From Geothrix edaphica (GTDB lineage Bacteria; Acidobacteriota; Holophagae; Holophagales; Holophagaceae), in the NCBI RefSeq assembly GCF_030268045.1, contig NZ_BSDC01000003.1, positions 496,001 through 560,000 on the forward strand: a stretch of 64,000 nucleotides of DNA. The letters are read 5' to 3'. Numbering within the stretch: the stretch's first letter is position 1; every line of letters begins with the position of its first letter. Under the pieces are notes generated by a model. That model was given only the letters and a program-made list of their open reading frames with translations. It was not told the DNA's origin and ran no database searches. The position numbers and the translations under genes were made by a program. This document shows positions 1 through 64,000 of the stretch, piece after piece.

Positions 1-79
1 CCTCGGCCCGGGACAGGCCAGGCGCCGCCTGGGCGGCCAGCAGCGCGGGCAGGAGCAGCAGGAAACCAGGGTGCTTCAC
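1..79 (-). CDS. Exported protein, N-terminal fragment (runs off the window)
   Basis: A minus-strand frame begins with GTG at 79-77 and leaves the window at position 1. The 26 visible residues are a lysine, a Leu/Ala-rich core and an Ala-Gln-Ala-Ala stretch, which look like a Sec signal peptide. The GTG overlaps the TGA of the preceding gene (GTGA), so the two are probably translated together. The mature domain is outside the window, so no function can be given. Confidence 0.6.
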   Translation of the reverse strand, partial: MKHPGFLLLLPALLAAQAAPGLSRAE

Positions 80-1251
80 GGCCGGACCCAGAAGGCGGCG
101 GGATCATGCACGATGAGGCCCCCGGCCGCATCACGGGCGGGCCGGGCCGGGAAGCCGAGGCCGTCCAGGGTCACGTAGCGGCGCCCCGGCCGGGACTCGT
201 AGCCGAAGGCGCTCTCCACCGGGCAGGTGATCCGCACCAGGTTCTTGGCCATGTAGGCCTTGTACGTGGCCGGGTTCTCGGGGCGCCCGTTCCAGTTGGC
301 GCCCTTGGCCAGCTCCAGGGGTCCGCCGGAGATGAGGCGCTCGCGCACCTCGGCAACGGAGAGCGGGTGGCCCTGGCCGTCCGTGAACCAGGCCTCCATG
401 GTGGGGTCCATATAGAGCCACTTGCCCAGGTCGTTGGACCACACGGTGGTGATCACGTGGCAGTCCGGGTCCTTCTCGTCCAGGGGCTGGCAGGTGACCT
501 GGCGGGACTTGAAGCCCAGGGAGAGGTAGGCCTCGTTCAGGATGGTGGCCATCATGCGGCAGTTGATCCCCCGCTTCTCCGCGCGGCAGACCTCCAGCAG
601 GTGCAGGGCGTTCATGGGCTCGGGGTTCTTCGAGCTGCCGTCGTGGCGCACCTGGGCGTGGACCCAGCGCATGAGGTTCACGATCCGCTCGAACTCCGGG
701 CCGTTGCCGGCCACCTCGTCCAGGCGGCAGGTCTTCCGCAGGGCCGCCAAGTCCGGCGCGTCCTGGGGCTGGTACGCGAAGGCCGGAGCCGAGCCATCGG
801 TAGGCCCGTAGTCCTTGAAGCGCCTGAGAATGCCGACGAAGTCCCCCCGCTGGCGCACGATCCCCTCCAGCCAGAGGAAGCCGGGGTCCTTCCGCACGGG
901 ATCCAGGTCCGTATCCGCGCTGAAGGTTGTCCAGTCCTTGAGCCCTTCCCCCACGGCCACGCCCAGGTAGGCCAGGGCCTCGCCGGGACGGCCCAGGAGC
1001 GACGCCGCGCAGGCCATGTTGTAGTGCACGCCAGCCCGGGTCTCGGCGGCAAGCTGGCCGAACGTCGCGGACTGGCCCCGGGCGGTCAGGATCGCCAGGG
1101 CCTCTTCGAACTTGCGCCCCTTCCAGAGCTCCTGGATGCGGGCGTTCTCGGCCTGGAGCTCCTGCGGAGGCGGGGGCGCCTGGGCTCGCAGGCGCGGAGT
1201 GAGGTGGAGGGCGAAGGCGAGGCACAGCGAAGCCAGCTGGAGTCGGCGCAT
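76..1251 (-). CDS. Exported transglutaminase-like domain protein
   Basis: 391 residues. The start is the ATG at 1251, preceded by a GGAGG ribosome site; the open frame continues upstream but without support. Residues 1-23 form a signal peptide (basic start, Leu/Ala core, ending Arg-Ala-Gln). Residues 30-130 are helical and TPR-like. Residues 185-300 fit the transglutaminase-like papain fold: Cys231 in Asn-Cys-Arg, His265 in Cys-His-Val and Asp282 in Tyr-Met-Asp-Pro are placed as the usual Cys-His-Asp triad. Members of this fold in bacteria are mostly peptidases or amidases of the envelope. The substrate cannot be told. It is translationally linked to the next exported protein by the GTGA overlap. 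Confidence 0.7.
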   Translation of the reverse strand: MRRLQLASLCLAFALHLTPRLRAQAPPPPQELQAENARIQELWKGRKFEEALAILTARGQSATFGQLAAETRAGVHYNMACAASLLGRPGEALAYLGVAVGEGLKDWTTFSADTDLDPVRKDPGFLWLEGIVRQRGDFVGILRRFKDYGPTDGSAPAFAYQPQDAPDLAALRKTCRLDEVAGNGPEFERIVNLMRWVHAQVRHDGSSKNPEPMNALHLLEVCRAEKRGINCRMMATILNEAYLSLGFKSRQVTCQPLDEKDPDCHVITTVWSNDLGKWLYMDPTMEAWFTDGQGHPLSVAEVRERLISGGPLELAKGANWNGRPENPATYKAYMAKNLVRITCPVESAFGYESRPGRRYVTLDGLGFPARPARDAAGGLIVHDPAAFWVRP

Positions 1252-1357
1252 GGGTTCCTCCCGGTCATGGGATCGATGAGCGGAATACGGAGGGGAGCGG
1301 CCATGGATTAGGAGGGGACCTTGCATCGCATGCCGAGTGCTGGTGGCCGCGCCACGC

Positions 1358-3175
1358 TCAATGCTTCTGTTCGGCCACCCAGGCCTTGATGCGCCGGTCG
1401 AGCACATCCAGGGGCAAGGCCCCGGCGCCGAGCAGTTCGTCATGGAATTTTCGGATGTCGAATTTCGCACCCAATTGGCGCTTGGCCTCGTCACGCAGCT
1501 CGAGGATCTTGAGCTGGCCCACCTTGTAGCCCAAGGCCTGGCCCGCCCATGAGATGTACCGATCCGTCTCGCTTTGGACGACGACTTCCTCGATGCCCGA
1601 ATGGGCGTGGAAGAACGACACGGCTTGCTCGCGTGTCCACTTCTTGTGATGGAGGCCGGTGTCCACCACCAGGCGGATGGCCCGGAGCATCTCATCCTGC
1701 AGGTGGCCGTAATAGCTGTAGGGATCCTGGTAGAAACCCGCCTCCTCTCCCAGCAGCTCGGCATACAGGGCCCAGCCCTCGAGGTAGGCCGTGTAGTCGC
1801 CCTGCTGGCGGAAGGGGGGGAGCTCGGAGAGTTCCTGGGCGATGGCGAACTGCATGTGGTGTCCCGGAACGCCCTCGTGAAGCGCCGAGGTCTCGATGCT
1901 GATGGTGCGGCGGCTGGCGAAATCACCCGTGTTGACCATGATGTGGCCGGGGCGGGAACCATCGGGCGTGCCCTGGTCGTAGGCCGCCGCTGGCGCTTCC
2001 TTCTCCCGGAACCTCGGCACAGGCATCACCACCACGCCGGCCTTTGGCAGCCGTCCGAAGAGCTGGGGCAGCTTCGCATTCATCTGGGTCGTGTATCTGG
2101 CGTAGAGGTCCACGATCTCCTGGCGGGACTTCGGATGGACCGCGGGGTTGGTCTGAAGGGAGGCATTGAAGCTCTTGAGATCCTGGAACCCGAGCTTCCT
2201 GGCCGTATCGAGCAGCCGGCCTTCGATGCGGCGCACCTCCTTCAACCCGATCTGATGGATCTGATCGGGACTCAGGTCCGTCGTGGTGGATGCCTTCACC
2301 TGGTAGGCATAGCGTTCCCCGCCCTGCGGCAGAGACCAGAGCCCCGCGTGAGCGCGCCCTTTGGCAGCGTATTCGTTGCGGATGAACGCCGCGAAGGTCC
2401 GGTAGGCGGGCACGACTTCCTCAGCGATCGCGTGCAGGATGCCTTCCTGGAGCCGGACCTTGTCGGCCTCGGAGAAGGTGGCGGGAAATTTGGCCAGCGG
2501 CTGGGCGAAGGGAGAATCCTCCCGTCGGACGGCGATGAGGTTCTCGCACTGCTGGACCACCTTGGGCAGGAGGAAGGCCGGAGGCATGAGGCCATCCCGC
2601 ATGCCGTTCCGCATCTGGGCCACCGTCTGATCGAAGGCGCGGGGGAGCTGGTGGAGGCGGGCCAGGTAATCTTCGTAGTCCTTCACCGTCTCGAAGGACA
2701 GCTGCGACACGAGCTGGGGCGCATCCAGGTGGATGCCCGCGTTCTGGAATACGGGCATCTCCCAATCCTTGAAGCGCGCGCCTTCCAACTCGAGGCGCAG
2801 CCGGCGCACCATCAGCTCCTGGTTCAGCCGTTCCTGGGCAGGGAAGCCTTCGGTATCGATGGCCTCGAAGCGCCTGAGAAAAGCCGCGGCCTGCTCGAGG
2901 TTCCGGTCGACGGCAGCTTGCGAGAAGTCCGAGAGCTTATCGTTGTACCGCTTGTCGCCGATGATCGACGCGAATTCCGGATGAGAGCGGAGATGGTGTT
3001 CCCACTGCTCGTGGAGCAGGGCAGCAAGGGCTCTTCTGCGGACATCCACATCCGCGCGGGAGATGACCCGGGTTGCGGGTGGCCGCCTCTCCTGAGGTGG
3101 ACGCCCCGCCTCCTGGGCCTGGAGGCCCACGGCGGAAAGGACGATGGTGGCTAGGAAATACGGCTTCGGACGCAT
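1358..3175 (-). CDS. DUF885 family exported zinc-peptidase-like protein
   Basis: 605 residues, started at the ATG at 3175 after an AAGGAG site; the frame runs further upstream into the promoter. Residues 1-20 are a signal peptide. The C-terminal half carries His-Glu-Gly-Val-Pro-Gly-His-His at 433-440, the HExxH-like metal motif of the DUF885 family, in a frame of family-typical length. DUF885 proteins are thought to be zinc carboxypeptidase-like enzymes, in the periplasm when a signal is present; substrate unknown. It lies 160 bp downstream of an arsR-type gene on the same strand, and the gap holds a copy of the palindrome found at the arsR promoter, so control by that regulator is inferred. 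Confidence 0.85.
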   Translation of the reverse strand: MRPKPYFLATIVLSAVGLQAQEAGRPPQERRPPATRVISRADVDVRRRALAALLHEQWEHHLRSHPEFASIIGDKRYNDKLSDFSQAAVDRNLEQAAAFLRRFEAIDTEGFPAQERLNQELMVRRLRLELEGARFKDWEMPVFQNAGIHLDAPQLVSQLSFETVKDYEDYLARLHQLPRAFDQTVAQMRNGMRDGLMPPAFLLPKVVQQCENLIAVRREDSPFAQPLAKFPATFSEADKVRLQEGILHAIAEEVVPAYRTFAAFIRNEYAAKGRAHAGLWSLPQGGERYAYQVKASTTTDLSPDQIHQIGLKEVRRIEGRLLDTARKLGFQDLKSFNASLQTNPAVHPKSRQEIVDLYARYTTQMNAKLPQLFGRLPKAGVVVMPVPRFREKEAPAAAYDQGTPDGSRPGHIMVNTGDFASRRTISIETSALHEGVPGHHMQFAIAQELSELPPFRQQGDYTAYLEGWALYAELLGEEAGFYQDPYSYYGHLQDEMLRAIRLVVDTGLHHKKWTREQAVSFFHAHSGIEEVVVQSETDRYISWAGQALGYKVGQLKILELRDEAKRQLGAKFDIRKFHDELLGAGALPLDVLDRRIKAWVAEQKH

Positions 3176-3292
3176 CGCGGCTCCTTGATGAGGGTGGGTT
3201 CTGGATCGGGCTGGGCTGTTCCACCAGCGGAGGCAGCCACCGCCCGCGGCAACGGAGGAGGGGCCCTGGATCCGGTCCATGCCGGTTTTTTT

Positions 3293-3308
3293 ATCGTAGA
3301 ATTACGAT
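3293..3308. promoter_or_regulatory. Second ArsR-type operator, upstream of the DUF885 gene
   Basis: ATCGTA-GAAT-TACGAT, a perfect 6-bp inverted repeat with a 4-bp spacer, matches the core of the palindrome at 3660-3679. On the minus strand it overlaps a candidate -10 (TACGAT) placed 16 bp after a candidate -35 (TTGGCT, 3315-3320). This gives the DUF885 gene its own promoter with a leader of about 110 nt, likely repressed by the ArsR-type protein. Confidence 0.65.
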
Positions 3309-3334
3309 TTAGTAAGCCAAAAAAATTGAACGTT

Positions 3335-3661
3335 CTAGAACACTCGTCCCACCAGGGTCCGGAACCATGCTGTGTTCTCCGGAGAGAGCTCGTAGCACAC
3401 CGATGGGCCATCCACTTCACCCTTGATCCAGCCGGCCTCCCGAAGAACCTTCAAGTGCTGGGAGACCGTGGCCTGGGCGATGGGCAGGTGATCCACGATC
3501 TCTCCGGTGATGCAGCCCGGATGGGTGACCAGGAACTTCAGGATCTGGAAGCGCAGCGGGTTTCCGGCAGCTTTCATCATCTGGATGAAACGGACCTCGT
3601 CCTTTTCCCCGATCGCGAGGTTGCAGCAGCGAGGAGGGACGAACCCCCGGGTTCGGTTCAT
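3335..3661 (-). CDS. ArsR/SmtB-family winged-helix regulator
   Basis: 108 residues from the ATG at 3661. The order helix - Gly-Asn-Pro-Leu-Arg-Phe-Gln-Ile-Leu - Ile-Thr-Gly-Glu-Ile-Val - Gln-Ala-Thr-Val-Ser-Gln-His-Leu-Lys-Val-Leu-Arg-Glu-Ala-Gly is the classic ArsR winged helix with its DNA-recognition helix. Two adjacent cysteines near residues 13-14 could take part in metal or redox sensing, but the canonical ELCVCDL metal box is absent, so the signal is unknown. The promoter and an operator overlap just upstream, so it should repress itself. No ribosome site precedes the ATG; the transcript is predicted to start at the ATG. Confidence 0.85.
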   Translation of the reverse strand: MNRTRGFVPPRCCNLAIGEKDEVRFIQMMKAAGNPLRFQILKFLVTHPGCITGEIVDHLPIAQATVSQHLKVLREAGWIKGEVDGPSVCYELSPENTAWFRTLVGRVF

Positions 3662-3695
3662 ATCGTAATAATACGATATAAAAAGCACGTGTCAA
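3660..3695 (-). promoter_or_regulatory. arsR promoter with overlapping palindromic operator
   Basis: On the minus strand TTGACA (3695-3690) and TATTAT (3673-3668) are separated by 16 bp, a strong sigma-70 promoter. An 8-bp perfect inverted repeat (3660-3667 and 3672-3679, 4-bp spacer) covers the -10 element. The expected transcription start, about 7 nt after the -10, falls on the ATG of the regulator, so the mRNA is probably leaderless. Confidence 0.7.
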
Positions 3696-3806
3696 GATGG
3701 GCGCCCGGCCAGCAGGACGGTTCGCCCCGCTTCGGAAGACACCCTTCAGGGGGTTGACGATCCGCCCGGCTGCGCCTTTCATCGGGGGACCAGCCAGGAG
3801 GCCCCC

Positions 3807-4130
3807 ATGATCGCCCGCCTGTGGCACGGCCGCATCCCCTCCGCCCGGAAGGAGGCCTACCGGGACTTCCTCCGCGCCCGGGCCATCCCCGACTACCAGT
3901 CCACCCCCGGGAACCGCGCCGTCTTCATCCTGGAGCGCGAGGAGGAGGGGGTCGCGCACTTCCAGACCCTCACCTTCTGGGAGGATCTCGACGCCATCCG
4001 CCGCTTCGCGGGCGATCCCGTGGAGACGGCGAAGTACTACCCCGAGGACCGGGACTTCCTGCTGGAGTTCGAGCCCACGGTGACCCACTGGGAGGTGGCC
4101 GGCCAGTCCGGGCCGGGCCTGGTTCCCTAG
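3807..4130 (+). CDS. Antibiotic biosynthesis monooxygenase (ABM)-like small protein
   Basis: 107 residues. The pattern of a short beta strand (Ile-Ala-Arg-Leu-Trp-His-Gly), a helix, a second strand with Gly-Asn-Arg-Ala-Val-Phe-Ile-Leu, a strand His-Phe-Gln-Thr-Leu-Thr-Phe-Trp and a helix with Asp-Ala-Ile-Arg-Arg-Phe-Ala-Gly is that of the dimeric alpha/beta ferredoxin-like ABM fold. Such proteins include quinol monooxygenases and many uncharacterised members. A GGAGG lies just before the ATG. The stop codon overlaps tail-to-tail the stop of the next gene. Substrate unknown. Confidence 0.7.
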   Translation: MIARLWHGRIPSARKEAYRDFLRARAIPDYQSTPGNRAVFILEREEEGVAHFQTLTFWEDLDAIRRFAGDPVETAKYYPEDRDFLLEFEPTVTHWEVAGQSGPGLVP

Positions 4131-5083
4131 GGCCGCCCGATCGGCTCCCCCTTCGCCCGCAGCCACGACGGCACGGGGGTGGCGCCGGTCTCGTGGCGGT
4201 AGAAGGCGGCGGTGATCTCGGCGCCGAGCAGCAGGATGGCGCAGCTGTAGTAGAGGAAGGTCAGGCCGGCGACGATGCCCAGCAGCGAGCCGTACATGAT
4301 GCCCCAGGTCATGGTGTGCTTGAGGTAGACGCCGAAGCCCCACTTGGCCAGCCACCACATGGCCGTGGAGATGCCCGCGCCCAGGAAGGCGTGGCGGAAC
4401 TTCACGTGCAGGCGGGGGAGGTGCTGGAGCACCACCGTCACCACGACCAGCCCGATCAGGGGGGCCAGGTAGGGCAGGAAGTCCGTCTGCTTCAGGGGCA
4501 TGAACCGCCGCAGGGCGCCGCCGAGGAGCACGGCCAGGAAGACGACCGTCGACAGCAGCCCGCCCACCAGGAAGGTCACCTGGCGCAGCAGGTGGTTCTT
4601 GCGGGTCTGCCGGTGCTTCTTGATCCGCAGGCCGAAGACATGGGCCAGGCTGGTGTCCAGCTGGCTGATGCCCCAGTAGCTGCCGAAGAGCAGCACGCCC
4701 CAGGAGAGGCCCATGCCGCCGATCTTCTGGCTGTTGGCCAGGGCGTCGATGACGAACTCCCGGGGCAGGTAGGGCACGATCTCCTGCAGCGTCCTCAGCG
4801 TGCCGGGACCGTAGGCGCGGCTGCCCAGGATGGCGCCGAGCAGCTTGAAGAGCAGCGTGGACAGCGGCACCAGGCTGACGATCAACCAGAAGCTGAGCCC
4901 TGCTGCATAGCTCAGGCAGTCGTCCTTGTGGTACTTACCCAGCACCTCCACGGTGAAGGCTCCCGCCCGGCCCAGAGGCGGCACCGCCCGGGCGACCTCG
5001 TGCCAGAGCACCCCCAGGCCGCGGCAGATCCGCTCCAGGGTGGCGACCAGGTTGGCCCAGTGACCCAGGACCTTCTCGACCAC
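4127..5083 (-). CDS. YihY/BrkB family inner-membrane protein
   Basis: 318 residues, family-typical length. After a soluble amphipathic start come about six membrane spans, with Gly-Leu-Ser-Phe-Trp-Leu-Ile-Val-Ser-Leu-Val-Pro in the first and the late Gly-Leu-Thr-Phe-Leu-Tyr-Tyr-Ser-Cys-Ala-Ile span plus Leu-Leu-Gly-Ala-Glu that marks this family. The family was once called RNase BN by mistake; its real role is unknown. It is 8 bp from a small membrane protein upstream and may share a transcript with it. Confidence 0.9.
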   Translation of the reverse strand: MVEKVLGHWANLVATLERICRGLGVLWHEVARAVPPLGRAGAFTVEVLGKYHKDDCLSYAAGLSFWLIVSLVPLSTLLFKLLGAILGSRAYGPGTLRTLQEIVPYLPREFVIDALANSQKIGGMGLSWGVLLFGSYWGISQLDTSLAHVFGLRIKKHRQTRKNHLLRQVTFLVGGLLSTVVFLAVLLGGALRRFMPLKQTDFLPYLAPLIGLVVVTVVLQHLPRLHVKFRHAFLGAGISTAMWWLAKWGFGVYLKHTMTWGIMYGSLLGIVAGLTFLYYSCAILLLGAEITAAFYRHETGATPVPSWLRAKGEPIGRP

Positions 5084-5091
5084 GGCGGCTC

Positions 5092-5292
5092 CTAGAAGCG
5101 GACGGGATGCCGGGGCAGCAGGTACATCAGCCAGGCCAGCACCAGGCCGATGCCGATGAGCCCCGCCGCATGCTTGAGGATCGAGGCCCGCGTCCGCTCC
5201 GGCCGCGTCGTCGGATGCAGGAGCCCCAGCACTAGTGAGATGCCGAGCCCCATGACGACGAAGTGGATGACATGGCTGGAGAGAAAGCGCAT
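5092..5292 (-). CDS. Small membrane protein, 66 residues
   Basis: Two hydrophobic segments (about residues 8-25 and 41-59) joined by a basic loop rich in Arg/Thr predict a two-span inner-membrane protein. It lies 8 bp before the YihY/BrkB gene on the same strand. No family is recognised. Confidence 0.55.
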   Translation of the reverse strand: MRFLSSHVIHFVVMGLGISLVLGLLHPTTRPERTRASILKHAAGLIGIGLVLAWLMYLLPRHPVRF

Positions 5293-5300
5293 GGCATCAG

Positions 5301-5384
5301 GCTATCAGCTATCAGCTGTCAGCTGTCAGCCTCCCAGCGGTCGCCTCGCCCCAAACTGATAGCTGAAAGCCGACAGCTGACAGC
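5301..5384. repeat. Inverted pair of four-unit heptad arrays (GCTRTCA type)
   Basis: At 5301-5330 four tandem 7-mers (GCTATCA twice, then GCTGTCA twice) end in GC. At 5357-5384 the same array is present in inverted form with small changes (TGATAGC, TGAAAGC, CGACAGC, TGACAGC). The two arms can form a long stem-loop just downstream of lon and upstream of the small membrane protein gene. A third array is at 13,868. Likely a dispersed intergenic repeat, perhaps acting as a transcript end. Confidence 0.8.
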
Positions 5385-5386
5385 CC

Positions 5387-7819
<2,433 letters not shown>

Positions 7820-7833
7820 AGGTATTCCCTTCT

Positions 7834-9078
7834 TCAGCCGGCGGCGGAGATGGGCTGGGAGGGCAGGCCCAGCACTTCTTCCACCTTCTGGCGAGTGATG
7901 CGCAGGGACTCGCGCGAGGTGCGCTTGTCCGAGGGCAGCTCGTACATGGGTTCCAGCAGGATCTGCTCCACCAGGCTGCGGAGGCCGCGGGCGCCCAGCT
8001 TGCGGGTGAGGGCCTGCTCGGCGATGGCGTCGATGGCCCCGTCCTCGAAGCTCAGGTCCACGTCATCCATGTCGAAGAGCTTCACGAACTGCTTGGTGAT
8101 GGCGTTCTTGGGCTGGGTGAGGATGGCCACCAGGGCCTCGCGGTCCAGGGGCGACAGGCCCGCCACCACGGGCAGGCGGCCCACCAGCTCGGGGATGAGG
8201 CCGAACTTGATGATGTCCTCGGGCTCCACCAGGCGCAGCAGGTTCTCCTTGTCCTCTTTCGACGAGGGCGTGGAGCCGAAGCCCACGGCCTTGGCGCGGA
8301 TGCGCTGCTTGATGATGTCCTCGATGCCCACAAAGGCGCCGCCGCAGATGAACAGGATGTTGCTCGTGTCCAGCTGGATGAACTCCTGGTGCGGGTGCTT
8401 GCGGCCCCCCTGGGGCGGCACGTTGGCAACGGTGCCCTCCACCAGCTTGAGCAGGGCCTGCTGCACGCCCTCGCCGCTCACGTCGCGGGTGATGCTGGGG
8501 TTCTCGCTCTTGCGGCCCACCTTGTCGATCTCGTCGATGAAGACGATGCCGCGCTGGGCCCGCTCCACGTCGTAGTTGGCGGCCTGGAGCAGCTTGGTGA
8601 GGATGTTCTCCACGTCCTCGCCCACGTAGCCGGCCTCGGTCAGCGTGGTGGCGTCGGCCATGGCCAGGGGCACGTCCAGGAAGCGCGCCAGGGTCTGGGC
8701 CAGCAGGGTCTTGCCCGTGCCCGTGGGGCCCAGCAGCAGGATGTTGCTCTTGGAGAGCTCCACCTCGGGGCCGCCCAGGGCCTTCCGGGGGGTGACGATG
8801 CGCTTGTAGTGGTTGTAGACCGCCACGCTCAGGCGCTTCTTGGCGGATTCCTGGCCGATGACGTAGTCGTCCAGGAAGCCCTTGATCTCCTTGGGGCGGC
8901 TGAGCCGGGCGTCGGGCTTGCCCAGGGGCTTGCCCTGGCGGCTCATGCGCAGCTGGAGCTGGCCCGCCTCCAGGCATTCGTTGCAGATGAAGGCCTCGGG
9001 TCCGGCGAGGAGCTGCTCGACCTCGTGGGGCTCCTTGCCGCAGAAAGAGCATTTCTGCTCGCGCTTGTACTTATTCAC
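7834..9078 (-). CDS. clpX: ATP-dependent Clp protease ATP-binding subunit ClpX
   Basis: 414 residues. The N-terminal zinc domain has Cys10, Cys13, Cys32 and Cys35; the AAA+ domain has Gly-Pro-Thr-Gly-Thr-Gly-Lys-Thr near 116-123, Walker B Ile-Val-Phe-Ile-Asp-Glu-Ile-Asp-Lys, and the Gly-Phe-Gly loop region that contacts ClpP is present as Gly-Phe-Gly. It unfolds tagged substrates and feeds them to ClpP. No clpP is next to it; its neighbours are greA upstream (21 bp) and lon downstream (14 bp), unlike the common tig-clpP-clpX-lon order. Confidence 0.98.
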
Positions 9079-9099
9079 AGTTCCCCCCCTGGGGCTCGC

Positions 9100-9570
9100 T
9101 TAGGCTACATCGTGAATGGTCTTCAGTTCCAGGATCTCGAAGCGCCGGGCACCCGCGGGGATCTGGACCCGCACTTCACTGCCCTCTTCCTGGCCCACCA
9201 GCGCCATGCCGATGGGGGAGCTGATGCTGAGATGCTGCGGGTGGCCATCGAGTTCCTCGGGGAGCACCAGCTTGAAGGTGAACTCCTCCTCGGAATCCAG
9301 GTCCAGGATCGTGACTTTGGAGCCGTAGGCGGCCCGGGACTTGGGCAGCCGGCTGATGTCCAGGCTGGCCACTTCGGAGATGCGCTTCTCGAGGGTGACC
9401 AGCTTGTTCTGGAACATGTCGCGCTTGGCGAGGGCCTGCTCGTATTCGGCATTTTCCGAGAGGTCGCCCTGGCCGGCCGCGCGGGCGATCTCCTGGGGGA
9501 TGTCCACCAGGAGGGCCTGCTTGATGTCCTTGAGTTCCTGTTCGAGCTTCACAAGCACGTGCTTGGGCAT
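9100..9570 (-). CDS. greA: Transcription elongation factor GreA
   Basis: 156 residues from the ATG at 9570. The N-terminal antiparallel coiled coil contains Leu-Ser-Glu-Asn-Ala-Glu-Tyr and the acidic tip needed for RNA cleavage by backtracked RNA polymerase, and the C-terminal FKBP-like domain includes Ile-Ser-Ile/Ser-Ser-Pro-Ile-Gly-Met-Ala-Leu. An intrinsic terminator lies just upstream, so greA must have its own promoter or be read through. It is probably co-transcribed with clpX and lon. Confidence 0.95.
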   Translation of the reverse strand: MPKHVLVKLEQELKDIKQALLVDIPQEIARAAGQGDLSENAEYEQALAKRDMFQNKLVTLEKRISEVASLDISRLPKSRAAYGSKVTILDLDSEEEFTFKLVLPEELDGHPQHLSISSPIGMALVGQEEGSEVRVQIPAGARRFEILELKTIHDVA

Positions 9571-9594
9571 GGGGATGTCCTGGAAAGGGAGGTC

Positions 9595-9619
9595 AAAAAA
9601 AGGCGGGCCGAAGGGCCCG
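9595..9619 (-). terminator. Intrinsic terminator after the lipid A acyltransferase gene
   Basis: Read on the minus strand: a 6-bp GC stem (CGGGCC / GGCCCG) with loop CTTC followed within two bases by a run of seven T. It lies directly after the acyltransferase stop and before greA. Confidence 0.8.
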
Positions 9620-9620
9620 G

Positions 9621-10601
9621 TCAAACAAGGGGTGGTTGAATCGATTCTACCCACTCCCGGGGCGGAAGCGGAGCCGGGAGGGGATGGCCTTCCCCGGGCC
9701 GGGTCTTGAAGCGGCGGTGCATCCAGAACCACCAGCGGGGGTCCTTGCGGATCTGGGCCTCGATGCGGGCGGTCATGAGCTGAGTGGCCACCCAGGCGTC
9801 CCGGGCCGCGTCCCCGGTGACCGGCACCTGGAAGGGGGGCTCGAAGCGCACGGTGGTGGTGCCGTCCGGGTTGGGCCAGCTGAAGACCGGCAGCACCGGT
9901 AGGTCATAGCGGGCGGCCAGGCTGCCCGCGGTGGAGAAGGTGGAGGCCCACTGGCCCAGGAACCGGACGAACACGCCGCTGGTGAGCGCGTCCTGGTCCA
10001 GCAGGAAGCCTACGCCCCGCCCCGCCTTGAGGGCCTTCAGCGTGTCGCGCATGGCGCCGTCCTTGAGGATCACCCGGTTGCCGAACCGGGTGCGGAAGGC
10101 CAGGGAGATGGGCTCCAGCAGGGGGTTGTCCAGCTCCCGCCCGATGGCGTCAATGGTACGGCCGTGCCGGCTCTGGGCCAGGGCGACCGCTTCCCAGTTG
10201 CCGTAGTGGCCCGTCAGCTGGATGAAGCCCCTGCCGGCGGCCTGAACGGCATCGAAATGTTCCAGTCCCTCGACTTTGATCCAGCGATCGAGCTCCTCGG
10301 GCGTGGCGCGGCGCAGGCGCAGCAGGCTGACGAAGAGCGACCCGAAGTGCCGGAAGCAGGCCCGGGACAGGGCCCGGGTCCCGGTCTCGGACAGGCCCAG
10401 ATCCGCGGAGCGCATGTTTTCGCGGACGATGCGGCGGTGCCGGGGGTCCGTCAGGTAGAACAGGGTGCCGGCCCCCTCGCCCAGGGCCTGGACCGTGGCC
10501 CAGGGCAGGCGGCCGATGACTCCGTCCAGCAGGCGGAACAGGCCGTATTCCAGGCGATGTCTGAGCGTGGGCCGGAGGTCCGATGGGGGGGTGGGGGTCA
10601 A
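9621..10601 (-). CDS. Lipid A biosynthesis acyltransferase (LpxL/HtrB family)
   Basis: 326 residues. The HX4E motif of lysophospholipid acyltransferases is seen as His-Tyr-Gly-Asn-Trp-Glu (about 133-138), followed by Leu-Leu-Asp-Gln-Asp-Ala and the late Trp-Trp-Phe-Trp-Met-His-Arg-Arg-Phe-Lys-Thr motif of the LpxL/LpxM family. It adds a secondary acyl chain to lipid A at the inner membrane. The start appears to be TTG at 10,601 with AGGG upstream; no ATG is available before the conserved region. A terminator separates it from the heptosyltransferase gene, whose pathway it shares. Confidence 0.9.
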   Translation of the reverse strand: MTPTPPSDLRPTLRHRLEYGLFRLLDGVIGRLPWATVQALGEGAGTLFYLTDPRHRRIVRENMRSADLGLSETGTRALSRACFRHFGSLFVSLLRLRRATPEELDRWIKVEGLEHFDAVQAAGRGFIQLTGHYGNWEAVALAQSRHGRTIDAIGRELDNPLLEPISLAFRTRFGNRVILKDGAMRDTLKALKAGRGVGFLLDQDALTSGVFVRFLGQWASTFSTAGSLAARYDLPVLPVFSWPNPDGTTTVRFEPPFQVPVTGDAARDAWVATQLMTARIEAQIRKDPRWWFWMHRRFKTRPGEGHPLPAPLPPREWVESIQPPLV

Positions 10602-10610
10602 GTCAGCCCT

Positions 10611-10641
10611 AAAAAAAGGGGCGCCTCGGGGGACGAGGCGC
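10611..10641 (-). terminator. Intrinsic terminator after the glycosyltransferase family 9 gene
   Basis: On the minus strand an 8-bp stem GCGCCTCG / CGAGGCGC with a 5-nt loop is followed by CCC and seven T. It ends the heptosyltransferase transcript only 10 bp before the next start codon. Confidence 0.85.
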
Positions 10642-10668
10642 GGAGAGATAGTCTAGCAGGAACCTCGC

Positions 10669-11766
10669 TCAGGATTCTTTCACCAGCATTTCCAGCATTT
10701 CCACGACCCTTGCCGGCGGGATGCGGTGGGCGCTGGACCCATGGGTGGGGAACCCGTCCAGGACGGCCGGATCGCAGTCCACGTCCGGCCCCCGCAGCGG
10801 CAGGGCCCGGGGCCCGATGGGGTTCACCCAGACCTCGGGGCTGGGCCCGAAGAGCGTGACCGTGGGCCGGCCGGTGGCGGCGGCCGTGTGGGCCAGGCCC
10901 GTGTCGATGGCCACGTTGCCCCAGGCCGCGGCCTGGATGGCGCAGGCTTCGGGCAGGGTGGTCTTCCCGGCCAGGTTGATGGCTCCGGGCACCGCCCCGG
11001 CCAGGGCCGCGCCGAGGGCCGCCTCGTCAGGCCCACCCAGGAGCACGGGGCGGATGTCCCGGGCCTGGAGCAGCCGCATGAGCTCCGGCCAGGTGCGATC
11101 CTCGGGGAACCAGCGCTTGCCGAAGCCCCGGGTGCCGAAGGCCAGGGTCGCGTAGGGCTCCCCGTCCCATCCTTCGGCCCGCAGCTTGTCCGGGCCCTTG
11201 TGCCCGCCCAGCAACGCCGGCGTGAGGGGCAGCCAGAGGGCCCGGTCATCGCCTGTGAGGGCTTCGAGCAGGGGCTGGATGCGGGTGGCGATGTGCAGGG
11301 GCAGGTTCCGGTAGCGGATGGGGTGGTGGTACAGCAGGCGCAGGTGGTTGTCCGCGATGCCGGCCCGGAGGGGGACCCGGCTCAGCCAGGCGGCGAAGGG
11401 CAGGCGCGCGCTCTGGGAGAGGTTCAGGAAGGCCGCGGGCGGGCGCTTGCGCCAGCCCCGCACGAGGGCCCAGGGATCGGGCTTGGCCGCCCCGCCGCCC
11501 TCGATGTGGGCCTCGGCGATGAAGGCGGGATCGGCCTCGGACAGCAGGGCGGCGCCGATGTGGTGGCCCACGGCGATCCACCGCAACTGGACGCCCCGCT
11601 CCGCCGCCACGGCGTTCCAGTGGTGCTGGAGGGTGCGCAGGAAGGGCAGCGTCATCACCACGTCGCCGAGCTGGCGGGGGAAGCGGATCCACACCTCGGG
11701 CGCGGCCCCTCCGGCCAAGGCCTGGTCGAAGCGGGCCAGGGCCGGGTGCCGGCTGGCGGCGCTCAT
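10669..11766 (-). CDS. Glycosyltransferase family 9 (heptosyltransferase-like)
   Basis: 365 residues from the ATG at 11,766 (GGAGGACGC upstream); the open frame is longer but without support. It has the GT-B outline of ADP-heptose:LPS heptosyltransferases: Ile-Arg-Phe-Pro-Arg-Gln-Leu-Gly-Asp-Val-Val-Met-Thr-Leu-Pro-Phe at the start and, near the end, Asp-Thr-Gly-Leu-Ala-His-Thr-Ala-Ala-Ala plus Thr-Leu-Phe-Gly-Pro-Ser. It should add a sugar to the LPS core on the cytoplasmic face. The neighbouring lipid A acyltransferase supports an LPS role. Which heptose step cannot be told. Confidence 0.88.
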   Translation of the reverse strand: MSAASRHPALARFDQALAGGAAPEVWIRFPRQLGDVVMTLPFLRTLQHHWNAVAAERGVQLRWIAVGHHIGAALLSEADPAFIAEAHIEGGGAAKPDPWALVRGWRKRPPAAFLNLSQSARLPFAAWLSRVPLRAGIADNHLRLLYHHPIRYRNLPLHIATRIQPLLEALTGDDRALWLPLTPALLGGHKGPDKLRAEGWDGEPYATLAFGTRGFGKRWFPEDRTWPELMRLLQARDIRPVLLGGPDEAALGAALAGAVPGAINLAGKTTLPEACAIQAAAWGNVAIDTGLAHTAAATGRPTVTLFGPSPEVWVNPIGPRALPLRGPDVDCDPAVLDGFPTHGSSAHRIPPARVVEMLEMLVKES

Positions 11767-11786
11767 GCGTCCTCCCGGACCGGTGC

Positions 11787-13088
11787 TCAAGAGCCCTCCC
11801 GGGCCAGGGGCATGGTCATGCAGCGGGGTCCGCCCCGGGCGCGGCTCAGCTCGCCGGCCTCGATCTGGACCAGGTACTTCTGCCCGTCCAGCAGGTCCAG
11901 GGCAGGGTCCGCCAGGACCTCCTTCGCGTTCAGCACCCGGTAGCCGGCCCGGTCCAGGGCCTCGGCCGTGGCGAGGTTGCGGCCGTAGCTGGTGATGACG
12001 CCCGGCGCCAGGCAGAAGGCGTTGGCCCCGTCGGTCCACTGCTCCCGCTGCTGGAGGATGAAGTCGTTCCCGCCGCAGAAGATGGGCCGGAGGTCGATGC
12101 CCACACGCTTCAGGGCCTTCAGCAGGCTCGGGTGGGTGCTCATCCGCAGCTCGGGATGCCGCAGGTCGATGCTGGTGACGTTCAGCAGCTCCCGGCTGCC
12201 CTCCACGAAGTAGGGCGGGTAGACCAGGCACTCAGCCTCGCTGGTGCGGGTGAAGATGGTGTCCAGATGCATGGCGCTGCGCTTCTTGGGCATGAGCACC
12301 ATGAGCAGGTGGTCGAAGCTGCTGTCGTCCTCGGCCCGGTGGGCGCGGAGGCTCTCGGCCAGCAGGTGGATGGCGTCGGCCTGGGTGCGCTCGGAGCAGC
12401 CCACGGCCAGCACCTTGTGGCTCAGCACCAGGATGTCGCCACCCTCCATGCTCACGGGGGCCTTGATCTCGCCCCGGATCAGGGGCGTCACCTGGTCGAA
12501 CCACTTGTCGTGCTCGGTGTGGTGCTTCAGCCGCGGATGGTGCCGGAAGACGTAGCTGAGGATCAGGGGCTCGCGCTCCCGGGCCCAGGTGGCCATGGAG
12601 TTCACGCTGTAGCCGTCGCCGATGACCGAGGCGGGATCCCGCATGAACAGGAGGTTCGGGATGGGCCGCACCCGGTAGTCGAACTCCTCCTCCCAGTGCG
12701 TGTGGCTCGGCATGTCGTCCCAGGGCAGGCCGCCGATGACGCTGCGGGCCGTGTCCGCCGGGGCCATGTCGCGCAGCAGGTTGCAGGTGTCGTCCGGCAG
12801 GCCCACCAGGCGCCGCAGGTCCTCCACGAAGGCCAGCTTCACCCCTTCATCCTGCAGGGCCTCGATGAACAGGTCCTGGATGTCCAGCACCTCATCCGCC
12901 ACCCGGGCCAGCACCTGGCGGAACTGGGCGTGCTCCTGGCGGGCGAGATCGCCGTAGAGGATGTCGTCGAAGAGCAGCTTCTCCATCATCCCCGGCACCA
13001 TCTGATCCACTTCGGGGCCGGGGTTGTGGACCACCACCTGCTTGAGGCGGGCGGTCTCGGAGAACACGGAGAGCTGGATGGGCTGCAT
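11787..13088 (-). CDS. arcA: Arginine deiminase
   Basis: 433 residues. All hallmarks are visible: Leu-Phe-Met-Arg-Asp-Pro near 157, Glu-Gly-Gly-Asp (about 225), His-Leu-Asp-Thr-Ile-Phe (about 270), Gly-Gly-Asn-Asp-Phe and the catalytic Cys423 in Gly-Gly-Pro-Arg-Cys-Met-Thr-Met-Pro. It hydrolyses arginine to citrulline and ammonia. The usual partners (ornithine carbamoyltransferase, carbamate kinase, arginine/ornithine antiporter) are not adjacent, so here it may serve acid resistance or nitrogen supply rather than a local ADI operon. It is 20 bp before the GT9 gene on the same strand and divergent from ahpC. Confidence 0.95.
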   Translation of the reverse strand: MQPIQLSVFSETARLKQVVVHNPGPEVDQMVPGMMEKLLFDDILYGDLARQEHAQFRQVLARVADEVLDIQDLFIEALQDEGVKLAFVEDLRRLVGLPDDTCNLLRDMAPADTARSVIGGLPWDDMPSHTHWEEEFDYRVRPIPNLLFMRDPASVIGDGYSVNSMATWAREREPLILSYVFRHHPRLKHHTEHDKWFDQVTPLIRGEIKAPVSMEGGDILVLSHKVLAVGCSERTQADAIHLLAESLRAHRAEDDSSFDHLLMVLMPKKRSAMHLDTIFTRTSEAECLVYPPYFVEGSRELLNVTSIDLRHPELRMSTHPSLLKALKRVGIDLRPIFCGGNDFILQQREQWTDGANAFCLAPGVITSYGRNLATAEALDRAGYRVLNAKEVLADPALDLLDGQKYLVQIEAGELSRARGGPRCMTMPLAREGS

Positions 13089-13181
13089 GCGGGGGCCTCG
13101 GGGGTCCTGAAACCCCGCAGATTAGCACGGAAGCCCTGTCCCATCTGCATCTGCGTCGTTCAGTTGACCCCGGGGTTCGAT

Positions 13182-13206
13182 ATACTTTACCGATTTGGTC
13201 GGATAT
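13182..13206. promoter_or_regulatory. IscR/Rrf2-like operator upstream of ahpC
   Basis: A 25-bp imperfect palindrome with ATA/TAT ends and inner half-sites CCGA and TCGG agrees with the E. coli IscR type-1 consensus at about 21 of 25 positions, compared by eye from memory. It lies about 80 bp before the peroxiredoxin start in the divergent arcA-ahpC gap. An Fe-S-based Rrf2 regulator controlling an oxidative-stress gene would make sense; this is inference. Confidence 0.5.
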
Positions 13207-13286
13207 TTTCCTTGAACCGCCGTAGGGGGCGTCATAGCCTGATTATTCCCAATGAAACCCGGGGCAAGACCCCTTTTGGAGGCTCC

Positions 13287-13868
13287 ATGGCCGCATTCGT
13301 CACCCAGACCGCTCCCGACTTCAAGGCCGATGCCCTGGTCAACGGCGAGTTCAAGCAGATCTCGCTGTCGGACTACAAGGGCAAGAAGGTCGTCCTCTTC
13401 TTCTACCCCCTCGACTTCACCTTCGTCTGCCCCACCGAGATCCTGGCCTTCGCCGACGCCCTCAAGGAGTTCGAGGCCCGCCACACCCAGGTCATCGGCG
13501 TGAGCGTCGATTCCAAGTTCAGCCACCACGCCTGGGTGAACACCCCGCGCAAGGACGGCGGCATCCAGGGCGTGACCTTCCCCCTGGTCTCCGACCTGAA
13601 CAAGACCATCGCCCAGGACTACAACGTGCTGCTGCCCGCCGGCATCGCCCTGCGCGGCCTGTTCATCATCAACAAGGACGGCATCCTGAAGCACATCACC
13701 GTGAACCACAACGACCTGGGCCGCAGCGTGGAAGAGGTCCTGCGCCTCCTCGACGCCGTGGACTTCAGCGAAGAGCACGGCGAAGTCTGCCCCGCCAACT
13801 GGCACAAGGGCGAGAAGGCCATGAAGCCGACGACCGATGGCCTCAAGGCCTACGTGGCGTCGAAGTAG
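13287..13868 (+). CDS. ahpC: Typical 2-Cys peroxiredoxin (AhpC/Prx1 group)
   Basis: 193 residues, started at the ATG after TTTTGGAGG. The peroxidatic Cys48 is in Asp-Phe-Thr-Phe-Val-Cys-Pro-Thr-Glu and the resolving Cys168 in Glu-Val-Cys-Pro-Ala-Asn-Trp, so it is a decamer-forming typical 2-Cys enzyme that reduces H2O2 and organic peroxides. No ahpF or thioredoxin reductase gene is next to it. It has a probable IscR/Rrf2-like site upstream and a hairpin after the stop. Confidence 0.95.
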   Translation: MAAFVTQTAPDFKADALVNGEFKQISLSDYKGKKVVLFFYPLDFTFVCPTEILAFADALKEFEARHTQVIGVSVDSKFSHHAWVNTPRKDGGIQGVTFPLVSDLNKTIAQDYNVLLPAGIALRGLFIINKDGILKHITVNHNDLGRSVEEVLRLLDAVDFSEEHGEVCPANWHKGEKAMKPTTDGLKAYVASK

Positions 13869-13897
13869 CTATCGGCTATCAGCGGTCGGCTGTCAGC
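13868..13897. repeat. Four-unit heptad array (GCTRTCR type), third copy
   Basis: Four tandem 7-mers, GCTATCG, GCTATCA, GCGGTCG and GCTGTCA, plus GC, starting on the last base of the ahpC stop codon. It is the same unit and copy number as the arrays at 5,301 and 5,357, so it is a dispersed family. Confidence 0.8.
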
Positions 13898-13907
13898 AAT
13901 CAGAGAG

Positions 13908-13929
13908 AGGGGCGCCGCAAGGCGCCCCT
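13908..13929 (+). terminator. Hairpin after ahpC
   Basis: Perfect 9-bp stem AGGGGCGCC / GGCGCCCCT with a GCAA loop. It is not followed by a T run, so it may be a weak terminator or an mRNA 3' stabiliser. Confidence 0.55.
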
Positions 13930-13974
13930 CCTGCATCTGACTTACCTTCCGGAAAGGGCGACCCCGGTTAATCT

Positions 13975-14631
13975 GTGGGCCCCCTCCTTCCGGACGAGAC
14001 CACCTTCACGAGGAAGCGCTTGCAGAAGCCACTGGAATTCCCGATCACGCCCGCGGTCCTCCACCAGCCCCGGGGCTGGGTGTGGCGGGCCATCGGGCGG
14101 GTCTACCTGCGGCTGGCCGGCTGGCGCATCGAAGGGACCTTCCCGGCGGAGCCCAAGTTCGTCACCATCGTGGCCCCCCACACCTCGAACTGGGACTTCG
14201 CGCTGGGCGTGGCCGTGGTCTTCGCGTTGGAGCTGCGCGTCTCCTGGCTCGGCAAGCACTCCCTCTTCCAGACCCCGCTCAGGCGCTTCTTCTTCTGGCT
14301 GGGCGGCATCCCCGTGGATCGCCGGGCGGCCCACGGGGTGGTGGACGCCTGCGTGAAGGCCTTCGAGGGCGCTCCCGCCCGCCTGCTGGCCCTGGCCCCC
14401 GAAGGCACCCGGAAGGGCGTGAGCCAGTGGAAGTCCGGCTTCTACCGGATCGCCATTGCGGCCGACGTGCCCATCTGGCCCGTGGGGTTCGACTTCCGCG
14501 ACCATGTGGTCCGCCTGATGCCCGTGTTCCGGCCCACCGGCGACCTGGAGGCGGACCTGCCCCACATCCAGGCCCTGTTCAACGGCGTGCACGGCCTGCG
14601 GGAACGCGCCGGCCGCGGCACCCGGGCCTGA
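13975..14631 (+). CDS. PlsC-like lysophospholipid acyltransferase family protein
   Basis: 218 residues from the GTG at 13,975; later starts are possible, as no strong ribosome site decides. The HX4D catalytic motif is His-Thr-Ser-Asn-Trp-Asp and the Glu-Gly-Thr-Arg glycerol-phosphate-binding motif is Pro-Glu-Gly-Thr-Arg-Lys-Gly. The Trp-Asp-Phe-Ala version and short length resemble the stand-alone acyltransferases that act on glycerophospholipid-like acceptors. It is convergent with the DUF748 gene, with only 3 bp between stops. A second, different member is at 31,791. Confidence 0.8.
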   Translation: MGPLLPDETTFTRKRLQKPLEFPITPAVLHQPRGWVWRAIGRVYLRLAGWRIEGTFPAEPKFVTIVAPHTSNWDFALGVAVVFALELRVSWLGKHSLFQTPLRRFFFWLGGIPVDRRAAHGVVDACVKAFEGAPARLLALAPEGTRKGVSQWKSGFYRIAIAADVPIWPVGFDFRDHVVRLMPVFRPTGDLEADLPHIQALFNGVHGLRERAGRGTRA

Positions 14632-14634
14632 CGG

Positions 14635-17505
14635 CTAGTTGAGGCTGAACGCCACGACCGCGCCCTTGGCCTGGCCGCTCCGCACCTGGAAGACCCGGGC
14701 CGGATCGGCCTTGCCGGTGTCCAGCAGCCAGCTGAGGACGCCCTTGGCCCGGGCGTCCGCCAGCTGGGTGAGGGCGGCGGGATCCACCTTCTGGGCGCCC
14801 AGCAGGCGCTGCTCCATCTCCGCGGGGGGCGGAGGCGGAGTCGGCTGGGTGCCCTTGATCTCCTTCGGCGCGGGGAACGTGGCGTCGTAGGCAACCTTCA
14901 GCCAGCGTTCCCGCTCGGCCGGGGGCACCGCGGCTTCTTCCGTGAGCTTCAACCCCTGGGTCCGGGTGCGGCGCAGCAGGGCCTCCAGGGCGGCCTTCCG
15001 CAGGGCGCCGCCATCCTGGCCTTCATCCACCGCGCCCTCCGCCTCCAGCCTCAGCTCGGGCCGTTCCTGCAGGGCCTTGGCCAGGGCCTGGAGCTTCGTG
15101 GTGGCCGCGGCATCCAGGGCCGCCGCACCGGGTGCGAAGGCCACACTGCTGAGGTCGCCCGCATCACTGCCGAAGAGCTTGCCGATGAGGGTGAAGGGCG
15201 AGGTGGCGATCTTTCCCAGCAGGTTGAAGACGGCCTTCCACACCAGCTTGCCGTACTTCACGTCGGGATCGTCGAGGTTGCCCTCAATGGGCAGGTCGAA
15301 GGCGATGACGCCCTTGCGGTCCCGCAGGATCGCCAGGCCCAGCTTCACGGGGAGGCCCGTGGCATCCGGGCTCTGGACCTTCTCGCCCAGGTAGAACTGG
15401 TCGAGCTTCACGGCGTTCTCAGATTTCAGATTCCGGCGGTCGATGCGCAGGTGGGAATCCAGGACGAGCTTGCCCTTCTGCACGGTGTAGCCCAGGTACT
15501 TGCCGGTGTAGGGCGTGAAGTCCGTGAGGTCCGCGCCCTGGATCTTCAGGATCACATCCGTATCCAGGTCGCTGCGCAGGGGCATGGCATGGCCCGTGAT
15601 GGTGATGGGCGCCAGTCCGCCGGCCCGGCCCTTGAAATCGACCTTGGACGAGGCATCGGGGCGGCTGGACAGGCCCAGGTAGCTGCCCTCCAGGTCGCTG
15701 AGCACCAGGGCCGCATTGGGCTGCAGGGAGCGGTCGATGTAGCTGAGGCGGCCCCCGGTGATGCCGAAGGTCACAATGGTCAGATCCGGGGCGCCGGCGG
15801 GCGTGGCCGGCAGGACGGCGGCGGTCGGGGCGGCGGGCTTGCCTTCCGGGGCCAGCCGCAGGGCCCGGGCCACGTTGGTGCTGCCATCGGCTTCCACCAC
15901 CACCCGCCCTTCGGGATCGGTCCAGACCACCGTCTTGATGGTCATGGCGAAGGGCGCCGTGCGGACCTCGGCCCCGGACAGGCTCAGCTGCTTCCAGCGC
16001 AGGAAGGACTCATTCAGGGCCGTGTCGCGGGCCTCGAGGCCCTGCACGGAGGCGGCGCCCTGATAGGTCATGCCATCGGTCCGGCGCCCCTCGAAGGCGA
16101 AGCGCATGCGGCCATCGATCCCCAGCTTCCCCGAGGCGATGCGCAGATCCAGGGCCGAATCCAGGTAGGGATCCCAGGGCGCCAGGTCCAGCCCCTGGGC
16201 CTTCAGCTGGAGGTCGCCGGTGCCCTTGAAGGGGGCCAGGGTCCCCTCGGCCTTCAGGGAGCCGGCACCCAGCTTCAAGTCCAGCGAGGCCTGGCTGGAG
16301 GCCTTGGGATCCAGGCTCAGGTCCCTCCAGTGCAGGTTCACATCCGTGGCCTCGACCTTCACCGGGCGCGCGGGACCCAGGTCCTCCCAGCCCAGCCGGA
16401 AGCCCCGCAGGGCCAGGTCGCCGATCCGGAGCTGGAGGGGCTTCTCGTCAGGTTTCTTCGCCTTGGGCCTGGGCGGCGCGAAGAGCCGCGCCAGGTTCAG
16501 GGCCCCGTCCTTCGCGGCCTGGACGCGGACCACGCCCTGCTCCGCCGTGACGGCGCCCAGCTCCACGGAAGGCACCAGCAGGTCGGCCTTGCCGTCGCGG
16601 ACCTCCAGGCTCGGCAGCTCGATGGCCGGGTCGGCCACGCCCTTCTCGGCGATCTTCAGGTCCTTCAGGTTGAGTTCCAATCCGGACAGCTCCGCCACGT
16701 GATGGCCCTTGGACCACTCGAACCGGTACTGGGCCCGCACGGTGCCCGTGCCGCTGCGGATCTCGCTGGAGACCTGCTCCTGCTCGTAGGGGCGGTACTT
16801 GGGCAGCGACAGGTTCTCCAGCAGCAGGGTGCCCCGGGAGGCGAAGGGCTGGAAGCCCACGTCCCCCTTCCAGGCCACGTGCTCCCCGGCCTCGGTCCAG
16901 GCCTCGAGGGCGACGCCGCTGCGATGCCCGACCACCGTGCGCAGGTTGTCCAGGCGGAAGGCGATGGGGCCCAGCTCCGAATGGAAGGGGGCCGAGGCGG
17001 ACCGGTCCGTGAACTCCACCCGCCCATCCTGCAGCTGGAAGCGGCGGACGGCGAGGATCCAGGTCGAGGGGGGCGCCGTCTCCCGCGGCTCCGGGCCGTC
17101 CTCCTCGAGCAGGTCCTGGAAGTTGAGCCGACCCTCGGCGTCCAGGGCCGCCCGGACCGTCAGGCCGTCCACTTCGATGGCGGTGAAGCCCACCGTGTGG
17201 CGGAGGAGGCGCCAGACATCGGGATTCGCATAGACGCGCCGCAGGGTGATCCAGTCGCCGCCGCCCCGCTCGGCCACCCGCAGGCCCTCGAGGGTGGCCC
17301 CGAAGGTGAGGGGGTTGAACCGCACCTTCGCGACCGTGACGGGGCGCTTCAGGGCCGCCGAGGCCTGCCGCTCGAGGCGGGGCCTGGCCAGGGCAGGGAT
17401 CAGGAAGAACCCGGCCAGCAGCCAGAGACCGTAGATCCCCGTCAGCACAAGGATCCACCGGCGCCACCGGCGGAAGAAGGCCGAGAGGGGGGCTGGAATG
17501 GGCAT
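14635..17505 (-). CDS. DUF748 (AsmA-like) envelope protein
   Basis: 956 residues. A basic start and a single membrane anchor (about 17-38, Trp-Ile-Leu-Val-Leu-Thr-Gly-Ile-Tyr) are followed by a long series of beta-rich repeats of the AsmA/DUF748 type and a C-terminal part with Leu-Gly-Lys-Ile-Ala-Thr-Ser-Pro-Phe. The mature part ends with an OmpA-like helical stretch (Leu-Asp-Ala-Ala-Ala-Thr-Thr-Lys-Leu-Gln-Ala-Leu-Ala-Lys) that may bind cell wall. AsmA-like proteins are now thought to be bridges that carry phospholipid between the two membranes. The gene stands alone. Confidence 0.85.
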   Translation of the reverse strand: MPIPAPLSAFFRRWRRWILVLTGIYGLWLLAGFFLIPALARPRLERQASAALKRPVTVAKVRFNPLTFGATLEGLRVAERGGGDWITLRRVYANPDVWRLLRHTVGFTAIEVDGLTVRAALDAEGRLNFQDLLEEDGPEPRETAPPSTWILAVRRFQLQDGRVEFTDRSASAPFHSELGPIAFRLDNLRTVVGHRSGVALEAWTEAGEHVAWKGDVGFQPFASRGTLLLENLSLPKYRPYEQEQVSSEIRSGTGTVRAQYRFEWSKGHHVAELSGLELNLKDLKIAEKGVADPAIELPSLEVRDGKADLLVPSVELGAVTAEQGVVRVQAAKDGALNLARLFAPPRPKAKKPDEKPLQLRIGDLALRGFRLGWEDLGPARPVKVEATDVNLHWRDLSLDPKASSQASLDLKLGAGSLKAEGTLAPFKGTGDLQLKAQGLDLAPWDPYLDSALDLRIASGKLGIDGRMRFAFEGRRTDGMTYQGAASVQGLEARDTALNESFLRWKQLSLSGAEVRTAPFAMTIKTVVWTDPEGRVVVEADGSTNVARALRLAPEGKPAAPTAAVLPATPAGAPDLTIVTFGITGGRLSYIDRSLQPNAALVLSDLEGSYLGLSSRPDASSKVDFKGRAGGLAPITITGHAMPLRSDLDTDVILKIQGADLTDFTPYTGKYLGYTVQKGKLVLDSHLRIDRRNLKSENAVKLDQFYLGEKVQSPDATGLPVKLGLAILRDRKGVIAFDLPIEGNLDDPDVKYGKLVWKAVFNLLGKIATSPFTLIGKLFGSDAGDLSSVAFAPGAAALDAAATTKLQALAKALQERPELRLEAEGAVDEGQDGGALRKAALEALLRRTRTQGLKLTEEAAVPPAERERWLKVAYDATFPAPKEIKGTQPTPPPPPAEMEQRLLGAQKVDPAALTQLADARAKGVLSWLLDTGKADPARVFQVRSGQAKGAVVAFSLN

Positions 17506-17658
17506 GGAAGAAGCATAGACCTTTCCGTCCGGTGTGATTCATGCCACAACCCCATTCTCAAGACACGGCCGGGACGGCTATCCTCCCTGGGTCGCGGTGC
17601 CGCCAGGACTGCCATCCCCGAGCGTGTCGGCGCACCGCTGGACCGAGAGGCATGTGTC

Positions 17659-18978
17659 ATGTCGGCACGACGCTTGGTGATCCTGGGAGCCGCCGGACGC
17701 GACTTCCACAACTTCAACACCGTGTACCGGGACAACCCCGCGTACCAGGTGGTGGCCTTCACCGCCACCCAGATCCCCGATATCGCGGGCCGCCGCTATC
17801 CGGCCGTCCTCGCCGGGAAGCTCTACCCGGACGGCATCCCCATCCTGGACGAGTCGGAGCTGGTGGACCTCATCCACCGCGAGCGGATCGACGCCGCGGT
17901 GTTCTCGTACTCCGACGTGCTCCACACTACCGTCATGCACCTGGCCAGCCTCTGCATCGCGCATGGCTGCGACTTCGAGCTGCTGGGCGCGGACAAGACC
18001 ATGATCCAGTCCACCAAGCCCGTCATCGGCATCACCGCCGTCCGCACGGGCGCAGGCAAGAGCCAGACCACCCGCTACATCAGCAACATCCTCAAGAAGC
18101 TCGGCAAGAAGGTCGTGGCCATCCGCCATCCCATGCCCTACGGCGACCTCGCCAAGCAGGCCTGCCAGCGCTTCGCCGACTACGGCGACCTGGACAAGCA
18201 CGAGTGCACCATCGAAGAGCGCGAGGAGTACGAGCCGCACATCGACAATGGCTTCATCGTCTACGCCGGCGTGGACTACGAACAGATCATCCGCAGTGCG
18301 GAAAAGGAGGCGGACGTCATCCTCTGGGACGGCGGCAACAACGACCTGCCCTTCTACAAGAGCGACCTGCACCTCTGCATCGCCGATCCCCTGCGCTCCG
18401 GCCACGAGATGGCCTACCATCCTGGCGAAGCCAACTTCCGCATGGCCGACATCATCCTCATCAACAAGTGCGACAGCGCCAAAGAGGCCGACATCAAGGC
18501 CATCGAGGCCAACGCCGCCCTGGTGAACCCCAAGGCCCGCGTCATCCGCGCCAACAGCCCCGTGAGCTGCGACAAGCCGGAGATGGTGAAGGGCAAGCGC
18601 GCCCTGGTCATCGAGGACGGCCCCACCCTGACCCACGGCTCCATGTCCTATGGCGCCGGCGTGGTGGCCGCCAAGGCCATGGGCGCCCACGAGATCGTGG
18701 ACCCCACGCCCTACGCCGTGGCCTCCATCGCCGCCACCTACCGCAAGTACCCCAACGCCCAGGGCATCCTGCCCGCCATGGGCTACGGCGACCAACAGGT
18801 GAAGGACCTGGAAGCCACCATCGAGGCCACCCCCTGCGACGTGGTGCTCAGCGGCACCCCCATCGACCTCACCCGCGTGCTCAAGGTCTCCAAGCCCATG
18901 ACCCGCGTCCGCTACGACCTGGCGGAGATCCGGGAGGGGGTGCTGGAGGCGGAGGTGCGGAAGGCACTCCGCATGTAG
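17659..18978 (+). CDS. Cyclic 2,3-diphosphoglycerate synthetase-like GTPase
   Basis: 439 residues from the ATG at 17,659. An N-terminal Rossmann-like part ([11 protein letters not shown]) precedes a P-loop NTPase domain with Thr-Gly-Ala-Gly-Lys-Ser at 130-135 and a guanine-type Asn-Lys-Cys-Asp motif. This order matches the cyclic 2,3-diphosphoglycerate synthetase family named after the methanogen enzyme that makes an intracellular thermoprotectant. Bacterial members are widespread, and their product is not proven. It lies alone between DUF748 and an OYE reductase gene, so context does not help. Confidence 0.8.
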
Positions 18979-19046
18979 GCAACACACGGCGGGAGGGGTC
19001 TTCGGATCCCTCCCGTTTCAGGTACGCTCGTGGCCCAGGAGTGCCC

Positions 19047-20111
19047 ATGTCCCGCCTTTTCCAGCCCCTCACCCTCCGCGGCCTCACGCTGCCCAACCGC
19101 ATCGCGGTGTCGCCCATGTGCCAGTACCAGGCCAAGGATGGGGTCGCCAATGACTGGCACCTGGTCCACCTGGGCGGCCTGGCCCAGGGGGGCGCGGGCC
19201 TGGTGATGACGGAGGCCACGGCGGTGGTGCCCGAGGGCCGCATCAGCCCGGATGATCTGGGCCTCTGGAACGAGGCCCAGGCCGAGGCCCTGGCCCGCAT
19301 CGTCCACTTCATCGCCTCCCAGGGCGCCGTACCGGGCATCCAGCTGGCCCATGCCGGCCGCAAGGCTTCCAACCCCGCCCCCTGGAAAGGCAGCGGCAGC
19401 CTCTCCCTGGCGGCCGGCGGGTGGACGCCCACGGCGCCCAGCGCCCTGCCCTTCGACGAAGGGTGGACCGTGCCCACGGCCCTGGATGAACCCGGGATCC
19501 TGGCCATCATCGAAGCGTTCATGGACGCGGCCCGCCGCGCCGTGGCCGCGGGCTTCCGGGTGATCGAGGTCCACGCCGCCCACGGCTACCTGCTGCACCA
19601 GTTCCTGTCGCCCCTGTCGAACCAACGCACCGATGCCTATGGCGGCTCCTTCGAGAACCGGACGCGTCTGGTGCGCGAGGTGGTGGGCGCCCTGCGCAAC
19701 ATCCTGCCCGAGGAGCTGCCCCTCTTCACGCGGATCTCCGCCACGGACTGGGCGGAGGGCGGCTGGACCCTCGACCAGTCCGTGGCCCTGGCCAAGGAGC
19801 TGAAGGATCTGGGCGTGGACCTGGTGGACTGCTCCTCCGGGGGCCTCGTGCCCCGCGCCGAGATCCCCCTGGGCCCCGGCTACCAGGTGCCCTTCGCCGC
19901 CCGCATCCGCGCCGAGGCGGGCCTCCCCACCGGCGCCGTGGGCCTCATCACCGACGCCGAGCAGGCCGAGCAGATCCTGGCCCAGGACTCCGCCGATCTC
20001 ATCCTGCTGGGCCGGGAACTCCTCCGTGACCCCCGCTGGCCCCTGCGCGCGGCGAAGACTCTGGGCGCCGACGTCGCCTGGCCCGTCTCCTACCTGCGTG
20101 CGCGCAGGTAG
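19047..20111 (+). CDS. Old yellow enzyme family NADH:flavin oxidoreductase (YqjM-like)
   Basis: 354 residues. The TIM-barrel FMN enzyme pattern is clear: [11 protein letters not shown] near the start (the Cys tuning FMN is typical of the YqjM class), Gln-Leu-Ala-His-Ala-Gly-Arg-Lys-Ala, [11 protein letters not shown] and Leu-Gly-Arg-Glu-Leu-Leu-Arg-Asp-Pro. It reduces activated C=C bonds, with a role in stress or xenobiotic detoxification. The 3' end forms a perfect hairpin. Confidence 0.93.
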
Positions 20112-20114
20112 GAG
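20087..20114 (+). terminator. Hairpin overlapping the stop codon of the OYE gene
   Basis: Perfect 12-bp stem (CTCCTACCTGCG / CGCAGGTAGGAG) with loop TGCG. The stop codon TAG lies inside the right arm. Only a weak T-rich tail follows, so termination is likely but not certain. Confidence 0.6.
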
Positions 20115-20444
20115 TTCGTCGGATGATCGGACCTTTCAAATTGAACGGATGGTCCTCCATCCTGACTGGACCCCGGCCCCGACATCGGCCCGGTGAAGTG
20201 GTTTAAAGCATCCAAACAAGATGGATGCCATCGCGGAATAGATATTGCTCCGGAAGGCTCACTTGGGAGGCGCACCTCTTCCAAGGGCCGCCGTAGCGTC
20301 TGCTTGAACCCTGGTCGGTAGCCGGTGCGGACGGTGACAGAGACCAGGTCGGATCAGCCAAGAGTCTTGGCTCGGGAGAGCTGCCGTCGCGGCACGGGCC
20401 GCGCGCGGTGGAGTGAGGTCAACGCCATCTAAAGGAGAACGGGG
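20115..20444. other. Stretch without a recognised gene before csbD
   Basis: No convincing coding frame, RNA gene or repeat is seen here. The last part holds AAAGGAGAACGGGG before the CsbD start, a good ribosome site, so the stretch probably contains the promoter of that stress gene. Confidence 0.5.
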
Positions 20445-20624
20445 ATGAAATCCGGCATGAAGGACAAAGTGGCAGGCAAGTACCACGAGGCCAAGGGCAA
20501 GGTGAAAGAAGTCACCGGGAAGGTCATCGGCAAACCGAATCTGGAGGAAGAGGGCAAGGAAGAGCAGGCAGCTGGAAAGCTCCAGGAAAAAGTCGGACAG
20601 ATCAAGACGGTGCTCGGGAAATAG
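20445..20624 (+). CDS. CsbD family stress protein
   Basis: 59 residues. It is rich in Lys/Glu/Gly with the repeated Gly-Lys-x-x-Glu-x-x-Gly-Lys-Val-Lys-Glu pattern and the Gln-Ala-x-Gly-Lys-Leu-Gln-Glu-Lys-Val-Gly-Gln ending of the CsbD/YjbJ family. Members are abundant general-stress proteins of unknown mechanism. It has a strong AAAGGAG ribosome site and is followed 44 bp later by a small membrane protein gene. Confidence 0.85.
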   Translation: MKSGMKDKVAGKYHEAKGKVKEVTGKVIGKPNLEEEGKEEQAAGKLQEKVGQIKTVLGK

Positions 20625-20668
20625 GGCGTCTCGGTTCGACTTGAGCCGAGCTTGGAAAGGATGGATGT

Positions 20669-20755
20669 ATGAGCCTTGGAATGATCGTTCTGATTGTGGT
20701 GCTGGTGCTCCTGTTCGGCGGAGGCGGTGGCTACTACTTCAGCCGAAGACGCTAG
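20669..20755 (+). CDS. 28-residue single-span membrane peptide (DUF3309-like)
   Basis: A short frame starts at ATG 20,669 with GGAAAGGA upstream. It encodes Met-Ser-Leu-Gly-Met then a Val/Leu/Ile-rich membrane span, a five-glycine run, Tyr-Tyr-Phe-Ser and three arginines. The shape is like DUF3309-type stress peptides. It stands behind csbD and before a strong hairpin, which suggests a two-gene stress operon. Confidence 0.6.
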   Translation: MSLGMIVLIVVLVLLFGGGGGYYFSRRR

Positions 20756-20779
20756 ACAGCCATTCAACCGCCAGCAAAG

Positions 20780-20810
20780 GAATGCCCCCGGGCCCAGCCC
20801 GGGGGCATTC
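20780..20810. terminator. Strong hairpin between the csbD unit and comF
   Basis: Perfect 13-bp stem (GAATGCCCCCGGG / CCCGGGGGCATTC) with a 5-nt loop. It lies between two convergent units and probably ends both transcripts, although no T run follows on either side. Confidence 0.65.
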
Positions 20811-20866
20811 GGCGTGATGCGGGTGATTCGCATGGATACACGGCGTGCGCTGCATGGAAACGCCCC

Positions 20867-21571
20867 TCACAGCGCCCTGAACAACGTCAGCACGCGCACC
20901 TCTGCCGCGCCGCCCTCCTTCAGGGCCTGGGCGCAGCGGAGGAGGGTGGTGCCGGTGGTCCACACGTCATCCACCAGCAGGATGACCCCAGCGGGCACGG
21001 CGCCCCGCCGCAGGGTGATGGCCTTCCGCGGCAGGCGGCGGCGCTCGCTTTCGGTGCGCGAGGCCTGACGTCCGCGGAACCAGCCCTTGGCCAGCAGGGG
21101 CTTGAAGGGCCGCCCGATCCGGCCCGCCAGCGCCTGGCCCACCTCGGTGCCCAGGTCGAAGCCCCGCAACAGGCGTCGCGGGAGGGCGCTGGGGGCCGAG
21201 GTCACCCGGTCCACGTCCGAGATCCAGTCCGGCAGCGGAGCCTGGGTCAGGCGCCGGAGGAGGGCGGCACGCCACCCCGTCTCCCCCTGCTTGATGCCCG
21301 GGAGGAGGAGGGCGCCCAGGGGGGGCCGGCCGCCGTGGTAGTCCCACAGGGCATCGCCCAGGTCCCAGGCCACGGCCTCAGGGCAGGCGCCATCGGCATG
21401 CACCAGGGCGCAGCGGGGGCACCGGCCTTCGGGAAGCGGCAGCAGACCCCCCCAGCAGCGGGCGCAGAGACCCGCATCGGCCCCCTCCCCCGCAGGGCCC
21501 AGGCAGCCCCGGCAGAGGAGCAGATGACCCCGGGCCTCCGTGAGGCGGGGAAGGAGATCGGCCGGGAGCAT
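20867..21571 (-). CDS. comF: ComF family phosphoribosyltransferase-like protein
   Basis: 234 residues from the ATG at 21,571. The N-terminal zinc-finger-like cysteines (Cys-Arg-Gly-Cys, Cys-Ala-Arg-Cys, Cys-Pro-Arg-Cys) and the C-terminal PRTase loop Ile-Leu-Leu-Val-Asp-Asp-Val-Trp-Thr-Thr-Gly-Thr-Thr define ComF. In naturally competent bacteria ComF helps DNA cross the inner membrane. The window holds no other competence gene, so the role here is inferred from the family. Confidence 0.88.
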   Translation of the reverse strand: MLPADLLPRLTEARGHLLLCRGCLGPAGEGADAGLCARCWGGLLPLPEGRCPRCALVHADGACPEAVAWDLGDALWDYHGGRPPLGALLLPGIKQGETGWRAALLRRLTQAPLPDWISDVDRVTSAPSALPRRLLRGFDLGTEVGQALAGRIGRPFKPLLAKGWFRGRQASRTESERRRLPRKAITLRRGAVPAGVILLVDDVWTTGTTLLRCAQALKEGGAAEVRVLTLFRAL

Positions 21572-21684
21572 AGGGCATGATAGCGGTCCGCATTCCCTGC
21601 TAGCATCGCCGGAAGCCCCTGGCCCACCATCCCCTGGAATCCCCTTCCGGGTCACCTGCCCCCGGAACGCATGGAGTCTTGTTC

Positions 21685-23193
21685 ATGTCGAACGACCCGC
21701 GCCCCGAATCCCAGATCTTCGCCCGCAAGCCCCTGGCCCTCCTGCTGGAAGAGGCCAAGGGCGAGAACCGCCTCCGCCGCGTCCTCGGCCCCGTGCAGCT
21801 CACGGCGCTCGGCGTGGGCGCCATCATCGGCGCCGGCATCTTCGTGGCCACGGGGGCCGCGGCCCACAACATCGCCGGCCCCTCGCTGATGGTGTCCTAC
21901 GTCATCGCGGGCATCACCTGCATCTTCGCGGCGCTCTGCTACGCGGAGTTCGCCGCCATGGTGCCCGTGGCCGGATCCGCCTACACCTACGCCTACGCGA
22001 CGCTCGGCGAGCTGTTCGCCTGGATCATCGGCTGGGACCTCATCCTCGAATACGGCGTCTCCAGCGCCGCCGTGGCCACGGGCTGGTCCGCCTACTTCCA
22101 GAGCGCCGTCAGCAACCTCGGCATCCACATCCCCAAGCTGCTGAGCGAGTCCCCCTGGAAGTACGACCCCGCCACGGGCCACTTCGCATCCACGGGCGCC
22201 ATGATGAACCTGCCCGCGCTCATCATCGTGGCCATCATCACCGCCATCCTCGTCAAGGGCATCCAGGAGAGCGCCACGTTCAACGGCGTCATGGTGGCCA
22301 TCAAGGTGGCCGCCGTGCTCTTCGTCATCGGCGTGGGCGCCTTCTTCATCAACACCACCAACTGGCATCCCTTCGCGCCCTTCGGGTGGACGGGCATCAG
22401 CTTCTTCGGCCACCACGTGGCCGGCCAGATGGACGGCGGCGGCGCGCCCATCGGCACCATGGCCGGCGCAGCCATCATCTTCTTCGCCTACATCGGCTTC
22501 GACTCCGTCTCCACCCATGCGGAAGAGGCCAAGAACCCCCAGCGGGATGTGCCCATCGGCATCATCGTGTCCCTGGTGGTCTGCACCTTCCTCTACATCG
22601 CCGTCGTGGCCGTGCTCACGGGCATGGTCAAGTTCGACCGCCTGGACATCAACGCCCCGGTCTCCATCGCCTTCCGCCAGAACGGCATGCCCTGGGCCGA
22701 GGGCCTCATCGCCACCGCGGGCGTGGCGGGCATCACCTCCGTGCTGCTGGTGATGATGCTGAGCGGCCCCCGCGTGTTCCTGGCCATGGCCCGGGACGGC
22801 CTGCTCCCCAAGGCCACCTTCGGCGACGTGCACCCCAGGTTCCGCACGCCCTGGAAGTCCACCATCCTGGTCGGCCTCTTCGTGGGCGCCCTGGCGGGCT
22901 TCCTGCCCATCGACGCGCTGCTGCACCTGGCCAACATCGGCACCCTGCTGGCCTTCGTCATCGTCTGCGCCGCCGTGTTGATCATGCGCAGGAAGCACCC
23001 CGAGGCCGAGCGTCCCTTCCGCTGCCCCTGGGTGCCCTTCGTCCCCGTCATGGGCGTGCTCAGTTGCCTCATGCTCATGTTCTCCCTGCCCGTGGCCAAC
23101 TGGTGGCGCCTCATCGCCTGGCTGGCCCTCGGCTTCGTCATCTACTTCCTCTACGGGAAGAAGCACAGTGTGATGAGGCAGCAGGCCAGCTAG
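21685..23193 (+). CDS. APC-superfamily amino acid permease (CAT type)
   Basis: 502 residues from the ATG at 21,685. Twelve membrane spans are predicted. Gly-Ala-Ile-Ile-Gly-Ala-Gly-Ile-Phe in span 1, Glu-Tyr-Gly in span 3-4 and the Phe-Phe-Ala-Tyr-Ile-Gly-Phe-Asp-Ser-Val-Ser-Thr motif with Glu-Glu-Ala-Lys-Asn-Pro-Gln-Arg are those of the cationic amino acid transporter subgroup (YfnA-like). Substrate specificity cannot be read. It is followed after 9 bp by an acyltransferase gene, likely on one transcript. Confidence 0.9.
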   Translation: MSNDPRPESQIFARKPLALLLEEAKGENRLRRVLGPVQLTALGVGAIIGAGIFVATGAAAHNIAGPSLMVSYVIAGITCIFAALCYAEFAAMVPVAGSAYTYAYATLGELFAWIIGWDLILEYGVSSAAVATGWSAYFQSAVSNLGIHIPKLLSESPWKYDPATGHFASTGAMMNLPALIIVAIITAILVKGIQESATFNGVMVAIKVAAVLFVIGVGAFFINTTNWHPFAPFGWTGISFFGHHVAGQMDGGGAPIGTMAGAAIIFFAYIGFDSVSTHAEEAKNPQRDVPIGIIVSLVVCTFLYIAVVAVLTGMVKFDRLDINAPVSIAFRQNGMPWAEGLIATAGVAGITSVLLVMMLSGPRVFLAMARDGLLPKATFGDVHPRFRTPWKSTILVGLFVGALAGFLPIDALLHLANIGTLLAFVIVCAAVLIMRRKHPEAERPFRCPWVPFVPVMGVLSCLMLMFSLPVANWWRLIAWLALGFVIYFLYGKKHSVMRQQAS

Positions 23194-23202
23194 GAACGTC
23201 CC

Positions 23203-24666
23203 ATGTCTCTCTGGACTGACCTGACCCCATCCAAGCGCTGCGACTGGATCGACCAGCTGCGGGGCTGGGCGGTCATCGTGATGATCGAAGTGCATGCGGT
23301 GAACGTGTGGCTCCACGCCGGCCTGCGGCCCGACTGGCTGAACTACCTGAACGGCCTGGTGGCCCCCAGCTTCACCATGGCGGCGGGCTACAGCCTGGTG
23401 ATCTCCACCTTCCGCACCGACGGCACCCTGCGCCCCTTCTGGCCCGACACGGCCCGGCGCCTGGGCTTCATCCTCCTCTGCGCCTACGCCCTCCACGCCC
23501 CGGGCATCACGGCCGCGGACTGGACCGTGCTCAACACCGCCCAGAAGGCGCGGGAGCTGTTCAAGATCGACGTGCTCCAGTGCATCGTCTTCTCCCTGCT
23601 GATCCTCCAGCTCCTGGCCCGGCTGGTGCGGAACCCGCGGATCTTCACCGGCCTCGCCCTGGCGATGGCGGTCTTCGTGCCGCTGATGGCCCCCTCGCTC
23701 TGGGCCACGGGCGTGGCGGACGGCCTCTGGCTGCCCGTCCGCGGCCTGTTCAACGGCAACCCCGACCGCGGCGTGCAGGCGCTGTTCCCCCTGTTCCCCT
23801 GGATCGCCTTCCCCGCCTTCGGCGCCTTCCTCGGAGGGCTCTACCGGCACTTCCGGGTCATGCCGGTGGAAGGCAAGGCCCTCTGGAGCGAGGCCCGCTT
23901 CCTCGCCGGGCTGGCCGTCTTCGGCGCCCTGCTGCTGGCCTGGGGCGCCTCCGCCCAGCACGCCTGGCTCTGGGGCGGTCAGTGGCTCCAGCAGAACGGC
24001 GTGTGGCTGCTGCACAGCAAGTCCGGCGCCTTCACCTACGCCGAGCTGGGCGCCATCGCCAACACCACCCTGCCCAGCGTGGCTGCCCGCCTCGGCTGGA
24101 TCATGCTGGGCGGCAGCCTCATGGGCGCCATCGAGCTCCTGCGCCCCAGGTGGAAGGGGCCCAACCCCATCAAGGCCGCCAGCGGCGAATCGCTGCTGCT
24201 CTACATGCTCCACCTCAACCTGATCTTCAGCTTGCTGCTGGCGCCCGCCGTCGTCGCCCTCACCGGCTGGGGCTGGGGCGACCTGGGCTGGACCGGCACG
24301 CTGCTGCTGACCGCCGCGATCATCGCCCTGAACCTCGCCGTCGGCGTCTGGTGGCAACAGGTGCGGGCCACCCCCGACCGCATGCGCCGCCTCCAGCACC
24401 AGGCCGTGGCCGGGCTGGGCATCTGGTTCGTGCTGGGCGGCTGGTGGACCTTCCGCCACTTCCTCCGGAGCCCCGAGCTGGCGAAGGAGCCCTATGCGTT
24501 CCTGAACGCCGCCCGGGCCCGCAAGGGACTGCCGCCCACGCCCGACGGCCTCTGCCGCGACCCGGAGGAATACTTCCGCGAGGCCGAGCGGCTGAAGCTG
24601 CACCTCAGCGCCGAAGCCAGGGCGGATGTGGCCCGGCGAATCCTGGCCAGGCAGGAAACCCGTTAG
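23203..24666 (+). CDS. HGSNAT-like membrane acyltransferase (DUF1624)
   Basis: 487 residues with about ten membrane spans. The start Arg-Cys-Asp-Trp-Ile-Asp-Gln-Leu-Arg-Gly-Trp-Ala-Val-Ile-Val-Met is the catalytic-domain signature of heparan-alpha-glucosaminide N-acetyltransferase-like proteins (Asp-x-x-Arg-Gly), with a conserved His (Glu-Val-His) in span 1. Bacterial members probably acylate glycans across the inner membrane. It is 9 bp from the permease and 13 bp from the CBS-domain protein. Confidence 0.8.
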   Translation: MSLWTDLTPSKRCDWIDQLRGWAVIVMIEVHAVNVWLHAGLRPDWLNYLNGLVAPSFTMAAGYSLVISTFRTDGTLRPFWPDTARRLGFILLCAYALHAPGITAADWTVLNTAQKARELFKIDVLQCIVFSLLILQLLARLVRNPRIFTGLALAMAVFVPLMAPSLWATGVADGLWLPVRGLFNGNPDRGVQALFPLFPWIAFPAFGAFLGGLYRHFRVMPVEGKALWSEARFLAGLAVFGALLLAWGASAQHAWLWGGQWLQQNGVWLLHSKSGAFTYAELGAIANTTLPSVAARLGWIMLGGSLMGAIELLRPRWKGPNPIKAASGESLLLYMLHLNLIFSLLLAPAVVALTGWGWGDLGWTGTLLLTAAIIALNLAVGVWWQQVRATPDRMRRLQHQAVAGLGIWFVLGGWWTFRHFLRSPELAKEPYAFLNAARARKGLPPTPDGLCRDPEEYFREAERLKLHLSAEARADVARRILARQETR

Positions 24667-24679
24667 AATCAATCCAATC

Positions 24680-25924
24680 ATGGTTGATCCCGGCGGCAAC
24701 GCCCCCCCATCCTGGCTCCTCCTCGCCGCCTTGGCCCTGCTCCTCTACCGGTGCGGAACCACGGCCCTGCTGTCGGCCTTCCACGCCCTGCCCTCGGTCC
24801 AGCGGCGGCGGCTGCTGGAGGAGGAGGCCATCACCGACCCACGCCTGGCCTCGCTGCTGGGCCGGCCCCGGACCCTCGGCATGGGCCTGGGCTTCTGGAA
24901 CAAGGCCCTCCTGCTGATCCTGCTGGGCCTGCTCTGGCCCTTCCGCCTGGCCCTGCCCGGCGGCGCGTGGACGCTGGGCGCGCTCGTGTTGGCAGGGCTC
25001 TGGGCCCTGGATCTGGCCCTGCCCGCCCTCCTCACCTCCGGCGATCCGGCCCGCTGGGTGATCCGGCTGTTCCCCCTCTACGCGCCCATCCAGTCGCTCC
25101 TGGCGCCCCTGGTGGACCCCGTGGCCCGGCTCATCGACCGGCACACCCAGGAGCGCGCGAAGGAGACCGAGCCCGAGGACGCCACCGAGGAGGCCGTCAC
25201 CGCCCTGCTCGAAGAAGGCGAGGCCGAGGGCATCCTGGAGGCCGGGGACCGCGAGCTCATCCGCAATGTCGTGACCTTCGGCGACACCCTCGTGCGCGAG
25301 GTGATGACGCCCCGCACCCGCATCGCCGCCCTGCCCCTGGAGGCCACCATCCCGGAGGCCTGGCAGACCTTCACCCGCACCCGCCACTCGCGGCTGCCCA
25401 TCTATGAAGGCGGCATCGACCACATCCGCGGCGTGCTGCTGCTCAAGGACCTCATCCAGCTGCCGGACAGCGACCAGCCGCCCCTGGCGACGCTCATGAA
25501 GCCCCCCCGCTTCGTGCCCGAGAGCAAGCCCGTCATGGACCTGCTGCGTGAAATGCAGCGCACCCGCACCCAGCTGGCCCTCGTGGTGGATGAGTTCGGC
25601 GGCCTCTCGGGCCTGGCCACCATGGAGGACCTGCTGGAGGAGGTCTTCGGCGAGATCCAGGACGAGCACGAGGCCCCCGCCGGCCTGGTGGTGCAGGCCC
25701 CCGGCGTCTACCTGGTCTCGGGCCAGGCCCATGTGGAGGACGTGGCCCAGCGCCTGGGCCTCACCTGGGAGCGGGATGGCTTCGACACCCTGGCCGGCCT
25801 CGTCCTGGCCCGCCTCGGCCGCGTGCCCCACCCCCAGGAAGCCGTGGAAGTCGAAGGCGCCCGCCTCACCGTGCTGAAGATGGACGGAACGCGGATCGTG
25901 CAGGTTCGGGTCGAACGGACCTAG
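24680..25924 (+). CDS. CBS-domain/CorC-type transporter-associated protein (hemolysin family)
   Basis: 414 residues. Three hydrophobic segments occupy residues 1-130, though the usual CNNM/DUF21 domain is not obvious. Then come Glu-Leu-Ile-Arg-Asn-Val, Val-Arg-Glu-Val-Met-Thr-Pro-Arg and two CBS domains (about 205-320), and the CorC/HlyC C-terminal domain with Phe-Gly-Gly-Leu-Ser-Gly-Leu-Ala-Thr-Met-Glu-Asp-Leu. The family handles Mg/Co efflux or adenine nucleotide sensing. The short hydrophobic part is odd for HlyC and may be a divergent DUF21. Hairpins follow the stop. Confidence 0.85.
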   Translation: MVDPGGNAPPSWLLLAALALLLYRCGTTALLSAFHALPSVQRRRLLEEEAITDPRLASLLGRPRTLGMGLGFWNKALLLILLGLLWPFRLALPGGAWTLGALVLAGLWALDLALPALLTSGDPARWVIRLFPLYAPIQSLLAPLVDPVARLIDRHTQERAKETEPEDATEEAVTALLEEGEAEGILEAGDRELIRNVVTFGDTLVREVMTPRTRIAALPLEATIPEAWQTFTRTRHSRLPIYEGGIDHIRGVLLLKDLIQLPDSDQPPLATLMKPPRFVPESKPVMDLLREMQRTRTQLALVVDEFGGLSGLATMEDLLEEVFGEIQDEHEAPAGLVVQAPGVYLVSGQAHVEDVAQRLGLTWERDGFDTLAGLVLARLGRVPHPQEAVEVEGARLTVLKMDGTRIVQVRVERT

Positions 25925-25935
25925 ATTCCGGCAGG

Positions 25936-25992
25936 CTCGCAAACCTGCGGTTTGCGAGATGGGAAAAGCGTTTGGAACGGCGAAGCCGTTCC
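25936..25992 (+). terminator. Two consecutive hairpins after the CBS-domain gene
   Basis: The first (25,936-25,958) is a 10-bp stem CTCGCAAACC / GGTTTGCGAG with a 3-nt loop. The second (25,974-25,992) is an 8-bp stem GGAACGGC / GCCGTTCC with loop GAA. They follow the stop by 12 bp and 50 bp. Neither has a T run, but a double hairpin is a common transcript end. Confidence 0.6.
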
Positions 25993-26005
25993 TATCTCCG
26001 ATCGT

Positions 26006-26276
26006 GGAAGCCATAACAAAACCCCACGGCGCCGCGATGAAGCCAGTCGGGATGCACCGCAAGGAAGGGCCCGCAGGGCAACGTGGTTCGTTGTTCAAGG
26101 GACCTGACGCCGCGGGGGCGCCCGCCTGGCTTCATCCCTCCGGGCGAGGGGTGGCGGGCGTCGCGATGCAGCGTCGCGCTCGTCGCGCGTAGTACCCGCT
26201 ACGCTTCGACTCGCGCTCCTCGCCTCGCTCGCCCGGCACCCCTCGCGCGGCGCCGTGGAGTTTTGTTGTGGCTTCC
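26006..26276. repeat. 271-bp element with 31-bp terminal inverted repeats (MITE-like)
   Basis: The left end (26,006-26,036) and right end (26,246-26,276) are inverted copies of a 31-bp sequence with only two mismatches (29/31). Inside there is a further perfect inverted pair GATGAAGCCAG / CTGGCTTCATC. No coding frame fits, so it looks like a non-autonomous element or an extended stem-loop. It sits between the CBS-domain gene and the GH113-like gene, whose start is 33 bp beyond its right end. Confidence 0.7.
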
Positions 26277-26308
26277 TCGCCGCTAGGCTGGAGATTGGAG
26301 CAACGCGC

Positions 26309-27583
26309 ATGATCCGCCGCACCCTCATCCTGATGGCCGTCCTGGCCCTGCCCATCACCCTCTGGTTCGTCCACCGCTCGCAGCGGAAGGCGCTGGTGCC
26401 GCAGCCCCGGGGCATGGTGCTCGGCCTCTACGCAGGCATCCCGGACTACGACTACGCGGAGGAGCTGGACCGCATCGCAGGCACGGGCGCCACCTGCGTG
26501 AGCCTCCAGGCCATCTACCGCATGGACACGGGCCACAGCAACGAGATCCGCCGCCACCCGACCTCCAGCCCCAGCGAGGAGAGCCTGCGCCGCACCTTCC
26601 GCCAGGCGAAGGTCCGCGGCCTGCGCATGATGTTCTTCCCCACCATCAACCTGCGGGACGAGGCCGAGAACGCCGACTGGTGGCGGGGCAACATCGCGCC
26701 CTCGGACTGGGACCTCTGGTGGCGCAACTACACGGACTTCAACGTGCGCCTGGCGGCCCTGGCCCAGGAGGGCGGCGTCGAGTGGTACAGCCTCGGCACT
26801 GAGATGGCCTCCACGCACCCCTTCCCGGACCAGTGGCGGAAGCTGGCCGCGGAGGTGCGAAAGGTCTTCAAGGGCAAGCTGGTCTACAGCGTGAACTTCG
26901 ACAGCCACGACAGCTTCACCTTCGGCGACTGCCTGGATGTCATCGGCATCAACACCTACGATCCCATCGCCAAGTACGACGACTACCCCACGCCCGACCA
27001 GATCCGCGACGCCTGGTGGTGGATCGTCTACAAGGCCCGCACGCTCTCGGCCCGCTTCGCCGATGCCAAGGGCCCCAAGCCCGTCATGATCACCGAGGTC
27101 GGCTACCCCAGTGTCGCCCATGCCCACGTGGGCCCCTGGGACTTCCGCACGGACAAGCCCGTGGACCTGGCCCTCCAGGACCTGCTGTTGAAGGGCGCCT
27201 TCGGGGTGCTGCGCCACTGGAGCGACGGCGACGCGGTGTTCTACTACCTCTACGGGGAGAACCTCAACCAGAAGCCCATCGGGGGGCCCCTCGACCGCAC
27301 CTACGCGGTGTGGGGCAAGCCCGTCGAGGCCACCCTGCGGCAGTACTTCCGCGAGCCCATCTGGGAGGGCCACATCCCCCCCCGGGCCGAGAACCTCCAC
27401 GAGGCCGTGGTGCAGTCCCTCGTGAGCTGGCATCGCAAGGTGCGGGACTACGAGGACGCGGAGCTGCCGCCCTGGGTGCTGGACTGGGAGGTCGGGCACC
27501 CCGGAGACGCCGCCGAAGCCCGGGCCATCCTGGCGAAGGAGCCCGCCCCGGCGCGCAAAATTCCCAAGGGTGAGGCCCGCTGA
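26309..27583 (+). CDS. Glycoside hydrolase family 113-like membrane-anchored protein
   Basis: 424 residues from the ATG at 26,309 with GGAG upstream. An N-terminal anchor (about 3-20) precedes a TIM-barrel. Ser-Leu-Gly-Thr-Glu-Met-Ala-Ser carries the expected acid/base Glu and Val-Met-Ile-Thr-Glu-Val-Gly-Tyr-Pro the nucleophile Glu, as in GH113 beta-mannanase-like enzymes. Trp-rich loops agree with a sugar-binding cleft. Substrate is not shown. The gene lies alone behind the inverted-repeat element, and it may be transcribed with the response regulator after it (23 bp). Confidence 0.75.
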   Translation: MIRRTLILMAVLALPITLWFVHRSQRKALVPQPRGMVLGLYAGIPDYDYAEELDRIAGTGATCVSLQAIYRMDTGHSNEIRRHPTSSPSEESLRRTFRQAKVRGLRMMFFPTINLRDEAENADWWRGNIAPSDWDLWWRNYTDFNVRLAALAQEGGVEWYSLGTEMASTHPFPDQWRKLAAEVRKVFKGKLVYSVNFDSHDSFTFGDCLDVIGINTYDPIAKYDDYPTPDQIRDAWWWIVYKARTLSARFADAKGPKPVMITEVGYPSVAHAHVGPWDFRTDKPVDLALQDLLLKGAFGVLRHWSDGDAVFYYLYGENLNQKPIGGPLDRTYAVWGKPVEATLRQYFREPIWEGHIPPRAENLHEAVVQSLVSWHRKVRDYEDAELPPWVLDWEVGHPGDAAEARAILAKEPAPARKIPKGEAR

Positions 27584-27606
27584 CGACGGTATGCTCGACT
27601 GTTCCC

Positions 27607-28329
27607 ATGAAGCCTGCCCCGCGCCCCCACCCTGATCCCGAGGCCCCTGCCCGAACCCTGCTCGTGGCGGAGGACGACCGGGCGACCCTCAGCCTCTACC
27701 GGGCCGGGCTGAAGGGCCTCCAGGGCTTCCGCATCCTCTCGGCCCAGAACGGCCGCGAGGCGCTGGATGTGCTCCGGCAGGAGCCCGTGCACGTGCTGGT
27801 CACGGACCTCGACATGCCCGTCATGGACGGCTTCAACCTGATCACCAAGGTGAGCCGGCTCTACCCCCAGATCCCCATCATCGTCATGACCGGCCTGGAC
27901 GAGAGCCAGCACCTGAACACGCCCCTGGATCTGGGGGCGGTCCGCATCCTCAGCAAGCCGATCCGCCTGGGTTTCCTCATGGAGGCCATCCGCGCGGCGG
28001 TCCAGGCCGAGACCGTCGGCGTGATCCGCGGCCTCAGCCTCGGCAGCATCCTCCAGCTCCTGGCCTGGGAAAAGAAGTCCTGCACCCTGACCGTGACCTC
28101 CGGGACCGCCCTGGGCCACCTCTACCTGGGCCGGGGCGAGGTGGTCCATGCCTCCTACCTGGACAAGGAGGGCTTCCCGGCCGTCTACGAGATCCTCACC
28201 TGGGACCACCCGGACGTCGAGTTCGTGGAGACCTGCCGGGTGGAGCGGACCATCGACACCCCCCTCACCGAGCTCCTGATGAACGTGGCCCTGATCACCG
28301 ATTCGCTGGGGCCCACCCCCGCGGGGTAG
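27607..28329 (+). CDS. Response regulator with DUF4388 output domain
   Basis: 240 residues. Residues 18-130 form a receiver domain: Ala-Glu-Asp-Asp acidic pair, phosphoacceptor Asp in Leu-Val-Thr-Asp-Leu-Asp-Met-Pro, Thr in Val-Met-Thr-Gly, Lys in Ile-Leu-Ser-Lys-Pro. Residues 135-225 fit DUF4388 (PATAN-like): Ser-Leu-Gly-Ser-Ile-Leu-Gln-Leu-Leu, Gly-His-Leu-Tyr-Leu-Gly-Arg-Gly-Glu-Val-Val-His-Ala. Such proteins act through protein contacts, not DNA. No histidine kinase lies nearby. Confidence 0.85.
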   Translation: MKPAPRPHPDPEAPARTLLVAEDDRATLSLYRAGLKGLQGFRILSAQNGREALDVLRQEPVHVLVTDLDMPVMDGFNLITKVSRLYPQIPIIVMTGLDESQHLNTPLDLGAVRILSKPIRLGFLMEAIRAAVQAETVGVIRGLSLGSILQLLAWEKKSCTLTVTSGTALGHLYLGRGEVVHASYLDKEGFPAVYEILTWDHPDVEFVETCRVERTIDTPLTELLMNVALITDSLGPTPAG

Positions 28330-28498
28330 CCCCCCGACCCGTCTGCGGGCCGGGCCGGAGTTTGACAGATCGCGCCATCCGGCCCCCAAGTATGGGACTT
28401 TCGTCAAAACCGGCCGACAGAGGGCACCAAAGGGCACCCGCCGGGGAATAATGGCGCGTGTGCGGCCCCGAGGGGCCCCCCTTCCCAGGCAGGTGTCC

Positions 28499-29740
28499 AT
28501 GTCCCAGCTGAAGCCCTTCCGCGCCTACCGCCCCCGGCCCGAGCTCGCGGCCCAGGTGGCCGCCGTGCCCTATGACGTGGTGAATACCCAGGAGGCCGCC
28601 GAGCTGGCCAAGGGGAACCCCCACTCCTTCCTCCACGTCGGGCGCCCCGAGATCGACCTGCCGGCGGGCATCGACGTCCACGCCGACGCCGTCTACGCCA
28701 AGGGCGTGGCGAACCTCATGGCCATGATCGAGAGCGGCACCCTCATGCACGAGGGCCTGCCCAGCCTCTACGTCTACCAGCAGCGCATGGGCGACCATGT
28801 CCAGGCGGGCCTGGTGGGCCTCTGCTCCGTGCAGGAGTACGAGAACGGCAGCATCAAGCGCCACGAGTTCACCCGCAAGGACAAGGAGGACGACCGCACC
28901 CGGCACGTCACCGAGCAGAACGCCAACGCCGAGCCCGTCTTCCTCACGTACAAGGCCGTCCCCTACATCGATCACATCGTCAATGACATCCGGAAGCTGC
29001 CGCCGATCTACGACGTGGTCACGCCGGACGGCATCGGCCACACCGTGTGGGTCGTCACCGGCGAGCCCGTGATCTGCGAGCTGGTGAACCTGTTCAACGG
29101 CGTGCCCGCCCTCTACATCGCGGACGGCCACCACCGCACCGCCGCCGCCATCCGCTACGGCCAGGCCCGCCGCGCCGCCGCCGGGGCCGCCGCCACGGGC
29201 GACGAGCCCTACGAGAGCTTCATGGCCGTGGTCTTCCCCCACGACCAGCTGAAGATCATGGACTACAACCGCGTGGTGAAGGACCTCAACGGCCTCAGCC
29301 AGGAGGCCTTCCTCGCCAAGGTGCGCGAGACGTTCGACGTGGCCCCCTCGGCCCACCGCGCCGCCCAGGCCCCCACCACCTTCGGCATGTATCTCGGCGG
29401 CGCCTGGTACGAGCTGAAGGCGAAGCCCGGCACGTACCCCGCCAGTGATCCCGTGCGCGGCCTCGACGTGAGCATCCTCCAGGAGAACCTGCTCGGCCCG
29501 ATCCTCGGCATCGACGACCCCCGCACCAACACCCGCATCGACTTCGTGGGCGGCATCCGCGGCATGGACGAGCTGGAGCGCCGTGTGAAGGAAGGCTGCG
29601 CTGTCGCCTTCTCCGTGTATCCCACCTCCCTCACCCAGCTCATGTCCGTGGCCGACGCCGGCGAAGTGATGCCGCCCAAGTCCACCTGGTTCGAACCCAA
29701 GCTGCGCTCCGGACTGCTGGTCCGGATGTACGAAGGCTGA
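28499..29740 (+). CDS. DUF1015 family protein, first gene of a serine biosynthesis unit
   Basis: 413 residues from the ATG at 28,499 (an upstream ATG at 28,451 is open but lacks the conserved start). DUF1015 hallmarks: Pro-Phe-Arg-Ala-Tyr-Arg-Pro, Val-Pro-Tyr-Asp-Val-Val, Tyr-Ile-Ala-Asp-Gly-His-His-Arg-Thr-Ala-Ala and Val-Val-Phe-Pro. Its place before serA and serC (12 and 10 bp gaps) is seen in many bacteria. The function is not proven; it has been proposed to be a non-canonical phosphoserine phosphatase-like enzyme, which fits the missing serB. Confidence 0.85.
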   Translation: MSQLKPFRAYRPRPELAAQVAAVPYDVVNTQEAAELAKGNPHSFLHVGRPEIDLPAGIDVHADAVYAKGVANLMAMIESGTLMHEGLPSLYVYQQRMGDHVQAGLVGLCSVQEYENGSIKRHEFTRKDKEDDRTRHVTEQNANAEPVFLTYKAVPYIDHIVNDIRKLPPIYDVVTPDGIGHTVWVVTGEPVICELVNLFNGVPALYIADGHHRTAAAIRYGQARRAAAGAAATGDEPYESFMAVVFPHDQLKIMDYNRVVKDLNGLSQEAFLAKVRETFDVAPSAHRAAQAPTTFGMYLGGAWYELKAKPGTYPASDPVRGLDVSILQENLLGPILGIDDPRTNTRIDFVGGIRGMDELERRVKEGCAVAFSVYPTSLTQLMSVADAGEVMPPKSTWFEPKLRSGLLVRMYEG

Positions 29741-29752
29741 ACGGAGATCCGC

Positions 29753-30625
29753 ATGCACACCCTCATCGCCGACGCCTTTGACGCCAAGCTGCCGGAGCGC
29801 CTCGCCGCCTTCGGCACCGTCAGCTCCGACATGGCCACCCTCGGGCAGGCCAACGTCCTCCTCGTCCGCTCCAAGACCAAGGTGGACGCGAACCTCCTGG
29901 CCCAGGCCCCCGCGCTCAAGCTCGTCATCCGCGGCGGCGTGGGCATGGACAACGTGGACAAGAAGCTCTGCGCTGAGAAGGGCGTCAAGGCCATGAACAC
30001 GCCCAGGGCCAGCAGCGTGGCCGTGGCGGAGATGGCCATGGCCTTCATGGTCGCCATCCCCGCCCGCCTCATCGAGGCCCACACCTCCATGAAGGAGGGC
30101 AAGTTCCTCAAGAGCGAGCTGAAGCGGACCGAGCTCTTCAAGAAGACCCTGGGCCTCATCGGCGCCGGCAACATCGCCACGGAAGTGGCCAAGCGCGCCC
30201 AGGCCTTCGGCATGGAGGTGATCGCCTTCGATCCCTTCCTCAAGGAGCACCCCATCGCGACGATGGTGAGCCTCGACGAGTTGGCCGCCAAGGCCGATGT
30301 CATCAGCATCCACACGCCCCTGACCGACGAGACCCGCGGCATGATCGACGCCGCCTTCCTCGCCAAGGTGAAGGACGGGCTCATCCTGATCAACACCGGC
30401 CGGGGCAAGTGCGTGGTGGACGCGGACCTCGCCGCCGCCCTGCACAGCGGCAAGGTGCGGGCCTACGGCACCGACGTGTGGCCCAGCGATCCGCCCCCCG
30501 CGGACTGCCCCCTGCTCACCGCCCCCAACGTCTTCATGGCGCCCCACCTCGGCGCCAGCTCCAAAGAGAACCTCGGCCGCATCGGCGACGAGGTGGTGGC
30601 CATCCTGTCCGATTTCAAGGCCTGA
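29753..30625 (+). CDS. serA: Phosphoglycerate dehydrogenase, short form (D-2-hydroxyacid dehydrogenase)
   Basis: 290 residues, without the C-terminal ACT domain of long SerA, so serine feedback through ACT is not expected. Gly-Leu-Ile-Gly-Ala-Gly-Asn-Ile-Ala is the NAD loop; Arg in Asn-Thr-Gly-Arg-Gly, Asp/Glu and His in Met-Ala-Pro-His-Leu-Gly-Ala-Ser are the catalytic set. It oxidises 3-phosphoglycerate, the first step to serine. The gap of 10 bp to serC and operon position make the assignment firm. Confidence 0.92.
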   Translation: MHTLIADAFDAKLPERLAAFGTVSSDMATLGQANVLLVRSKTKVDANLLAQAPALKLVIRGGVGMDNVDKKLCAEKGVKAMNTPRASSVAVAEMAMAFMVAIPARLIEAHTSMKEGKFLKSELKRTELFKKTLGLIGAGNIATEVAKRAQAFGMEVIAFDPFLKEHPIATMVSLDELAAKADVISIHTPLTDETRGMIDAAFLAKVKDGLILINTGRGKCVVDADLAAALHSGKVRAYGTDVWPSDPPPADCPLLTAPNVFMAPHLGASSKENLGRIGDEVVAILSDFKA

Positions 30626-30635
30626 GGAGGTTTCC

Positions 30636-31736
30636 ATGACCCATCGCGTGATCAACTTCTACGCCGGCCCCGCGGGGCTGCCCCTGCCCGCGCTGGAGCG
30701 CGCCCAGGAGGAGCTGCTCGACTTCGCCGGCACCGGCATGTCCGTCATGGAGGTCAGCCACCGCTCGAAGGAGTACGACGCGGTGCACGAGGAGGCCATC
30801 GCCCTCACCAAGGAGCTGATGGGCCTGCCCTCCAACTACAAGGTGCTGCTGCTCCAGGGCGGCGCGCACCTCAGCTTCGGCATGATCCCCCTGAACCTGC
30901 TCCGCAACGACCGGAAGGCCGACTACATCGTCACGGGCAACTGGGCCGAGAAGGCCACCAAGGAGGCCAAGCTCGTGGCCGGCGACCGCGTGCGCGTGGC
31001 CGCCAGCACCAAGGAGCAGAAGTTCAGCCGCCTGCCCTTCGAGAGCGAGATCAAGGTCGGCCCCGACAGCGCCTTCGTCCACTTCACGTCGAACAACACC
31101 GTGGAGGGCACGCAGTGGCACGCGTTCCCCAAGGTGGGCAACGTGCCCTACATCTGCGACATGAGCTCGGACTTCATGTGGCGCCCGTTCGATGTGAGCC
31201 CCTTCGGCCTCATCTACGGCGGCGCCCAGAAGAACCTCGGCCCCAGCGGCGTGACGCTCACCATCATCCGCGAGGACTTCCTGGAAATGTGCGAGGCCCA
31301 GGACCTGCCCAGCTACCTGCGCTACAAGATCCACGCCGAGAAGAACAGCCTCTACAACACCCCGCCCACCTTCGGCATCTACATCCTGCGCAACGTGCTG
31401 GCCTACAACAAGAGCATCGGCGGCCTGCAGGCCATCGAAGCCAGCAACAAGAAGAAGGCCGAGCTGCTCTACGGTTGCGTCGACAAGCACAGTGGCTTCT
31501 ACAAGGGCTTCGTCACCGAGAAGGCCCACCGCAGCGTCATGAACGTGGACTTCTTCCTGCCCACCCCCGAGCTGGACGACCAGTTCGTGAAGGAGGCCAA
31601 GAAGGCCGGCATGGTGGGCCTCAAGGGCTACCGCGACATCGGCGGCATCCGCGTCAGCACCTACAACGCCGTCACCGTCGAGAACGTGAAGACCCTCGTG
31701 GACTTCATGGAGCAGTTCGTGAAGGTCAACGGCTGA
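30636..31736 (+). CDS. serC: Phosphoserine aminotransferase
   Basis: 366 residues, close to the usual 360. It begins with Val-Ile-Asn-Phe-Tyr-Ala-Gly-Pro-Ala and contains the family stretch Glu-Val-Ser-His-Arg-Ser-Lys-Glu-Tyr, Leu-Leu-Gln-Gly-Gly-Ala and Gly-Ala-Gln-Lys-Asn-Leu-Gly-Pro-Ser-Gly with the PLP lysine. It converts 3-phosphohydroxypyruvate and glutamate to phosphoserine and 2-oxoglutarate. It ends the DUF1015-serA-serC transcript. Confidence 0.97.
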   Translation: MTHRVINFYAGPAGLPLPALERAQEELLDFAGTGMSVMEVSHRSKEYDAVHEEAIALTKELMGLPSNYKVLLLQGGAHLSFGMIPLNLLRNDRKADYIVTGNWAEKATKEAKLVAGDRVRVAASTKEQKFSRLPFESEIKVGPDSAFVHFTSNNTVEGTQWHAFPKVGNVPYICDMSSDFMWRPFDVSPFGLIYGGAQKNLGPSGVTLTIIREDFLEMCEAQDLPSYLRYKIHAEKNSLYNTPPTFGIYILRNVLAYNKSIGGLQAIEASNKKKAELLYGCVDKHSGFYKGFVTEKAHRSVMNVDFFLPTPELDDQFVKEAKKAGMVGLKGYRDIGGIRVSTYNAVTVENVKTLVDFMEQFVKVNG

Positions 31737-31757
31737 TCCTGGGGCGCAGCCCCTCAC

Positions 31758-31789
31758 GCAGGAAGGGCGCCACCCGGCGCCCTTCCTGC
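31758..31789. terminator. Bidirectional hairpin between serC and an acyltransferase gene
   Basis: Perfect 14-bp stem (GCAGGAAGGGCGCC / GGCGCCCTTCCTGC) with loop ACCC between two convergent genes. No T run follows, but position and strength favour a shared transcript end. Confidence 0.75.
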
Positions 31790-31790
31790 A

Positions 31791-32666
31791 TCAGCCGAGA
31801 CCCAAAATGATCTCCTCGATCTTGTGATCCTTCTCAGTCCAGATCTCATGCAGCCAGCCCTGCATGCGGGCGCGGAAGGCGGGGTCGCCCTCGTAGTCGC
31901 CGCCCAGCAGGTCCTTCGGGATCTCCAGCTCCCGCACCCGCACCACCACCTGCTTCACCTTGCCGGAGAGCAGGTCCCAGAAGCTGGGCACACCCTCGGG
32001 GTAGACGATGGTGACGTCCAGCAGCGCGTCGAAGCGCTCGCCCATGGCGCTGAGGGCCGTCGCCAGGCCGCCCACCTTGGGCTTCAGCAGGTGCCGGTAG
32101 GGCGACTGCTGGGCGGCCTTCTTGGCGGGGCTGAAGCGCGTGCCCTCCAGGAAGTTCATCACGGAGGTGGGGATCTGGCGGAACTTCTCGCAGGCCTTGC
32201 GGGCCGTCGCCAGGTCCTTCGATCGGCTGCCGCTGCGGCGGCGCATGAACGGGAAGTCCAGGGCCCACCAGGCCAGCCCCATGACCGGCACGTAGAGCAG
32301 CTGCCGCTTGAGGAAGAACTTCAGGAAGGGCACCTTGCGGTGGAAGACGTTCTGCAGCACCAGGATGTCCACCCAGCTCTGGTGGTTGCTGCTCACCAGG
32401 TACCAGCCCCGGCGGCGCAGCCCTTCCAGGCCCCGCACATCCCAGCGGATGCGCTGCACCATCGCCATCCACCAGCCGTTCACGGCGATCCAGCCCTCCG
32501 CCAGGGCATTCAGCGCGCGGTCCACCCCGCGGCGGGCCGCGCCGAAAGGCAGGGCCAGCTTCACCAGGGCCAGGGGGATCATCCCCGAGAAGATGGCCAG
32601 GGCGTTGGCCGCCAGCACCGAGCCGGCCACGCTGCCCTTGAAGGTGGACCAAAGGCGTTTCAGCAT
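31791..32666 (-). CDS. 1-acyl-sn-glycerol-3-phosphate acyltransferase family (YihG-like)
   Basis: 291 residues. An N-terminal hydrophobic segment (about 13-40) anchors it in the inner membrane. The HX4D motif is His-Gln-Ser-Trp-Val-Asp and the Glu-Gly-Thr-Arg motif is Phe-Leu-Glu-Gly-Thr-Arg-Phe. Length and the Asn-His-Gln-Ser-Trp stretch are like E. coli YihG, which acts in phospholipid acyl-chain composition. A separate PlsC-like gene is at 13,975, so this is a second, non-redundant enzyme. Confidence 0.85.
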   Translation of the reverse strand: MLKRLWSTFKGSVAGSVLAANALAIFSGMIPLALVKLALPFGAARRGVDRALNALAEGWIAVNGWWMAMVQRIRWDVRGLEGLRRRGWYLVSSNHQSWVDILVLQNVFHRKVPFLKFFLKRQLLYVPVMGLAWWALDFPFMRRRSGSRSKDLATARKACEKFRQIPTSVMNFLEGTRFSPAKKAAQQSPYRHLLKPKVGGLATALSAMGERFDALLDVTIVYPEGVPSFWDLLSGKVKQVVVRVRELEIPKDLLGGDYEGDPAFRARMQGWLHEIWTEKDHKIEEIILGLG

Positions 32667-32783
32667 CAGGACTCCGACCTGCCGGGCGCCGCGCGCCCAA
32701 TGCTTCAGAATATCGGAGTGTCAGATGATCGGATGGAAGGAAAAAACGACCCATTCCCATCGCCTTCTTCTACCCTCCGCGGC

Positions 32784-33155
32784 CTAGCCCCAGCCCAGCT
32801 CCTCGAGACGCGCCTCGCTGATGCCGAAGTGGTGGGCGATTTCGTGGATGACCGTGGTGGCGATCTCCTCCCGCAGGTCATCCTCGTCCGCGCAGTCCTC
32901 CAGGAGGGGCCCGCGGTAGAGGGTGATGCGGGGCGGCAGGTCGCCGCTCTCCGCCCGCCCCTCCGTCAGCGCCCGCCCCGAATACAGCCCGTAGAGGGTC
33001 TCGTCCTCGGGCACGCCCAGATCGTCCAGCAGCGCATCCGGCGCCCAGCCCTCGATGACAATCGCCACACCCTCGAGGTGCGGCCGGAACTCCTCCGGCA
33101 CGAGGGCCATGGCCTCGTCCACCAGCTGCCGGAACCTCAGGTGGGAGATGTGCAT
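32784..33155 (-). CDS. Small zincin-like metallopeptidase family protein
   Basis: 123 residues. The C-terminal His-Glu-Ile-Ala-His-His-Phe-Gly-Ile is a minimal HExxHxxG/His zinc site, and the N-terminal Phe-Arg-Gln-Leu-Val-Asp-Glu-Ala fits the small metallopeptidase (DUF1025-like) family. Substrate and role are unknown. It is the last chromosomal gene before the integron-integrase tail at 33,226. Confidence 0.8.
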   Translation of the reverse strand: MHISHLRFRQLVDEAMALVPEEFRPHLEGVAIVIEGWAPDALLDDLGVPEDETLYGLYSGRALTEGRAESGDLPPRITLYRGPLLEDCADEDDLREEIATTVIHEIAHHFGISEARLEELGWG

Positions 33156-33225
33156 GGCCCGATCGTACCGCCGCGGGGCTCAAAATGAATCAGCCGCCGA
33201 GTGTCGGTGATGCGCGGGAGCCTCG

Positions 33226-33291
33226 TCACAGCCCATCCAGCGGGCTCGCCACGCCCCGGCCGCCGCGGTTCAGCACATGGGTGTAGATCAT
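33226..33291 (-). pseudogene. intI: Integron integrase IntI, C-terminal fragment with the nucleophile tyrosine
   Basis: Minus-strand translation reads Met-Ile-Tyr-Thr-His-Val-Leu-Asn-Arg-Gly-Gly-Arg-Gly-Val then Ala-Ser-Pro-Leu-Asp-Gly-Leu-stop, the well-known end of IntI, in frame and ending at TGA 33,228-33,226. The Tyr is the DNA-cleaving residue. The remainder of the gene is 28.3 kb away at 61,599-62,542. It has no start or promoter of its own, so it is not expressed as a useful product. Confidence 0.92.
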
Positions 33292-33400
33292 CACAATTAT
33301 ACGCATTTTGCGCTGTAAATATTGTGTGTGAGTGGCGCCATTGCTGGGTTCTTATGTTTTTTGGGTAGTCCGATGTAAATATAGGTGGCCTGGACGTGGT

Positions 33401-33529
33401 TCAAATGGGTTCAATCTTTACTCCAACATGAGCCCCCTGAGCAATCGCGGCAACAGTGTTTTTCGACAGGCCGATTGTCTTGGCGATCTCCCGGTAGTTC
33501 TGTCCCTCGTCAAGCAACCGCATCACCAT
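33401..33529 (-). CDS. Small helix-turn-helix protein or remnant
   Basis: 42 residues from ATG 33,529. The middle (Asn-Tyr-Arg-Glu-Ile-Ala-Lys-Thr-Ile-Gly-Leu-Ser-Lys-Asn-Thr-Val) is a clear helix-turn-helix of the resolvase/IS21 transposase type. In-frame coding-like sequence extends about 17 codons upstream to a stop, without a start. It may therefore be the end of a lost transposase or excision factor at the left edge of the island. Confidence 0.4.
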   Translation of the reverse strand: MVMRLLDEGQNYREIAKTIGLSKNTVAAIAQGAHVGVKIEPI

Positions 33530-33615
33530 TCCGGCGCTATTCCTAGACCAGGATTCTCTCTTGACCTGTTTGGAAACTTATTCCAACCTACGGCGTAGAT
33601 CAGCTGGAGAAATTT

Positions 33616-33855
33616 ATGCCAGAAATCAAGAATGTCACCATCTCCGTGAACACGATCGACCGCGTGGTACCTCACCAGAAGATTTCGTACGCGACGTTGA
33701 TTGGGATGGCATTTCCTAATGCCACGGGTGCGAACTACATCGTTAAATACTACAAAGGTAATTCTGATAACTTGACTGGTACTCTGCCTCCCGGCGGAGA
33801 GGTAATGGTGAAAGATGGCATGGACTTCCGAATTACAGGCACTGGCGAGTCGTAA
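33616..33855 (+). CDS. Ubiquitin-like (beta-grasp, multiubiquitin-type) protein
   Basis: 79 residues from the ATG at 33,616 with a GGAG ribosome site. Predicted strands Val-Thr-Ile-Ser-Val-Asn and Tyr-Ile-Val-Lys-Tyr-Tyr-Lys-Gly with a late Val-Lys-Asp-Gly-Met-Asp-Phe-Arg-Ile-Thr fit a single beta-grasp domain like those encoded next to bacterial E1-like genes. It ends Gly-Thr-Gly-Glu-Ser, with no Gly-Gly tail, so trimming or a different linkage would be needed for conjugation. Its last 41 bp overlap the start of the E1-like gene in another frame. Function by context: the modifier of a ubiquitin-like system. Confidence 0.7.
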   Translation: MPEIKNVTISVNTIDRVVPHQKISYATLIGMAFPNATGANYIVKYYKGNSDNLTGTLPPGGEVMVKDGMDFRITGTGES

Positions 33856-35002
33856 TCCATTCATCGACAAAATCATCAACCAAGGCTACGACGTAGGATT
33901 CGTTAACGCGCATCTCGTCATTTTCGGCGTGCCCTACCTGAACGCCTCGGGTGAGTTGAAGTATCTCGACATGATCTGTCCATTGGATCTGCGCGAGGGA
34001 TACTCGATCGACCGCCCATCGGATCATAAGGTCTATTTCGCGGGCGAGATACCGTGCAACATTGATGGGCAAAAAATCTGCACGGGTACTGCCGAAGAGG
34101 CACGAACCGTGTCGGATCAAATCGTGGGCAATAGAATGCTTTCCAGCAAGCCCGAAGGGATGAGGCAGTACGACTCCATAGAAGAAAAGATCAACCAGTA
34201 CCTTGCCCTGATCTCTTCGCCTGCGATCCATAAGTACCCTGGCGTTACGCCTCGACGGGCCCTGAAGAAGCACCTAGAGTCCGCAATGAGTCCGTTGAAA
34301 TTCCCTGACGCGCTGTCTGCCCGTGAAGGCGTAGTGGAACTGTCGCACAAGTTGCGACAGCACAAGGTGGCCATCATCGGGTGCGGTGGCACGGGCGCGT
34401 ACGTACTGGACTACCTCGCAAAGACCCATCTTGAGGAGATCCACCTCTTCGACGACGACATCGTCCATGTGCATACGCTCTTCCGACTCCCCGGAGTATA
34501 TGGTGAGCAACATCTCGGTCTACCCAAGGTCGAAGTATTGGCCGACAGCTATGTCAACTTTCATGGCGGAATCAAACCTCATGTTGAACGCGTTGATCAA
34601 AACAATATGGGGTGCTTGGCCCGTTTCGACTTCGTCTTCGTCTGTGTTGATGATGCCCCTTCGCGACAAATGATTGCTCAAGCCTGTCACGGTGCCTCGG
34701 TGCCGTTTGTGGACGTGGGCATGGGGTTGAATAAGGGTGCAAACGGTCTGTATGGATTCGTTCGTACCGCCGGCGGCGATCACGGGGATTTTGACAAACT
34801 TAATGGAACGCAGTACCTGCCCGCACAAAACGCCCAGGATCGGGATTACAGGAATCAGCCTCAGATTGCGGAACTCAATGCCCTCAATGCTGCGATAGCG
34901 GTGATTCGATTCAAGCAACATATGGGATTCTTCGACCGCCTGGCCAGTTCGCACGCCGTCGTATTCGACGTTGCCGAAATCACAATGGATGTGGCAACGT
35001 GA
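33815..35002 (+). CDS. DUF6791-ThiF: E1-like adenylating enzyme
   Basis: 395 residues. Residues 10-150 match the DUF6791 pattern (Asn-Pro-Phe-Ile-Asp-Lys-Ile near the start, Asp-His-Lys-Val-Tyr-Phe-Ala-Gly-Glu-Ile-Pro-Cys). Residues 180-380 form a ThiF/E1 Rossmann domain with Val-Ala-Ile-Ile-Gly-Cys-Gly-Gly-Thr-Gly-Ala and Leu-Phe-Asp-Asp-Asp, used to adenylate the C terminus of a ubiquitin-like protein. No other start codon precedes the conserved Asn-Pro-Phe, so the 41-nt overlap with the modifier gene appears real. DUF6791 is of unknown role; an E2-like job is a guess, as no separate E2 gene is present. Confidence 0.8.
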   Translation: MAWTSELQALASRNPFIDKIINQGYDVGFVNAHLVIFGVPYLNASGELKYLDMICPLDLREGYSIDRPSDHKVYFAGEIPCNIDGQKICTGTAEEARTVSDQIVGNRMLSSKPEGMRQYDSIEEKINQYLALISSPAIHKYPGVTPRRALKKHLESAMSPLKFPDALSAREGVVELSHKLRQHKVAIIGCGGTGAYVLDYLAKTHLEEIHLFDDDIVHVHTLFRLPGVYGEQHLGLPKVEVLADSYVNFHGGIKPHVERVDQNNMGCLARFDFVFVCVDDAPSRQMIAQACHGASVPFVDVGMGLNKGANGLYGFVRTAGGDHGDFDKLNGTQYLPAQNAQDRDYRNQPQIAELNALNAAIAVIRFKQHMGFFDRLASSHAVVFDVAEITMDVAT

Positions 35003-35403
35003 GCCCCCGTGTATATCGCATCATAGAGTGCGAAAGGCTTCCGCCCCAGGTAGGGCCATATGAGTTCCATTACAGCCGCCGTTTTGAGATGGCCGCTTTG
35101 GCCTGCGCATGTGGGTGCGGACACCGGGTCATGCTGAATCTGCTAGATCAACACCACCTATCTATAGAGGGGGGATCTCCCACCGTAACCCCTTCTATCC
35201 TGGTTTCAGATGCTCCTTGCTTGTCTCATTTCTTTATCCGAAGAGGTCAGGTGGAATGGGCCCAGCAGTGGTCCAAGAAGACAGTCGATAGGGTCATGAA
35301 ATCCCAGGTGCGTCGCCACGTCGAACAGAGCAAGAAACGAGAACCGATACCTTCCTTCCTTCGCCGCTGCGTCGGTTGGTTCACGTCGTGGTTTGAGCGC
35401 TAA
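34999..35403 (+). CDS. DUF6527 family protein of a ubiquitin-like operon
   Basis: 134 residues. The start GTG overlaps the TGA of the E1-like gene (GTGA). A Cys-Ala-Cys-Gly-Cys-Gly-His stretch (about 36-42) likely binds metal, followed by Asn-Leu-Leu and a Ser-Ile-Glu-Gly-Gly-Ser-Pro-Thr-Val-Thr-Pro-Ser-Ile turn typical of DUF6527. DUF6527 proteins recur in bacterial E1-like operons, where they have been discussed as proteases or accessory factors; the activity here is inferred only from that context. It ends a three-gene unit. Confidence 0.75.
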   Translation: MSPRVYRIIECERLPPQVGPYEFHYSRRFEMAALACACGCGHRVMLNLLDQHHLSIEGGSPTVTPSILVSDAPCLSHFFIRRGQVEWAQQWSKKTVDRVMKSQVRRHVEQSKKREPIPSFLRRCVGWFTSWFER

Positions 35404-35956
35404 TCTATTCGGCTCTGAATAACACCTTTAAGGCTTTTAGGTGGCCGTGAGGTTCCGCTGACTGGGGGCTCTGATTTCGAGCAATTCGATGAGGGTCTGG
35501 AAAACCTTCCTTGAATGAAGAACTCATGGAGCTTCTTGCCAGCGAGTTATACCCTATGAGTCGTTTTTGTGTGTGTGAGTGTGTATTAATGCACTATCAA
35601 GATGGCTTAAGTTCCTATTAGAAACATGAATTTTTTATGAAGAGAGGTATGGGCTGATCCCTCAAGTAGGTCATCGGCCAAGTTCTTCTACCCGCCAGAT
35701 TTAGGACCGGGAGCTTATTAAAATCGGCCAAAGAAGGCCTGAATTTACAGAATGGGACGAGGCTTTAGACTTATGATACCGGCTAAAAATGGCCCGAAAT
35801 ACGAGGACCTGATTATCGGCGACCCTCAGCCTAAACAGACCTTGTATTGGTCAGGCAATAGACAAACAGAGGCTAACTATTTGAGCTAAATTCGGCTAAA
35901 AGTGGTTGCATGGTGACCACAGTTGGTTTACCCTACATCTCAGGAGGGAGGACACT
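35404..35956. other. Gene-free, AT-richer stretch with short repeats
   Basis: No convincing coding frame. A GTGTGTGTGAGTGTGT run lies near 35,568 and four related CGGCYAA motifs are spread over 35,675-35,907. The last lies about 50 bp before the next gene. It may be a control region of the gene at 35,957 or a scar of an earlier insertion. Confidence 0.5.
35675..35907. repeat. Iteron-like CGGCYAAARRDGG repeats
   Basis: Related 15-mers at 35,725 (CGGCCAAAGAAGGCC), 35,780 (CGGCTAAAAATGGCC) and 35,893 (CGGCTAAAAGTGGTT), plus a weaker CGGCCAAG at 35,675. Spacings are 55 and 113 bp, and the orientation is the same. They could be binding sites for a regulator or replication/recombination protein. 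Confidence 0.45.
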
Positions 35957-36160
35957 ATGAAGGCCGGACTCACGATTGACGATCTGATCGCGGCCTATGG
36001 GCCGACCATCCGATCTATGCCCTCGGGCAAGCCCAGGGACCCGATGGAGCGGGAGCTTCTCCGCCAGTTGGGCGACCCTACGATTGGCCGGGAGAAGGAC
36101 GAATTGACGCGCCACGCTGGAGAGCGCCCTACGAATGAGAACGCAAGGGGTCGGCGATGA
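35957..36160 (+). CDS. Hypothetical 67-residue protein
   Basis: Starts at ATG 35,957 with an excellent GGAGGGAGGA ribosome site. It begins Met-Lys-Ala-Gly-Leu-Thr-Ile-Asp-Asp-Leu-Ile-Ala-Ala-Tyr, then turns hydrophilic and ends with a basic tail. No family is recognised. It lies 114 bp before a Phd-VapC pair on the same strand. Confidence 0.5.
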   Translation: MKAGLTIDDLIAAYGPTIRSMPSGKPRDPMERELLRQLGDPTIGREKDELTRHAGERPTNENARGRR

Positions 36161-36274
36161 CCCCGCAATTCGGCGGTCCCCCGGACGACGATGATCCGAA
36201 AGGGCGAGCTTGATCACCCTTCCAAGGAGGGGCTCGAACGGGCCCTTGAGATCGGACTGGATTGAGGAGATGGC

Positions 36275-36544
36275 ATGACCAAAGCAGCTCGCGTGCCCAC
36301 GGAAGAAACCGTCAACCTGCGGGAGGCCAAGGCCAATCTGAGCAGCCTGACCAAGCAGGCCAAGGGCGGAACTCGCGTGGTCATCACCAACCATGGGACA
36401 CCCATTGCGGACCTGGTGCCACATGGAACCGGGGCCAATCCCATTCGCTTCCTGAAGCGCCCCGGGCCGCTCCCGAAGCCCATCAAGCTGAACGGCGAGG
36501 GTCCCTCGGCCACCGATCTCGTCCTGATGGATCGGGAGGGTTGA
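36275..36544 (+). CDS. Type II antitoxin, Phd/YefM family
   Basis: 89 residues. Val-Asn-Leu-Arg-Glu-Ala-Lys-Ala-Asn-Leu-Ser-Ser-Leu and Val-Val-Ile-Thr-Asn-His-Gly-Thr-Pro-Ile-Ala-Asp-Leu-Val are the DNA-binding and dimer part of the Phd/YefM fold; the Pro-rich C-terminal tail would bind the toxin. It lies 1 bp before a PIN-domain toxin, the usual order. Confidence 0.88.
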   Translation: MTKAARVPTEETVNLREAKANLSSLTKQAKGGTRVVITNHGTPIADLVPHGTGANPIRFLKRPGPLPKPIKLNGEGPSATDLVLMDREG

Positions 36545-36545
36545 G

Positions 36546-37016
36546 GTGGTGGTCCCTCAACCCAAGTTCGCGCTCTACCTGGACACATCCGCCCTCGTGA
36601 AGCTGTTCATAGAGGAGGACGAGAGCCCTCAGGTGCGGGCCCTGGCAGAAGGCCGGAAGGGTGCGGAAGTGCTCCTGGTGAGCCGTCTCGGCTACACCGA
36701 GGCTTCCGTCACCCTGGCCCGAATGGTTCACCTGGGCCGGATCACAGCCTCAGAGCTTCCCCATCACCTGGGGGCGCTGGAGGACTACTGGGATCAATCC
36801 ATCCAGGAAGTCCCCCTCACCGACGAGATCCTGGAAGACGCTCGCCAGTTGGCCCAGCGATTCCCGCTGCGGACCTATGATGCGATCCACCTAGCCTCAG
36901 CACGGGAAGCCAGGAAACTGCTTCGAGGAATTTTTGAGGGCGAAGTGCGTTTCCTTGCATTTGATGGCGCACTCCTGAAGGCCGCAGAATTGATCGGATT
37001 CACTATCCCAAGTTGA
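36546..37016 (+). CDS. vapC: VapC-like PIN-domain toxin
   Basis: 156 residues, starting at GTG 36,546. PIN-domain acids are in Tyr-Leu-Asp-Thr-Ser-Ala-Leu-Val-Lys, Ser-Arg-Leu-Gly-Tyr-Thr-Glu-Ala, Tyr-Asp-Ala-Ile-His-Leu-Ala-Ser-Ala and Phe-Leu-Ala-Phe-Asp-Gly-Ala-Leu. It would cleave tRNA or rRNA when free of the antitoxin. The immediate Phd neighbour makes a VapBC-type stabilisation module, common in mobile islands. Confidence 0.88.
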   Translation: MVVPQPKFALYLDTSALVKLFIEEDESPQVRALAEGRKGAEVLLVSRLGYTEASVTLARMVHLGRITASELPHHLGALEDYWDQSIQEVPLTDEILEDARQLAQRFPLRTYDAIHLASAREARKLLRGIFEGEVRFLAFDGALLKAAELIGFTIPS

Positions 37017-37021
37017 ACGGT

Positions 37022-37175
37022 TTACCTGTTGGCCAGTAACAGCAGTAGTTGGGGCATGGCCGGTGTCCGGACTGCCACCGTCAGCAACCGAGACAGCATG
37101 GACTTCAGGTCGAAACGCCAGTTGAATCGGTATTGGAACTCGGCCAGATAGCGGTCCAGATGACCTAGAGCGAGG
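37022..37175 (-). pseudogene. IS1595-family transposase, C-terminal remnant
   Basis: Minus-strand reading gives Leu-Asp-Arg-Tyr-Leu-Ala-Glu-Phe-Gln-Tyr-Arg-Phe-Asn-Trp-Arg-Phe and ends Leu-Leu-Leu-Leu-Ala-Asn-Arg-stop. This matches the end of IS1595 (ISXO2-like) transposases (His-Leu-Asp-x-Tyr-Leu-x-Glu-Phe). Coding similarity stops at about 37,175, so only the last 45-50 residues remain. It shows an older insertion inside the island. Confidence 0.65.
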
Positions 37176-37188
37176 GAAGGGCTCCACG

Positions 37189-37344
37189 GTGGACTCGCTT
37201 CTGAAGGTGCTCAAGGCCCTCGATTCGCTCGAAGGGCTCGACTACTTGGCTCCAAAGGCCTCAGTCGATCCTATGGCTCTCCTGAGGCGGCGGGCGCCCC
37301 TTGTTCGTGTTCGCAAGACTCGCAAGCAGAAAGGCGAATTGTGA
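37189..37344 (+). CDS. Possible 51-residue protein
   Basis: A frame from GTG 37,189, after GAGGGAAGG, to TGA encodes a helical Leu-rich start (Ser-Leu-Leu-Lys-Val-Leu-Lys-Ala-Leu-Asp) and a basic tail (Arg-Lys-Thr-Arg-Lys-Gln-Lys). No family is recognised. It could be real or a leftover of a larger gene. Confidence 0.3.
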   Translation: MDSLLKVLKALDSLEGLDYLAPKASVDPMALLRRRAPLVRVRKTRKQKGEL

Positions 37345-37621
37345 ATCCGAACGCTGTCGAAGTCTGTATTCGGGGACAGCAGGATGGTGCCGTGGCGTTC
37401 GACCTAAGACCAACAACTATGCTTCAGCTATTCCCCCACATGGATGCGGACGGCCATTGAGCTGTCCCCTCTTCGCATGCCGCTTGCCGACCGCCGTCGC
37501 CCCTTTGTCTTACCGAAGCTGCCGAGGCTGACTTACTGTGGGCTCTCTGGAAAGCTGGCGGACGCGCTAGACCAGAATTTCTATAACGACTAGGATCGGC
37601 ATCTAGGGTATGGATACGGCG
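37345..37621. other. Stretch with no gene seen
   Basis: No supported coding frame. An inverted pair GGGGACAG / CTGTCCCC (near 37,375 and 37,461) could fold, but its meaning is unclear. It separates the toxin-antitoxin and transposase scar from the DUF6161 gene. Confidence 0.35.
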
Positions 37622-38809
37622 TTATTTTTCTTTTCCCTGTACCGCCCTCGTGATGATTTCAATCGGAGTCGCTGGCCCGCCGTCATCCACGATTCCTGTG
37701 GCCGACGGCCTGAAAAGGACCGAGAGAATCAACTCCCGGTCATCGTCCTGCATGGCCTTGCCTCTCTTGAGCAATGCCAGATAGGCGTTGGACATTACGG
37801 CTCGCTCATCAGCATCCGTGTGAAGGTGGAGCTGGCTAAGCATCACCTTCATCAGAATCCGGATGATCCAGATCGCCATGGTTAGGCTGATCAGGATGAG
37901 CCCAAGTTTCCACGGCTCCGGCCATTTCCCAGGCTGAATGGTCGGGAGAAGAACCTTCACTTCCTGGATCAGTCCCAAAGTTCCGACAACCATCGCAACG
38001 AGCACAACCCCGACCATGCACCAGAGGGCGGTGAAGTGTTTTGAGGCTTTCTGCTTCCAGTAGAGAACTGGTGCCTGAAGAGCAAGCTGCGCTTCATAGG
38101 TCTTAGAGATCAAATCTAGTTGGGCCTGCCCTACACCAATGGCGTCATTGAACTGCTGGCGCGAATCGTCGAGGGCCGCCTGAGCACTGTTCTTGAACAG
38201 CGCGATTTCCTCCTCGCCCATCTCGTGCTGCCTCTGGATCAGGGCACTCTGCTCTTCGGCCTTTGATGCGTTTTGTGAGTAATGATTTGAGGCCTGGATG
38301 AATAGCTCATCCAGAGCTGCCTTCTCAGAGCTGGCGGTCCCCTTCAGTCCGTTTCGCCAGAGCATCGCTCGAAAGATCCCGTCAAGCGATTGGGAGGACT
38401 GAGTGGACATATTTAAAGACACGGGGGGGGCCGTCAGAGCTGCGGTAGCCCAGGCCGCGCTTACGGGAGATGTCTTCGAGAGTTCCAGAACGAACTTCCC
38501 AATGGGCATTTTGGAGGAGAAGGCGCGGCCACCGGAAACCCAATTTTCAAGGGCATTCTTTATTTCAGACCGATATAGATTAGGGTTGCCATGGTAATTG
38601 TTGATGAGGTTTTGAAGTTGTTGGCGCAATCCATATTGTCCCTGACTCAGGGCATTTGTGAGGTTCCCATCAGTATTCATTACGCTTATTAACCAATTCC
38701 AAGCCGCTGATTCTTCAGCATTCCAAGCCTGGAATTCCTCGAATGTCTTGAAGCGGAGTCGTCCGAATTGTGTTCCCAGGTCAAGGTCTAGAAATAGTTC
38801 ATCTGCCAT
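37622..38809 (-). CDS. DUF6161 family membrane protein
   Basis: 395 residues. A soluble N-terminal part with a long helical segment is followed by two membrane spans (about 258-282 and 303-325). The C-terminal soluble end has Leu-His-Leu-His-Thr-Asp-Ala-Asp-Glu-Arg and Leu-Phe-Arg-Pro-Ser-Ala-Thr-Gly-Ile-Val, the hallmark of DUF6161. The family is of unknown function and occurs in accessory regions. It diverges from the gene at 38,958, with a palindrome between. Confidence 0.7.
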   Translation of the reverse strand: MADELFLDLDLGTQFGRLRFKTFEEFQAWNAEESAAWNWLISVMNTDGNLTNALSQGQYGLRQQLQNLINNYHGNPNLYRSEIKNALENWVSGGRAFSSKMPIGKFVLELSKTSPVSAAWATAALTAPPVSLNMSTQSSQSLDGIFRAMLWRNGLKGTASSEKAALDELFIQASNHYSQNASKAEEQSALIQRQHEMGEEEIALFKNSAQAALDDSRQQFNDAIGVGQAQLDLISKTYEAQLALQAPVLYWKQKASKHFTALWCMVGVVLVAMVVGTLGLIQEVKVLLPTIQPGKWPEPWKLGLILISLTMAIWIIRILMKVMLSQLHLHTDADERAVMSNAYLALLKRGKAMQDDDRELILSVLFRPSATGIVDDGGPATPIEIITRAVQGKEK

Positions 38810-38864
38810 AGGGTCCTCGGATTGGGTTCACGAATGAGAGGCATGAGGAAAGTTTGGCTGCTAT

Positions 38865-38879
38865 CTATCATAGTGATAG
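38865..38879. promoter_or_regulatory. Palindromic operator-like site between divergent genes
   Basis: CTATCA-TAG-TGATAG, a perfect 6-bp inverted repeat with a 3-bp spacer, with a further CCCTATCATACC nearby. It sits mid-way between the two start codons of divergent genes, as expected for a shared regulator site. Confidence 0.45.
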
Positions 38880-38957
38880 TGTTTCCCTATCATACCGCTA
38901 TTGTTCGTTCTTCTACAGGTGAATTCTACACATTGCTCGAACTGAGGATAATTTGTT

Positions 38958-39716
38958 ATGACACAGGACTACCGCCCCCATATTCCCACCGTTGAATGGG
39001 CAATACGACTTCTCGTTCAGGCTGAAGCCAAAGAATTAGACCCGAATTCCGCTGCTGCACTCAGGAAGTGTTCTGCATTGATTCGATCGACGTTTGGGGT
39101 GGAAGTGGCTGCCACTCCCACAGGAAAGGAATTGCAGCGCTTTCGTATATTCATGAACGAACTTGCACCCATCCTCGATGGGTTGAAATTCTCTTCGAGT
39201 ATCCGCCTGCGAGTAGGGCTAGGGCTTCTCCACCAGTCTCTGGAGCATATGGACTCGATCTGCGAACTAATCTCCATGGGGCTCGTCGGGTCAGCCTTCG
39301 CGTTGTTGAGGCCTCAATACGAGGCTTGCCTCAGAGGCGCCTGGATTCTCGCCTCCGCTACCGACGGAGAGATTGATGCTTTCATGAGGGGAGGAGAACC
39401 TCCGAAAGCGGGTGTCATGGTGGGGGCTGTCGGAGCCATCCTTGGGGCAGAGAATAACCTGTTTAGGGTGTTTCATTCCGATGTCTATCCGCATCTACAT
39501 GATTTCACCCACGGTGGCGCCATGCAGGTGAATTCAAGAAACTCTCCGACTGAGATCACCAGCGATTACGCGCCTGATGGAATGATCTGGCTGATGCGGA
39601 ATTCCGCAGTAATTGCAGGTCTGGCCGCCGCCATGATGTGTGATCAAACGCAGCCAGAAGTCGGTGAAAAGGTGAGGGAAGTCTTTGGGCGCCTTTATTC
39701 CGATCTCCAGCACTGA
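38958..39716 (+). CDS. Hypothetical helical protein (DUF6988-like)
   Basis: 252 residues, mostly helical. His-Gln-Ser-Leu-Glu-His-Met-Asp-Ser-Ile-Cys-Glu-Leu and Gly-Ser-Ala-Phe-Ala-Leu-Leu-Arg-Pro-Gln-Tyr-Glu-Ala resemble DUF6988 and other HEPN-like proteins; His-Asp-Phe-Thr-His-Gly-Gly sits later. The assignment is by eye and weak. It might be an abortive-infection-type effector, but nothing shows it. Confidence 0.5.
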   Translation: MTQDYRPHIPTVEWAIRLLVQAEAKELDPNSAAALRKCSALIRSTFGVEVAATPTGKELQRFRIFMNELAPILDGLKFSSSIRLRVGLGLLHQSLEHMDSICELISMGLVGSAFALLRPQYEACLRGAWILASATDGEIDAFMRGGEPPKAGVMVGAVGAILGAENNLFRVFHSDVYPHLHDFTHGGAMQVNSRNSPTEITSDYAPDGMIWLMRNSAVIAGLAAAMMCDQTQPEVGEKVREVFGRLYSDLQH

Positions 39717-39800
39717 CTCGACTCAGGCGGGTCTACACGAACCCACACCTAAGATTTTAAGGAACAGATTGATAGCACACTCCTGGACGACAGTAGGCAC

Positions 39801-40601
39801 TTAGGTCCAGTGAGCAGCAACATGCTGGCAGATCAGGATGCTGGCCTGATTCGCCAATACAGCATCAATAAGAGTGGTCTTCACCCGGTCGGGATATCGG
39901 ACGTTGGGACTGCAATCAACAACACGAAGTAGGCGCTCCTCACAGCAAGGTAGACCAACCTTCGATGCCAGTAGGTTCAGATGAAACAAATTGTGAGGAG
40001 GTCCGCCCTTTGGTTTGGATCTGGGATTCCCTCCCTTTCTGCTTATGTAGGCACTCAAGGTCTTCTCGGCAGCTTGCTGAGAAGACCATTTAGAAAGCCC
40101 CGGTGCGGATGGCCTCTGAAGGGCATACCTCGGAGCGGCATCTAGGTCGGCAGTGAGAGGTGGTGGCAGGTTGGATCGGATCTCATTGAAAGCCTGGAAC
40201 CCACGGATGATGGCGGCCAGGAGGTCCTCCATAACATCTGAAGGAAGTGATTCCAGGAGGCGATCCGTCACATTCTCGATCCACCTGAGCGGCTCGACCT
40301 TCACCGTTCCAAAAATGAGCGGATAGGTGACTACGAATGGGTCCTCGTTGATGTGAACCAGCATCTTGCCGACGTTCATGTCGATGAGAAGGCGGTCACC
40401 ATAACGCGACTCGAACCACCCGTGGATTCGGGCGAATATGTCGCTGCTCATCGTGAAACTGACGTGGCATTCCTGAGAGACCATGCCGCAGGCTTGGAGA
40501 GGCCGAGCCGGGATATCTACCCCGTGATCCCTAAGCCGGGCATCCACGGATGCCATGTAGGTATCGAAGGCAGCCAGTGATTCAAGGTCCCGCCAGCGCA
40601 T
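39801..40601 (-). CDS. Hypothetical protein downstream of the type IIG/IIL enzyme
   Basis: 266 residues, starting 3 bp after the stop of the restriction-modification gene, so very likely co-transcribed. The first 130 residues have a mixed alpha/beta look (Val-Ser-Phe-Thr-Met-Ser-Ser-Asp-Ile-Phe-Ala-Arg-Ile-His-Gly-Trp-Phe). The last 100 are basic and helical (Lys-Trp-Ser-Ser-Gln-Gln-Ala-Ala-Glu-Lys-Thr-Leu-Ser-Ala-Tyr). No family is recognised. A role as accessory or modulator of the enzyme is inferred from the operon only. Confidence 0.55.
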   Translation of the reverse strand: MRWRDLESLAAFDTYMASVDARLRDHGVDIPARPLQACGMVSQECHVSFTMSSDIFARIHGWFESRYGDRLLIDMNVGKMLVHINEDPFVVTYPLIFGTVKVEPLRWIENVTDRLLESLPSDVMEDLLAAIIRGFQAFNEIRSNLPPPLTADLDAAPRYALQRPSAPGLSKWSSQQAAEKTLSAYISRKGGNPRSKPKGGPPHNLFHLNLLASKVGLPCCEERLLRVVDCSPNVRYPDRVKTTLIDAVLANQASILICQHVAAHWT

Positions 40602-40604
40602 TGT

Positions 40605-43460
40605 CTAGACCTCAGTCACCTTGGATCGTTCCAGGTTCAAGGCCAGCAGGCGCCCTAGGAGGGCCTGCCCGGGCTCGGTGCGACCAAGTGCCAAGCCGAG
40701 GGCATCCCCCTGAGAGTTGGCGTCCCTGAGGGCATCCTCGGCGGCGAAGAGTGGCTCGGCCAGGTCCGACCAGCCGTAGGCCGCCAGCACAGCCCGATCC
40801 AGGTCTCGATGGAGGTTGTTGAGCCAGGTGGCCCGGCCCGCCTCTCGCTCGTTGTAGAGGGCCGTAAGGGTGCGCGTCTTCAAGGTGGCCTCGTCAGCCC
40901 CGTCGGGGTTCAGCCAGCGATCCCGGGCTTCATGCAGCTTCTTGGCGGCCTCGGCCACTGCGTCGGGGGGTGCCTCACGGAAGCCCTGGGGAAACGGGAA
41001 GGTCTCGAAGGTGGTGTTGGGGGTGTAGCGGGGGCGATCCTCCAGGGCCGAGCCCATCACCAGCGCCCATAGCTCATGAATGCGGCTGTGCAGTAGGCCG
41101 AAATCTTCATCACGATCGGTTGCGAAAATAATGAAGGAGTGGCTTGCAATGACATTCTCGGGCATCCAAACAAAGAGGCGATGTTTCGCGTGGATGACCG
41201 TTGCGAGAAATCGGGGGAGTCCAAACAGAGCACGGCGAAAACCTGAGCCCGGTTCCCTGTGTACAAACCAGGGGCGTCTGTTCCCAGTGCGAGTGGCCTC
41301 CCTCATGGGTTTTACGACGTCCTGTGCGTAATGGAACGGGGCCTCATAAAAGGAGGCCTCTTTTTCCGTCAGGTGGAGCATTCCCGGTACCGGGGACGCT
41401 TTCGACCCAAGGGGAAGTCCAAAATCAATAATCCACTTCCCGCTAGGCCGCCCGGTAATGTCCTCGCCGTTTCGCCAGGGTTTCAACACATCAGCGTTTG
41501 GCCTCCCATTTGGGTTCACGGGCAGAGCGAGCCACTTCATCGCAAGCTGTCCCGGGATCTCGAAGGGTCCCGCCTTGATATTTCCCATGAAGCTGATCCC
41601 CCTATTTTCGGGGAGCCGTTGAGCACTATCCATCGAGGCTGTGTATGCCAATTCAGAGTTAATCGCCCCGACTTCGCGCCCATCCAGAATGCATGATTCA
41701 CCTTCTTCCATCGTCCCAAACCCAACCATGCTCACCCGAACGGCTGCCCCCTCGAGGGTCCACTCGCGGTCACTCTCGGCGAAGAAGATCTGCGATTCGC
41801 TGCAAATTCGATCTAATACCACACGATTCTTCCCCTGCCGGATGCTATTGGTGGCAAGTAACCCACTTCGTTTTGCTCGACCCGTCGTCACTGCCTCTCG
41901 GGCCTTTTCAAACCAATAACAGACATAATCTGCCTCTCGAGGCACGCGATGATCCCACGCTATAAAGAGGGCCTCCACATTGGCATCACCCAAAGCCGAA
42001 CGAAGACGCTTACTTCCGATGAACGGTGGGTTCCCGATGATCGCGTCCACGGTGGGCCAGTCGAGCGCCAGGCTATCGCCTTGCACGATGGGCTGAAGTT
42101 TTTTCAAGATCGGGCGTTCCTGGATACGGTAGCCGTGGAGGCGCAGCCACTGGAGATGACCGATCCAGACCACCACACTGGCGAGGGCGTGGGGGAAGGC
42201 CAGGATCTCGATGCCATGAAGCTGCTGGGGACCCACATGGAAGCTGAGAGCCTGGGTGTGGAACCGCTCGGCCTGGAAGCGGACGACCTCCAGTTCCAGG
42301 TCCAGTAAGCGCTGCATGGCGACAACGAGGAAGTTGCCGCTGCCGCAGGCCGGGTCGAGGATCTGGATGGTGCCCAGGGACTCGCGGAACGCTTCCACTC
42401 GGCGTTGTAGGACCGCCAATGCGGCCTTGGAGGGCTTCGCGACCAGCTTGACCTCCACCTCAGCTTTCAGGGCCGCCCAGCGCCCCCGCCATGGCCGCAA
42501 CAGCACCGGCTCGATGAGGTGGAGGATGTCCTCGCGGCTTGTGTAGTGGACGCCGCGCTTGGACCGGCTGTCGGCCCCCAGGCCGTACTCGTAGAGGTTC
42601 CCGAAGATGGCCGGGTCCACGCTGGACCAGTCGAGCCCAGCGGCGGCTTTCAGGGTGTCCAGATCGGCAGGTTCCAAATCCAGGGCCGAAGGATCCTCGA
42701 AGAGCCCGCCATTGAAGTGGGCAATCTCATTGGTAAAAGCCAGACCCTCATCCCCATCCCGCATGGCCGTGAACAGCTTTTCGAGCATTGGCCGGGTGAG
42801 TGTAGGTTTGAGCCGGGCCTTGGTGAGGATGCCCTCCACCAGCTTCTCGGGAAGCAAGTCGGCATCCTCGGCAAAGAGGGCGAAGACCAGCTTCATGAGG
42901 AAACGGGCCGCCTCCATGGGCTCGATGCCCCGGGCTTCCAGGGACTGGGCCAGCGCGGCGACCTTGCGGGCCGCCTCCTCGGAGACAAAGGCGATGGTCG
43001 CGCCCGGTCGCAGCTTCTCGGGGGCGTTGAACAGGGCCCGCAACAATTCCAGAGAGCCGGGGTCTGCCAGGTTGGCGACATTCAGCTCGTAGGTGCGCTT
43101 GGCCGTGTTGGTGAAGTTTGTGTGGATCACCAGGCGGTCGGTGTCGCACACGGCCAGGAGGGGCGGGTTCTCCAGATCCTCGCGGTACCGGAGCAGCTGT
43201 TCATAAGCAGCGCCAAGGTCCTTTCGCTTGCCCTTGTACTCAACGGCGAAGAAGCCCTTCTTCCAGACATCGGCGTAGCCGTCCGACCCATCCACCTTCT
43301 CGGCGAACCGTTCGAAGCAGAACGACTCACCCGTGGGGTCGGCCTCTGCGGGGGTGGGATGCCCCACCAGGCGGCAGAGGTCGAGGAAGTGCTCCTGGCA
43401 GGCAGAGCGCTCCTTCAGCTCAGACTTCGACCACTTGGCGACAAAGGATTCGGGGGTCAT
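40605..43460 (-). CDS. Type IIG/IIL-like restriction-modification enzyme (MmeI class)
   Basis: 951 residues from ATG 43,460. An N-terminal nuclease-like motif (Asp64, Glu74-x-Lys76 in Gly-Tyr-Ala-Asp and Val-Glu-Tyr-Lys-Gly) is of the PD-(D/E)XK type. A helical spacer leads to the methyltransferase with SAM motif Asp-Pro-Ala-Cys-Gly-Ser-Gly-Asn-Phe (369-377) and catalytic Asn-Pro-Pro-Phe (477-480). The C-terminal third has the target-recognition features of MmeI relatives (Asn-Thr-Thr-Phe-Glu-Thr-Phe-Pro-Phe-Pro). A single chain can cut and methylate one DNA strand. It is a phage-defence type gene in island cargo. Confidence 0.85.
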   Translation of the reverse strand: MTPESFVAKWSKSELKERSACQEHFLDLCRLVGHPTPAEADPTGESFCFERFAEKVDGSDGYADVWKKGFFAVEYKGKRKDLGAAYEQLLRYREDLENPPLLAVCDTDRLVIHTNFTNTAKRTYELNVANLADPGSLELLRALFNAPEKLRPGATIAFVSEEAARKVAALAQSLEARGIEPMEAARFLMKLVFALFAEDADLLPEKLVEGILTKARLKPTLTRPMLEKLFTAMRDGDEGLAFTNEIAHFNGGLFEDPSALDLEPADLDTLKAAAGLDWSSVDPAIFGNLYEYGLGADSRSKRGVHYTSREDILHLIEPVLLRPWRGRWAALKAEVEVKLVAKPSKAALAVLQRRVEAFRESLGTIQILDPACGSGNFLVVAMQRLLDLELEVVRFQAERFHTQALSFHVGPQQLHGIEILAFPHALASVVVWIGHLQWLRLHGYRIQERPILKKLQPIVQGDSLALDWPTVDAIIGNPPFIGSKRLRSALGDANVEALFIAWDHRVPREADYVCYWFEKAREAVTTGRAKRSGLLATNSIRQGKNRVVLDRICSESQIFFAESDREWTLEGAAVRVSMVGFGTMEEGESCILDGREVGAINSELAYTASMDSAQRLPENRGISFMGNIKAGPFEIPGQLAMKWLALPVNPNGRPNADVLKPWRNGEDITGRPSGKWIIDFGLPLGSKASPVPGMLHLTEKEASFYEAPFHYAQDVVKPMREATRTGNRRPWFVHREPGSGFRRALFGLPRFLATVIHAKHRLFVWMPENVIASHSFIIFATDRDEDFGLLHSRIHELWALVMGSALEDRPRYTPNTTFETFPFPQGFREAPPDAVAEAAKKLHEARDRWLNPDGADEATLKTRTLTALYNEREAGRATWLNNLHRDLDRAVLAAYGWSDLAEPLFAAEDALRDANSQGDALGLALGRTEPGQALLGRLLALNLERSKVTEV

Positions 43461-43580
43461 GCATCCAGCGTAGCCGCGGCTGGCCTGAGTCGGGGATCCC
43501 AGTGAGGGCATGGGTGAACGAGATGACCTTCTCCCTGAAAATGGGTCCGAACATTCAGTGCTACCCACCTCCCTTCTGCT

Positions 43581-46514
43581 TTACCGAACCTCCACTTCGA
43601 ACACTTGCAGCCCGTCTTGCCGCGTGGTCTTCCCTGCGATGCTCAGCGTCTCCCCTACGCGGTAGGGGCGCTGACGGCGCTGGATCACATCAGGGAACGC
43701 CACTGCTTCGCAAAGCGCCGTCTCGTCTTCCAGCGTGAGGAACTGCATCGCCTCGCCCTTCTCGGTGGAGACGACCTTCTCCGCCACCACCAGGGTCCAG
43801 AACCTGAGACGGGTGCCCTGGGGCTTCATCAGCGCATCCACCGCCCGGTCGGGCCCGCTTCCTTTCCGAATTCTCATCAAGGCCGCGGGATGGATCTCCA
43901 GGGTCAGGCCCATGGTGGCGTTCTCCAGGTCTGCCCGGTCGAAGGGGTTGGTTGGCCTCGGCCTCACTCCCGCTGGGACGCCACCCAGCCTCGCCCACAT
44001 GAGGTGGGTGCGGTCGCCATTCCGGGTCCAGAGGTCGAAGGCCCCGGCCGCGCAGAGCGCCTCCGCCGTAGTCACGGACAACTTCACACGCCGCAGGAGG
44101 TCGTCCAGGTCCTTGAATGGTCCACTCTCCCGTCGCTCATCCAATAGGGCCTTCACCTCTTGCTCACGGGCCCCCATGACCTGCATCAGGCCCACCCGGA
44201 GCACCTGGTCCCCCTCGGCCGTGAAAGCCCAGTCCGATTCGTTCGCACTCGGCCCCTCCACCACCAGACGGTGGCGCCGGGCGTCCCCCAGGTAGGCATT
44301 GGCCGGGTAGAACCCGCCCTGATTCGTGATCACAGAGGCAAAGAACACGGCCGGATGGTGGGCCTTGATCCAGGCGCTCTCGAAACTCACCTGGGAGTAG
44401 CTGGCCGAGTGGGGCTTGCAGAAGGAGTAGCCGGTGAAGGTCTTCACCATGTCCCAGGCTTCGTCCACCACCGCCTGGCGGACGCCCCGGGCCGCGCACC
44501 CCCGGCGGAACTTGGCCTCAAAGATCGGTAGCTTGGCCTCGCAGTCTGGCTTGCCGAGCAGCTTCCTCAACTGGTCGGCCTCGTAGTAGGTCCACCCGGC
44601 CAGCTCGACCCCGACCTTCAGCACATCCTCCTGGTAGACCAGCACCCCGTAGCTCTCGGAGAGCAGCCGCTCGAACACCGGGTCTGTGGGAATGTAGGTC
44701 TCCTCGCCCCGGGCTCGTTTTACATAGCGGTCGATCCAGTGGTAGGCCGCCGGGCGGATCAGGCTGGAGTGGATGACCAGCGTCTCGAAATCCCCCTTCC
44801 GCACCCGTTGTTGGAGCTGGCGCATGGCCGGGCTCTCGACGTAGAAGACGCCCATGCTGTCCCCCCGGGCGAGGAGGGCCTGGGTTTCCGGGTCCTGCCG
44901 GGAGTTTGTTCCGGGATCCTTCGGCACGGCACTTCCCAGAACCCGGTAGGCGTCCCGGATGACTGCCAGGCTCCGGTTCCCCAGCAGGTCGATCTTCACC
45001 AGGCCATAGTTCTCCACCCCGTCTTTGTCCCAGGCCGTGATGGAGGTGTTCTCCTTGGCGGGGGCGGGCTGGAAGGCCACATGCTCCCAGAGCGGGCCCG
45101 TGGTCACGATGGTCCCGCCGGGATGAACCGAGAACTGATTGAAGTGCCCCTTCAGGAGCGCAGCTTGCCGGAGGATCTCAGCCCAAGCGGGGTTCTCCGC
45201 CGCGATCCCAAGCCCTCCTTCCCAGCCCCGCACCAACCGGGCGAGTTGCCTCAACTCGTCGTCCGGCCGGCCGTGAATCTGGGCCACCGCCCGAAGGGCT
45301 CCCTTGGCCTTGAAGAAGGTGTGGTTGGACACCATGGCCACCCGGTCCCGTCCGTACCGCTCGAACACGGCCTGGATCACCTTGTCCCGCTCGTCCCAAG
45401 CGAAGTCGATGTCCATGTCCGGGGGGTCCTTCCGCTCCAAGGTGAGGAACCGCTCGAACATGAGGTTGGTGCCCACGGGGTCCACGTTGCTGAGGCCGAG
45501 GGCGTAGCTGACCAGGGAGGCGGCGCCGCTCCCCCGGCCGCAGATCCGGCTGGGAATGCCCTGGTGCTTCAGGGCCTGGACGATGTCCTGGACCAGGAGG
45601 AAGTAGGTGGCGAACCCCTTCGCGGCGATGAGGTCCAGCTCCCGCTCCATGCGGGCGAGGATGTCTCCGCGGAGTTCGGGGAACCGTTCCTCGACGCCGG
45701 CCCGTACCCGCTCTCGGAGTACGGCGTCGAGGTCCGAGCCGTCCAGGTTGAGAGGCCGGGAAACCACCCACTTCCCCCAGTGGATGCGCCAGGCAGCCAC
45801 CTGCTCCAGGAGGTCCCGCGTGGCCCGGGCGACCTGTGGCTCGGCCGCGGGGAAGCGGCCCTCCCAGGTCTGCCGATGCACCGCCGCCTCACCAGGAGTC
45901 CAGAGGGGCTCCGTACGGATGAGGGTCTGCTGGTGGTGGATGGCCCGCTTGACGCGGTGCATCTCCAACCCCTCCGGCGTGCGGTACCGCAAGACCTGGG
46001 GCGCGACGACCCGAAGCCCACGGGAGAGCGCCTGGCGGGCCTCCTGGACGCGACAGGGGTGGCCGAGCAGGGAAGCCTCCACCCCGGCCTTCTGGAGCGC
46101 CTCAAGGCCCTCCAACGTCTCCGTGAGGACCAGGCAGCCCAGCGGTGGCTCACCCTGCACCCGGAGGGTTCCCGCCTCGTCCATTCCGTGGGCTTGGTCC
46201 GTGAGCAGCTTGTTCAGGGCCGCATAACCCTTGTCGCTGGTGGGCAGGGCGCCGTAGGCATGCCCATACCAGGTGAAGCGGCACCCCAGGTGAACCCGGA
46301 ACATCTCCTCCTCGAGATCCGGAGGGAGGCCCTCCAGTTCCCGGGCCCGGCGGGGCCACTCCAGTTCCTCCCGTAGCTTCGGGTAGCCCTGTACCCCCGT
46401 GTCCCAAGAGACAAGGTCCTGATAGCCCAGGCACCGGGCCAGCTTGAGAAGCTGCCGGGCGGGATAGACCCCCTCGCCCACGCTGAAGTCGGAGATCCCG
46501 AGGGCGAAGCTCAT
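43581..46514 (-). CDS. DnaE-family (DnaE2/ImuC-like) DNA polymerase with degenerate PHP
   Basis: 977 residues from ATG 46,514 (an upstream GTG at 46,526 is also open). Family III polymerase features: Gly-Arg-Gly-Ser-Gly-Ala-Ala-Ser-Leu-Val and the catalytic Pro-Asp-Met-Asp-Ile-Asp-Phe (365-371), helix-hairpin-helix near Ala-Gly-Ala-Phe-Asp and a C-terminal OB fold. The PHP domain has lost its metal residues: Gly-Ile-Ser-Asp-Phe-Ser at the His-x-His site and Ser-Trp-Asp-Thr at the Asp-His site. Shorter than replicative DnaE, it is like error-prone ImuC. No ImuA/ImuB gene is next to it; the next gene is SRAP, which fits an SOS-type module. Confidence 0.85.
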   Translation of the reverse strand: MSFALGISDFSVGEGVYPARQLLKLARCLGYQDLVSWDTGVQGYPKLREELEWPRRARELEGLPPDLEEEMFRVHLGCRFTWYGHAYGALPTSDKGYAALNKLLTDQAHGMDEAGTLRVQGEPPLGCLVLTETLEGLEALQKAGVEASLLGHPCRVQEARQALSRGLRVVAPQVLRYRTPEGLEMHRVKRAIHHQQTLIRTEPLWTPGEAAVHRQTWEGRFPAAEPQVARATRDLLEQVAAWRIHWGKWVVSRPLNLDGSDLDAVLRERVRAGVEERFPELRGDILARMERELDLIAAKGFATYFLLVQDIVQALKHQGIPSRICGRGSGAASLVSYALGLSNVDPVGTNLMFERFLTLERKDPPDMDIDFAWDERDKVIQAVFERYGRDRVAMVSNHTFFKAKGALRAVAQIHGRPDDELRQLARLVRGWEGGLGIAAENPAWAEILRQAALLKGHFNQFSVHPGGTIVTTGPLWEHVAFQPAPAKENTSITAWDKDGVENYGLVKIDLLGNRSLAVIRDAYRVLGSAVPKDPGTNSRQDPETQALLARGDSMGVFYVESPAMRQLQQRVRKGDFETLVIHSSLIRPAAYHWIDRYVKRARGEETYIPTDPVFERLLSESYGVLVYQEDVLKVGVELAGWTYYEADQLRKLLGKPDCEAKLPIFEAKFRRGCAARGVRQAVVDEAWDMVKTFTGYSFCKPHSASYSQVSFESAWIKAHHPAVFFASVITNQGGFYPANAYLGDARRHRLVVEGPSANESDWAFTAEGDQVLRVGLMQVMGAREQEVKALLDERRESGPFKDLDDLLRRVKLSVTTAEALCAAGAFDLWTRNGDRTHLMWARLGGVPAGVRPRPTNPFDRADLENATMGLTLEIHPAALMRIRKGSGPDRAVDALMKPQGTRLRFWTLVVAEKVVSTEKGEAMQFLTLEDETALCEAVAFPDVIQRRQRPYRVGETLSIAGKTTRQDGLQVFEVEVR

Positions 46515-46645
46515 CGCAAGCCCCACGCCCGTCCTGCCCAGGTCAGGGCCGTCCCGTCATGCCTCCACCACGCCCACACCGAACCCCTCCGAGGGGATCC
46601 AAGTATGGCGAATAAAAAACGAAAATCAAGCCTCGTCTGGGGAGC

Positions 46646-47311
46646 CTAGGCTACGGGCAGGATCAACTCTGGCCCGTCACTCCGAACATTTCCGACCGCA
46701 GGGCTTACGGGGTGGGCGGCCATCCGGTCGCTCGGGAATGGGACGAGCAGGGGCTGGACCTCGCGGGGCTGGGAGGCAGGATCCAGCCAGAGGTCCCAGG
46801 TCTCCTTGGGCAGGATCACGGGCATGCGGTTGTGGATGTCGGCCATGAGGCTATTGGGCCCGGTGGTGATAATGCAGGCGCTGATCATCACCTCTCCGTT
46901 GGGGCCCTGCCAGTCCTCCATCAGGCCCGCGAAGGCAAAGAACCCCTCATCCTTCGGGTGGATGTAGAAGGGCTGCTTTCCTTTTCCCTGGACCTGCCAC
47001 TCGTAGAAGCCGGTGGCCGGCACGATCACGCGCTTTCGCTTGAAGGCCGCGCGGAAGGTGGGTTTCTCCGTCAGGGTTTCCGCCCGAGCATTGATGGGCT
47101 TTGAGAACTCGTTGGGGTCCTTCACCCAGGCCGGGATGAGCCCCCAGAAGGCCACATCGGCGAGTCTTCGCCCTCCTTCCGGGCGGACGATGATGATGTA
47201 CTGACCCGGGGCGATGTTGTAGCCATCCCGGATGGCGAAGCCCGGCGGCACCAAGCCGAACGCCTCGGTCAGGTTGGCAGCACTGAGGGTGAAGGTGTAT
47301 CGACCGCACAT
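46646..47311 (-). CDS. SRAP/HMCES (YedK) family abasic-site DNA-protein cross-linker
   Basis: 221 residues. The start is fixed at ATG 47,311 because Cys2 (Met-Cys-Gly-Arg-Tyr) must become the N terminus to attack abasic DNA. Asn-Ala-Arg-Ala-Glu-Thr, Thr-Gly-Phe-Tyr-Glu-Trp and His-Asn-Arg-Met-Pro supply the conserved Asn, Glu and His. It shields abasic sites in single-stranded DNA. It lies 131 bp upstream of the polymerase gene, and both are SOS-type functions. Confidence 0.95.
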   Translation of the reverse strand: MCGRYTFTLSAANLTEAFGLVPPGFAIRDGYNIAPGQYIIIVRPEGGRRLADVAFWGLIPAWVKDPNEFSKPINARAETLTEKPTFRAAFKRKRVIVPATGFYEWQVQGKGKQPFYIHPKDEGFFAFAGLMEDWQGPNGEVMISACIITTGPNSLMADIHNRMPVILPKETWDLWLDPASQPREVQPLLVPFPSDRMAAHPVSPAVGNVRSDGPELILPVA

Positions 47312-47512
47312 GTGGGGCATGATGCCCGGAGGCTATGATTTTCGGAAGAATTCAGAGATAAAACCTCACGATGTGGATTTGATTAATTTCCAAATTTACA
47401 GGCAGGTCAGGGTCGTAGGCTGCTTTCAAGTATCGAGGAATATCTTGTCTATTCGACCAGTTGATCGCTAGGCACGATGAATGGTCGGCAGGGTAGCCAA
47501 TGGCGAGGGGGC

Positions 47513-47743
47513 CTAGCCACGAAGCATTTCACTCAGTTCAACCCCAAGTGCATCTGCCAAGGCTTCCATATTGTCGACCGAAATATTCCTCTCGCCGCGT
47601 TCTACCGAGCCCACATAGGTCCGGTGGAGGTTGACAAGATCGGCCAGGTCCTCCTGGGAGAGGCCTTTCTGCGTCCGAATACTGCGAAGGTTCTCGGCGA
47701 ACCGGAGTCTTGCAGGTATACGCCTTACGCCCTTCTTGGCCAT
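47513..47743 (-). CDS. XRE-family helix-turn-helix regulator
   Basis: 76 residues from ATG 47,743 (a TTG at 47,761 is also open). Phe-Ala-Glu-Asn-Leu-Arg-Ser-Ile-Arg and Gly-Leu-Ser-Gln-Glu-Asp-Leu-Ala-Asp-Leu-Val-Asn-Leu-His-Arg-Thr-Tyr-Val-Gly are a Cro/C1 helix-turn-helix close to the controller (C) proteins of restriction systems. It may control the neighbouring restriction or SOS-type genes; the target is not shown. Confidence 0.88.
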   Translation of the reverse strand: MAKKGVRRIPARLRFAENLRSIRTQKGLSQEDLADLVNLHRTYVGSVERGERNISVDNMEALADALGVELSEMLRG

Positions 47744-47849
47744 AAGGGCGATCGTCGGCAATTGACGACTATGAATCTACAGACTATAAGTAGCATTGTC
47801 GAGCTAATCTTGCAACATCACCCCTACCTGAGGGCGGATGGAGAGAAGC

Positions 47850-48260
47850 ATGCAGGACGAATCGCAAGGCGCCTTCAAGCGACGATTGAGGAAGTACCTT
47901 TCAGAAATGGAAAGGGCCCAACCGTTACACGCGCAGGGACATCGAGTCTCTGGTGGCAGGTGCCATCTTGACGCAGAGACATTCGAACTGCTGACTCGCC
48001 ACTTTAAGAGAGGGAAGTATTCCAAAGGGATTATGGAAGGCTTTGTGCGTGTGATTGGTGTGACCAGTTCAGCAGACCTCCAACGGTCCTCCAACGCCGC
48101 CAAGCTACTGAGGTCAGAGAAGGGAGGGCACATCGTGCAGGTCTCGGCCTTCAAGAACGAGATGGACGAGGTGAAGAAGGCCGCTGCTTTGGCTGATTTG
48201 ACCGTACCAGCCTTATTGGAGGCATGCACATACCTGTTCGTGCGAGTCGGGCTTCACTGA
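47850..48260 (+). CDS. Hypothetical protein of 136 residues
   Basis: Started at ATG 47,850, which has GGAGAGA at the right distance (an ATG at 47,838 is in frame). The protein is basic and helical with a Leu-Leu-Thr-Arg-His-Phe-Lys-Arg-Gly-Lys-Tyr-Ser middle and a C-terminal Leu-Leu-Glu-Ala-Cys-Thr-Tyr-Leu-Phe. No family is recognised. Confidence 0.5.
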   Translation: MQDESQGAFKRRLRKYLSEMERAQPLHAQGHRVSGGRCHLDAETFELLTRHFKRGKYSKGIMEGFVRVIGVTSSADLQRSSNAAKLLRSEKGGHIVQVSAFKNEMDEVKKAAALADLTVPALLEACTYLFVRVGLH

Positions 48261-48377
48261 GGTTGAATGAATAATCAATTCCAAGCGAAGGAACTAGCGG
48301 GGGCCGGCGCCCGATTACTTCTCACTGGATTTATCGCCTGATGGCCAAAGCTCACTCAGAGAAGACTCCGCCCCATT

Positions 48378-49139
48378 ATGATGGTCAGACAATTCTTGTC
48401 TAGTTTGACAACCGAGATTGTAGATGAGCCAATCATGACTGAAACTCCAGAACAGCGTAGAGTCAGACGATTATTCACTGCGACTCCCGAGGAGCTCGGG
48501 GCGGCTGCTGTGCGAGGGGCCCTGAGGAGGAAAGAGCACGGGGCCCTTCCCGATTTCCCGTCAGTCTGCCCCGATGCTTGCCCATACTGCGGACAAGAAC
48601 TCGGGTCAGGGTGCGAATCCCAGGAGGTAGAGGCTGGGGTCGCCTATTCCTGCGCGACGTGCCACAACATTGTCTACTTCGTTCCGAAGGACCCCTCGAC
48701 AGTTGATCTCGGTCGTAAATTCGCGTTAGAAGAGGACAGATTCGCGGCCCTGGATGCACGGGGGTGGGCCAGTAATCTCTCGGATGAAGAGAGAATGGCC
48801 GAGGCTGTGAATAAGGGATTGGTCCCCGCCGGGCTGAGGGCCTACTTTCGAATCATGCACCTATGGGGTATCGGCGAAGAGGAAGCCTCGGTTCTCTTGG
48901 GGTTCGACCATAAACCTACAGAGATCGAGATTGGAACCGATCCCCTGAAGCGGATCTCCCATACCATCGGAATCTACAGAGCACTACACACCCTGCTTGC
49001 TCTCGAATCCGCCAACGCATGGGTGAAACAACCAAACACTGATGAGCTCTTCAGGGGAAGGCCGGCCTTGGAGCTTCTTCAGACGGGGACCCAGGGATTC
49101 GAGCAATTACGGAACTACCTCGCAGCGAACCTCTCGTAG
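48378..49139 (+). CDS. Zinc-ribbon protein with an Xre/MbcA/ParS-like toxin-binding domain
   Basis: 253 residues (an internal ATG at 48,435 is a possible later start). A zinc ribbon (Cys-Pro-Tyr-Cys, Cys-Ala-Thr-Cys) lies at about 69-95. The C-terminal 70 residues (Asp-Pro-Leu-Lys-Arg-Ile-Ser-His, Phe-Arg-Gly-Arg-Pro-Ala-Leu-Glu-Leu-Leu and Leu-Arg-Asn-Tyr-Leu) fit the MbcA/ParS antitoxin domain that binds RES-type toxins. No RES toxin is next to it, and the zinc-ribbon fusion is unusual, so it may be a lone antitoxin or a different switch. Confidence 0.65.
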   Translation: MMVRQFLSSLTTEIVDEPIMTETPEQRRVRRLFTATPEELGAAAVRGALRRKEHGALPDFPSVCPDACPYCGQELGSGCESQEVEAGVAYSCATCHNIVYFVPKDPSTVDLGRKFALEEDRFAALDARGWASNLSDEERMAEAVNKGLVPAGLRAYFRIMHLWGIGEEEASVLLGFDHKPTEIEIGTDPLKRISHTIGIYRALHTLLALESANAWVKQPNTDELFRGRPALELLQTGTQGFEQLRNYLAANLS

Positions 49140-49186
49140 GCAGGCAGTTCCAAGGGAACCCATTGTTACAGAATTGATTGTTGTGG

Positions 49187-50128
49187 TCACATAAGTTCAT
49201 CTTCATCAGCCTGAATCTGGGTGTGGGAAAGCAGATGGTCCCACCTCAGGATAGGCGATTCCCCAAGGTGTTTCCCGATCAGCCTGAAGACCTTTTTCAG
49301 GTCCATCAGCACATTATCCCGGAGATCTACGCAGAATCGCTTCCAGCGGAAGTCTCTGACTTCTGCATGCACATTACCCATGTCGTCGTTCATCGAGCCG
49401 CGCGCATTCCATCCGATGGGGGCCGTCAATCTACCCAGTTCGACACTGTAGGTGCGTTTCACCGTTGCGAAGTCTTCCTTCACGTGAGCGAGATTGACCA
49501 TACCGCCCATCCAGTTGTGTTCAGATTCCCCAAGTTTGACCAATCCGTATCGAACCCGATTCAAATGGCGAACCCATTTTTCAGGGGGGGAGAACATAAC
49601 CAGCCTCGCCGGATCGAGGGCTACTGACTTGCCGGGCGAGTAATCCTCGGGTGCATTGGTTGGTACAATCTGTAATACCTTGCCGCCGATTCGAAGGATC
49701 GATTCTGAAGGGATCCAAAGGAGTCTCGCAGCCTTTAGTTGGCGCGTGTGGACCCCTTGATCCCAGCCTAAGCAAAGTTCATAGGTGCTTTTCCCATAAG
49801 AGACCATTTCCTGTGCCACCGCAGCTACGAACCACTTCACTGCATCCTGAAGGTCCTCGTGGTAGCGATCAGTTCGGAGGCTTCCTGCTAGGATCCGCTG
49901 AAGGTCCTGTGAACAGCCATCTACCCAGACGGACTTCTTCAACGAGCCGGATCGATCGTGTTGAACACTGTTGAATTGGTGAAAGATCTGGTTGTTTACA
50001 TCTTCGGCGCACATCCAAAGTTTGGACCCAGGATCATCTAGGCGGGACTTGATACCAATGTGGTGGTACCAAACAGACGCCCGTTCCCACTGGAGGGTTT
50101 CTTCTGAGTCCGCTCCGTGAAGTCGCAT
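49187..50128 (-). CDS. Hypothetical protein of 313 residues, partner of the membrane protein upstream
   Basis: Its ATG directly follows the stop of the membrane-protein gene (no gap), so the two are a pair. It is soluble, rich in Trp and His, with Trp-Phe-Val-Ala-Ala-Val-Ala-Gln-Glu-Met and Trp-Asp-Gln-Gly-Val-His-Thr. No family is recognised. Confidence 0.55.
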   Translation of the reverse strand: MRLHGADSEETLQWERASVWYHHIGIKSRLDDPGSKLWMCAEDVNNQIFHQFNSVQHDRSGSLKKSVWVDGCSQDLQRILAGSLRTDRYHEDLQDAVKWFVAAVAQEMVSYGKSTYELCLGWDQGVHTRQLKAARLLWIPSESILRIGGKVLQIVPTNAPEDYSPGKSVALDPARLVMFSPPEKWVRHLNRVRYGLVKLGESEHNWMGGMVNLAHVKEDFATVKRTYSVELGRLTAPIGWNARGSMNDDMGNVHAEVRDFRWKRFCVDLRDNVLMDLKKVFRLIGKHLGESPILRWDHLLSHTQIQADEDELM

Positions 50129-52726
50129 TTACTCACCTTCGCCAAGGTTGAGTTCGCGTAAAAGGCTTTCAACCTTATACGGCAGGGACAGTCCTTTGGC
50201 CGCTTCCTGTTTGGCAAGGTACAGAGCTCCGAACACCTCGAAGGGTTCCTGGTATGGGTTCCCTAGATGAAAGCCCATCGCATCAATCAATGGAGGGATG
50301 GTTCGCGGCCCCCTGGACGTACGTGGATTGAATCCGAAGATTTCCTCTGATTCGATTCCACGCCGCACCAATCCCTCACGAAGCGTCCTCTCCCATTTCA
50401 GTCTCTGCATGGAACTGGGTGAGAACATCGGAACCATTGTTGGATTATCGATGCAGTGGAATTGATCCTGAACGAACGCAGATGGATCGGGCGAGTTTTC
50501 AATCAGTTTGTCCCATAGAATATGTGCGGAGTCCCAGCAACCTGATTTATCGATGTCCGAATAGATCAACGCCAAGCCTGAAAGGGTCATCAAATCTAAT
50601 TGGAGATCCATCACAACCGAATTCCTGTAATTTGAATTCCTCGGATCGATACGCCTCAGTAGTTCGGCTTTGATGGCTTCACTGGCGAGTAAATATGCTG
50701 GGAATAACTTCGAGAATGACTTTTTATCTTTCTCATCAAGCGCCTTGACGAGTTCATCCCCGATATTGGCTCTCGCAATTCCAAGTACATCCGGAAGGTC
50801 CTCCTCACCAATGGCACTGGAACATAAACCCGGGACGACCTCAGCCCAAATATGAATGAGCTTGGAGTGCGATATCTCAATGGTCTTTAGAGCCTCGTCG
50901 CCTCTGCTCTCAGGGTCTGCCCCATTGGGTTCACTGATGCTTTTCAGATTTGCGTAAACGTCTTTCAGAGTGTGGACCTGTATCATCCCCTTCTCGCATG
51001 CTTCCAATCCACGAATCACGAGAATGCTCGCCCATAGGGGCGCCTTTGATTGGACCAAGAAGGCAATAGGTTGAACGAGCCCTCGATCGATGTTGGTTGG
51101 AATCTGCGCGATTTGAGCTTTGATAACATCCGCATAGGCCAACGCGACTACCCGTCTGACATGCCTTGGTTGCGTTCGCAATTCCCCTTCCACTTCGAAC
51201 TCGAATTGAAGGCGTGAAGCGAAATCCTCAAGAACGCGGAGAACCTGCCGTGGGTGGGCCACCTTATAGATTCGCCTTCTATCCAACGACAAAAGATCAT
51301 CCACGGTGCCTTCGATCAAATCGTCGGTGTTATGGGCCAACTCTTGCGCAGGGTGGAGGATCGGCGCTATCGCCGCAAATCCCAGTAGGTCCGCAAGCTG
51401 AAGATGCTTCTTCGGTTCCTGCAATGGTTCAGCCTGCGATAGGACCTGGGTGGTTCTGGATATCATTTCATCCAGTAGGCCCTGTGCAGAGGTGTTTTCA
51501 TAGACCCGCGAAAATGCTTCAACCAAGTACCCGTAGTCCAAGAGGAGCGTGGCCACATCATCCAAGGCATTGCGCTCCACCAGGGTGGACAGACATTTCA
51601 TGAGCATGGATATGCAGCGGGTCTCAATTTGTTGATGATCCGCAACGGGAGCCGAAGTAGGCATGGTTCCCGTTTCAAGGGCAATGGATGTGGAAGAACT
51701 ATTCATCGACTGAAAGCGTTGGAACTCCGCTTTTTGGGGAAACCATCGACTCGTGCTCGGGATGGATGTCTTCACGATTGCATGAGCTTTCGCCACATGT
51801 ACGACCGCTTGCGCCAATGAGAGTATGGCGTCGTTGCGCGGGTAATCGTCCCGTGTGACCTCTAAAACCAAATCTTCGAGGATTAGAACTTGTTCATTCG
51901 CTCTATTGCAAGCGTAGACCTGGAACGATGGATCTAACCATAGGCGTCCTCCCCGCGTCATAGTCTGAATCTGTTGGACGAAGGTTTGAATCGGCATTGG
52001 TGCAAGCGCCGCTGGATCAAACAATCGGAAGATTTGGCTTCCAATTGGGATGAATCCCAACAAACAAAGCCCAGATAATAGGAGCATGTATGCGATGAAT
52101 ATAGTTGAAGGTGGGACATCGAAGCCAGTTAGGGCCACCCCAAGAATTGAGGTCATCGCAGTGTGGGAAAGCAACCTGATGTATCGGCGGTTGAATTTGT
52201 CTTGCACAATTAAATTGCGAACTGCAGGTTTCACCTTTAAGAAGGTGGTACTGGCCACGATGCTCATGGCGGTGAAGAACAAAGCCAGTACCGCCGCAGA
52301 GGCTTGGGCGATGGTGATTAGCAGCGTGATGTAAATTCCCAGATTGAAGGACGAAATGAAGGATTGCCACGCCTGGAAAGGACCGTGGCTTTGGAAATGC
52401 GCCGGCAGAAGCACTAAAAGGATCACCGCCAGGATCGAATAAATTCCTTGAGGCGTGACCTGGCGAAGAAGCCATTTAGTAGCTCCCAACCCATCTCGCC
52501 CGTCTTTCATCTGTTCAATTTGAATATGGAGAGTTCTATCTCTTCGAAAACGCAGGGACTCGATTTTTCGCGAGGCCCAAATCCCGAGTTCGGTTCGCCT
52601 CACCAAAAACAAACCAAGTTGTGGCGAGCTTGCCTGGATCCATCGATTGAAATGGGAAATCCAACTCTGCATCCCATGAATCCAGCGAAGGCTAGACGTT
52701 CGGGATTGGTGAGTTGACTGGACCAT
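50129..52726 (-). CDS. Large membrane protein of unknown family
   Basis: 865 residues from ATG 52,726 (TAAGG upstream). About four membrane spans lie between residues 90 and 230 (Ile-Leu-Ala-Val-Ile-Leu-Leu-Val-Leu-Leu, Leu-Leu-Ile-Thr-Ile-Ala-Gln and others), with an arrangement like DUF2254 membrane proteins. A long soluble C-terminal part of about 600 residues follows and looks helical. Together with its unspaced partner it is a candidate defence or stress module, by location only. Confidence 0.6.
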   Translation of the reverse strand: MVQSTHQSRTSSLRWIHGMQSWISHFNRWIQASSPQLGLFLVRRTELGIWASRKIESLRFRRDRTLHIQIEQMKDGRDGLGATKWLLRQVTPQGIYSILAVILLVLLPAHFQSHGPFQAWQSFISSFNLGIYITLLITIAQASAAVLALFFTAMSIVASTTFLKVKPAVRNLIVQDKFNRRYIRLLSHTAMTSILGVALTGFDVPPSTIFIAYMLLLSGLCLLGFIPIGSQIFRLFDPAALAPMPIQTFVQQIQTMTRGGRLWLDPSFQVYACNRANEQVLILEDLVLEVTRDDYPRNDAILSLAQAVVHVAKAHAIVKTSIPSTSRWFPQKAEFQRFQSMNSSSTSIALETGTMPTSAPVADHQQIETRCISMLMKCLSTLVERNALDDVATLLLDYGYLVEAFSRVYENTSAQGLLDEMISRTTQVLSQAEPLQEPKKHLQLADLLGFAAIAPILHPAQELAHNTDDLIEGTVDDLLSLDRRRIYKVAHPRQVLRVLEDFASRLQFEFEVEGELRTQPRHVRRVVALAYADVIKAQIAQIPTNIDRGLVQPIAFLVQSKAPLWASILVIRGLEACEKGMIQVHTLKDVYANLKSISEPNGADPESRGDEALKTIEISHSKLIHIWAEVVPGLCSSAIGEEDLPDVLGIARANIGDELVKALDEKDKKSFSKLFPAYLLASEAIKAELLRRIDPRNSNYRNSVVMDLQLDLMTLSGLALIYSDIDKSGCWDSAHILWDKLIENSPDPSAFVQDQFHCIDNPTMVPMFSPSSMQRLKWERTLREGLVRRGIESEEIFGFNPRTSRGPRTIPPLIDAMGFHLGNPYQEPFEVFGALYLAKQEAAKGLSLPYKVESLLRELNLGEGE

Positions 52727-53282
52727 TATTGCCTTAGTGTGTGAACGGAGTATGGCAGACCGAATCTTACTTCGCGAGTCTCGGCGACTGTCTACCGCTC
52801 TCACACAGCTTTAGCGTCACATCCCATGCAAATCCGCGCTCAGAGGATACCCGTTGCATTGACACCATTGAATCGGAATTGGGAGTCGAATCGGGGGCTC
52901 TGCCCCCGTACCCCCGGGGTTTATCGCATAAGGACCAAAGCTCTCGCTGAAAGAATCGATCCCAATTTGCGGCCAGGTAGAAGAAGGGCCTCCTTGTGGG
53001 AGGCCCTTGAAGCGTGAGCTTCGGCCCCAGCTCGGCGCTCGGGTCGCATCCCTGCGTTGCCCTATCCTCCGGCTGGCTGGAAGAAGGGTAGGCCCACAAA
53101 TCTCCCTCGACAAGTCCTAGCTGTGTTTCCTCCGACCCGGTGCTGACGGTGGTTCAAGTGCCTGCCCTAGTGCATCTGCGTCGCCGAAGAAGGCGGCCTA
53201 AGGAATGTTGGGATTTACCGATTCCATTCGGCGACTCTTGCGCCTTGGATGCCGGGGGCGGAATATTCTCTGAGAGGTCCGA
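52727..53282. other. Stretch with no gene, containing hairpins
   Basis: No supported frame is seen on either strand. A short stem GGGGGC / GCCCCC lies near 52,898 and a longer one AAGGGCCTCC / GGAGGCCCTT near 52,984. They may end transcripts from either side. It separates the membrane-protein pair from the small antitoxin-like gene. Confidence 0.4.
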
Positions 53283-53528
53283 GTGCCGAAAAAAAATCTC
53301 AATGACTCACGGCCTTCCTCACAACAGGCGGGAGAGGATCAAGAGATTGCCGAGATCATTAACGCGGTTCTCCCCTTGGCTGGGTCAGAACCAGTAGCAT
53401 TCGCATGGTATCGCTCTCAGTGTTTGCCTTCCTTTGGGGACCGAACTCCAGAGGATCTCGTTCGAGAAGGCAGAGCGGAGGCGGTGAAGTCTTACATAAG
53501 TCGAATCGCCGTCGGTGGCCAAGCCTAG
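53283..53528 (+). CDS. Small MbcA/ParS-like (DUF2384) protein
   Basis: 81 residues, starting at GTG 53,283. The second half (Phe-Gly-Asp-Arg-Thr-Pro-Glu-Asp-Leu-Val-Arg-Glu-Gly and Val-Lys-Ser-Tyr-Ile-Ser-Arg-Ile) matches the toxin-binding domain of MbcA/ParS antitoxins; no DNA-binding part is present. It converges on the helicase gene with 6 bp between stops. No toxin lies beside it. Confidence 0.6.
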   Translation: MPKKNLNDSRPSSQQAGEDQEIAEIINAVLPLAGSEPVAFAWYRSQCLPSFGDRTPEDLVREGRAEAVKSYISRIAVGGQA

Positions 53529-53534
53529 CGTTGG

Positions 53535-55634
53535 CTACTTCTCAGCATGAGCTAGGCCGTGGTTTCTCCTGAAGGGAGCCGGTGGCGCTTCAACAGCCAG
53601 CTTGAGCGCGCCTGCATCGCCGATGAAGACGACCTGTTCTGTGGCACGGGTCAGCGCCGTGTAAACCAAGGTCCGCTCAAGAAGACGGCTCCTGAATACT
53701 GGGGCAACAACTCGCCTGAACTGGCTTCCCTGAGCCTTGTGCACTGAGATGGCATAGGCCAGATCCAGTGAGTCCAGGTCAGAAACCCCCATGTCCATCA
53801 GCTTGTCATGTCCATCCCAAAGGACGGAAAGCGATGTGGGGCCTGCGGCCTGAACCACACCGAGAGTTCCGTTCCAGATTTTCCGGTCGTAGTCGTTCTC
53901 CAGCCAGATCACCGGATCGTCCACCGCAAACCCCTGCCACTGGTCCCGACCGGCCGCCCGTAGATGGTGAAGCGCGGCATTGATGGCCTTGATGCCAGCG
54001 AGTCCGTTCTTGATGGGAGAGAGGATCTGGACCTCGCCAGGGCCGCCAAGTTCCGAGACCAATTCGATCACCTGAGCCTGAGCCTCTGCACTGGTGCAGG
54101 GCATGAACGAGATGCCAGCTTTTGGCCCCTCGTAGGATTTCAGCCCAGGCATGGTCCCCATGCGAATCTGCCCAGCAACCTGAGGGATCCCTGTCTCTTT
54201 AGCCTGTCGGTGAACCTGCATCAGTTCCACCTTGGGGACTCGATCATCCTCAGCGTAGACACCGAACACCAGACCCATCCCAATGGGGGGAAGCTGGTAG
54301 GGGTCGCCTACCATAAGGAGCCGTGCGTCCTCAGGGATTGCTCGCATGAGGCTATAGGCCAGCGGGAGGTCCACCATTGAGGCCTCATCGACCACCACCA
54401 AATCTGAGCCGCCTAGTTCCAGTTCGCCGCGTTCCGCGGCTCCGAGGAACCCGGCGATTGTTCTGGCCGGACGACCCGTGGCCTCCGTCATGCGGATCGC
54501 CGCTCTGCCCGCCAGGGCGACAGCATGGACCGTGCCCTGCAGCCTCTCGGCCCCCCACATGATGGCCTTCAGCACCGTGGTCTTCCCCGTGCCGGCGCCG
54601 CCAAGGATCATCCCCACTCGCTGGGTTAGGGCCATCCATACGGCCTGCTTCTGCTCATCCGTAAGCTTCAGGCTGTTCTCGGCCTGGAACTCGGCCAGTA
54701 ATTCATCCACCTTGGCGTCTGACGGGGCGGCCCAGAACAGATGCCCGGCTGGAACGTGCTCGGCAGTGACCATCGCTGCCAATCGGTCCCGAAGATAGGT
54801 CTCCATCACGTGGGGTCCTAGGGCCTGCCATCGACCTTCCCCTAGCCTCACCACGGCCTGGTCTCCTTCCGCCAGCTCCAGGGCCTTTTCCGCCCCATCC
54901 CGGCCCACCTTCAGGAGCCTGCCCACACCCAGCAGCAACTCCCCTTCCTTGATGACTGTGTGCTTGTCGGCCATGGATAGGTAGCAGACAGTCTCCACGG
55001 CCGCGATCTGACGCGCCTCTGCGTCCTGGGGGAAGCCGATGAGCTGGGCTGCACGGTCGACCTGCTCCCAGCCGGCCACGGCCAGCATGCGGTAGGGGTT
55101 CTCCTGGATCTTCTCTGGCGCAAGAGCGCCCCAGAGCTTAACCACCTTCGCCGCCAGGCGGACCGGGAACCCTTTCTGGTCCAGCCACTCCACCACACGG
55201 GCCTCGGCACGGGCCTCCTCCCAGGCCTGGACCAGCGTCCCGGCGACCTCTTCTCCGATCACCTCGGCCAGGGACAGGGCATCCTTGGCATCCAACAGGG
55301 CGATAAGACCCTTCCCGAACTTCTCCCACAGCATCTTGGCCCGAACATCTCCGACCCCCTGAAAGGCCCGATTCCGGGCCAGAAAACGGCGAAGGTGCTC
55401 CCCCTCGGGAACCATAGGAATCGCGAGGGTGGCTTCGAGTTGGAGGCCCCACTTCGGATGAGTTCTGTTCTCCCCCTGGACCCGCCAGAACTCCCCGGGC
55501 CGCGGCGGCCGGGAGATGACATTCTCGCTGGCGATGACCTTGTGGGTGGCACCCGCCTGGTCTTTGCCCTGGAAAACCGCACCACCTTTGGGGCCAAGCC
55601 ATACCTGCGAGACGGTCAGGGTCAGCTCCGTCAC
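53535..55634 (-). CDS. RecD2-like helicase of the island recombination operon
   Basis: 699 residues from GTG 55,634, which overlaps the preceding TGA (GTGA). The N-terminal 300 residues have helix-hairpin-helix features (Gly-Val-Gly-Asp-Val-Arg-Ala-Lys). The SF1 motor has Gly-Gly-Ala-Gly-Thr-Gly-Lys-Thr (345-352), Val-Val-Val-Asp-Glu-Ala-Ser-Met, Gly-Asp-Pro-Tyr-Gln-Leu-Pro-Pro and, near the end, Ala-Ile-Ser-Val-His-Lys-Ala-Gln-Gly-Ser. It is a 5'-3' DNA helicase type. As last gene of the recombinase operon it probably helps DNA processing during transfer or integration. Confidence 0.85.
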   Translation of the reverse strand: MTELTLTVSQVWLGPKGGAVFQGKDQAGATHKVIASENVISRPPRPGEFWRVQGENRTHPKWGLQLEATLAIPMVPEGEHLRRFLARNRAFQGVGDVRAKMLWEKFGKGLIALLDAKDALSLAEVIGEEVAGTLVQAWEEARAEARVVEWLDQKGFPVRLAAKVVKLWGALAPEKIQENPYRMLAVAGWEQVDRAAQLIGFPQDAEARQIAAVETVCYLSMADKHTVIKEGELLLGVGRLLKVGRDGAEKALELAEGDQAVVRLGEGRWQALGPHVMETYLRDRLAAMVTAEHVPAGHLFWAAPSDAKVDELLAEFQAENSLKLTDEQKQAVWMALTQRVGMILGGAGTGKTTVLKAIMWGAERLQGTVHAVALAGRAAIRMTEATGRPARTIAGFLGAAERGELELGGSDLVVVDEASMVDLPLAYSLMRAIPEDARLLMVGDPYQLPPIGMGLVFGVYAEDDRVPKVELMQVHRQAKETGIPQVAGQIRMGTMPGLKSYEGPKAGISFMPCTSAEAQAQVIELVSELGGPGEVQILSPIKNGLAGIKAINAALHHLRAAGRDQWQGFAVDDPVIWLENDYDRKIWNGTLGVVQAAGPTSLSVLWDGHDKLMDMGVSDLDSLDLAYAISVHKAQGSQFRRVVAPVFRSRLLERTLVYTALTRATEQVVFIGDAGALKLAVEAPPAPFRRNHGLAHAEK

Positions 55635-56047
55635 GGGATCACCCGCCTCCCAGTCTCGACCATGTGCTGCTCGATGTGCTGGTACCGCCTCAATTTCTGC
55701 CGCAGTCCCTCCACCTCGGCCTGGAGGGCGGCGTTCCGTGTCTCCAATGTCTGGATGCGGCGGTCCTTGGCGTCGTCCTTGGTCGGTCCCGCCTCCCGGG
55801 TCCCCATCGGGGCAAGACCCAGTTCCTGGGCGGCGGCTTCGAGAATCGCCCGGCACTTAATGTTCTTGTAGATGCTCTGGAGGTCCACCCCGGAGGCCAG
55901 GGCTACAGCCTTGGCTGAGACCTTGCCATCGCGGGACGGGACCCCTTTACCCTCCGCTCGCAGGGCCTCCAGGTACCGCGCGAGGGTCCGGGCGTAATCG
56001 TCCCCGATCTGTTTTCCGTTCATTCGGGCCTCCTCCGAGGTTTTCAC
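55631..56047 (-). CDS. Small HTH-coiled-coil protein (TnpC-like)
   Basis: 138 residues from a GTG at 56,047 that overlaps the TGA before it. Val-Ser-Ala-Lys-Ala-Val-Ala-Leu-Ala-Ser-Gly-Val-Asp-Leu-Gln-Ser-Ile-Tyr-Lys is a helix-turn-helix, and Arg-Ile-Gln-Thr-Leu-Glu-Thr-Arg-Asn-Ala-Ala-Leu-Gln-Ala-Glu a C-terminal coiled coil. Similar small proteins accompany Tn554-type recombinase sets (TnpC). Role inferred from that: strand or orientation control of integration. Confidence 0.65.
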   Translation of the reverse strand: MKTSEEARMNGKQIGDDYARTLARYLEALRAEGKGVPSRDGKVSAKAVALASGVDLQSIYKNIKCRAILEAAAQELGLAPMGTREAGPTKDDAKDRRIQTLETRNAALQAEVEGLRQKLRRYQHIEQHMVETGRRVIP

Positions 56048-56442
56048 GAATCACTCCTCAGCAGGGGGATCTCCTTATCCAGAGGTTTCTCGAGGTCCTG
56101 AGGCAGTTTGTCCCAGCGGATGGCTCGCTCGATATGGCGCAGGAAGCGCAGGTCGTACTCCGCCAGCGCCTTCTCCAACTCCTCCACTCGGGCTTGGAGG
56201 TTAGCGATCTTCCGCTCGGCGTGATCCTTCTCCACCAGGTTCTCGCGCCTGCCACGCCGCGCCAGGTAGGTGGCCTTGATCTCAGGCTTGCGTTCTAGCG
56301 CCTGGCGGGTGAATTGATGCTTCAGGTGGATTCCGACTTCTCGGCACACCGCCTCCCAAGTAATTGTCGGCAGAGGCCAGGCCTTGATGATCGCGCAGAC
56401 TTGGACGATATCGTCCTGGGTGAGATGGCGGAAGGCGCTCAT
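56044..56442 (-). CDS. Small coiled-coil protein of the recombinase operon (TnpC-like)
   Basis: 132 residues from ATG 56,442, which overlaps the previous stop by one base (TGATG). The N-terminal part (Thr-Trp-Glu-Ala-Val-Cys-Arg-Glu-Val-Gly-Ile) looks like a helix-turn-helix, and a central coiled coil (Ala-Asn-Leu-Gln-Ala-Arg-Val-Glu-Glu-Leu-Glu-Lys-Ala-Leu) follows. Its form matches the accompanying 138-residue protein, so the two may act as a pair. Confidence 0.65.
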   Translation of the reverse strand: MSAFRHLTQDDIVQVCAIIKAWPLPTITWEAVCREVGIHLKHQFTRQALERKPEIKATYLARRGRRENLVEKDHAERKIANLQARVEELEKALAEYDLRFLRHIERAIRWDKLPQDLEKPLDKEIPLLRSDS

Positions 56443-58352
56443 CAGCAAGCCTTCTCTCTCTTCCGGTAAGGAGAAAGTTGGACCAAGTACCCAGAGGGGA
56501 TCTTCGGATCGAGGTGGATGTCCAGCATTCGCACTAGGCCTTCCCGGCGCTCCATCTCCACATTCAGCCAGCGGTCCTTGTTGAAGTAGCCGGCTTCGGT
56601 CTGCTTCTGGTACCGGGCGATCGTCTCATCACACTCTGCCAGTTGCTCCTTGGTCTCCTTGATGTGGCCTGCGTTGCCCTTAATCACGATCAGCCCCGTA
56701 CACCGTGCGCAGGCTTCCGGCATGGTGGGCGGGGTGGTGCCTTCCGCATGACTACACAGTCCCAGCCTGGAATAGCTGATATTCCCGAGCATGGTTCCCT
56801 TGAGCTCTGCCCGGCGGATCGGGTCTTTGATGTTCTTCAGGATATCGGCCCAGGGACCGATGAACTCACCTCGTTCCAAGGCTTGGCGTACCACCTCCAA
56901 CATCTCCCAGGGCTGCATGTGGTCGTAGTTGCGGTTCGCTACGGCAGGATTGCGAGAGCTCCTATTGAAGTAGCCTGCGATTTCCAATTCGCTCAGCCCC
57001 GCCCGCTTCATCCAGGTGGTGAGCGTGTGCCGGGGGTCGTGAGTGGAAAAGCCCCAAAACTTTCCCGAGTCGGGATCTCTCTTGTCAAAGCGCTCGAAGC
57101 AGGACTTTACGTTTGTGCCTCCTGCTAGGAAGTGGTTGATCTTCATTGCTTTCAAACGGTCTGCGGTGCCGTTCAGGCCATTGCGGCTTCCCATGAAGAA
57201 GCCGCTGCTGATCACGAAAAGAGATTCGTGCAGTTCCTGCGGCCAAGGCTCCATGACCACCTTGCCCAGGAAGCTCCTAGAACGGACAAGTTCGCGAATG
57301 TCCGGAGTATTGAGGGCGTACCGCATGCCGCCTCTTCCCTCGCGTAAAACCATTGGGTAGGTCCCGGATTTCCCAAGAATCCTTCCCGTGGATTGAGCTG
57401 TGACACCAAGCAGTTCCGCGGCCTCAGCCGCGGTGTATGCCCGATCATTCTCCAGACCCGGCAGATTCACGCGACCCTCGTAGAGGGCACGGGCGTTCTC
57501 CCGGAAGGGATCCGTGATCCGCCGAATCTCATCCAGGCATTCCTTCATCAACGGGATGAGGTCGCTGGGAATCCACTTGGGCTGCGTCGCCTCGGAGAGA
57601 CCATTCTTCTCAGGCACGTAGCCCAGGAACACTCCCTCCAGGATCCGACCCTGGCTGTCCCTACCCGTTCTTGGATGCCAGCAATCTACCGGCATCGAGA
57701 GAAGTTCGTTGATTCTGAAGCCAGTACAGAGCAGCATCGTCGCCGTACAAGCCAGTAGGCGATCCTGGTCATTGTCTGTCCCCTTCATGATCTCCTGCCA
57801 AATTGCCCCGAACCCTTTGATCGCACCCGGCGGGATCATATGTTCATCGCCGTTCGACTCAGGCAGGGAAAATGGGTTGCGGAAGGTGATCAGGCCTTTC
57901 GTCAATCGATTCAAGTTGAGGGCATTTGCCAAGCTTGCGAGTTCTTTACCATTGTTAAATTTGGTCACGTCGGTCAAATCGTCCCTATTTCGCAAGTCTT
58001 CGACCGCCTGATGGAAGTGGTCCGCAGATATGGTGGTGAGATCCTTGACCCCAGCAACCACCCTGGAAAAATGCCGTGCAGACACTGTGAAATTTTTACA
58101 ACTGAACCCACTCCTGCCGTTCTTCGGGGCGCTCTCATTGGCGACAACAGCCTTGAGAAGGCTCTTGAACGGTTCCTCGAACCTAGAGAAATCGTGGCGG
58201 CGGTCCATCCTGCCTGCCTCGCGTTTAGAAGGCAGCTGCCAAATGTCGGAATCGAAATCGATACCGAAGGCAGCCATGACGAGTCGTCGTCCCTCGATGA
58301 TGTAGGCCTGAAGCCGCTTCGCCGATTCGGTGAGGTGAGGGTCAATACTCAT
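56442..58352 (-). CDS. Tyrosine recombinase, third of the trio
   Basis: 636 residues. The catalytic set is seen: Arg in Thr-Gly-Phe-Arg-Ile-Asn-Glu-Leu-Leu, His-x-x-Arg in Thr-His-Asp-Pro-Arg-His-Thr and the nucleophile in Asn-Arg-Asn-Tyr-Asp-His. A Cys-rich motif (Gly-Leu-Cys-Ser-His and Ala-Cys-Ala-Arg-Cys) follows the catalytic domain, as in the larger recombinase of Tn554-like sets. The start overlaps the previous stop (ATGA). Confidence 0.85.
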   Translation of the reverse strand: MSIDPHLTESAKRLQAYIIEGRRLVMAAFGIDFDSDIWQLPSKREAGRMDRRHDFSRFEEPFKSLLKAVVANESAPKNGRSGFSCKNFTVSARHFSRVVAGVKDLTTISADHFHQAVEDLRNRDDLTDVTKFNNGKELASLANALNLNRLTKGLITFRNPFSLPESNGDEHMIPPGAIKGFGAIWQEIMKGTDNDQDRLLACTATMLLCTGFRINELLSMPVDCWHPRTGRDSQGRILEGVFLGYVPEKNGLSEATQPKWIPSDLIPLMKECLDEIRRITDPFRENARALYEGRVNLPGLENDRAYTAAEAAELLGVTAQSTGRILGKSGTYPMVLREGRGGMRYALNTPDIRELVRSRSFLGKVVMEPWPQELHESLFVISSGFFMGSRNGLNGTADRLKAMKINHFLAGGTNVKSCFERFDKRDPDSGKFWGFSTHDPRHTLTTWMKRAGLSELEIAGYFNRSSRNPAVANRNYDHMQPWEMLEVVRQALERGEFIGPWADILKNIKDPIRRAELKGTMLGNISYSRLGLCSHAEGTTPPTMPEACARCTGLIVIKGNAGHIKETKEQLAECDETIARYQKQTEAGYFNKDRWLNVEMERREGLVRMLDIHLDPKIPSGYLVQLSPYRKREKAC

Positions 58353-60103
58353 TTGGATGCCCCCTCCAAACGCTGGATCTTCATGATCACGACCCCCATT
58401 GCGGCGAGGTGCCTGTCGTACCGCTTATACTCAGCCTCTGGCAGTCCCCGGTGGATTAGGACCTCTCGCCGCGCCCAGAGCGCGTCGTAAACCTTTTGGT
58501 GGGGAGCCTCCACGATGGGTGTGTATGTCGGGCACACGTAGCAGTCGATCGAGCCGTTCATGGCGATCGGGCATCCAGAGGCCCCAATGCAGCCGCAACG
58601 CCCCGTCCCGCCGACTTGGGTTCCCTGTTTATCGATTTCCAACCAGGGAGGAAACGGCACCAACTTCTCAGGTTCCACCTCGTCCGCATGGATCGGCTCG
58701 TTCGGCTCGAAACATTCCGCTAGCTGGGAGAACTCCGGCACCTGGTTCAGCCTCTCCGTGAGCCGCACCCCAGGCCCGAAGTACGGCCTGATGCTCTGGA
58801 CTTGCTTGTTATGCAGCGCCGCGATCACCTCGAGAGGCGTTCCGGACAGGATGTGGTTGGTAACAAACCCATCCCGGAAGGAGTAGAACGTGGGCACGAT
58901 CACCCCGCCCTTGCCATCCGGTATCCGCAGGGCCTCAAATAGAGTTCGGAGGTCAGTCAATAAGACATTCGCCGGCTTCTCAAACCCTTTAGCAAGATCC
59001 TCGTGGGGAAGACCGTAAACCTTGCGAGCCCAGGAACCGGTCCCTTCTTGGGCTGTCATGAACAACGGCCAGTCCAGGGAGTTGTCGAGACCCACCCGAG
59101 CTCGAATTTCCCTGTTCTCCGCGATAAGTTCCGGCACCAACCGAGCGAGTTCGTTGCCCATGGGCAACGGCCCCTGGATGGCCTTGTAGTCAGCGTGGCG
59201 GATCTTACTCTCCGGCATCCGAATCTGTGCCAGCGCCGTCTCGCCCTCAACCTCGATGAACTCGAAATGGCTTTCCCGCAGTTTGCGGAAAGCGTCGGGT
59301 CGGTCACCGAATCGCCAGGCCAGCCAGCCCAAGACCAGATCAGCAATACCCACGTGGGAGGGGCGCAGAAGTTGGCCGCCCTTGCGGATCACACAGTACT
59401 TACCCTCAGTTCTTCGGGTTTCCCCTGAACGAAGCGGGCGGTACAGTACTTGTCCATCCCGCAGGAGGCCCTCGGCCTTATTGAAATACGCGGCAATCAC
59501 CGTGAGTGTCGTCACATCGTAGACCTCCCGGTTCTTGGCGGCCTTGCTGCGCGGGGCGCCAGGCGCCGCCTCCAGGCGCTTCACGAGTGGAACGGGTGCG
59601 TCGATCCTGACCTGCTTCAGTTGGACGCAGACATACTTCGTGAAACCGGGGATTCCCTTGCCTGCCGCCCAGGAATAGAGACGTCTCACGACTGAAAAAT
59701 AGTCCCTCCAGGCGCCAGTGTACAGTTCTCGGAGATGGCGCTGGACGGCCAGGATGTCCGCCAATTCGATCTCCTCGGTCCGTTCCCAGGGTTCAGTCAA
59801 GATGTCCCAGTTCTTGATACTGAGGATTCGACGAAACTCTGTCAGTGCGTGCCTCTCCGACTTGCCTTGCAGTAAGGCAGCGACGTAACCCATCAGCACG
59901 CGCAGCATGATTGGCGTAGTTTCAACACGGGTCCAGTCGATGATTCCACTGCCGAGTTCGGGGGGCAGACGCCAGACAAGGCCCGAGGTATCGATGATGT
60001 GTCCCTCTCGGGCCTGAATCGAGGCTGGGATGGACGACAGCACCTCCCTGAGAGGGTCCCTGTTGGGCTCCGTTTCTGCCCGAAGGGCCATCCCGGGGTT
60101 CAA
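58349..60103 (-). CDS. Tyrosine recombinase-like protein, second of the trio, degenerate active site
   Basis: 584 residues from TTG 60,103 (GAGGA upstream; an ATG at 60,091 is also possible). The end of the catalytic domain reads Phe-Tyr-Ser-Phe-Arg-Asp-Gly and Gln-Ser-Ile-Arg-Pro-Tyr-Phe: the expected His of HxxR is Tyr, while a final Tyr may remain. A cysteine-rich segment (Cys-Gly-Cys-Ile-Gly-Ala-Ser-Gly-Cys and Cys-Tyr-Val-Cys) follows. It is likely a structural or regulatory partner of the active recombinases. Confidence 0.8.
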   Translation of the reverse strand: MNPGMALRAETEPNRDPLREVLSSIPASIQAREGHIIDTSGLVWRLPPELGSGIIDWTRVETTPIMLRVLMGYVAALLQGKSERHALTEFRRILSIKNWDILTEPWERTEEIELADILAVQRHLRELYTGAWRDYFSVVRRLYSWAAGKGIPGFTKYVCVQLKQVRIDAPVPLVKRLEAAPGAPRSKAAKNREVYDVTTLTVIAAYFNKAEGLLRDGQVLYRPLRSGETRRTEGKYCVIRKGGQLLRPSHVGIADLVLGWLAWRFGDRPDAFRKLRESHFEFIEVEGETALAQIRMPESKIRHADYKAIQGPLPMGNELARLVPELIAENREIRARVGLDNSLDWPLFMTAQEGTGSWARKVYGLPHEDLAKGFEKPANVLLTDLRTLFEALRIPDGKGGVIVPTFYSFRDGFVTNHILSGTPLEVIAALHNKQVQSIRPYFGPGVRLTERLNQVPEFSQLAECFEPNEPIHADEVEPEKLVPFPPWLEIDKQGTQVGGTGRCGCIGASGCPIAMNGSIDCYVCPTYTPIVEAPHQKVYDALWARREVLIHRGLPEAEYKRYDRHLAAMGVVIMKIQRLEGASK

Positions 60104-60165
60104 GGAGTCCTCTTGCGAAAAACCGGAGTGCGCTTTGCATTAAGCACTTGGTGACTCCACAGAAG

Positions 60166-61458
60166 TTAAAAAGGCATTTCTTCCCGGATCTTCATGGCCT
60201 CGTAGATTCGCTCGGCAGAGGTCTTCTCCAGGACCTTCCCACCGAGATCTCGGAGCGCAATCCGCATGTAATGACTCGGCATCTTGCTACGCTCGGTCCA
60301 CCCCATCTCGTAGCGCATCGTCCGGTCATCATTAGCGGTCCAACCCTCATAGCGGGCCAGCAAGTATCGGACACACCAGTCATGCCGAAGGTCGTGGGGT
60401 GAGAAATGAGGATCGAATCCCACCTTCAAAAGCTGATGTCCATTACGGCGCTCCGGATAATGCCTTCGCAATATCTCGAATAGAGCTGACAGGCGGCGCA
60501 CGGAGAGGGGGCGCACGGCTCCCTTCAGAACGTCCAGCCGCTCGGAAACGAATACATAAGGGCATTTTGGAGCTCCTGGGAACCTCTTCTCGTCCATCCG
60601 GTCAACCTCAAGCCACCGCTGAAGGGTAGCCATGCTGAGGGAAGAGAATAGGCGCTCCCGACCCTTTCCACGCTTGGCTCCGCTCGGAGCGCGACCTCGA
60701 GTTTCAAGCCTGTCATTCCTCCTCGCCGCAATGCGGAATACCATGCGGTCTAAGAACACATCGTCAACCCGCAACGCCAAGAGTTCCCCCATCCGCATGC
60801 CGTGCTCATACAACATGAGGAGAAGCGCGTAATTCCTGACCTGCATGCCCGGCTCAAAAGGATTTAGAGGGCTCCCAGGCTGGATGACGCTTAGGAATAG
60901 CTCACGCTGTGGTGAGGTCAATCCAGAGCTTGTACTAGAAGTCTGGTTCGGGTTGGTCTCAGTTGATTCATCCGTGACCCAGGACCCAACCCATTTCTCA
61001 AACCGTCGGTCCACCACCTTGTGAGTGGAGCCCTGGAGTTTGTATATGTAACCGCTGGCCAACCAGCAGAGATACTCGCGGAGGAACCCGACACGGGCAG
61101 CCTTGATGTGCGGAGCGACCCGTAGCTGCTTGGTGGCCTTCTCGGGGTCATGGAGATGAATGGCGAGCCCCATCAGGGCTTGGGCCTCGGAAGTTTCGCC
61201 GGGCGACAGAAACTTCCCGCTTCGCACTCGCTCCGCCCAGTCCAGACCCGGCCCGCCCTGAAATGAGAGCCAGTGGGCCACCGCACGGAGTTTAGAAAGC
61301 ACAGTTGCGTAGGCGTTGCCCTTCGGCACCAAGCTTCCGAGCGTCCAGAACGTCGTCTCATAAATTGGCAGTTCGTCACGGCACAAGAGCGGTATCCGCA
61401 GCCCGGAAGCCAACCGAATATTACGGATCCTGTATTGGCCGGGTTTGGGTGGCTCCAT
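60166..61458 (-). CDS. Tyrosine recombinase, first of the trio
   Basis: 430 residues from ATG 61,458 (GAGGTAG upstream). Arg222 in His-Gly-Met-Arg-Met-Gly-Glu, His355-Asp-Leu-Arg358 and Tyr397 in Ser-His-Tyr-Met-Arg form an intact R-H-R-Y site. An N-terminal SAM-like core-binding domain is expected in residues 1-190. It is the first gene of the six-gene operon and lies nearest the right end of the island, 141 bp from the junction, as usual for an integrase. A candidate promoter (TTGCTG, 17 bp, TATATT) precedes it. Confidence 0.9.
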   Translation of the reverse strand: MEPPKPGQYRIRNIRLASGLRIPLLCRDELPIYETTFWTLGSLVPKGNAYATVLSKLRAVAHWLSFQGGPGLDWAERVRSGKFLSPGETSEAQALMGLAIHLHDPEKATKQLRVAPHIKAARVGFLREYLCWLASGYIYKLQGSTHKVVDRRFEKWVGSWVTDESTETNPNQTSSTSSGLTSPQRELFLSVIQPGSPLNPFEPGMQVRNYALLLMLYEHGMRMGELLALRVDDVFLDRMVFRIAARRNDRLETRGRAPSGAKRGKGRERLFSSLSMATLQRWLEVDRMDEKRFPGAPKCPYVFVSERLDVLKGAVRPLSVRRLSALFEILRRHYPERRNGHQLLKVGFDPHFSPHDLRHDWCVRYLLARYEGWTANDDRTMRYEMGWTERSKMPSHYMRIALRDLGGKVLEKTSAERIYEAMKIREEMPF

Positions 61459-61598
61459 GACGACTACCTCTACAATTAATATAGTTCCGGGTAAGACGCC
61501 CAGCAAGATAAGCGAATGCAATGCCAAAATCTTGCTAATGTCTAGCATTTTTTGCAATAATAACCGGTATTCTTTACAGCAACCCATAGGTGCGAATT
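61459..61598. other. Right end of the island
   Basis: Between the first recombinase and the intI junction lie a short palindrome TGCTA-N5-TAGCA (61,533-61,547), AT-rich runs and, 18 bp from the edge, GCTGTAAA (minus strand). An inverted GCTGTAAA lies at the same depth from the left edge. These are candidate recombinase binding sites. Confidence 0.55.
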
Positions 61599-62542
61599 AT
61601 GGTGGTGGCCACGTCCTTGTGCCCCAGCAGCTCCTGCACGGTGCGGATGTCGTGGCCCGCCGCCAGCAGGTGCGTCGCGAAGCTGTGGCGCAGCACGTGG
61701 GGCGTGACCGGCTTCACCAGCTCCGCGGCCCGAGCCGCCAGCCGCACGGCCTTCTGGACGCTCTCCGCGTGGAGGTGGTGGCGGCGGACGAGGCCGGAGC
61801 GGGGATCCGCCGAGCGCTGGGCCGAGGGGAAGACCCACTGCCAGCCCCAGGCCCGCGCCGCCTGAGGCGACTTGAGCCCCAGCGCATCCGGCAGGCCGAC
61901 CTCCCCGAAGCCCTCGGCGAGGTCCCGGGCATGCAGCGCGCGCACCCGGCCGAGGTGGGCCCGGAGCGGCTCCACCAGGCGATCTGGGAGCATGGTCACC
62001 CGGTCCTTGCCCCCCTTCCCGTCCCGCACCACGATCTCGTGCCGCTCGAATTCCACATCCTTCACCCGGAGGCGCAGCCCCTCCATGAGCCGCATCCCCG
62101 TTCCGTAAAGCACCTGGGCCAGCAGGGCCATCCCGCCCTCCATCTGGTCGAACAGCGCGCGCACCTCCCCCGGGGTGAGGACCACCGGAAGCCGCGGCGG
62201 GCGCCTGGCCTGGACCACCTCGGACAGCCAGGGCAGGTCCACCTCCAGCAGGTTCCGGTAGAGGAACAGCAGGGCGGCCTTCGCCTGGTTCTGGGTCGAG
62301 GGCGACACGTGGCGCTCCACCGCCAGATGGCTCAGGAAGGCCTGCACCTCGGCAGCCCCCATCTCCCTCGGATGCCGCTTGCCGTGGAAGAGGATGAACC
62401 GCCGCGTCCAGTCCACATACGCGTCCTCTGTCCGCAGGCTGTAGTGCCGGACCCTCAGGCTGTCCCGCAGCTGGTCCATGAACTTCGGCGGCTGCACCCC
62501 CACGATCCGCCCTTCACCCGTCTGCCTATTTTTCCCGAGCAT
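61599..62542 (-). pseudogene. intI: Integron integrase IntI, main part, truncated before its tyrosine
   Basis: Started at ATG 62,542 (an upstream GTG and a later ATG at 62,479 are possible). About 313 residues remain. Core-binding domain: [12 protein letters not shown]. Catalytic Arg in Gly-Thr-Gly-Met-Arg-Leu-Met-Glu, IntI-specific insert [11 protein letters not shown], His-Val-Leu-Arg-His-Ser-Phe and Leu-Gly-His-Lys-Asp-Val are all intact. Coding sequence ends at Ala-Thr-Thr-Ile, just before Ile-Tyr-Thr-His; that part is at 33,226. Read-through adds a few foreign residues to a stop at 61,574. The gene is opposite in direction to the cassettes, as in all integrons. Confidence 0.92.
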
Positions 62543-62760
62543 AGGACCCACCCCGATCGCCTCAGATCGCCTATTGCGCTAACCTGTGCCAGCTTTCCAC
62601 CGCAGAATTGCTAGGGTTGACACAATTTATCGCCTTTTTTTCGCCCGTCAAGCCCCCCCAAAAGTTCGCCCATTCCCCCAAACCACAACCTCACCCCGCC
62701 CCCACCCCCCCAGGACTAGGCGAACTCCGACCCCCAAACCACCCACTGTCCAATTTAAAG
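62543..62760 (+). other. attI region of the integron
   Basis: Between intI and the first GTTAGGC core (62,760-62,766). Two direct GATCGCCT repeats (62,555 and 62,565) next to GCGCTAACC could be IntI-binding sites. A TTGACA (62,617) lacks a good -10. The stretch AGGCGAACT...GTCCAA before the core resembles the segment before the next core, so this core may be an attC rather than attI. Confidence 0.45.
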
Positions 62761-62975
62761 TTAGGCCGCCCAACCAGCGGAGTACGCTCTAAATTTTAGG
62801 CCTGCATCGAATCAATAGGCTCCAGTTGCTCCAAAACCTGCTTCATCCGTGATTTTTTGGTCTGCCCATTCAAATAGCTCCGTTCAATAGCTCCACGGTA
62901 AAATTAGCAATTACATCCTTCTCAAACCGGATTAGGCGAACTACGAACTGCTTCGTTCTCGCCGTCCAAATCTAG
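62761..62975 (+). mobile_element. Gene cassette without a coding sequence
   Basis: Bounded by GTTAGGC cores at 62,760 and 62,975. It begins with GCCCAACC and ends in a potential stem (GATT-AGGCGA ... TCGCC-AATC region, 62,929-62,974), which may be a degenerate attC. No frame of useful length lies inside; it could carry a promoter or a small RNA. Confidence 0.5.
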
Positions 62976-63040
62976 TTAGGCCTTACACTTCTTCCTATTT
63001 CCAACCTCCATCAAAACCACTACAAGCTACATGGACTAAA

Positions 63041-63430
63041 ATGAAATCGATACTTATAGCCTTTCTACTACTTTTCTCAATCAACGCAAGGGCCACAGAA
63101 GAAGGTGGCCCAGAAAGCGGTGTCGCATTTCTTAAAAACGAAATTCAAAACAAAAGCATCGATGATGGAATTTTCGACGGTAAGCCAATGCTGTGCGAGT
63201 ACAGGCTGTATATAAGCATCAAAGGTTATGATCGTCAGCGCAGTCAGAAAATACTTGAAATTCTGACCGCAGAAGGAAAGTCGCAGCTTTATCTTTACAA
63301 CCCAACCAGCAAACAATTTGAAAAAATATATGAAATCAAAATCAAACAGAACGATTACAAATTCGTGTACAAGGACGTTGGTTATCGATTCTGCTGCAGC
63401 ATTGGTGTCGCCCATATTGTTGTTGACTAA
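63041..63430 (+). CDS. Cassette-encoded exported protein
   Basis: 129 residues. A signal peptide (Met-Lys-Ser-Ile-Leu-Ile-Ala-Phe-Leu-Leu-Leu-Phe, cut after Ala-Arg-Ala) precedes a basic domain with Cys residues in Leu-Cys-Glu-Tyr and Phe-Cys-Cys-Ser. No family is recognised. Its AT-rich codon use contrasts with the core genome. It is the only gene of the 62,976-63,571 cassette. Confidence 0.7.
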   Translation: MKSILIAFLLLFSINARATEEGGPESGVAFLKNEIQNKSIDDGIFDGKPMLCEYRLYISIKGYDRQRSQKILEILTAEGKSQLYLYNPTSKQFEKIYEIKIKQNDYKFVYKDVGYRFCCSIGVAHIVVD

Positions 63431-63454
63431 ACTCTTTCCCCTTCCCAATTCCGG

Positions 63455-63577
63455 CCTAACCCTTAGCTCAACTCGGACCCAACCTGCACGATCTGGTTTC
63501 CTGTCTCTTGCAACGTCTTTCTTAACTCCGTTCAACTCTCGGTCGCAGGTTGGTCCGGTTAGCTGCTTTCGTTAGGG
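63455..63577 (+). mobile_element. attC recombination site
   Basis: R'' GCCTAAC (63,455-63,461) and R' GTTAGGG (63,571-63,577) are 123 bp apart. The flanks pair over about 30 nt with a few bulged bases (arms around GGACC/AACCTGC and GCAGGTTGGTCC), the classic imperfect cruciform of an integron cassette. The cross-over point is between G63571 and T63572. Confidence 0.85.
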
Positions 63578-63605
63578 CGCTACCACCACAAGCACAGGAG
63601 TACCC

Positions 63606-63944
63606 TTGCATTCATCCATTTCAAAACAACTGACCATGATCGTAATAATGGTCATTACGATCGGATGTATGAAGGTAAATGTAGATCCGACTACACCGCT
63701 TCTGGGCACTCATGCGTATCGCACAGAAATAAAAACTGATGAATCAAAATATTATTTGTTCTCATTGGAAATTCCCAATAAAGACGGTGACTTGGTTTGG
63801 ACTTCAACCTCCCAGGAGCCGATCACCTTCTCCATCACACAAGGCAAGCCATTCACACTCATCTCTTGGAAATCAACGGCAGCTCGAGTTGCTTCTGACG
63901 TCCTCCCCACTTCTATACCAAGGATGTTGAGAGTCCTGGGTTAA
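63606..63944 (+). CDS. Cassette-encoded lipoprotein-like protein
   Basis: 112 residues from TTG 63,606, which has an AGGAG site seven bases earlier (an ATG at 63,636 is also possible). A hydrophobic start with Val-Ile-Thr-Ile-Gly-Cys looks like a lipobox. The rest is a small beta-rich domain (Tyr-Tyr-Leu-Phe-Ser-Leu-Glu-Ile). No family is recognised. The cassette's attC should lie beyond the window. Confidence 0.6.
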   Translation: MHSSISKQLTMIVIMVITIGCMKVNVDPTTPLLGTHAYRTEIKTDESKYYLFSLEIPNKDGDLVWTSTSQEPITFSITQGKPFTLISWKSTAARVASDVLPTSIPRMLRVLG

Positions 63945-63955
63945 GGGTTGTCTCG

Positions 63956-64000
63956 CTGGGATTCGCGGAGGGAGGCGTAGCCGACCGGAGTGAATCCCAG
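63956..64000 (+). repeat. Terminal hairpin cut by the window edge
   Basis: CTGGGATTC (63,956-63,964) and GAATCCCAG (63,992-64,000) pair over 9 bp around a GC-rich loop. It may be part of the next attC, a REP-like element or a terminator; the window ends before this can be told. Confidence 0.4.

Follow-up and report, generated by a model that had tools for sequence, protein, structure and literature searches.

A probable GInt genomic island splits the integron integrase gene of Geothrix edaphica one 6-nt core ahead of its catalytic tyrosine codon

GInts are genomic islands with three integrases and are defined by the ginABCD operon (PMC5385486). The operon lies at one end of the island with the cargo following ginD, the far end is AT-rich, and the island is bounded by imperfect direct repeats of 10-17 nt, the cuts being staggered by 6 nt (PMC5385486). 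GinC has been described as tyrosine-recombinase-like, without part of the catalytic set, and joint action of the four Gin proteins has been proved only for a GInt other than the one described here (PMC5385486). Sets of adjacent tyrosine recombinases are also found in Tn554, which has tnpABC and no counterpart of GinC, and in RIT elements, which have three recombinases and no ginD gene (in part PMC10214605). A further group, the strand-biased circularizing integrative elements (SEs), combines several tyrosine-recombinase-like genes and a small protein with a 6-bp footprint and few target sites (PMC9345347; PMC10214605). Here we describe an island that we assign to the GInts and that appears to have integrated site-specifically into an integron integrase gene (intI); we put the probability of this whole explanation, including the joint action of GinA, GinB, GinC and GinD, at roughly 0.93. 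GInts themselves are already known, and what is new is intI as their target site, for which no earlier report was found in the literature searched.

The window, that is the whole stretch of 64,000 nt that was analysed, comes from contig C3 of Geothrix edaphica. Within it intI is cut into two pieces on the same strand (62551-61601 and 33291-33226, both minus), which are separated by a gap of 28,309 bp (33292-61600). The features of the locus are as follows, in coordinates of the window.

33226..33291, minus strand: 3' part of intI, encoding MIYTHVLNRGGRGVASPLDGL and the stop; 66 nt including the stop, which are the last 22 codons with the stop counted; holds the catalytic Tyr; contiguous with the 5' part in G007
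33276..33291, minus strand: ginA-distal att junction, ATGATCTACACCCATG; host core ATGATC at 33286-33291
33292..61600, no strand: island, assigned to the GInts; 28,309 bp, the length being taken from the empty-site comparison; 57.7% GC against 68.4% in window 1-33291
33292..33591, no strand: AT-richer distal end; 48% GC over 300 bp and 42% in the outermost 100 bp (host 68%)
33600..53500, no strand: variable cargo; ThiF-like E1 with DUF6791 and a DUF6527 protein, PIN-domain, AbiZ-like, PDC-S52-like, MmeI-type IIG restriction-modification, DnaE-type polymerase and SRAP genes
53535..55856, minus strand: RecD2-like helicase gene; TIGR01448 8e-123, below the curated cut-off; at the same position in several related elements
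55631..56047, minus strand: fifth gene, VPA1267/DUF6262-like; follows ginD in related elements
56044..56448, minus strand: ginD, small protein; profile against GinD 1.3e-14 and 5e-8, and alignment
56442..58352, minus strand: ginC, tyrosine-recombinase-like; conserved R213, H438, R441 and Y476; profile against GinC 4.5e-50 to 1.7e-33
58349..60103, minus strand: ginB, large integrase-like protein; NCBIfam NF041502 3.5e-15, below the curated cut-off; profile against GinB 1.6e-21 to 7e-16
60166..61473 (open reading frame open up to 61587), minus strand: ginA, tyrosine recombinase; Pfam Phage_integrase 1.5e-13; profile against known-type GinA 3e-45 to 5e-29
61585..61600, minus strand: ginA-proximal att junction, ATAATTCGCACCTATG; 6-nt core ATAATT at 61595-61600; the terminal ATAATTCGCAC is common to two sister elements
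61601..62551, minus strand: 5' part of intI, IntI residues up to ...DVATT, without the catalytic Tyr; TIGR02249; 94% to the intact IntI of G007
62650..64000, plus strand: first part of the interrupted integron's cassette array, with a clear attC at about 63454-63580; truncated by the end of contig C3, 33 nt past the window

The preliminary description had proposed that intI is split by a 28.3-kb island, that the joined pieces give a full integrase and that the insertion lies beside the active-site tyrosine codons, and comparison with an island-free member of the same genus (G007, IntI 94% identical) bears this out to the exact base. In G007 intI is intact and both flanks are contiguous, giving an empty site ACCACC-ATGATC-TACACC within a complete intI that reads ACCACC-ATGATC-TACACCCATG. 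Window positions 31801-33291 align at 89% to positions 13-1518 of the G007 locus (L014), positions 61585-62768 align at 94% to its positions 1503-2685, and the overlap of the two alignments on L014 is the 16-nt att site only. The insertion was precise, with no loss of host DNA, and lies between the Thr-Thr and Met-Ile-Tyr codons, one 6-nt core ahead of the catalytic Tyr; since it falls right beside the active-site codon, the remaining IntI is left without its catalytic Tyr and C-terminal tail. The open reading frame of the 5' part (62551-61574, minus strand) is that of an integron integrase by its match to NCBIfam TIGR02249 (E=8e-129) and is family-like up to ...GHKDVATT. The earlier account of where the coding sequence stops needs a minor correction: the stop codon lies at 61574, inside the island, so that the truncated product gains IIRTYGLL. 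Many congeners of the host have an intact intI, and 22 of the 24 intI tails listed from relatives have ATGATC or differ only outside the core, deviations at the core among the 24 being GCGATC, ATGGTC and ATAATT, once each.

The preliminary description had itself named an assembly error as an alternative, and a split integrase produced in this way, or by unrelated gene pieces that merely resemble one, has next to no probability. The genome is in six contigs and may be incomplete, but both junctions lie well within the 560-kb contig C3, the flanks are contiguous in G007, and the same element end, ATAATTCGCAC, recurs at junctions at two other loci in other genomes. On the last two grounds the assembly-error reading was rejected.

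The architecture of the island is that of a GInt. The genes ginABCD stand in the same order and on the same strand at one island end, adjoining the 5' part of intI, and GinA and GinB have tyrosine recombinase domains, that of GinB being below the cut-off. The cargo starts beside ginD and includes restriction-modification and other defence-like genes, as in published GInts (PMC5385486), the far end is AT-rich and the site is empty in G007. The att junctions are 16-nt imperfect direct repeats with 11 of 16 nt identical, and their 6-nt cores differ by side, ATGATC being that of the host and ATAATT that of the element. An octamer, GCTGTAAA, near 33312 is inverted relative to its copy near 61576. 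A pattern search for the distal end in this genome (G000) and in two congeners (G003, G014) gave no match; the pattern had been guessed ahead of an exact reading of the distal end, so that the result says little. Near the distal end the minus strand at 33420-33560 holds a fragment resembling a helix-turn-helix domain, REIAKTIGLSKNTVAAIAQG.

The four proteins were compared with described GInts by running profiles built from Holophagaceae homologues against known-type GInt proteins. Two ssb-site GInts of Proteobacteria correspond in all four genes. In the ssb-site element on P. aeruginosa pTROUS1 (L126), GinA, GinB, GinC and GinD were found in order (E 6e-38, 2e-18, 3e-39 and 1e-14), all four gin genes of a Paraburkholderia ssb-site GInt (L128) are homologous and collinear, and GinA, GinB and GinC were found in a Bosea element (L124). 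GinB and GinC gave no gathering-level Pfam match, and profile comparison of either with GinA gave no signal; they were placed by their homology to known GInt proteins, and GinC also by a predicted structure of medium confidence (pLDDT 64), for which the best matches in a fold search are Cre structures (E about 0.01). The four residues R213, H438, R441 and Y476 are invariant in nine aligned GinC proteins, so that the residue described as lacking (PMC5385486) is not obvious here.

The island thus shares with the GInts (PMC5385486) the four-gene operon at one end, the cargo after ginD, the imperfect repeats, the 6-nt core and the AT-rich far end, and a GInt of the ssb-site type occurs in the same bacterial family. 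It differs from known GInts in its target, an integron integrase gene that is truly split, and in the fifth gene and RecD2-like helicase gene that accompany ginD. Its host belongs to the Acidobacteriota, a phylum not named in the original survey (PMC5385486), which is now added to those with documented GInts. Although SEs resemble it in having several recombinase-like genes, a small protein, a 6-bp footprint and few targets, their gene order and proteins differ, and published networks that separate SE from GInt proteins (PMC10214605) set the two apart; Tn554 and RIT elements share the adjacent recombinases and are distinguished by their lack of a GinC counterpart and of ginD, respectively. By analogy with the GInt for which it was proved, the four Gin proteins would act jointly to recombine the attachment site of the circular element with ACCACC-ATGATC-TACACC in intI, exchange taking place at the 6-nt core, where the host has ATGATC and the element ATAATT, and integration would split intI between Thr-Thr and Met-Ile-Tyr and leave the host DNA intact.

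The interrupted gene belongs to an integron with an attC-bearing array beside it (attC at 63454-63580). The genome has 42 attC-related sites, and 22 attC-like sites fall within positions 1 to 12.6 kb of contig C2, against 0.25 in shuffled sequences; Rfam yielded nothing meaningful on the integron stretch. The sites on C2 (about 22 in 12.6 kb; L151, C2:1-13000) all have the same orientation. This array probably belongs to a large chromosomal integron, the physical link between C2 and C3 being unproved because C3 ends 33 nt beyond the window. A genome search found no second full integron integrase, and the IntI of the window is cut ahead of its catalytic Tyr. We infer that the truncated IntI is inactive and that the cassette array is now static; in Xanthomonas, loss of intI accompanies more stable arrays (PMC12444791). 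The likeness to the inactivated chromosomal integrons of Xanthomonas is that intI is lost and cassette arrays remain, whereas intI there was lost by frameshifts, stop codons or deletions (PMC12444791) and in the present case by the precise insertion of an island, which may be reversible. Excision would leave either ATGATC (Met-Ile) or ATAATT (Ile-Ile) ahead of the Tyr, and as either core keeps the frame and the catalytic Tyr, the inactivation of intI may be reversible. The locus is a clean case of one tyrosine-recombinase element apparently switching off another by a change that could be reversed.

The two closest sister elements, both from the same genus (G003 and G014), share the terminal ATAATTCGCAC at their junctions. 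The G003 sister (GinA 74% identical) has the end TTTATT-ATAATTCGCACTCATG and interrupts mscL after MSLKDEFKAFI, the remainder of mscL being on another contig and relatives reading ATC-ATGAAG-GGC. The G014 sister (GinA 59% identical) has the end C-ATAATTCGCACTCAAC and lies at the overlap of hemH and hemG, where relatives read CCC-ATGAGC-ACC. The part common to the three target sites is C-ATGA. More distant Holophagaceae GInts (GinA about 35-38%) lie at a DUF2203-like gene end in 4/4 genomes, and GInts more distant again were found at ssb, within radC and at a radical-SAM gene (the names mscL, hemH, hemG, DUF2203, radC and radical-SAM were read from translations and are not database matches). 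Two plasmid GInts with a distant GinA adjoin ssb, and in a third ssb is close by, past a group II intron gene. No GinA relatives were found in viral contigs and phage records gave no match; two viral-contig pattern matches to the element end had no gin genes alongside and were therefore set aside as chance. The preliminary description had suggested that attack on a recombinase gene might be a general strategy, and relatives were searched for further members and the sites they occupy; none of the other members found there lies in a recombinase gene. As the sister islands sit in unrelated genes, this suggestion is not supported, and the case by itself does not demonstrate a general attack on recombinase genes. 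This element group uses several targets, the intI site among them, and with three sister elements whose targets are mapped, the choice and change of target by GInts become testable.

It is likely that the insertion into intI was an incidental strike on a dispensable gene, made by an element that chooses its targets loosely around a short core, ATGA at each of the three known sites. Three sisters occupy three unrelated genes with C-ATGA as the shared part, and GInts of this bacterial family do strike coding sequences, as seen from the interruption of radC, mscL and the radical-SAM gene. What fits this reading less well is the strict site specificity of the more distant GInts of these hosts, as at the DUF2203-like gene end, and the closer resemblance of the sister ends to intI than to the sites they occupy. 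For the 16-nt ends of the three sister elements, intI is the best-matching site (11, 11 and 9 of 16), and the two sisters elsewhere match their own sites in mscL and hemG in only 6/16 and 5/16, as would be expected if the subfamily were specialised on the intI active-site codons, with intI as primary and mscL and hemH/hemG as secondary sites. G014, which carries a sister element, moreover has an intI pseudogene with ATAATT, the element core, where nearly all listed tails have ATGATC, and from the pseudogene's own substitution rates the chance of this arising by drift is about 1%. However, only one of the three sisters is in intI, the pseudogene is already degraded with G>A and C>T as its commonest substitutions, and 11/16 matches are common (about 84-168 per Mb, roughly 100), so that the better match to intI carries little weight by itself. 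Such specialisation is thus judged unlikely, and an incidental strike remains the preferred reading.

The pseudogene (contig C63 of G014; L130/L039) has ATAATT, and not ATGATC, at the exact GInt insertion point. In published GInt excisions the restored site sometimes retains nucleotides of the element (PMC5385486), so this core may, by analogy, be an excision scar. The end of the G003 sister reads Ile-Ile-Arg-Thr-His where IntI has Met-Ile-Tyr-Thr-His. An extended proposal, that the ends of the subfamily mimic tyrosine-recombinase active-site codons, with intI as the natural target, the island as a reversible integron off-switch and ATAATT in G014 as the scar of a past visit, is a shade more doubtful still than simple specialisation. 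A special affinity of the subfamily for the intI site is possible.

In the cargo, the DUF6527 protein gene neighbours that of the ThiF-like E1 with DUF6791. The genes for the DnaE-type polymerase and SRAP are adjacent (43581-47320) in a patch of raised GC content (67%), where neither imuA nor imuB is obvious. In nearly all related elements (window 53535-56047; L052, L046, L047, L131) the gene after ginD is the VPA1267/DUF6262-like one, and the RecD2-like helicase gene comes next in several of them, even where GinA identity is only 25%; the pair possibly forms an accessory module of Holophagaceae GInts.

Follow-up and report, generated by a model that had tools for sequence, protein, structure and literature searches.

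A probable GInt-type element in Geothrix edaphica and a helicase module that appears to combine with different recombinase sets

A run of six genes in Geothrix edaphica, located within the 64,000-nucleotide stretch of DNA that we analysed (hereafter the window), raises the question of whether three tyrosine recombinases (A, B and C), two small proteins (s1 and s2) and a helicase (H) make up a known kind of integration system or a new one. A sequence-only reading of this DNA could not match the set exactly and suggested a distinct integration system for defence cargo in Acidobacteriota. The layout it described is present: ORF calls in the window place all six genes on the minus strand, the last five overlapping, with 4-nt overlaps at B/C, s1/s2 and s2/H, an overlap of 1-7 nt at C/s1 that depends on the start chosen for s1, and a gap of 62 nt between A and B. 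The span that it reported, 53535-61458, is likewise real, but the whole element is far larger (Table 1).

Table 1. Features of the element and its target site (positions in the window)
Feature	Coordinates	Strand	Basis or remarks
Complete element, probable GInt with s2-H	33292..61598		28.3 kb; interrupts intI; shared AT 33290-33291 / 61599-61600
intI 3' part	33226..33291	-	begins at catalytic-Tyr codons (ATG ATC TAC ACC CAT)
Left junction repeat ATGATCTACACC, target version	33280..33291	-	intI comparison
Left-end subterminal inverted repeat GCTGTAAA	33312..33319	+	sequence
Cargo: multiubiquitin protein and ThiF/E1 (DUF6791-ThiF)	33616..35002	+	PF14452 1e-7; ThiF 4e-22; PADLOC E1-E2
Cargo: AbiZ-like / DUF6161	37622..38809	-	PADLOC 9e-16; PF19658
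Cargo: MmeI-like type IIG restriction-methylase	40605..43568	-	PADLOC 2e-238; Pfam MmeI domains
Cargo: DnaE-type polymerase and SRAP protein	43581..47320	-	profile match
H, RecD2-like SF1B helicase	53535..55634	-	GTG start 55634 overlaps s2 stop; TIGR01448, PDB RecD2
s2, VPA1267-like/DUF6262-like HTH and C-terminal coiled coil	55631..56047	-	profile match, AF2
s1, GinD-like small coiled-coil protein	56044..56448	-	start TTG 56448 or ATG 56442
C, GinC-like tyrosine recombinase	56442..58352	-	636 aa; catalytic residues, XerA profile
B, GinB-like tyrosine recombinase	58349..60103	-	584 aa; integrase_1, PDB profile, AF2/Foldseek
A, GinA-like tyrosine recombinase	60166..61458	-	430 aa; Pfam PF00589, catalytic residues, distant GmtY profile match
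Right-end subterminal inverted repeat GCTGTAAA	61573..61580	-	sequence
Right junction repeat ATAATTCGCACC, element version	61589..61600	-	intI comparison
intI 5' part	61599..62551	-	integron integrase TIGR02249, 8e-129

The identification of three tyrosine recombinases was upheld by Pfam for A, by NCBIfam and predicted fold for B and by PDB profiles for B and C. Protein A matches Phage_integrase (PF00589, 1.5e-13) and has the catalytic residues R222, H355xxR358, W387 and Y397. A Pfam search with B gave no match; the protein matches NCBIfam integrase_1 (3.5e-15), its family profile finds XerA (8e-11) and Tn1549 Int (1e-9) in the PDB, and its AF2 model, with a pLDDT of only 70, retrieves Cre by Foldseek with a probability of 1.0 but an E value of 2e-3. 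The family profile of C finds XerA (5e-6), and C has R213, K249, H438xxR441 and Y476; Cys residues occur at its C-terminus, and the B family alignment contains an invariant C-terminal Cys4/His cluster. The Tyr that replaces the HxxR His in B, singled out in the sequence-only reading, is there, but it is a family trait and can be ruled out as a peculiarity of this protein, because His is missing in most B members, Tyr being one of several residues that occur at the position, while all 38 aligned members of each of the A, B and C families keep the HxxR Arg and the nucleophilic Tyr.

The two genes at the end of the operon were characterised by profile and structure comparisons. For s2, the match to the VPA1267 family model NF040697 (E 4.9e-9, 36.5 bits) lies under the curated cut-off of 90 bits; its AF2 model (pLDDT 90.5) consists of an HTH and a long C-terminal helix, and a fold search with this model against the PDB returned nothing under 1e-3. 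The RecD-like helicase is confirmed: the H profile finds the solved RecD 3e1s (4e-75), and H has HHH_RecD2, AAA_30 and UvrD_C_2 domains above Pfam cut-offs and SH3_13 below. These domain matches place H with RecD2 (an SF1B helicase with an OB/HHH N-terminus and an SH3 insert), as a divergent relative, since its score of 411 bits against the RecD2 equivalog TIGR01448 falls below the cut-off of 500.

GInts have three integrases and a small protein at one end with cargo behind (Bardaji et al. 2017, PMC5385486). They form circular intermediates, insert site-specifically by 6-nt staggered cuts that leave imperfect repeats, require all four gin genes and use conserved genes as targets, either within them or at their end, with a preference for ssb; their authors also state that GinD resembles TnpC and raise the possibility of replicative excision for some GInts (PMC5385486). 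In the window, the three recombinases form one operon at one end of the element, the s1 family corresponds to the small fourth gene, ginD, directly downstream (it occupies the fourth position in 42-45 of 47 loci, among them elements that lack the helicase), and ATAATTCGCACC and ATGATCTACACC correspond to the flanking imperfect direct repeats of 10-17 nt. From its gene content and ends we regard A-B-C-s1 as very probably a ginABCD operon and the element as a GInt of the Tn6571 family, and therefore the trio is not unclassified.

The link from the window families to the reference gin proteins (P. syringae 1448A, P. stutzeri DSM 4166) runs through an E. coli element at hotspot 39, which HMMs of these families score at 356, 483 and 605 bits. 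Hochhauser et al. located a GInt at E. coli hotspot 39, which a further E. coli paper places at ssb-yjcB, and with the window-family HMMs the ABC set at that hotspot is L152. This operon was detected in 380 of the 5426 E. coli genomes, and a chromosomal copy of the element, compared over 12 kb with a copy on a plasmid, is 99.8% identical to it. Comparison of E. coli W5-6 with K-12 places the element at the ssb 3' end between exact 6-bp CCGTTC repeats, and pTROUS1 compared with pCT14 shows a related element at the ssb 3' end with the same exact repeats. The site was scored in the window (intI) and in 37 further ABC loci with enough sequence upstream; in 17 of these 38 the operon lies directly 3' of ssb. 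The ssb loci are clustered on the recombinase tree, where the label needs 7 changes as against 14 when shuffled. No displaced ssb tails were found within the fetched loci, the elements being longer than the loci.

In its ends, its imperfect direct repeats and its subterminal TGTAAA box, the window element matches GInts at ssb in other bacteria; of 24 elements at the ssb site, 13 have TGT at a distance of 22 nt inside the core, and the spacing in the window is the same. The junction repeats are identical at 8 of 12 positions, ATGATCTACACC being uninterrupted intI sequence, and GCTGTAAA is found inverted 20-22 nt inside both ends. The integron integrase gene is cut at its catalytic-Tyr codons, with the missing 3' end 28.3 kb off. 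An intI match was found in 32 of 47 same-genus genomes, and the uninterrupted site ATGATCTACAC(C/G)CA is present in the intI of 16 of 19 same-genus relatives aligned. The exact crossover is not fixed because the junctions share only AT. The cargo, which also includes a PDC-S52 protein, is defence-like by its sequence matches. On the integron side of the locus, an Rfam search gave nothing of note, and the ORF layout of the host locus G000:C1:106-118 kb contained no second trio.

Genes s2 and H have their own distribution. A genome scan for H followed by HMM annotation gave 80 loci, a sample chosen by H that yields no estimate of the share of GInts with s2-H; in most of them s2-H lies behind A-B-C(-s1) and in others behind GmtY-GmtZ-GmtX, the gamma-mobile-trio (GMT) set (NF040693, NF047926, NF040692, NF040697). 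The helicase tree has 77 rows: 41 ABC, 16 GMT, eight of a provisional third set, six unresolved and six ordinary Bacillota RecD2. This third set ('T3') is backed by homology for its third gene only, in seven loci, and L113, L117 and L051 were placed in it by gene size alone. On this tree the H sequences tend to cluster according to host lineage, with the recombinase types interleaved; the GMT label needs 11 changes, at least 10 of them forced by supported branches, and is more clustered than in shuffles, and therefore exchange would have been repeated but not free. Two Vibrio loci illustrate such an exchange, L086 (GMT, its operon matched by the GmtY/Z/X/VPA1267 models, as L060 is by those for GmtZ/X) and L088 (ABC), whose only common DNA is a 2625-bp stretch of 94.1% identity; it begins exactly at the s2 start codon and ends 25 bp beyond H, and the recombinases upstream of it are unrelated.

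The H proteins of the window, L044, L047 and L056 form one clade (100*), while the ABC sets of these four loci are spread over different clades. Mantel correlations over 38 loci were 0.72 for A-B, 0.68 for A-C, 0.77 for B-C and 0.67 for s2-H, and between A/B/C and s2/H they were 0.18-0.37, a weak co-variation. Together, the correlations and the clade mismatch indicate two modules with partly separate histories, and these comparisons make it likely that s2-H is a separate, portable module. The helicase does travel with recombinase operons, but as part of a unit that combines with different sets and is not tied to one of them. Nor is it essential, because ginABCD alone suffices (PMC5385486) and helicase-less GInts are common: GInt-like elements L018, L022, L023 and L147-L151 do without it, and among the plasmid loci selected by C, independently of the helicase scan (L015, L018, L022, L023, L144-L151), only L146 showed it. 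We found no published description of s2 and H in GInts, and the word helicase is absent from the main text of PMC5385486.

We consider it probable that the locus is a GInt-type island with a gin integration engine and, in s2-H, a second module acting in processing or copying of element DNA. GinA/B/C-like recombinases and the GinD-like s1 would cut the 28-kb element out in circular form, with the expected junction ...TATAATTGTGATAATTCGCACC..., and insert it site-specifically, exchange proceeding through a 6-7-nt stagger that tolerates mismatch, here at the catalytic-Tyr codons of intI. This analysis provides the gene set, the ends, the empty site and, by comparison of empty and filled sites, the mobility of relatives; circles and the need for ginABCD come from published GInt work. 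Found downstream of gin, gmt and at least one other recombinase set, s2-H would act through s2, whose HTH and coiled coil may bind element DNA and recruit or position H. By analogy with RecD2, H would move 5'-3' and process or copy element DNA, e.g. heteroduplex or the excised circle, with host replication factors; we propose that this link to host factors is why H tracks host lineage while recombinases track target site. We lean somewhat towards a mobility or replication role for H.

Alternatively, s2-H could be conserved first cargo, and we judge it unlikely that the module is a widespread first cargo with a function in defence, anti-restriction or DNA repair, caught directly behind recombinase operons. 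This would agree with the published findings that GInt cargo starts right after ginD and that ginABCD on a minimal plasmid, with no helicase, is enough for integration and excision (PMC5385486), as well as with helicase-less GInts that have defence genes at the same place, such as Avs4 in L151/L152. It sits poorly with the orientation of s2-H on the operon strand with 4-nt overlaps, with its place immediately after different recombinase sets or, in L068, L083 and L100, ahead of GmtY, and with the 77-row tree, in which no clade helicase with readable flanks lies apart from recombinases, six loci being unresolved. A new integration system peculiar to Acidobacteriota is a highly improbable reading of the trio: the identity of A, B and C to most relatives is only 13-24% and they match no GMT model, but the same ABC-s1 order and families recur across Alpha-, Beta- and Gammaproteobacteria, including E. 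coli and a site where GInts have already been named. What survives of the sequence-only reading is an integration system with defence cargo in which two small genes plus a helicase fit no named set; its distinctness does not, A-B-C-s1 being very probably the known ginABCD set of GInt/Tn6571, which that reading did not take into account and which occurs also in Proteobacteria.

Separate papers described GInts (2017) and gamma-mobile-trio islands (2024), both with anti-phage defences, and a common helicase module, precisely exchanged, joins them. There is about an even chance, in our view, that one modular super-family of defence-carrying islands unites GInts, GMT islands and at least one further recombinase set. 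These would be alternative integration heads, the part shared by all being an s2-RecD2 module fitted to host lineage; heads would be swapped as cassettes, switching the insertion site and leaving the processing module unchanged. A dedicated helicase also gives a testable handle on the role of RecD2-type helicases in tyrosine-recombinase elements and on replicative excision, and insertion at the catalytic-Tyr codons of intI is a case of one mobile system disabling another.

Several named systems resemble the operon in part. Tn554 has two recombinases, and RIT elements have three and nothing else. Both share with the window multiple tyrosine recombinases, and a TnpC-like small protein is a further likeness, and they are set apart here by their general description: no annotated RIT trio was found in two pNGR234a stretches, and a search for a Tn554 reference through DUF6262 (PF19776) in eight genomes gave only weak matches under the cut-off. 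That the trio is itself a GMT set is ruled out, as A, B and C match none of the models NF040693, NF047926 and NF040692 (GmtY/Z/X), and in profile-profile comparison only A clearly resembles GmtY. GMT islands (Mahata et al. 2024, 10.1038/s41564-024-01840-5) have defence cargo, a VPA1267-like s2 and the helicase in common with the window, and A is distantly related to GmtY (hhalign 99%, 8e-18), whereas the window has no GmtZ or GmtX equivalents (C-GmtZ 24%, s1-GmtX nil) and an extra recombinase, B. Tsy elements, which combine YRec, HTH and TnsF-like proteins (PMC10293859), are alike in having several recombinases, a small HTH protein, a circular intermediate and, as target, a conserved motif within the conserved gene comM, but they have two recombinases, a GIY-YIG nuclease and no helicase among the listed components (PMC10293859). 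Closest are GInt/Tn6571 elements, with the same order of recombinase trio and GinD-like protein, cargo behind, imperfect repeats and a conserved-gene target, to which the window adds a VPA1267-like s2, a RecD2-like helicase and intI as the target.

The split point of the chromosomal integron integrase gene, which now lies in two parts on either side of the island (61599-62551 and 33226-33291), falls at the codons for the catalytic Tyr. Upstream of the split gene, positions 62600-64000 hold short ORFs and TTAGGC-type repeats, which by eye resemble an array of cassettes where the contig ends.

Beside the RecD2-like helicase gene H and separated from it by about 340 bp is a relic of a second helicase, taken as the vestige of an earlier exchange. 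No partner toxin was identified for the antitoxin-like ORF behind H, and a similar domain occurs at 48378-49139.

Relic and toxin/antitoxin-like features of the window
Feature	Position	Strand	Remark
3' end of a second helicase (relic), with its terminator	52980-53192	-	82% identity to the region downstream of H in related locus L044
Small Xre/MbcA/ParS-C ORF, antitoxin-like	53283-53528	+	antisense, behind H
Candidate PIN/VapC-like toxin ORF	36546-37016	+	judged by eye

Among the related loci, the Rhizobium beringeri copy (L019) has broken C and H reading frames. A further recombinase set lies upstream of the s2-H module in seven loci (L097, L104, L109, L058, L120, L081 and L092); it matched neither the gamma-mobile-trio (GMT) nor the ABC models, and its third gene forms a single, recombinase-like family. 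In three GMT loci (L068, L083 and L100) the helicase precedes GmtY rather than following GmtX.

On P. aeruginosa plasmids, a 5.6-kb ABC-s1 element without cargo lies between strB and strA (L018:4528-10153), with a shared 9-bp repeat, TGCCAATGA. The E. coli GInt (L151, L152 and L153) carries Avs4 as cargo at chromosomal ssb and F-like plasmid ssb sites, and its operon is present in 380 of 5426 complete genomes.
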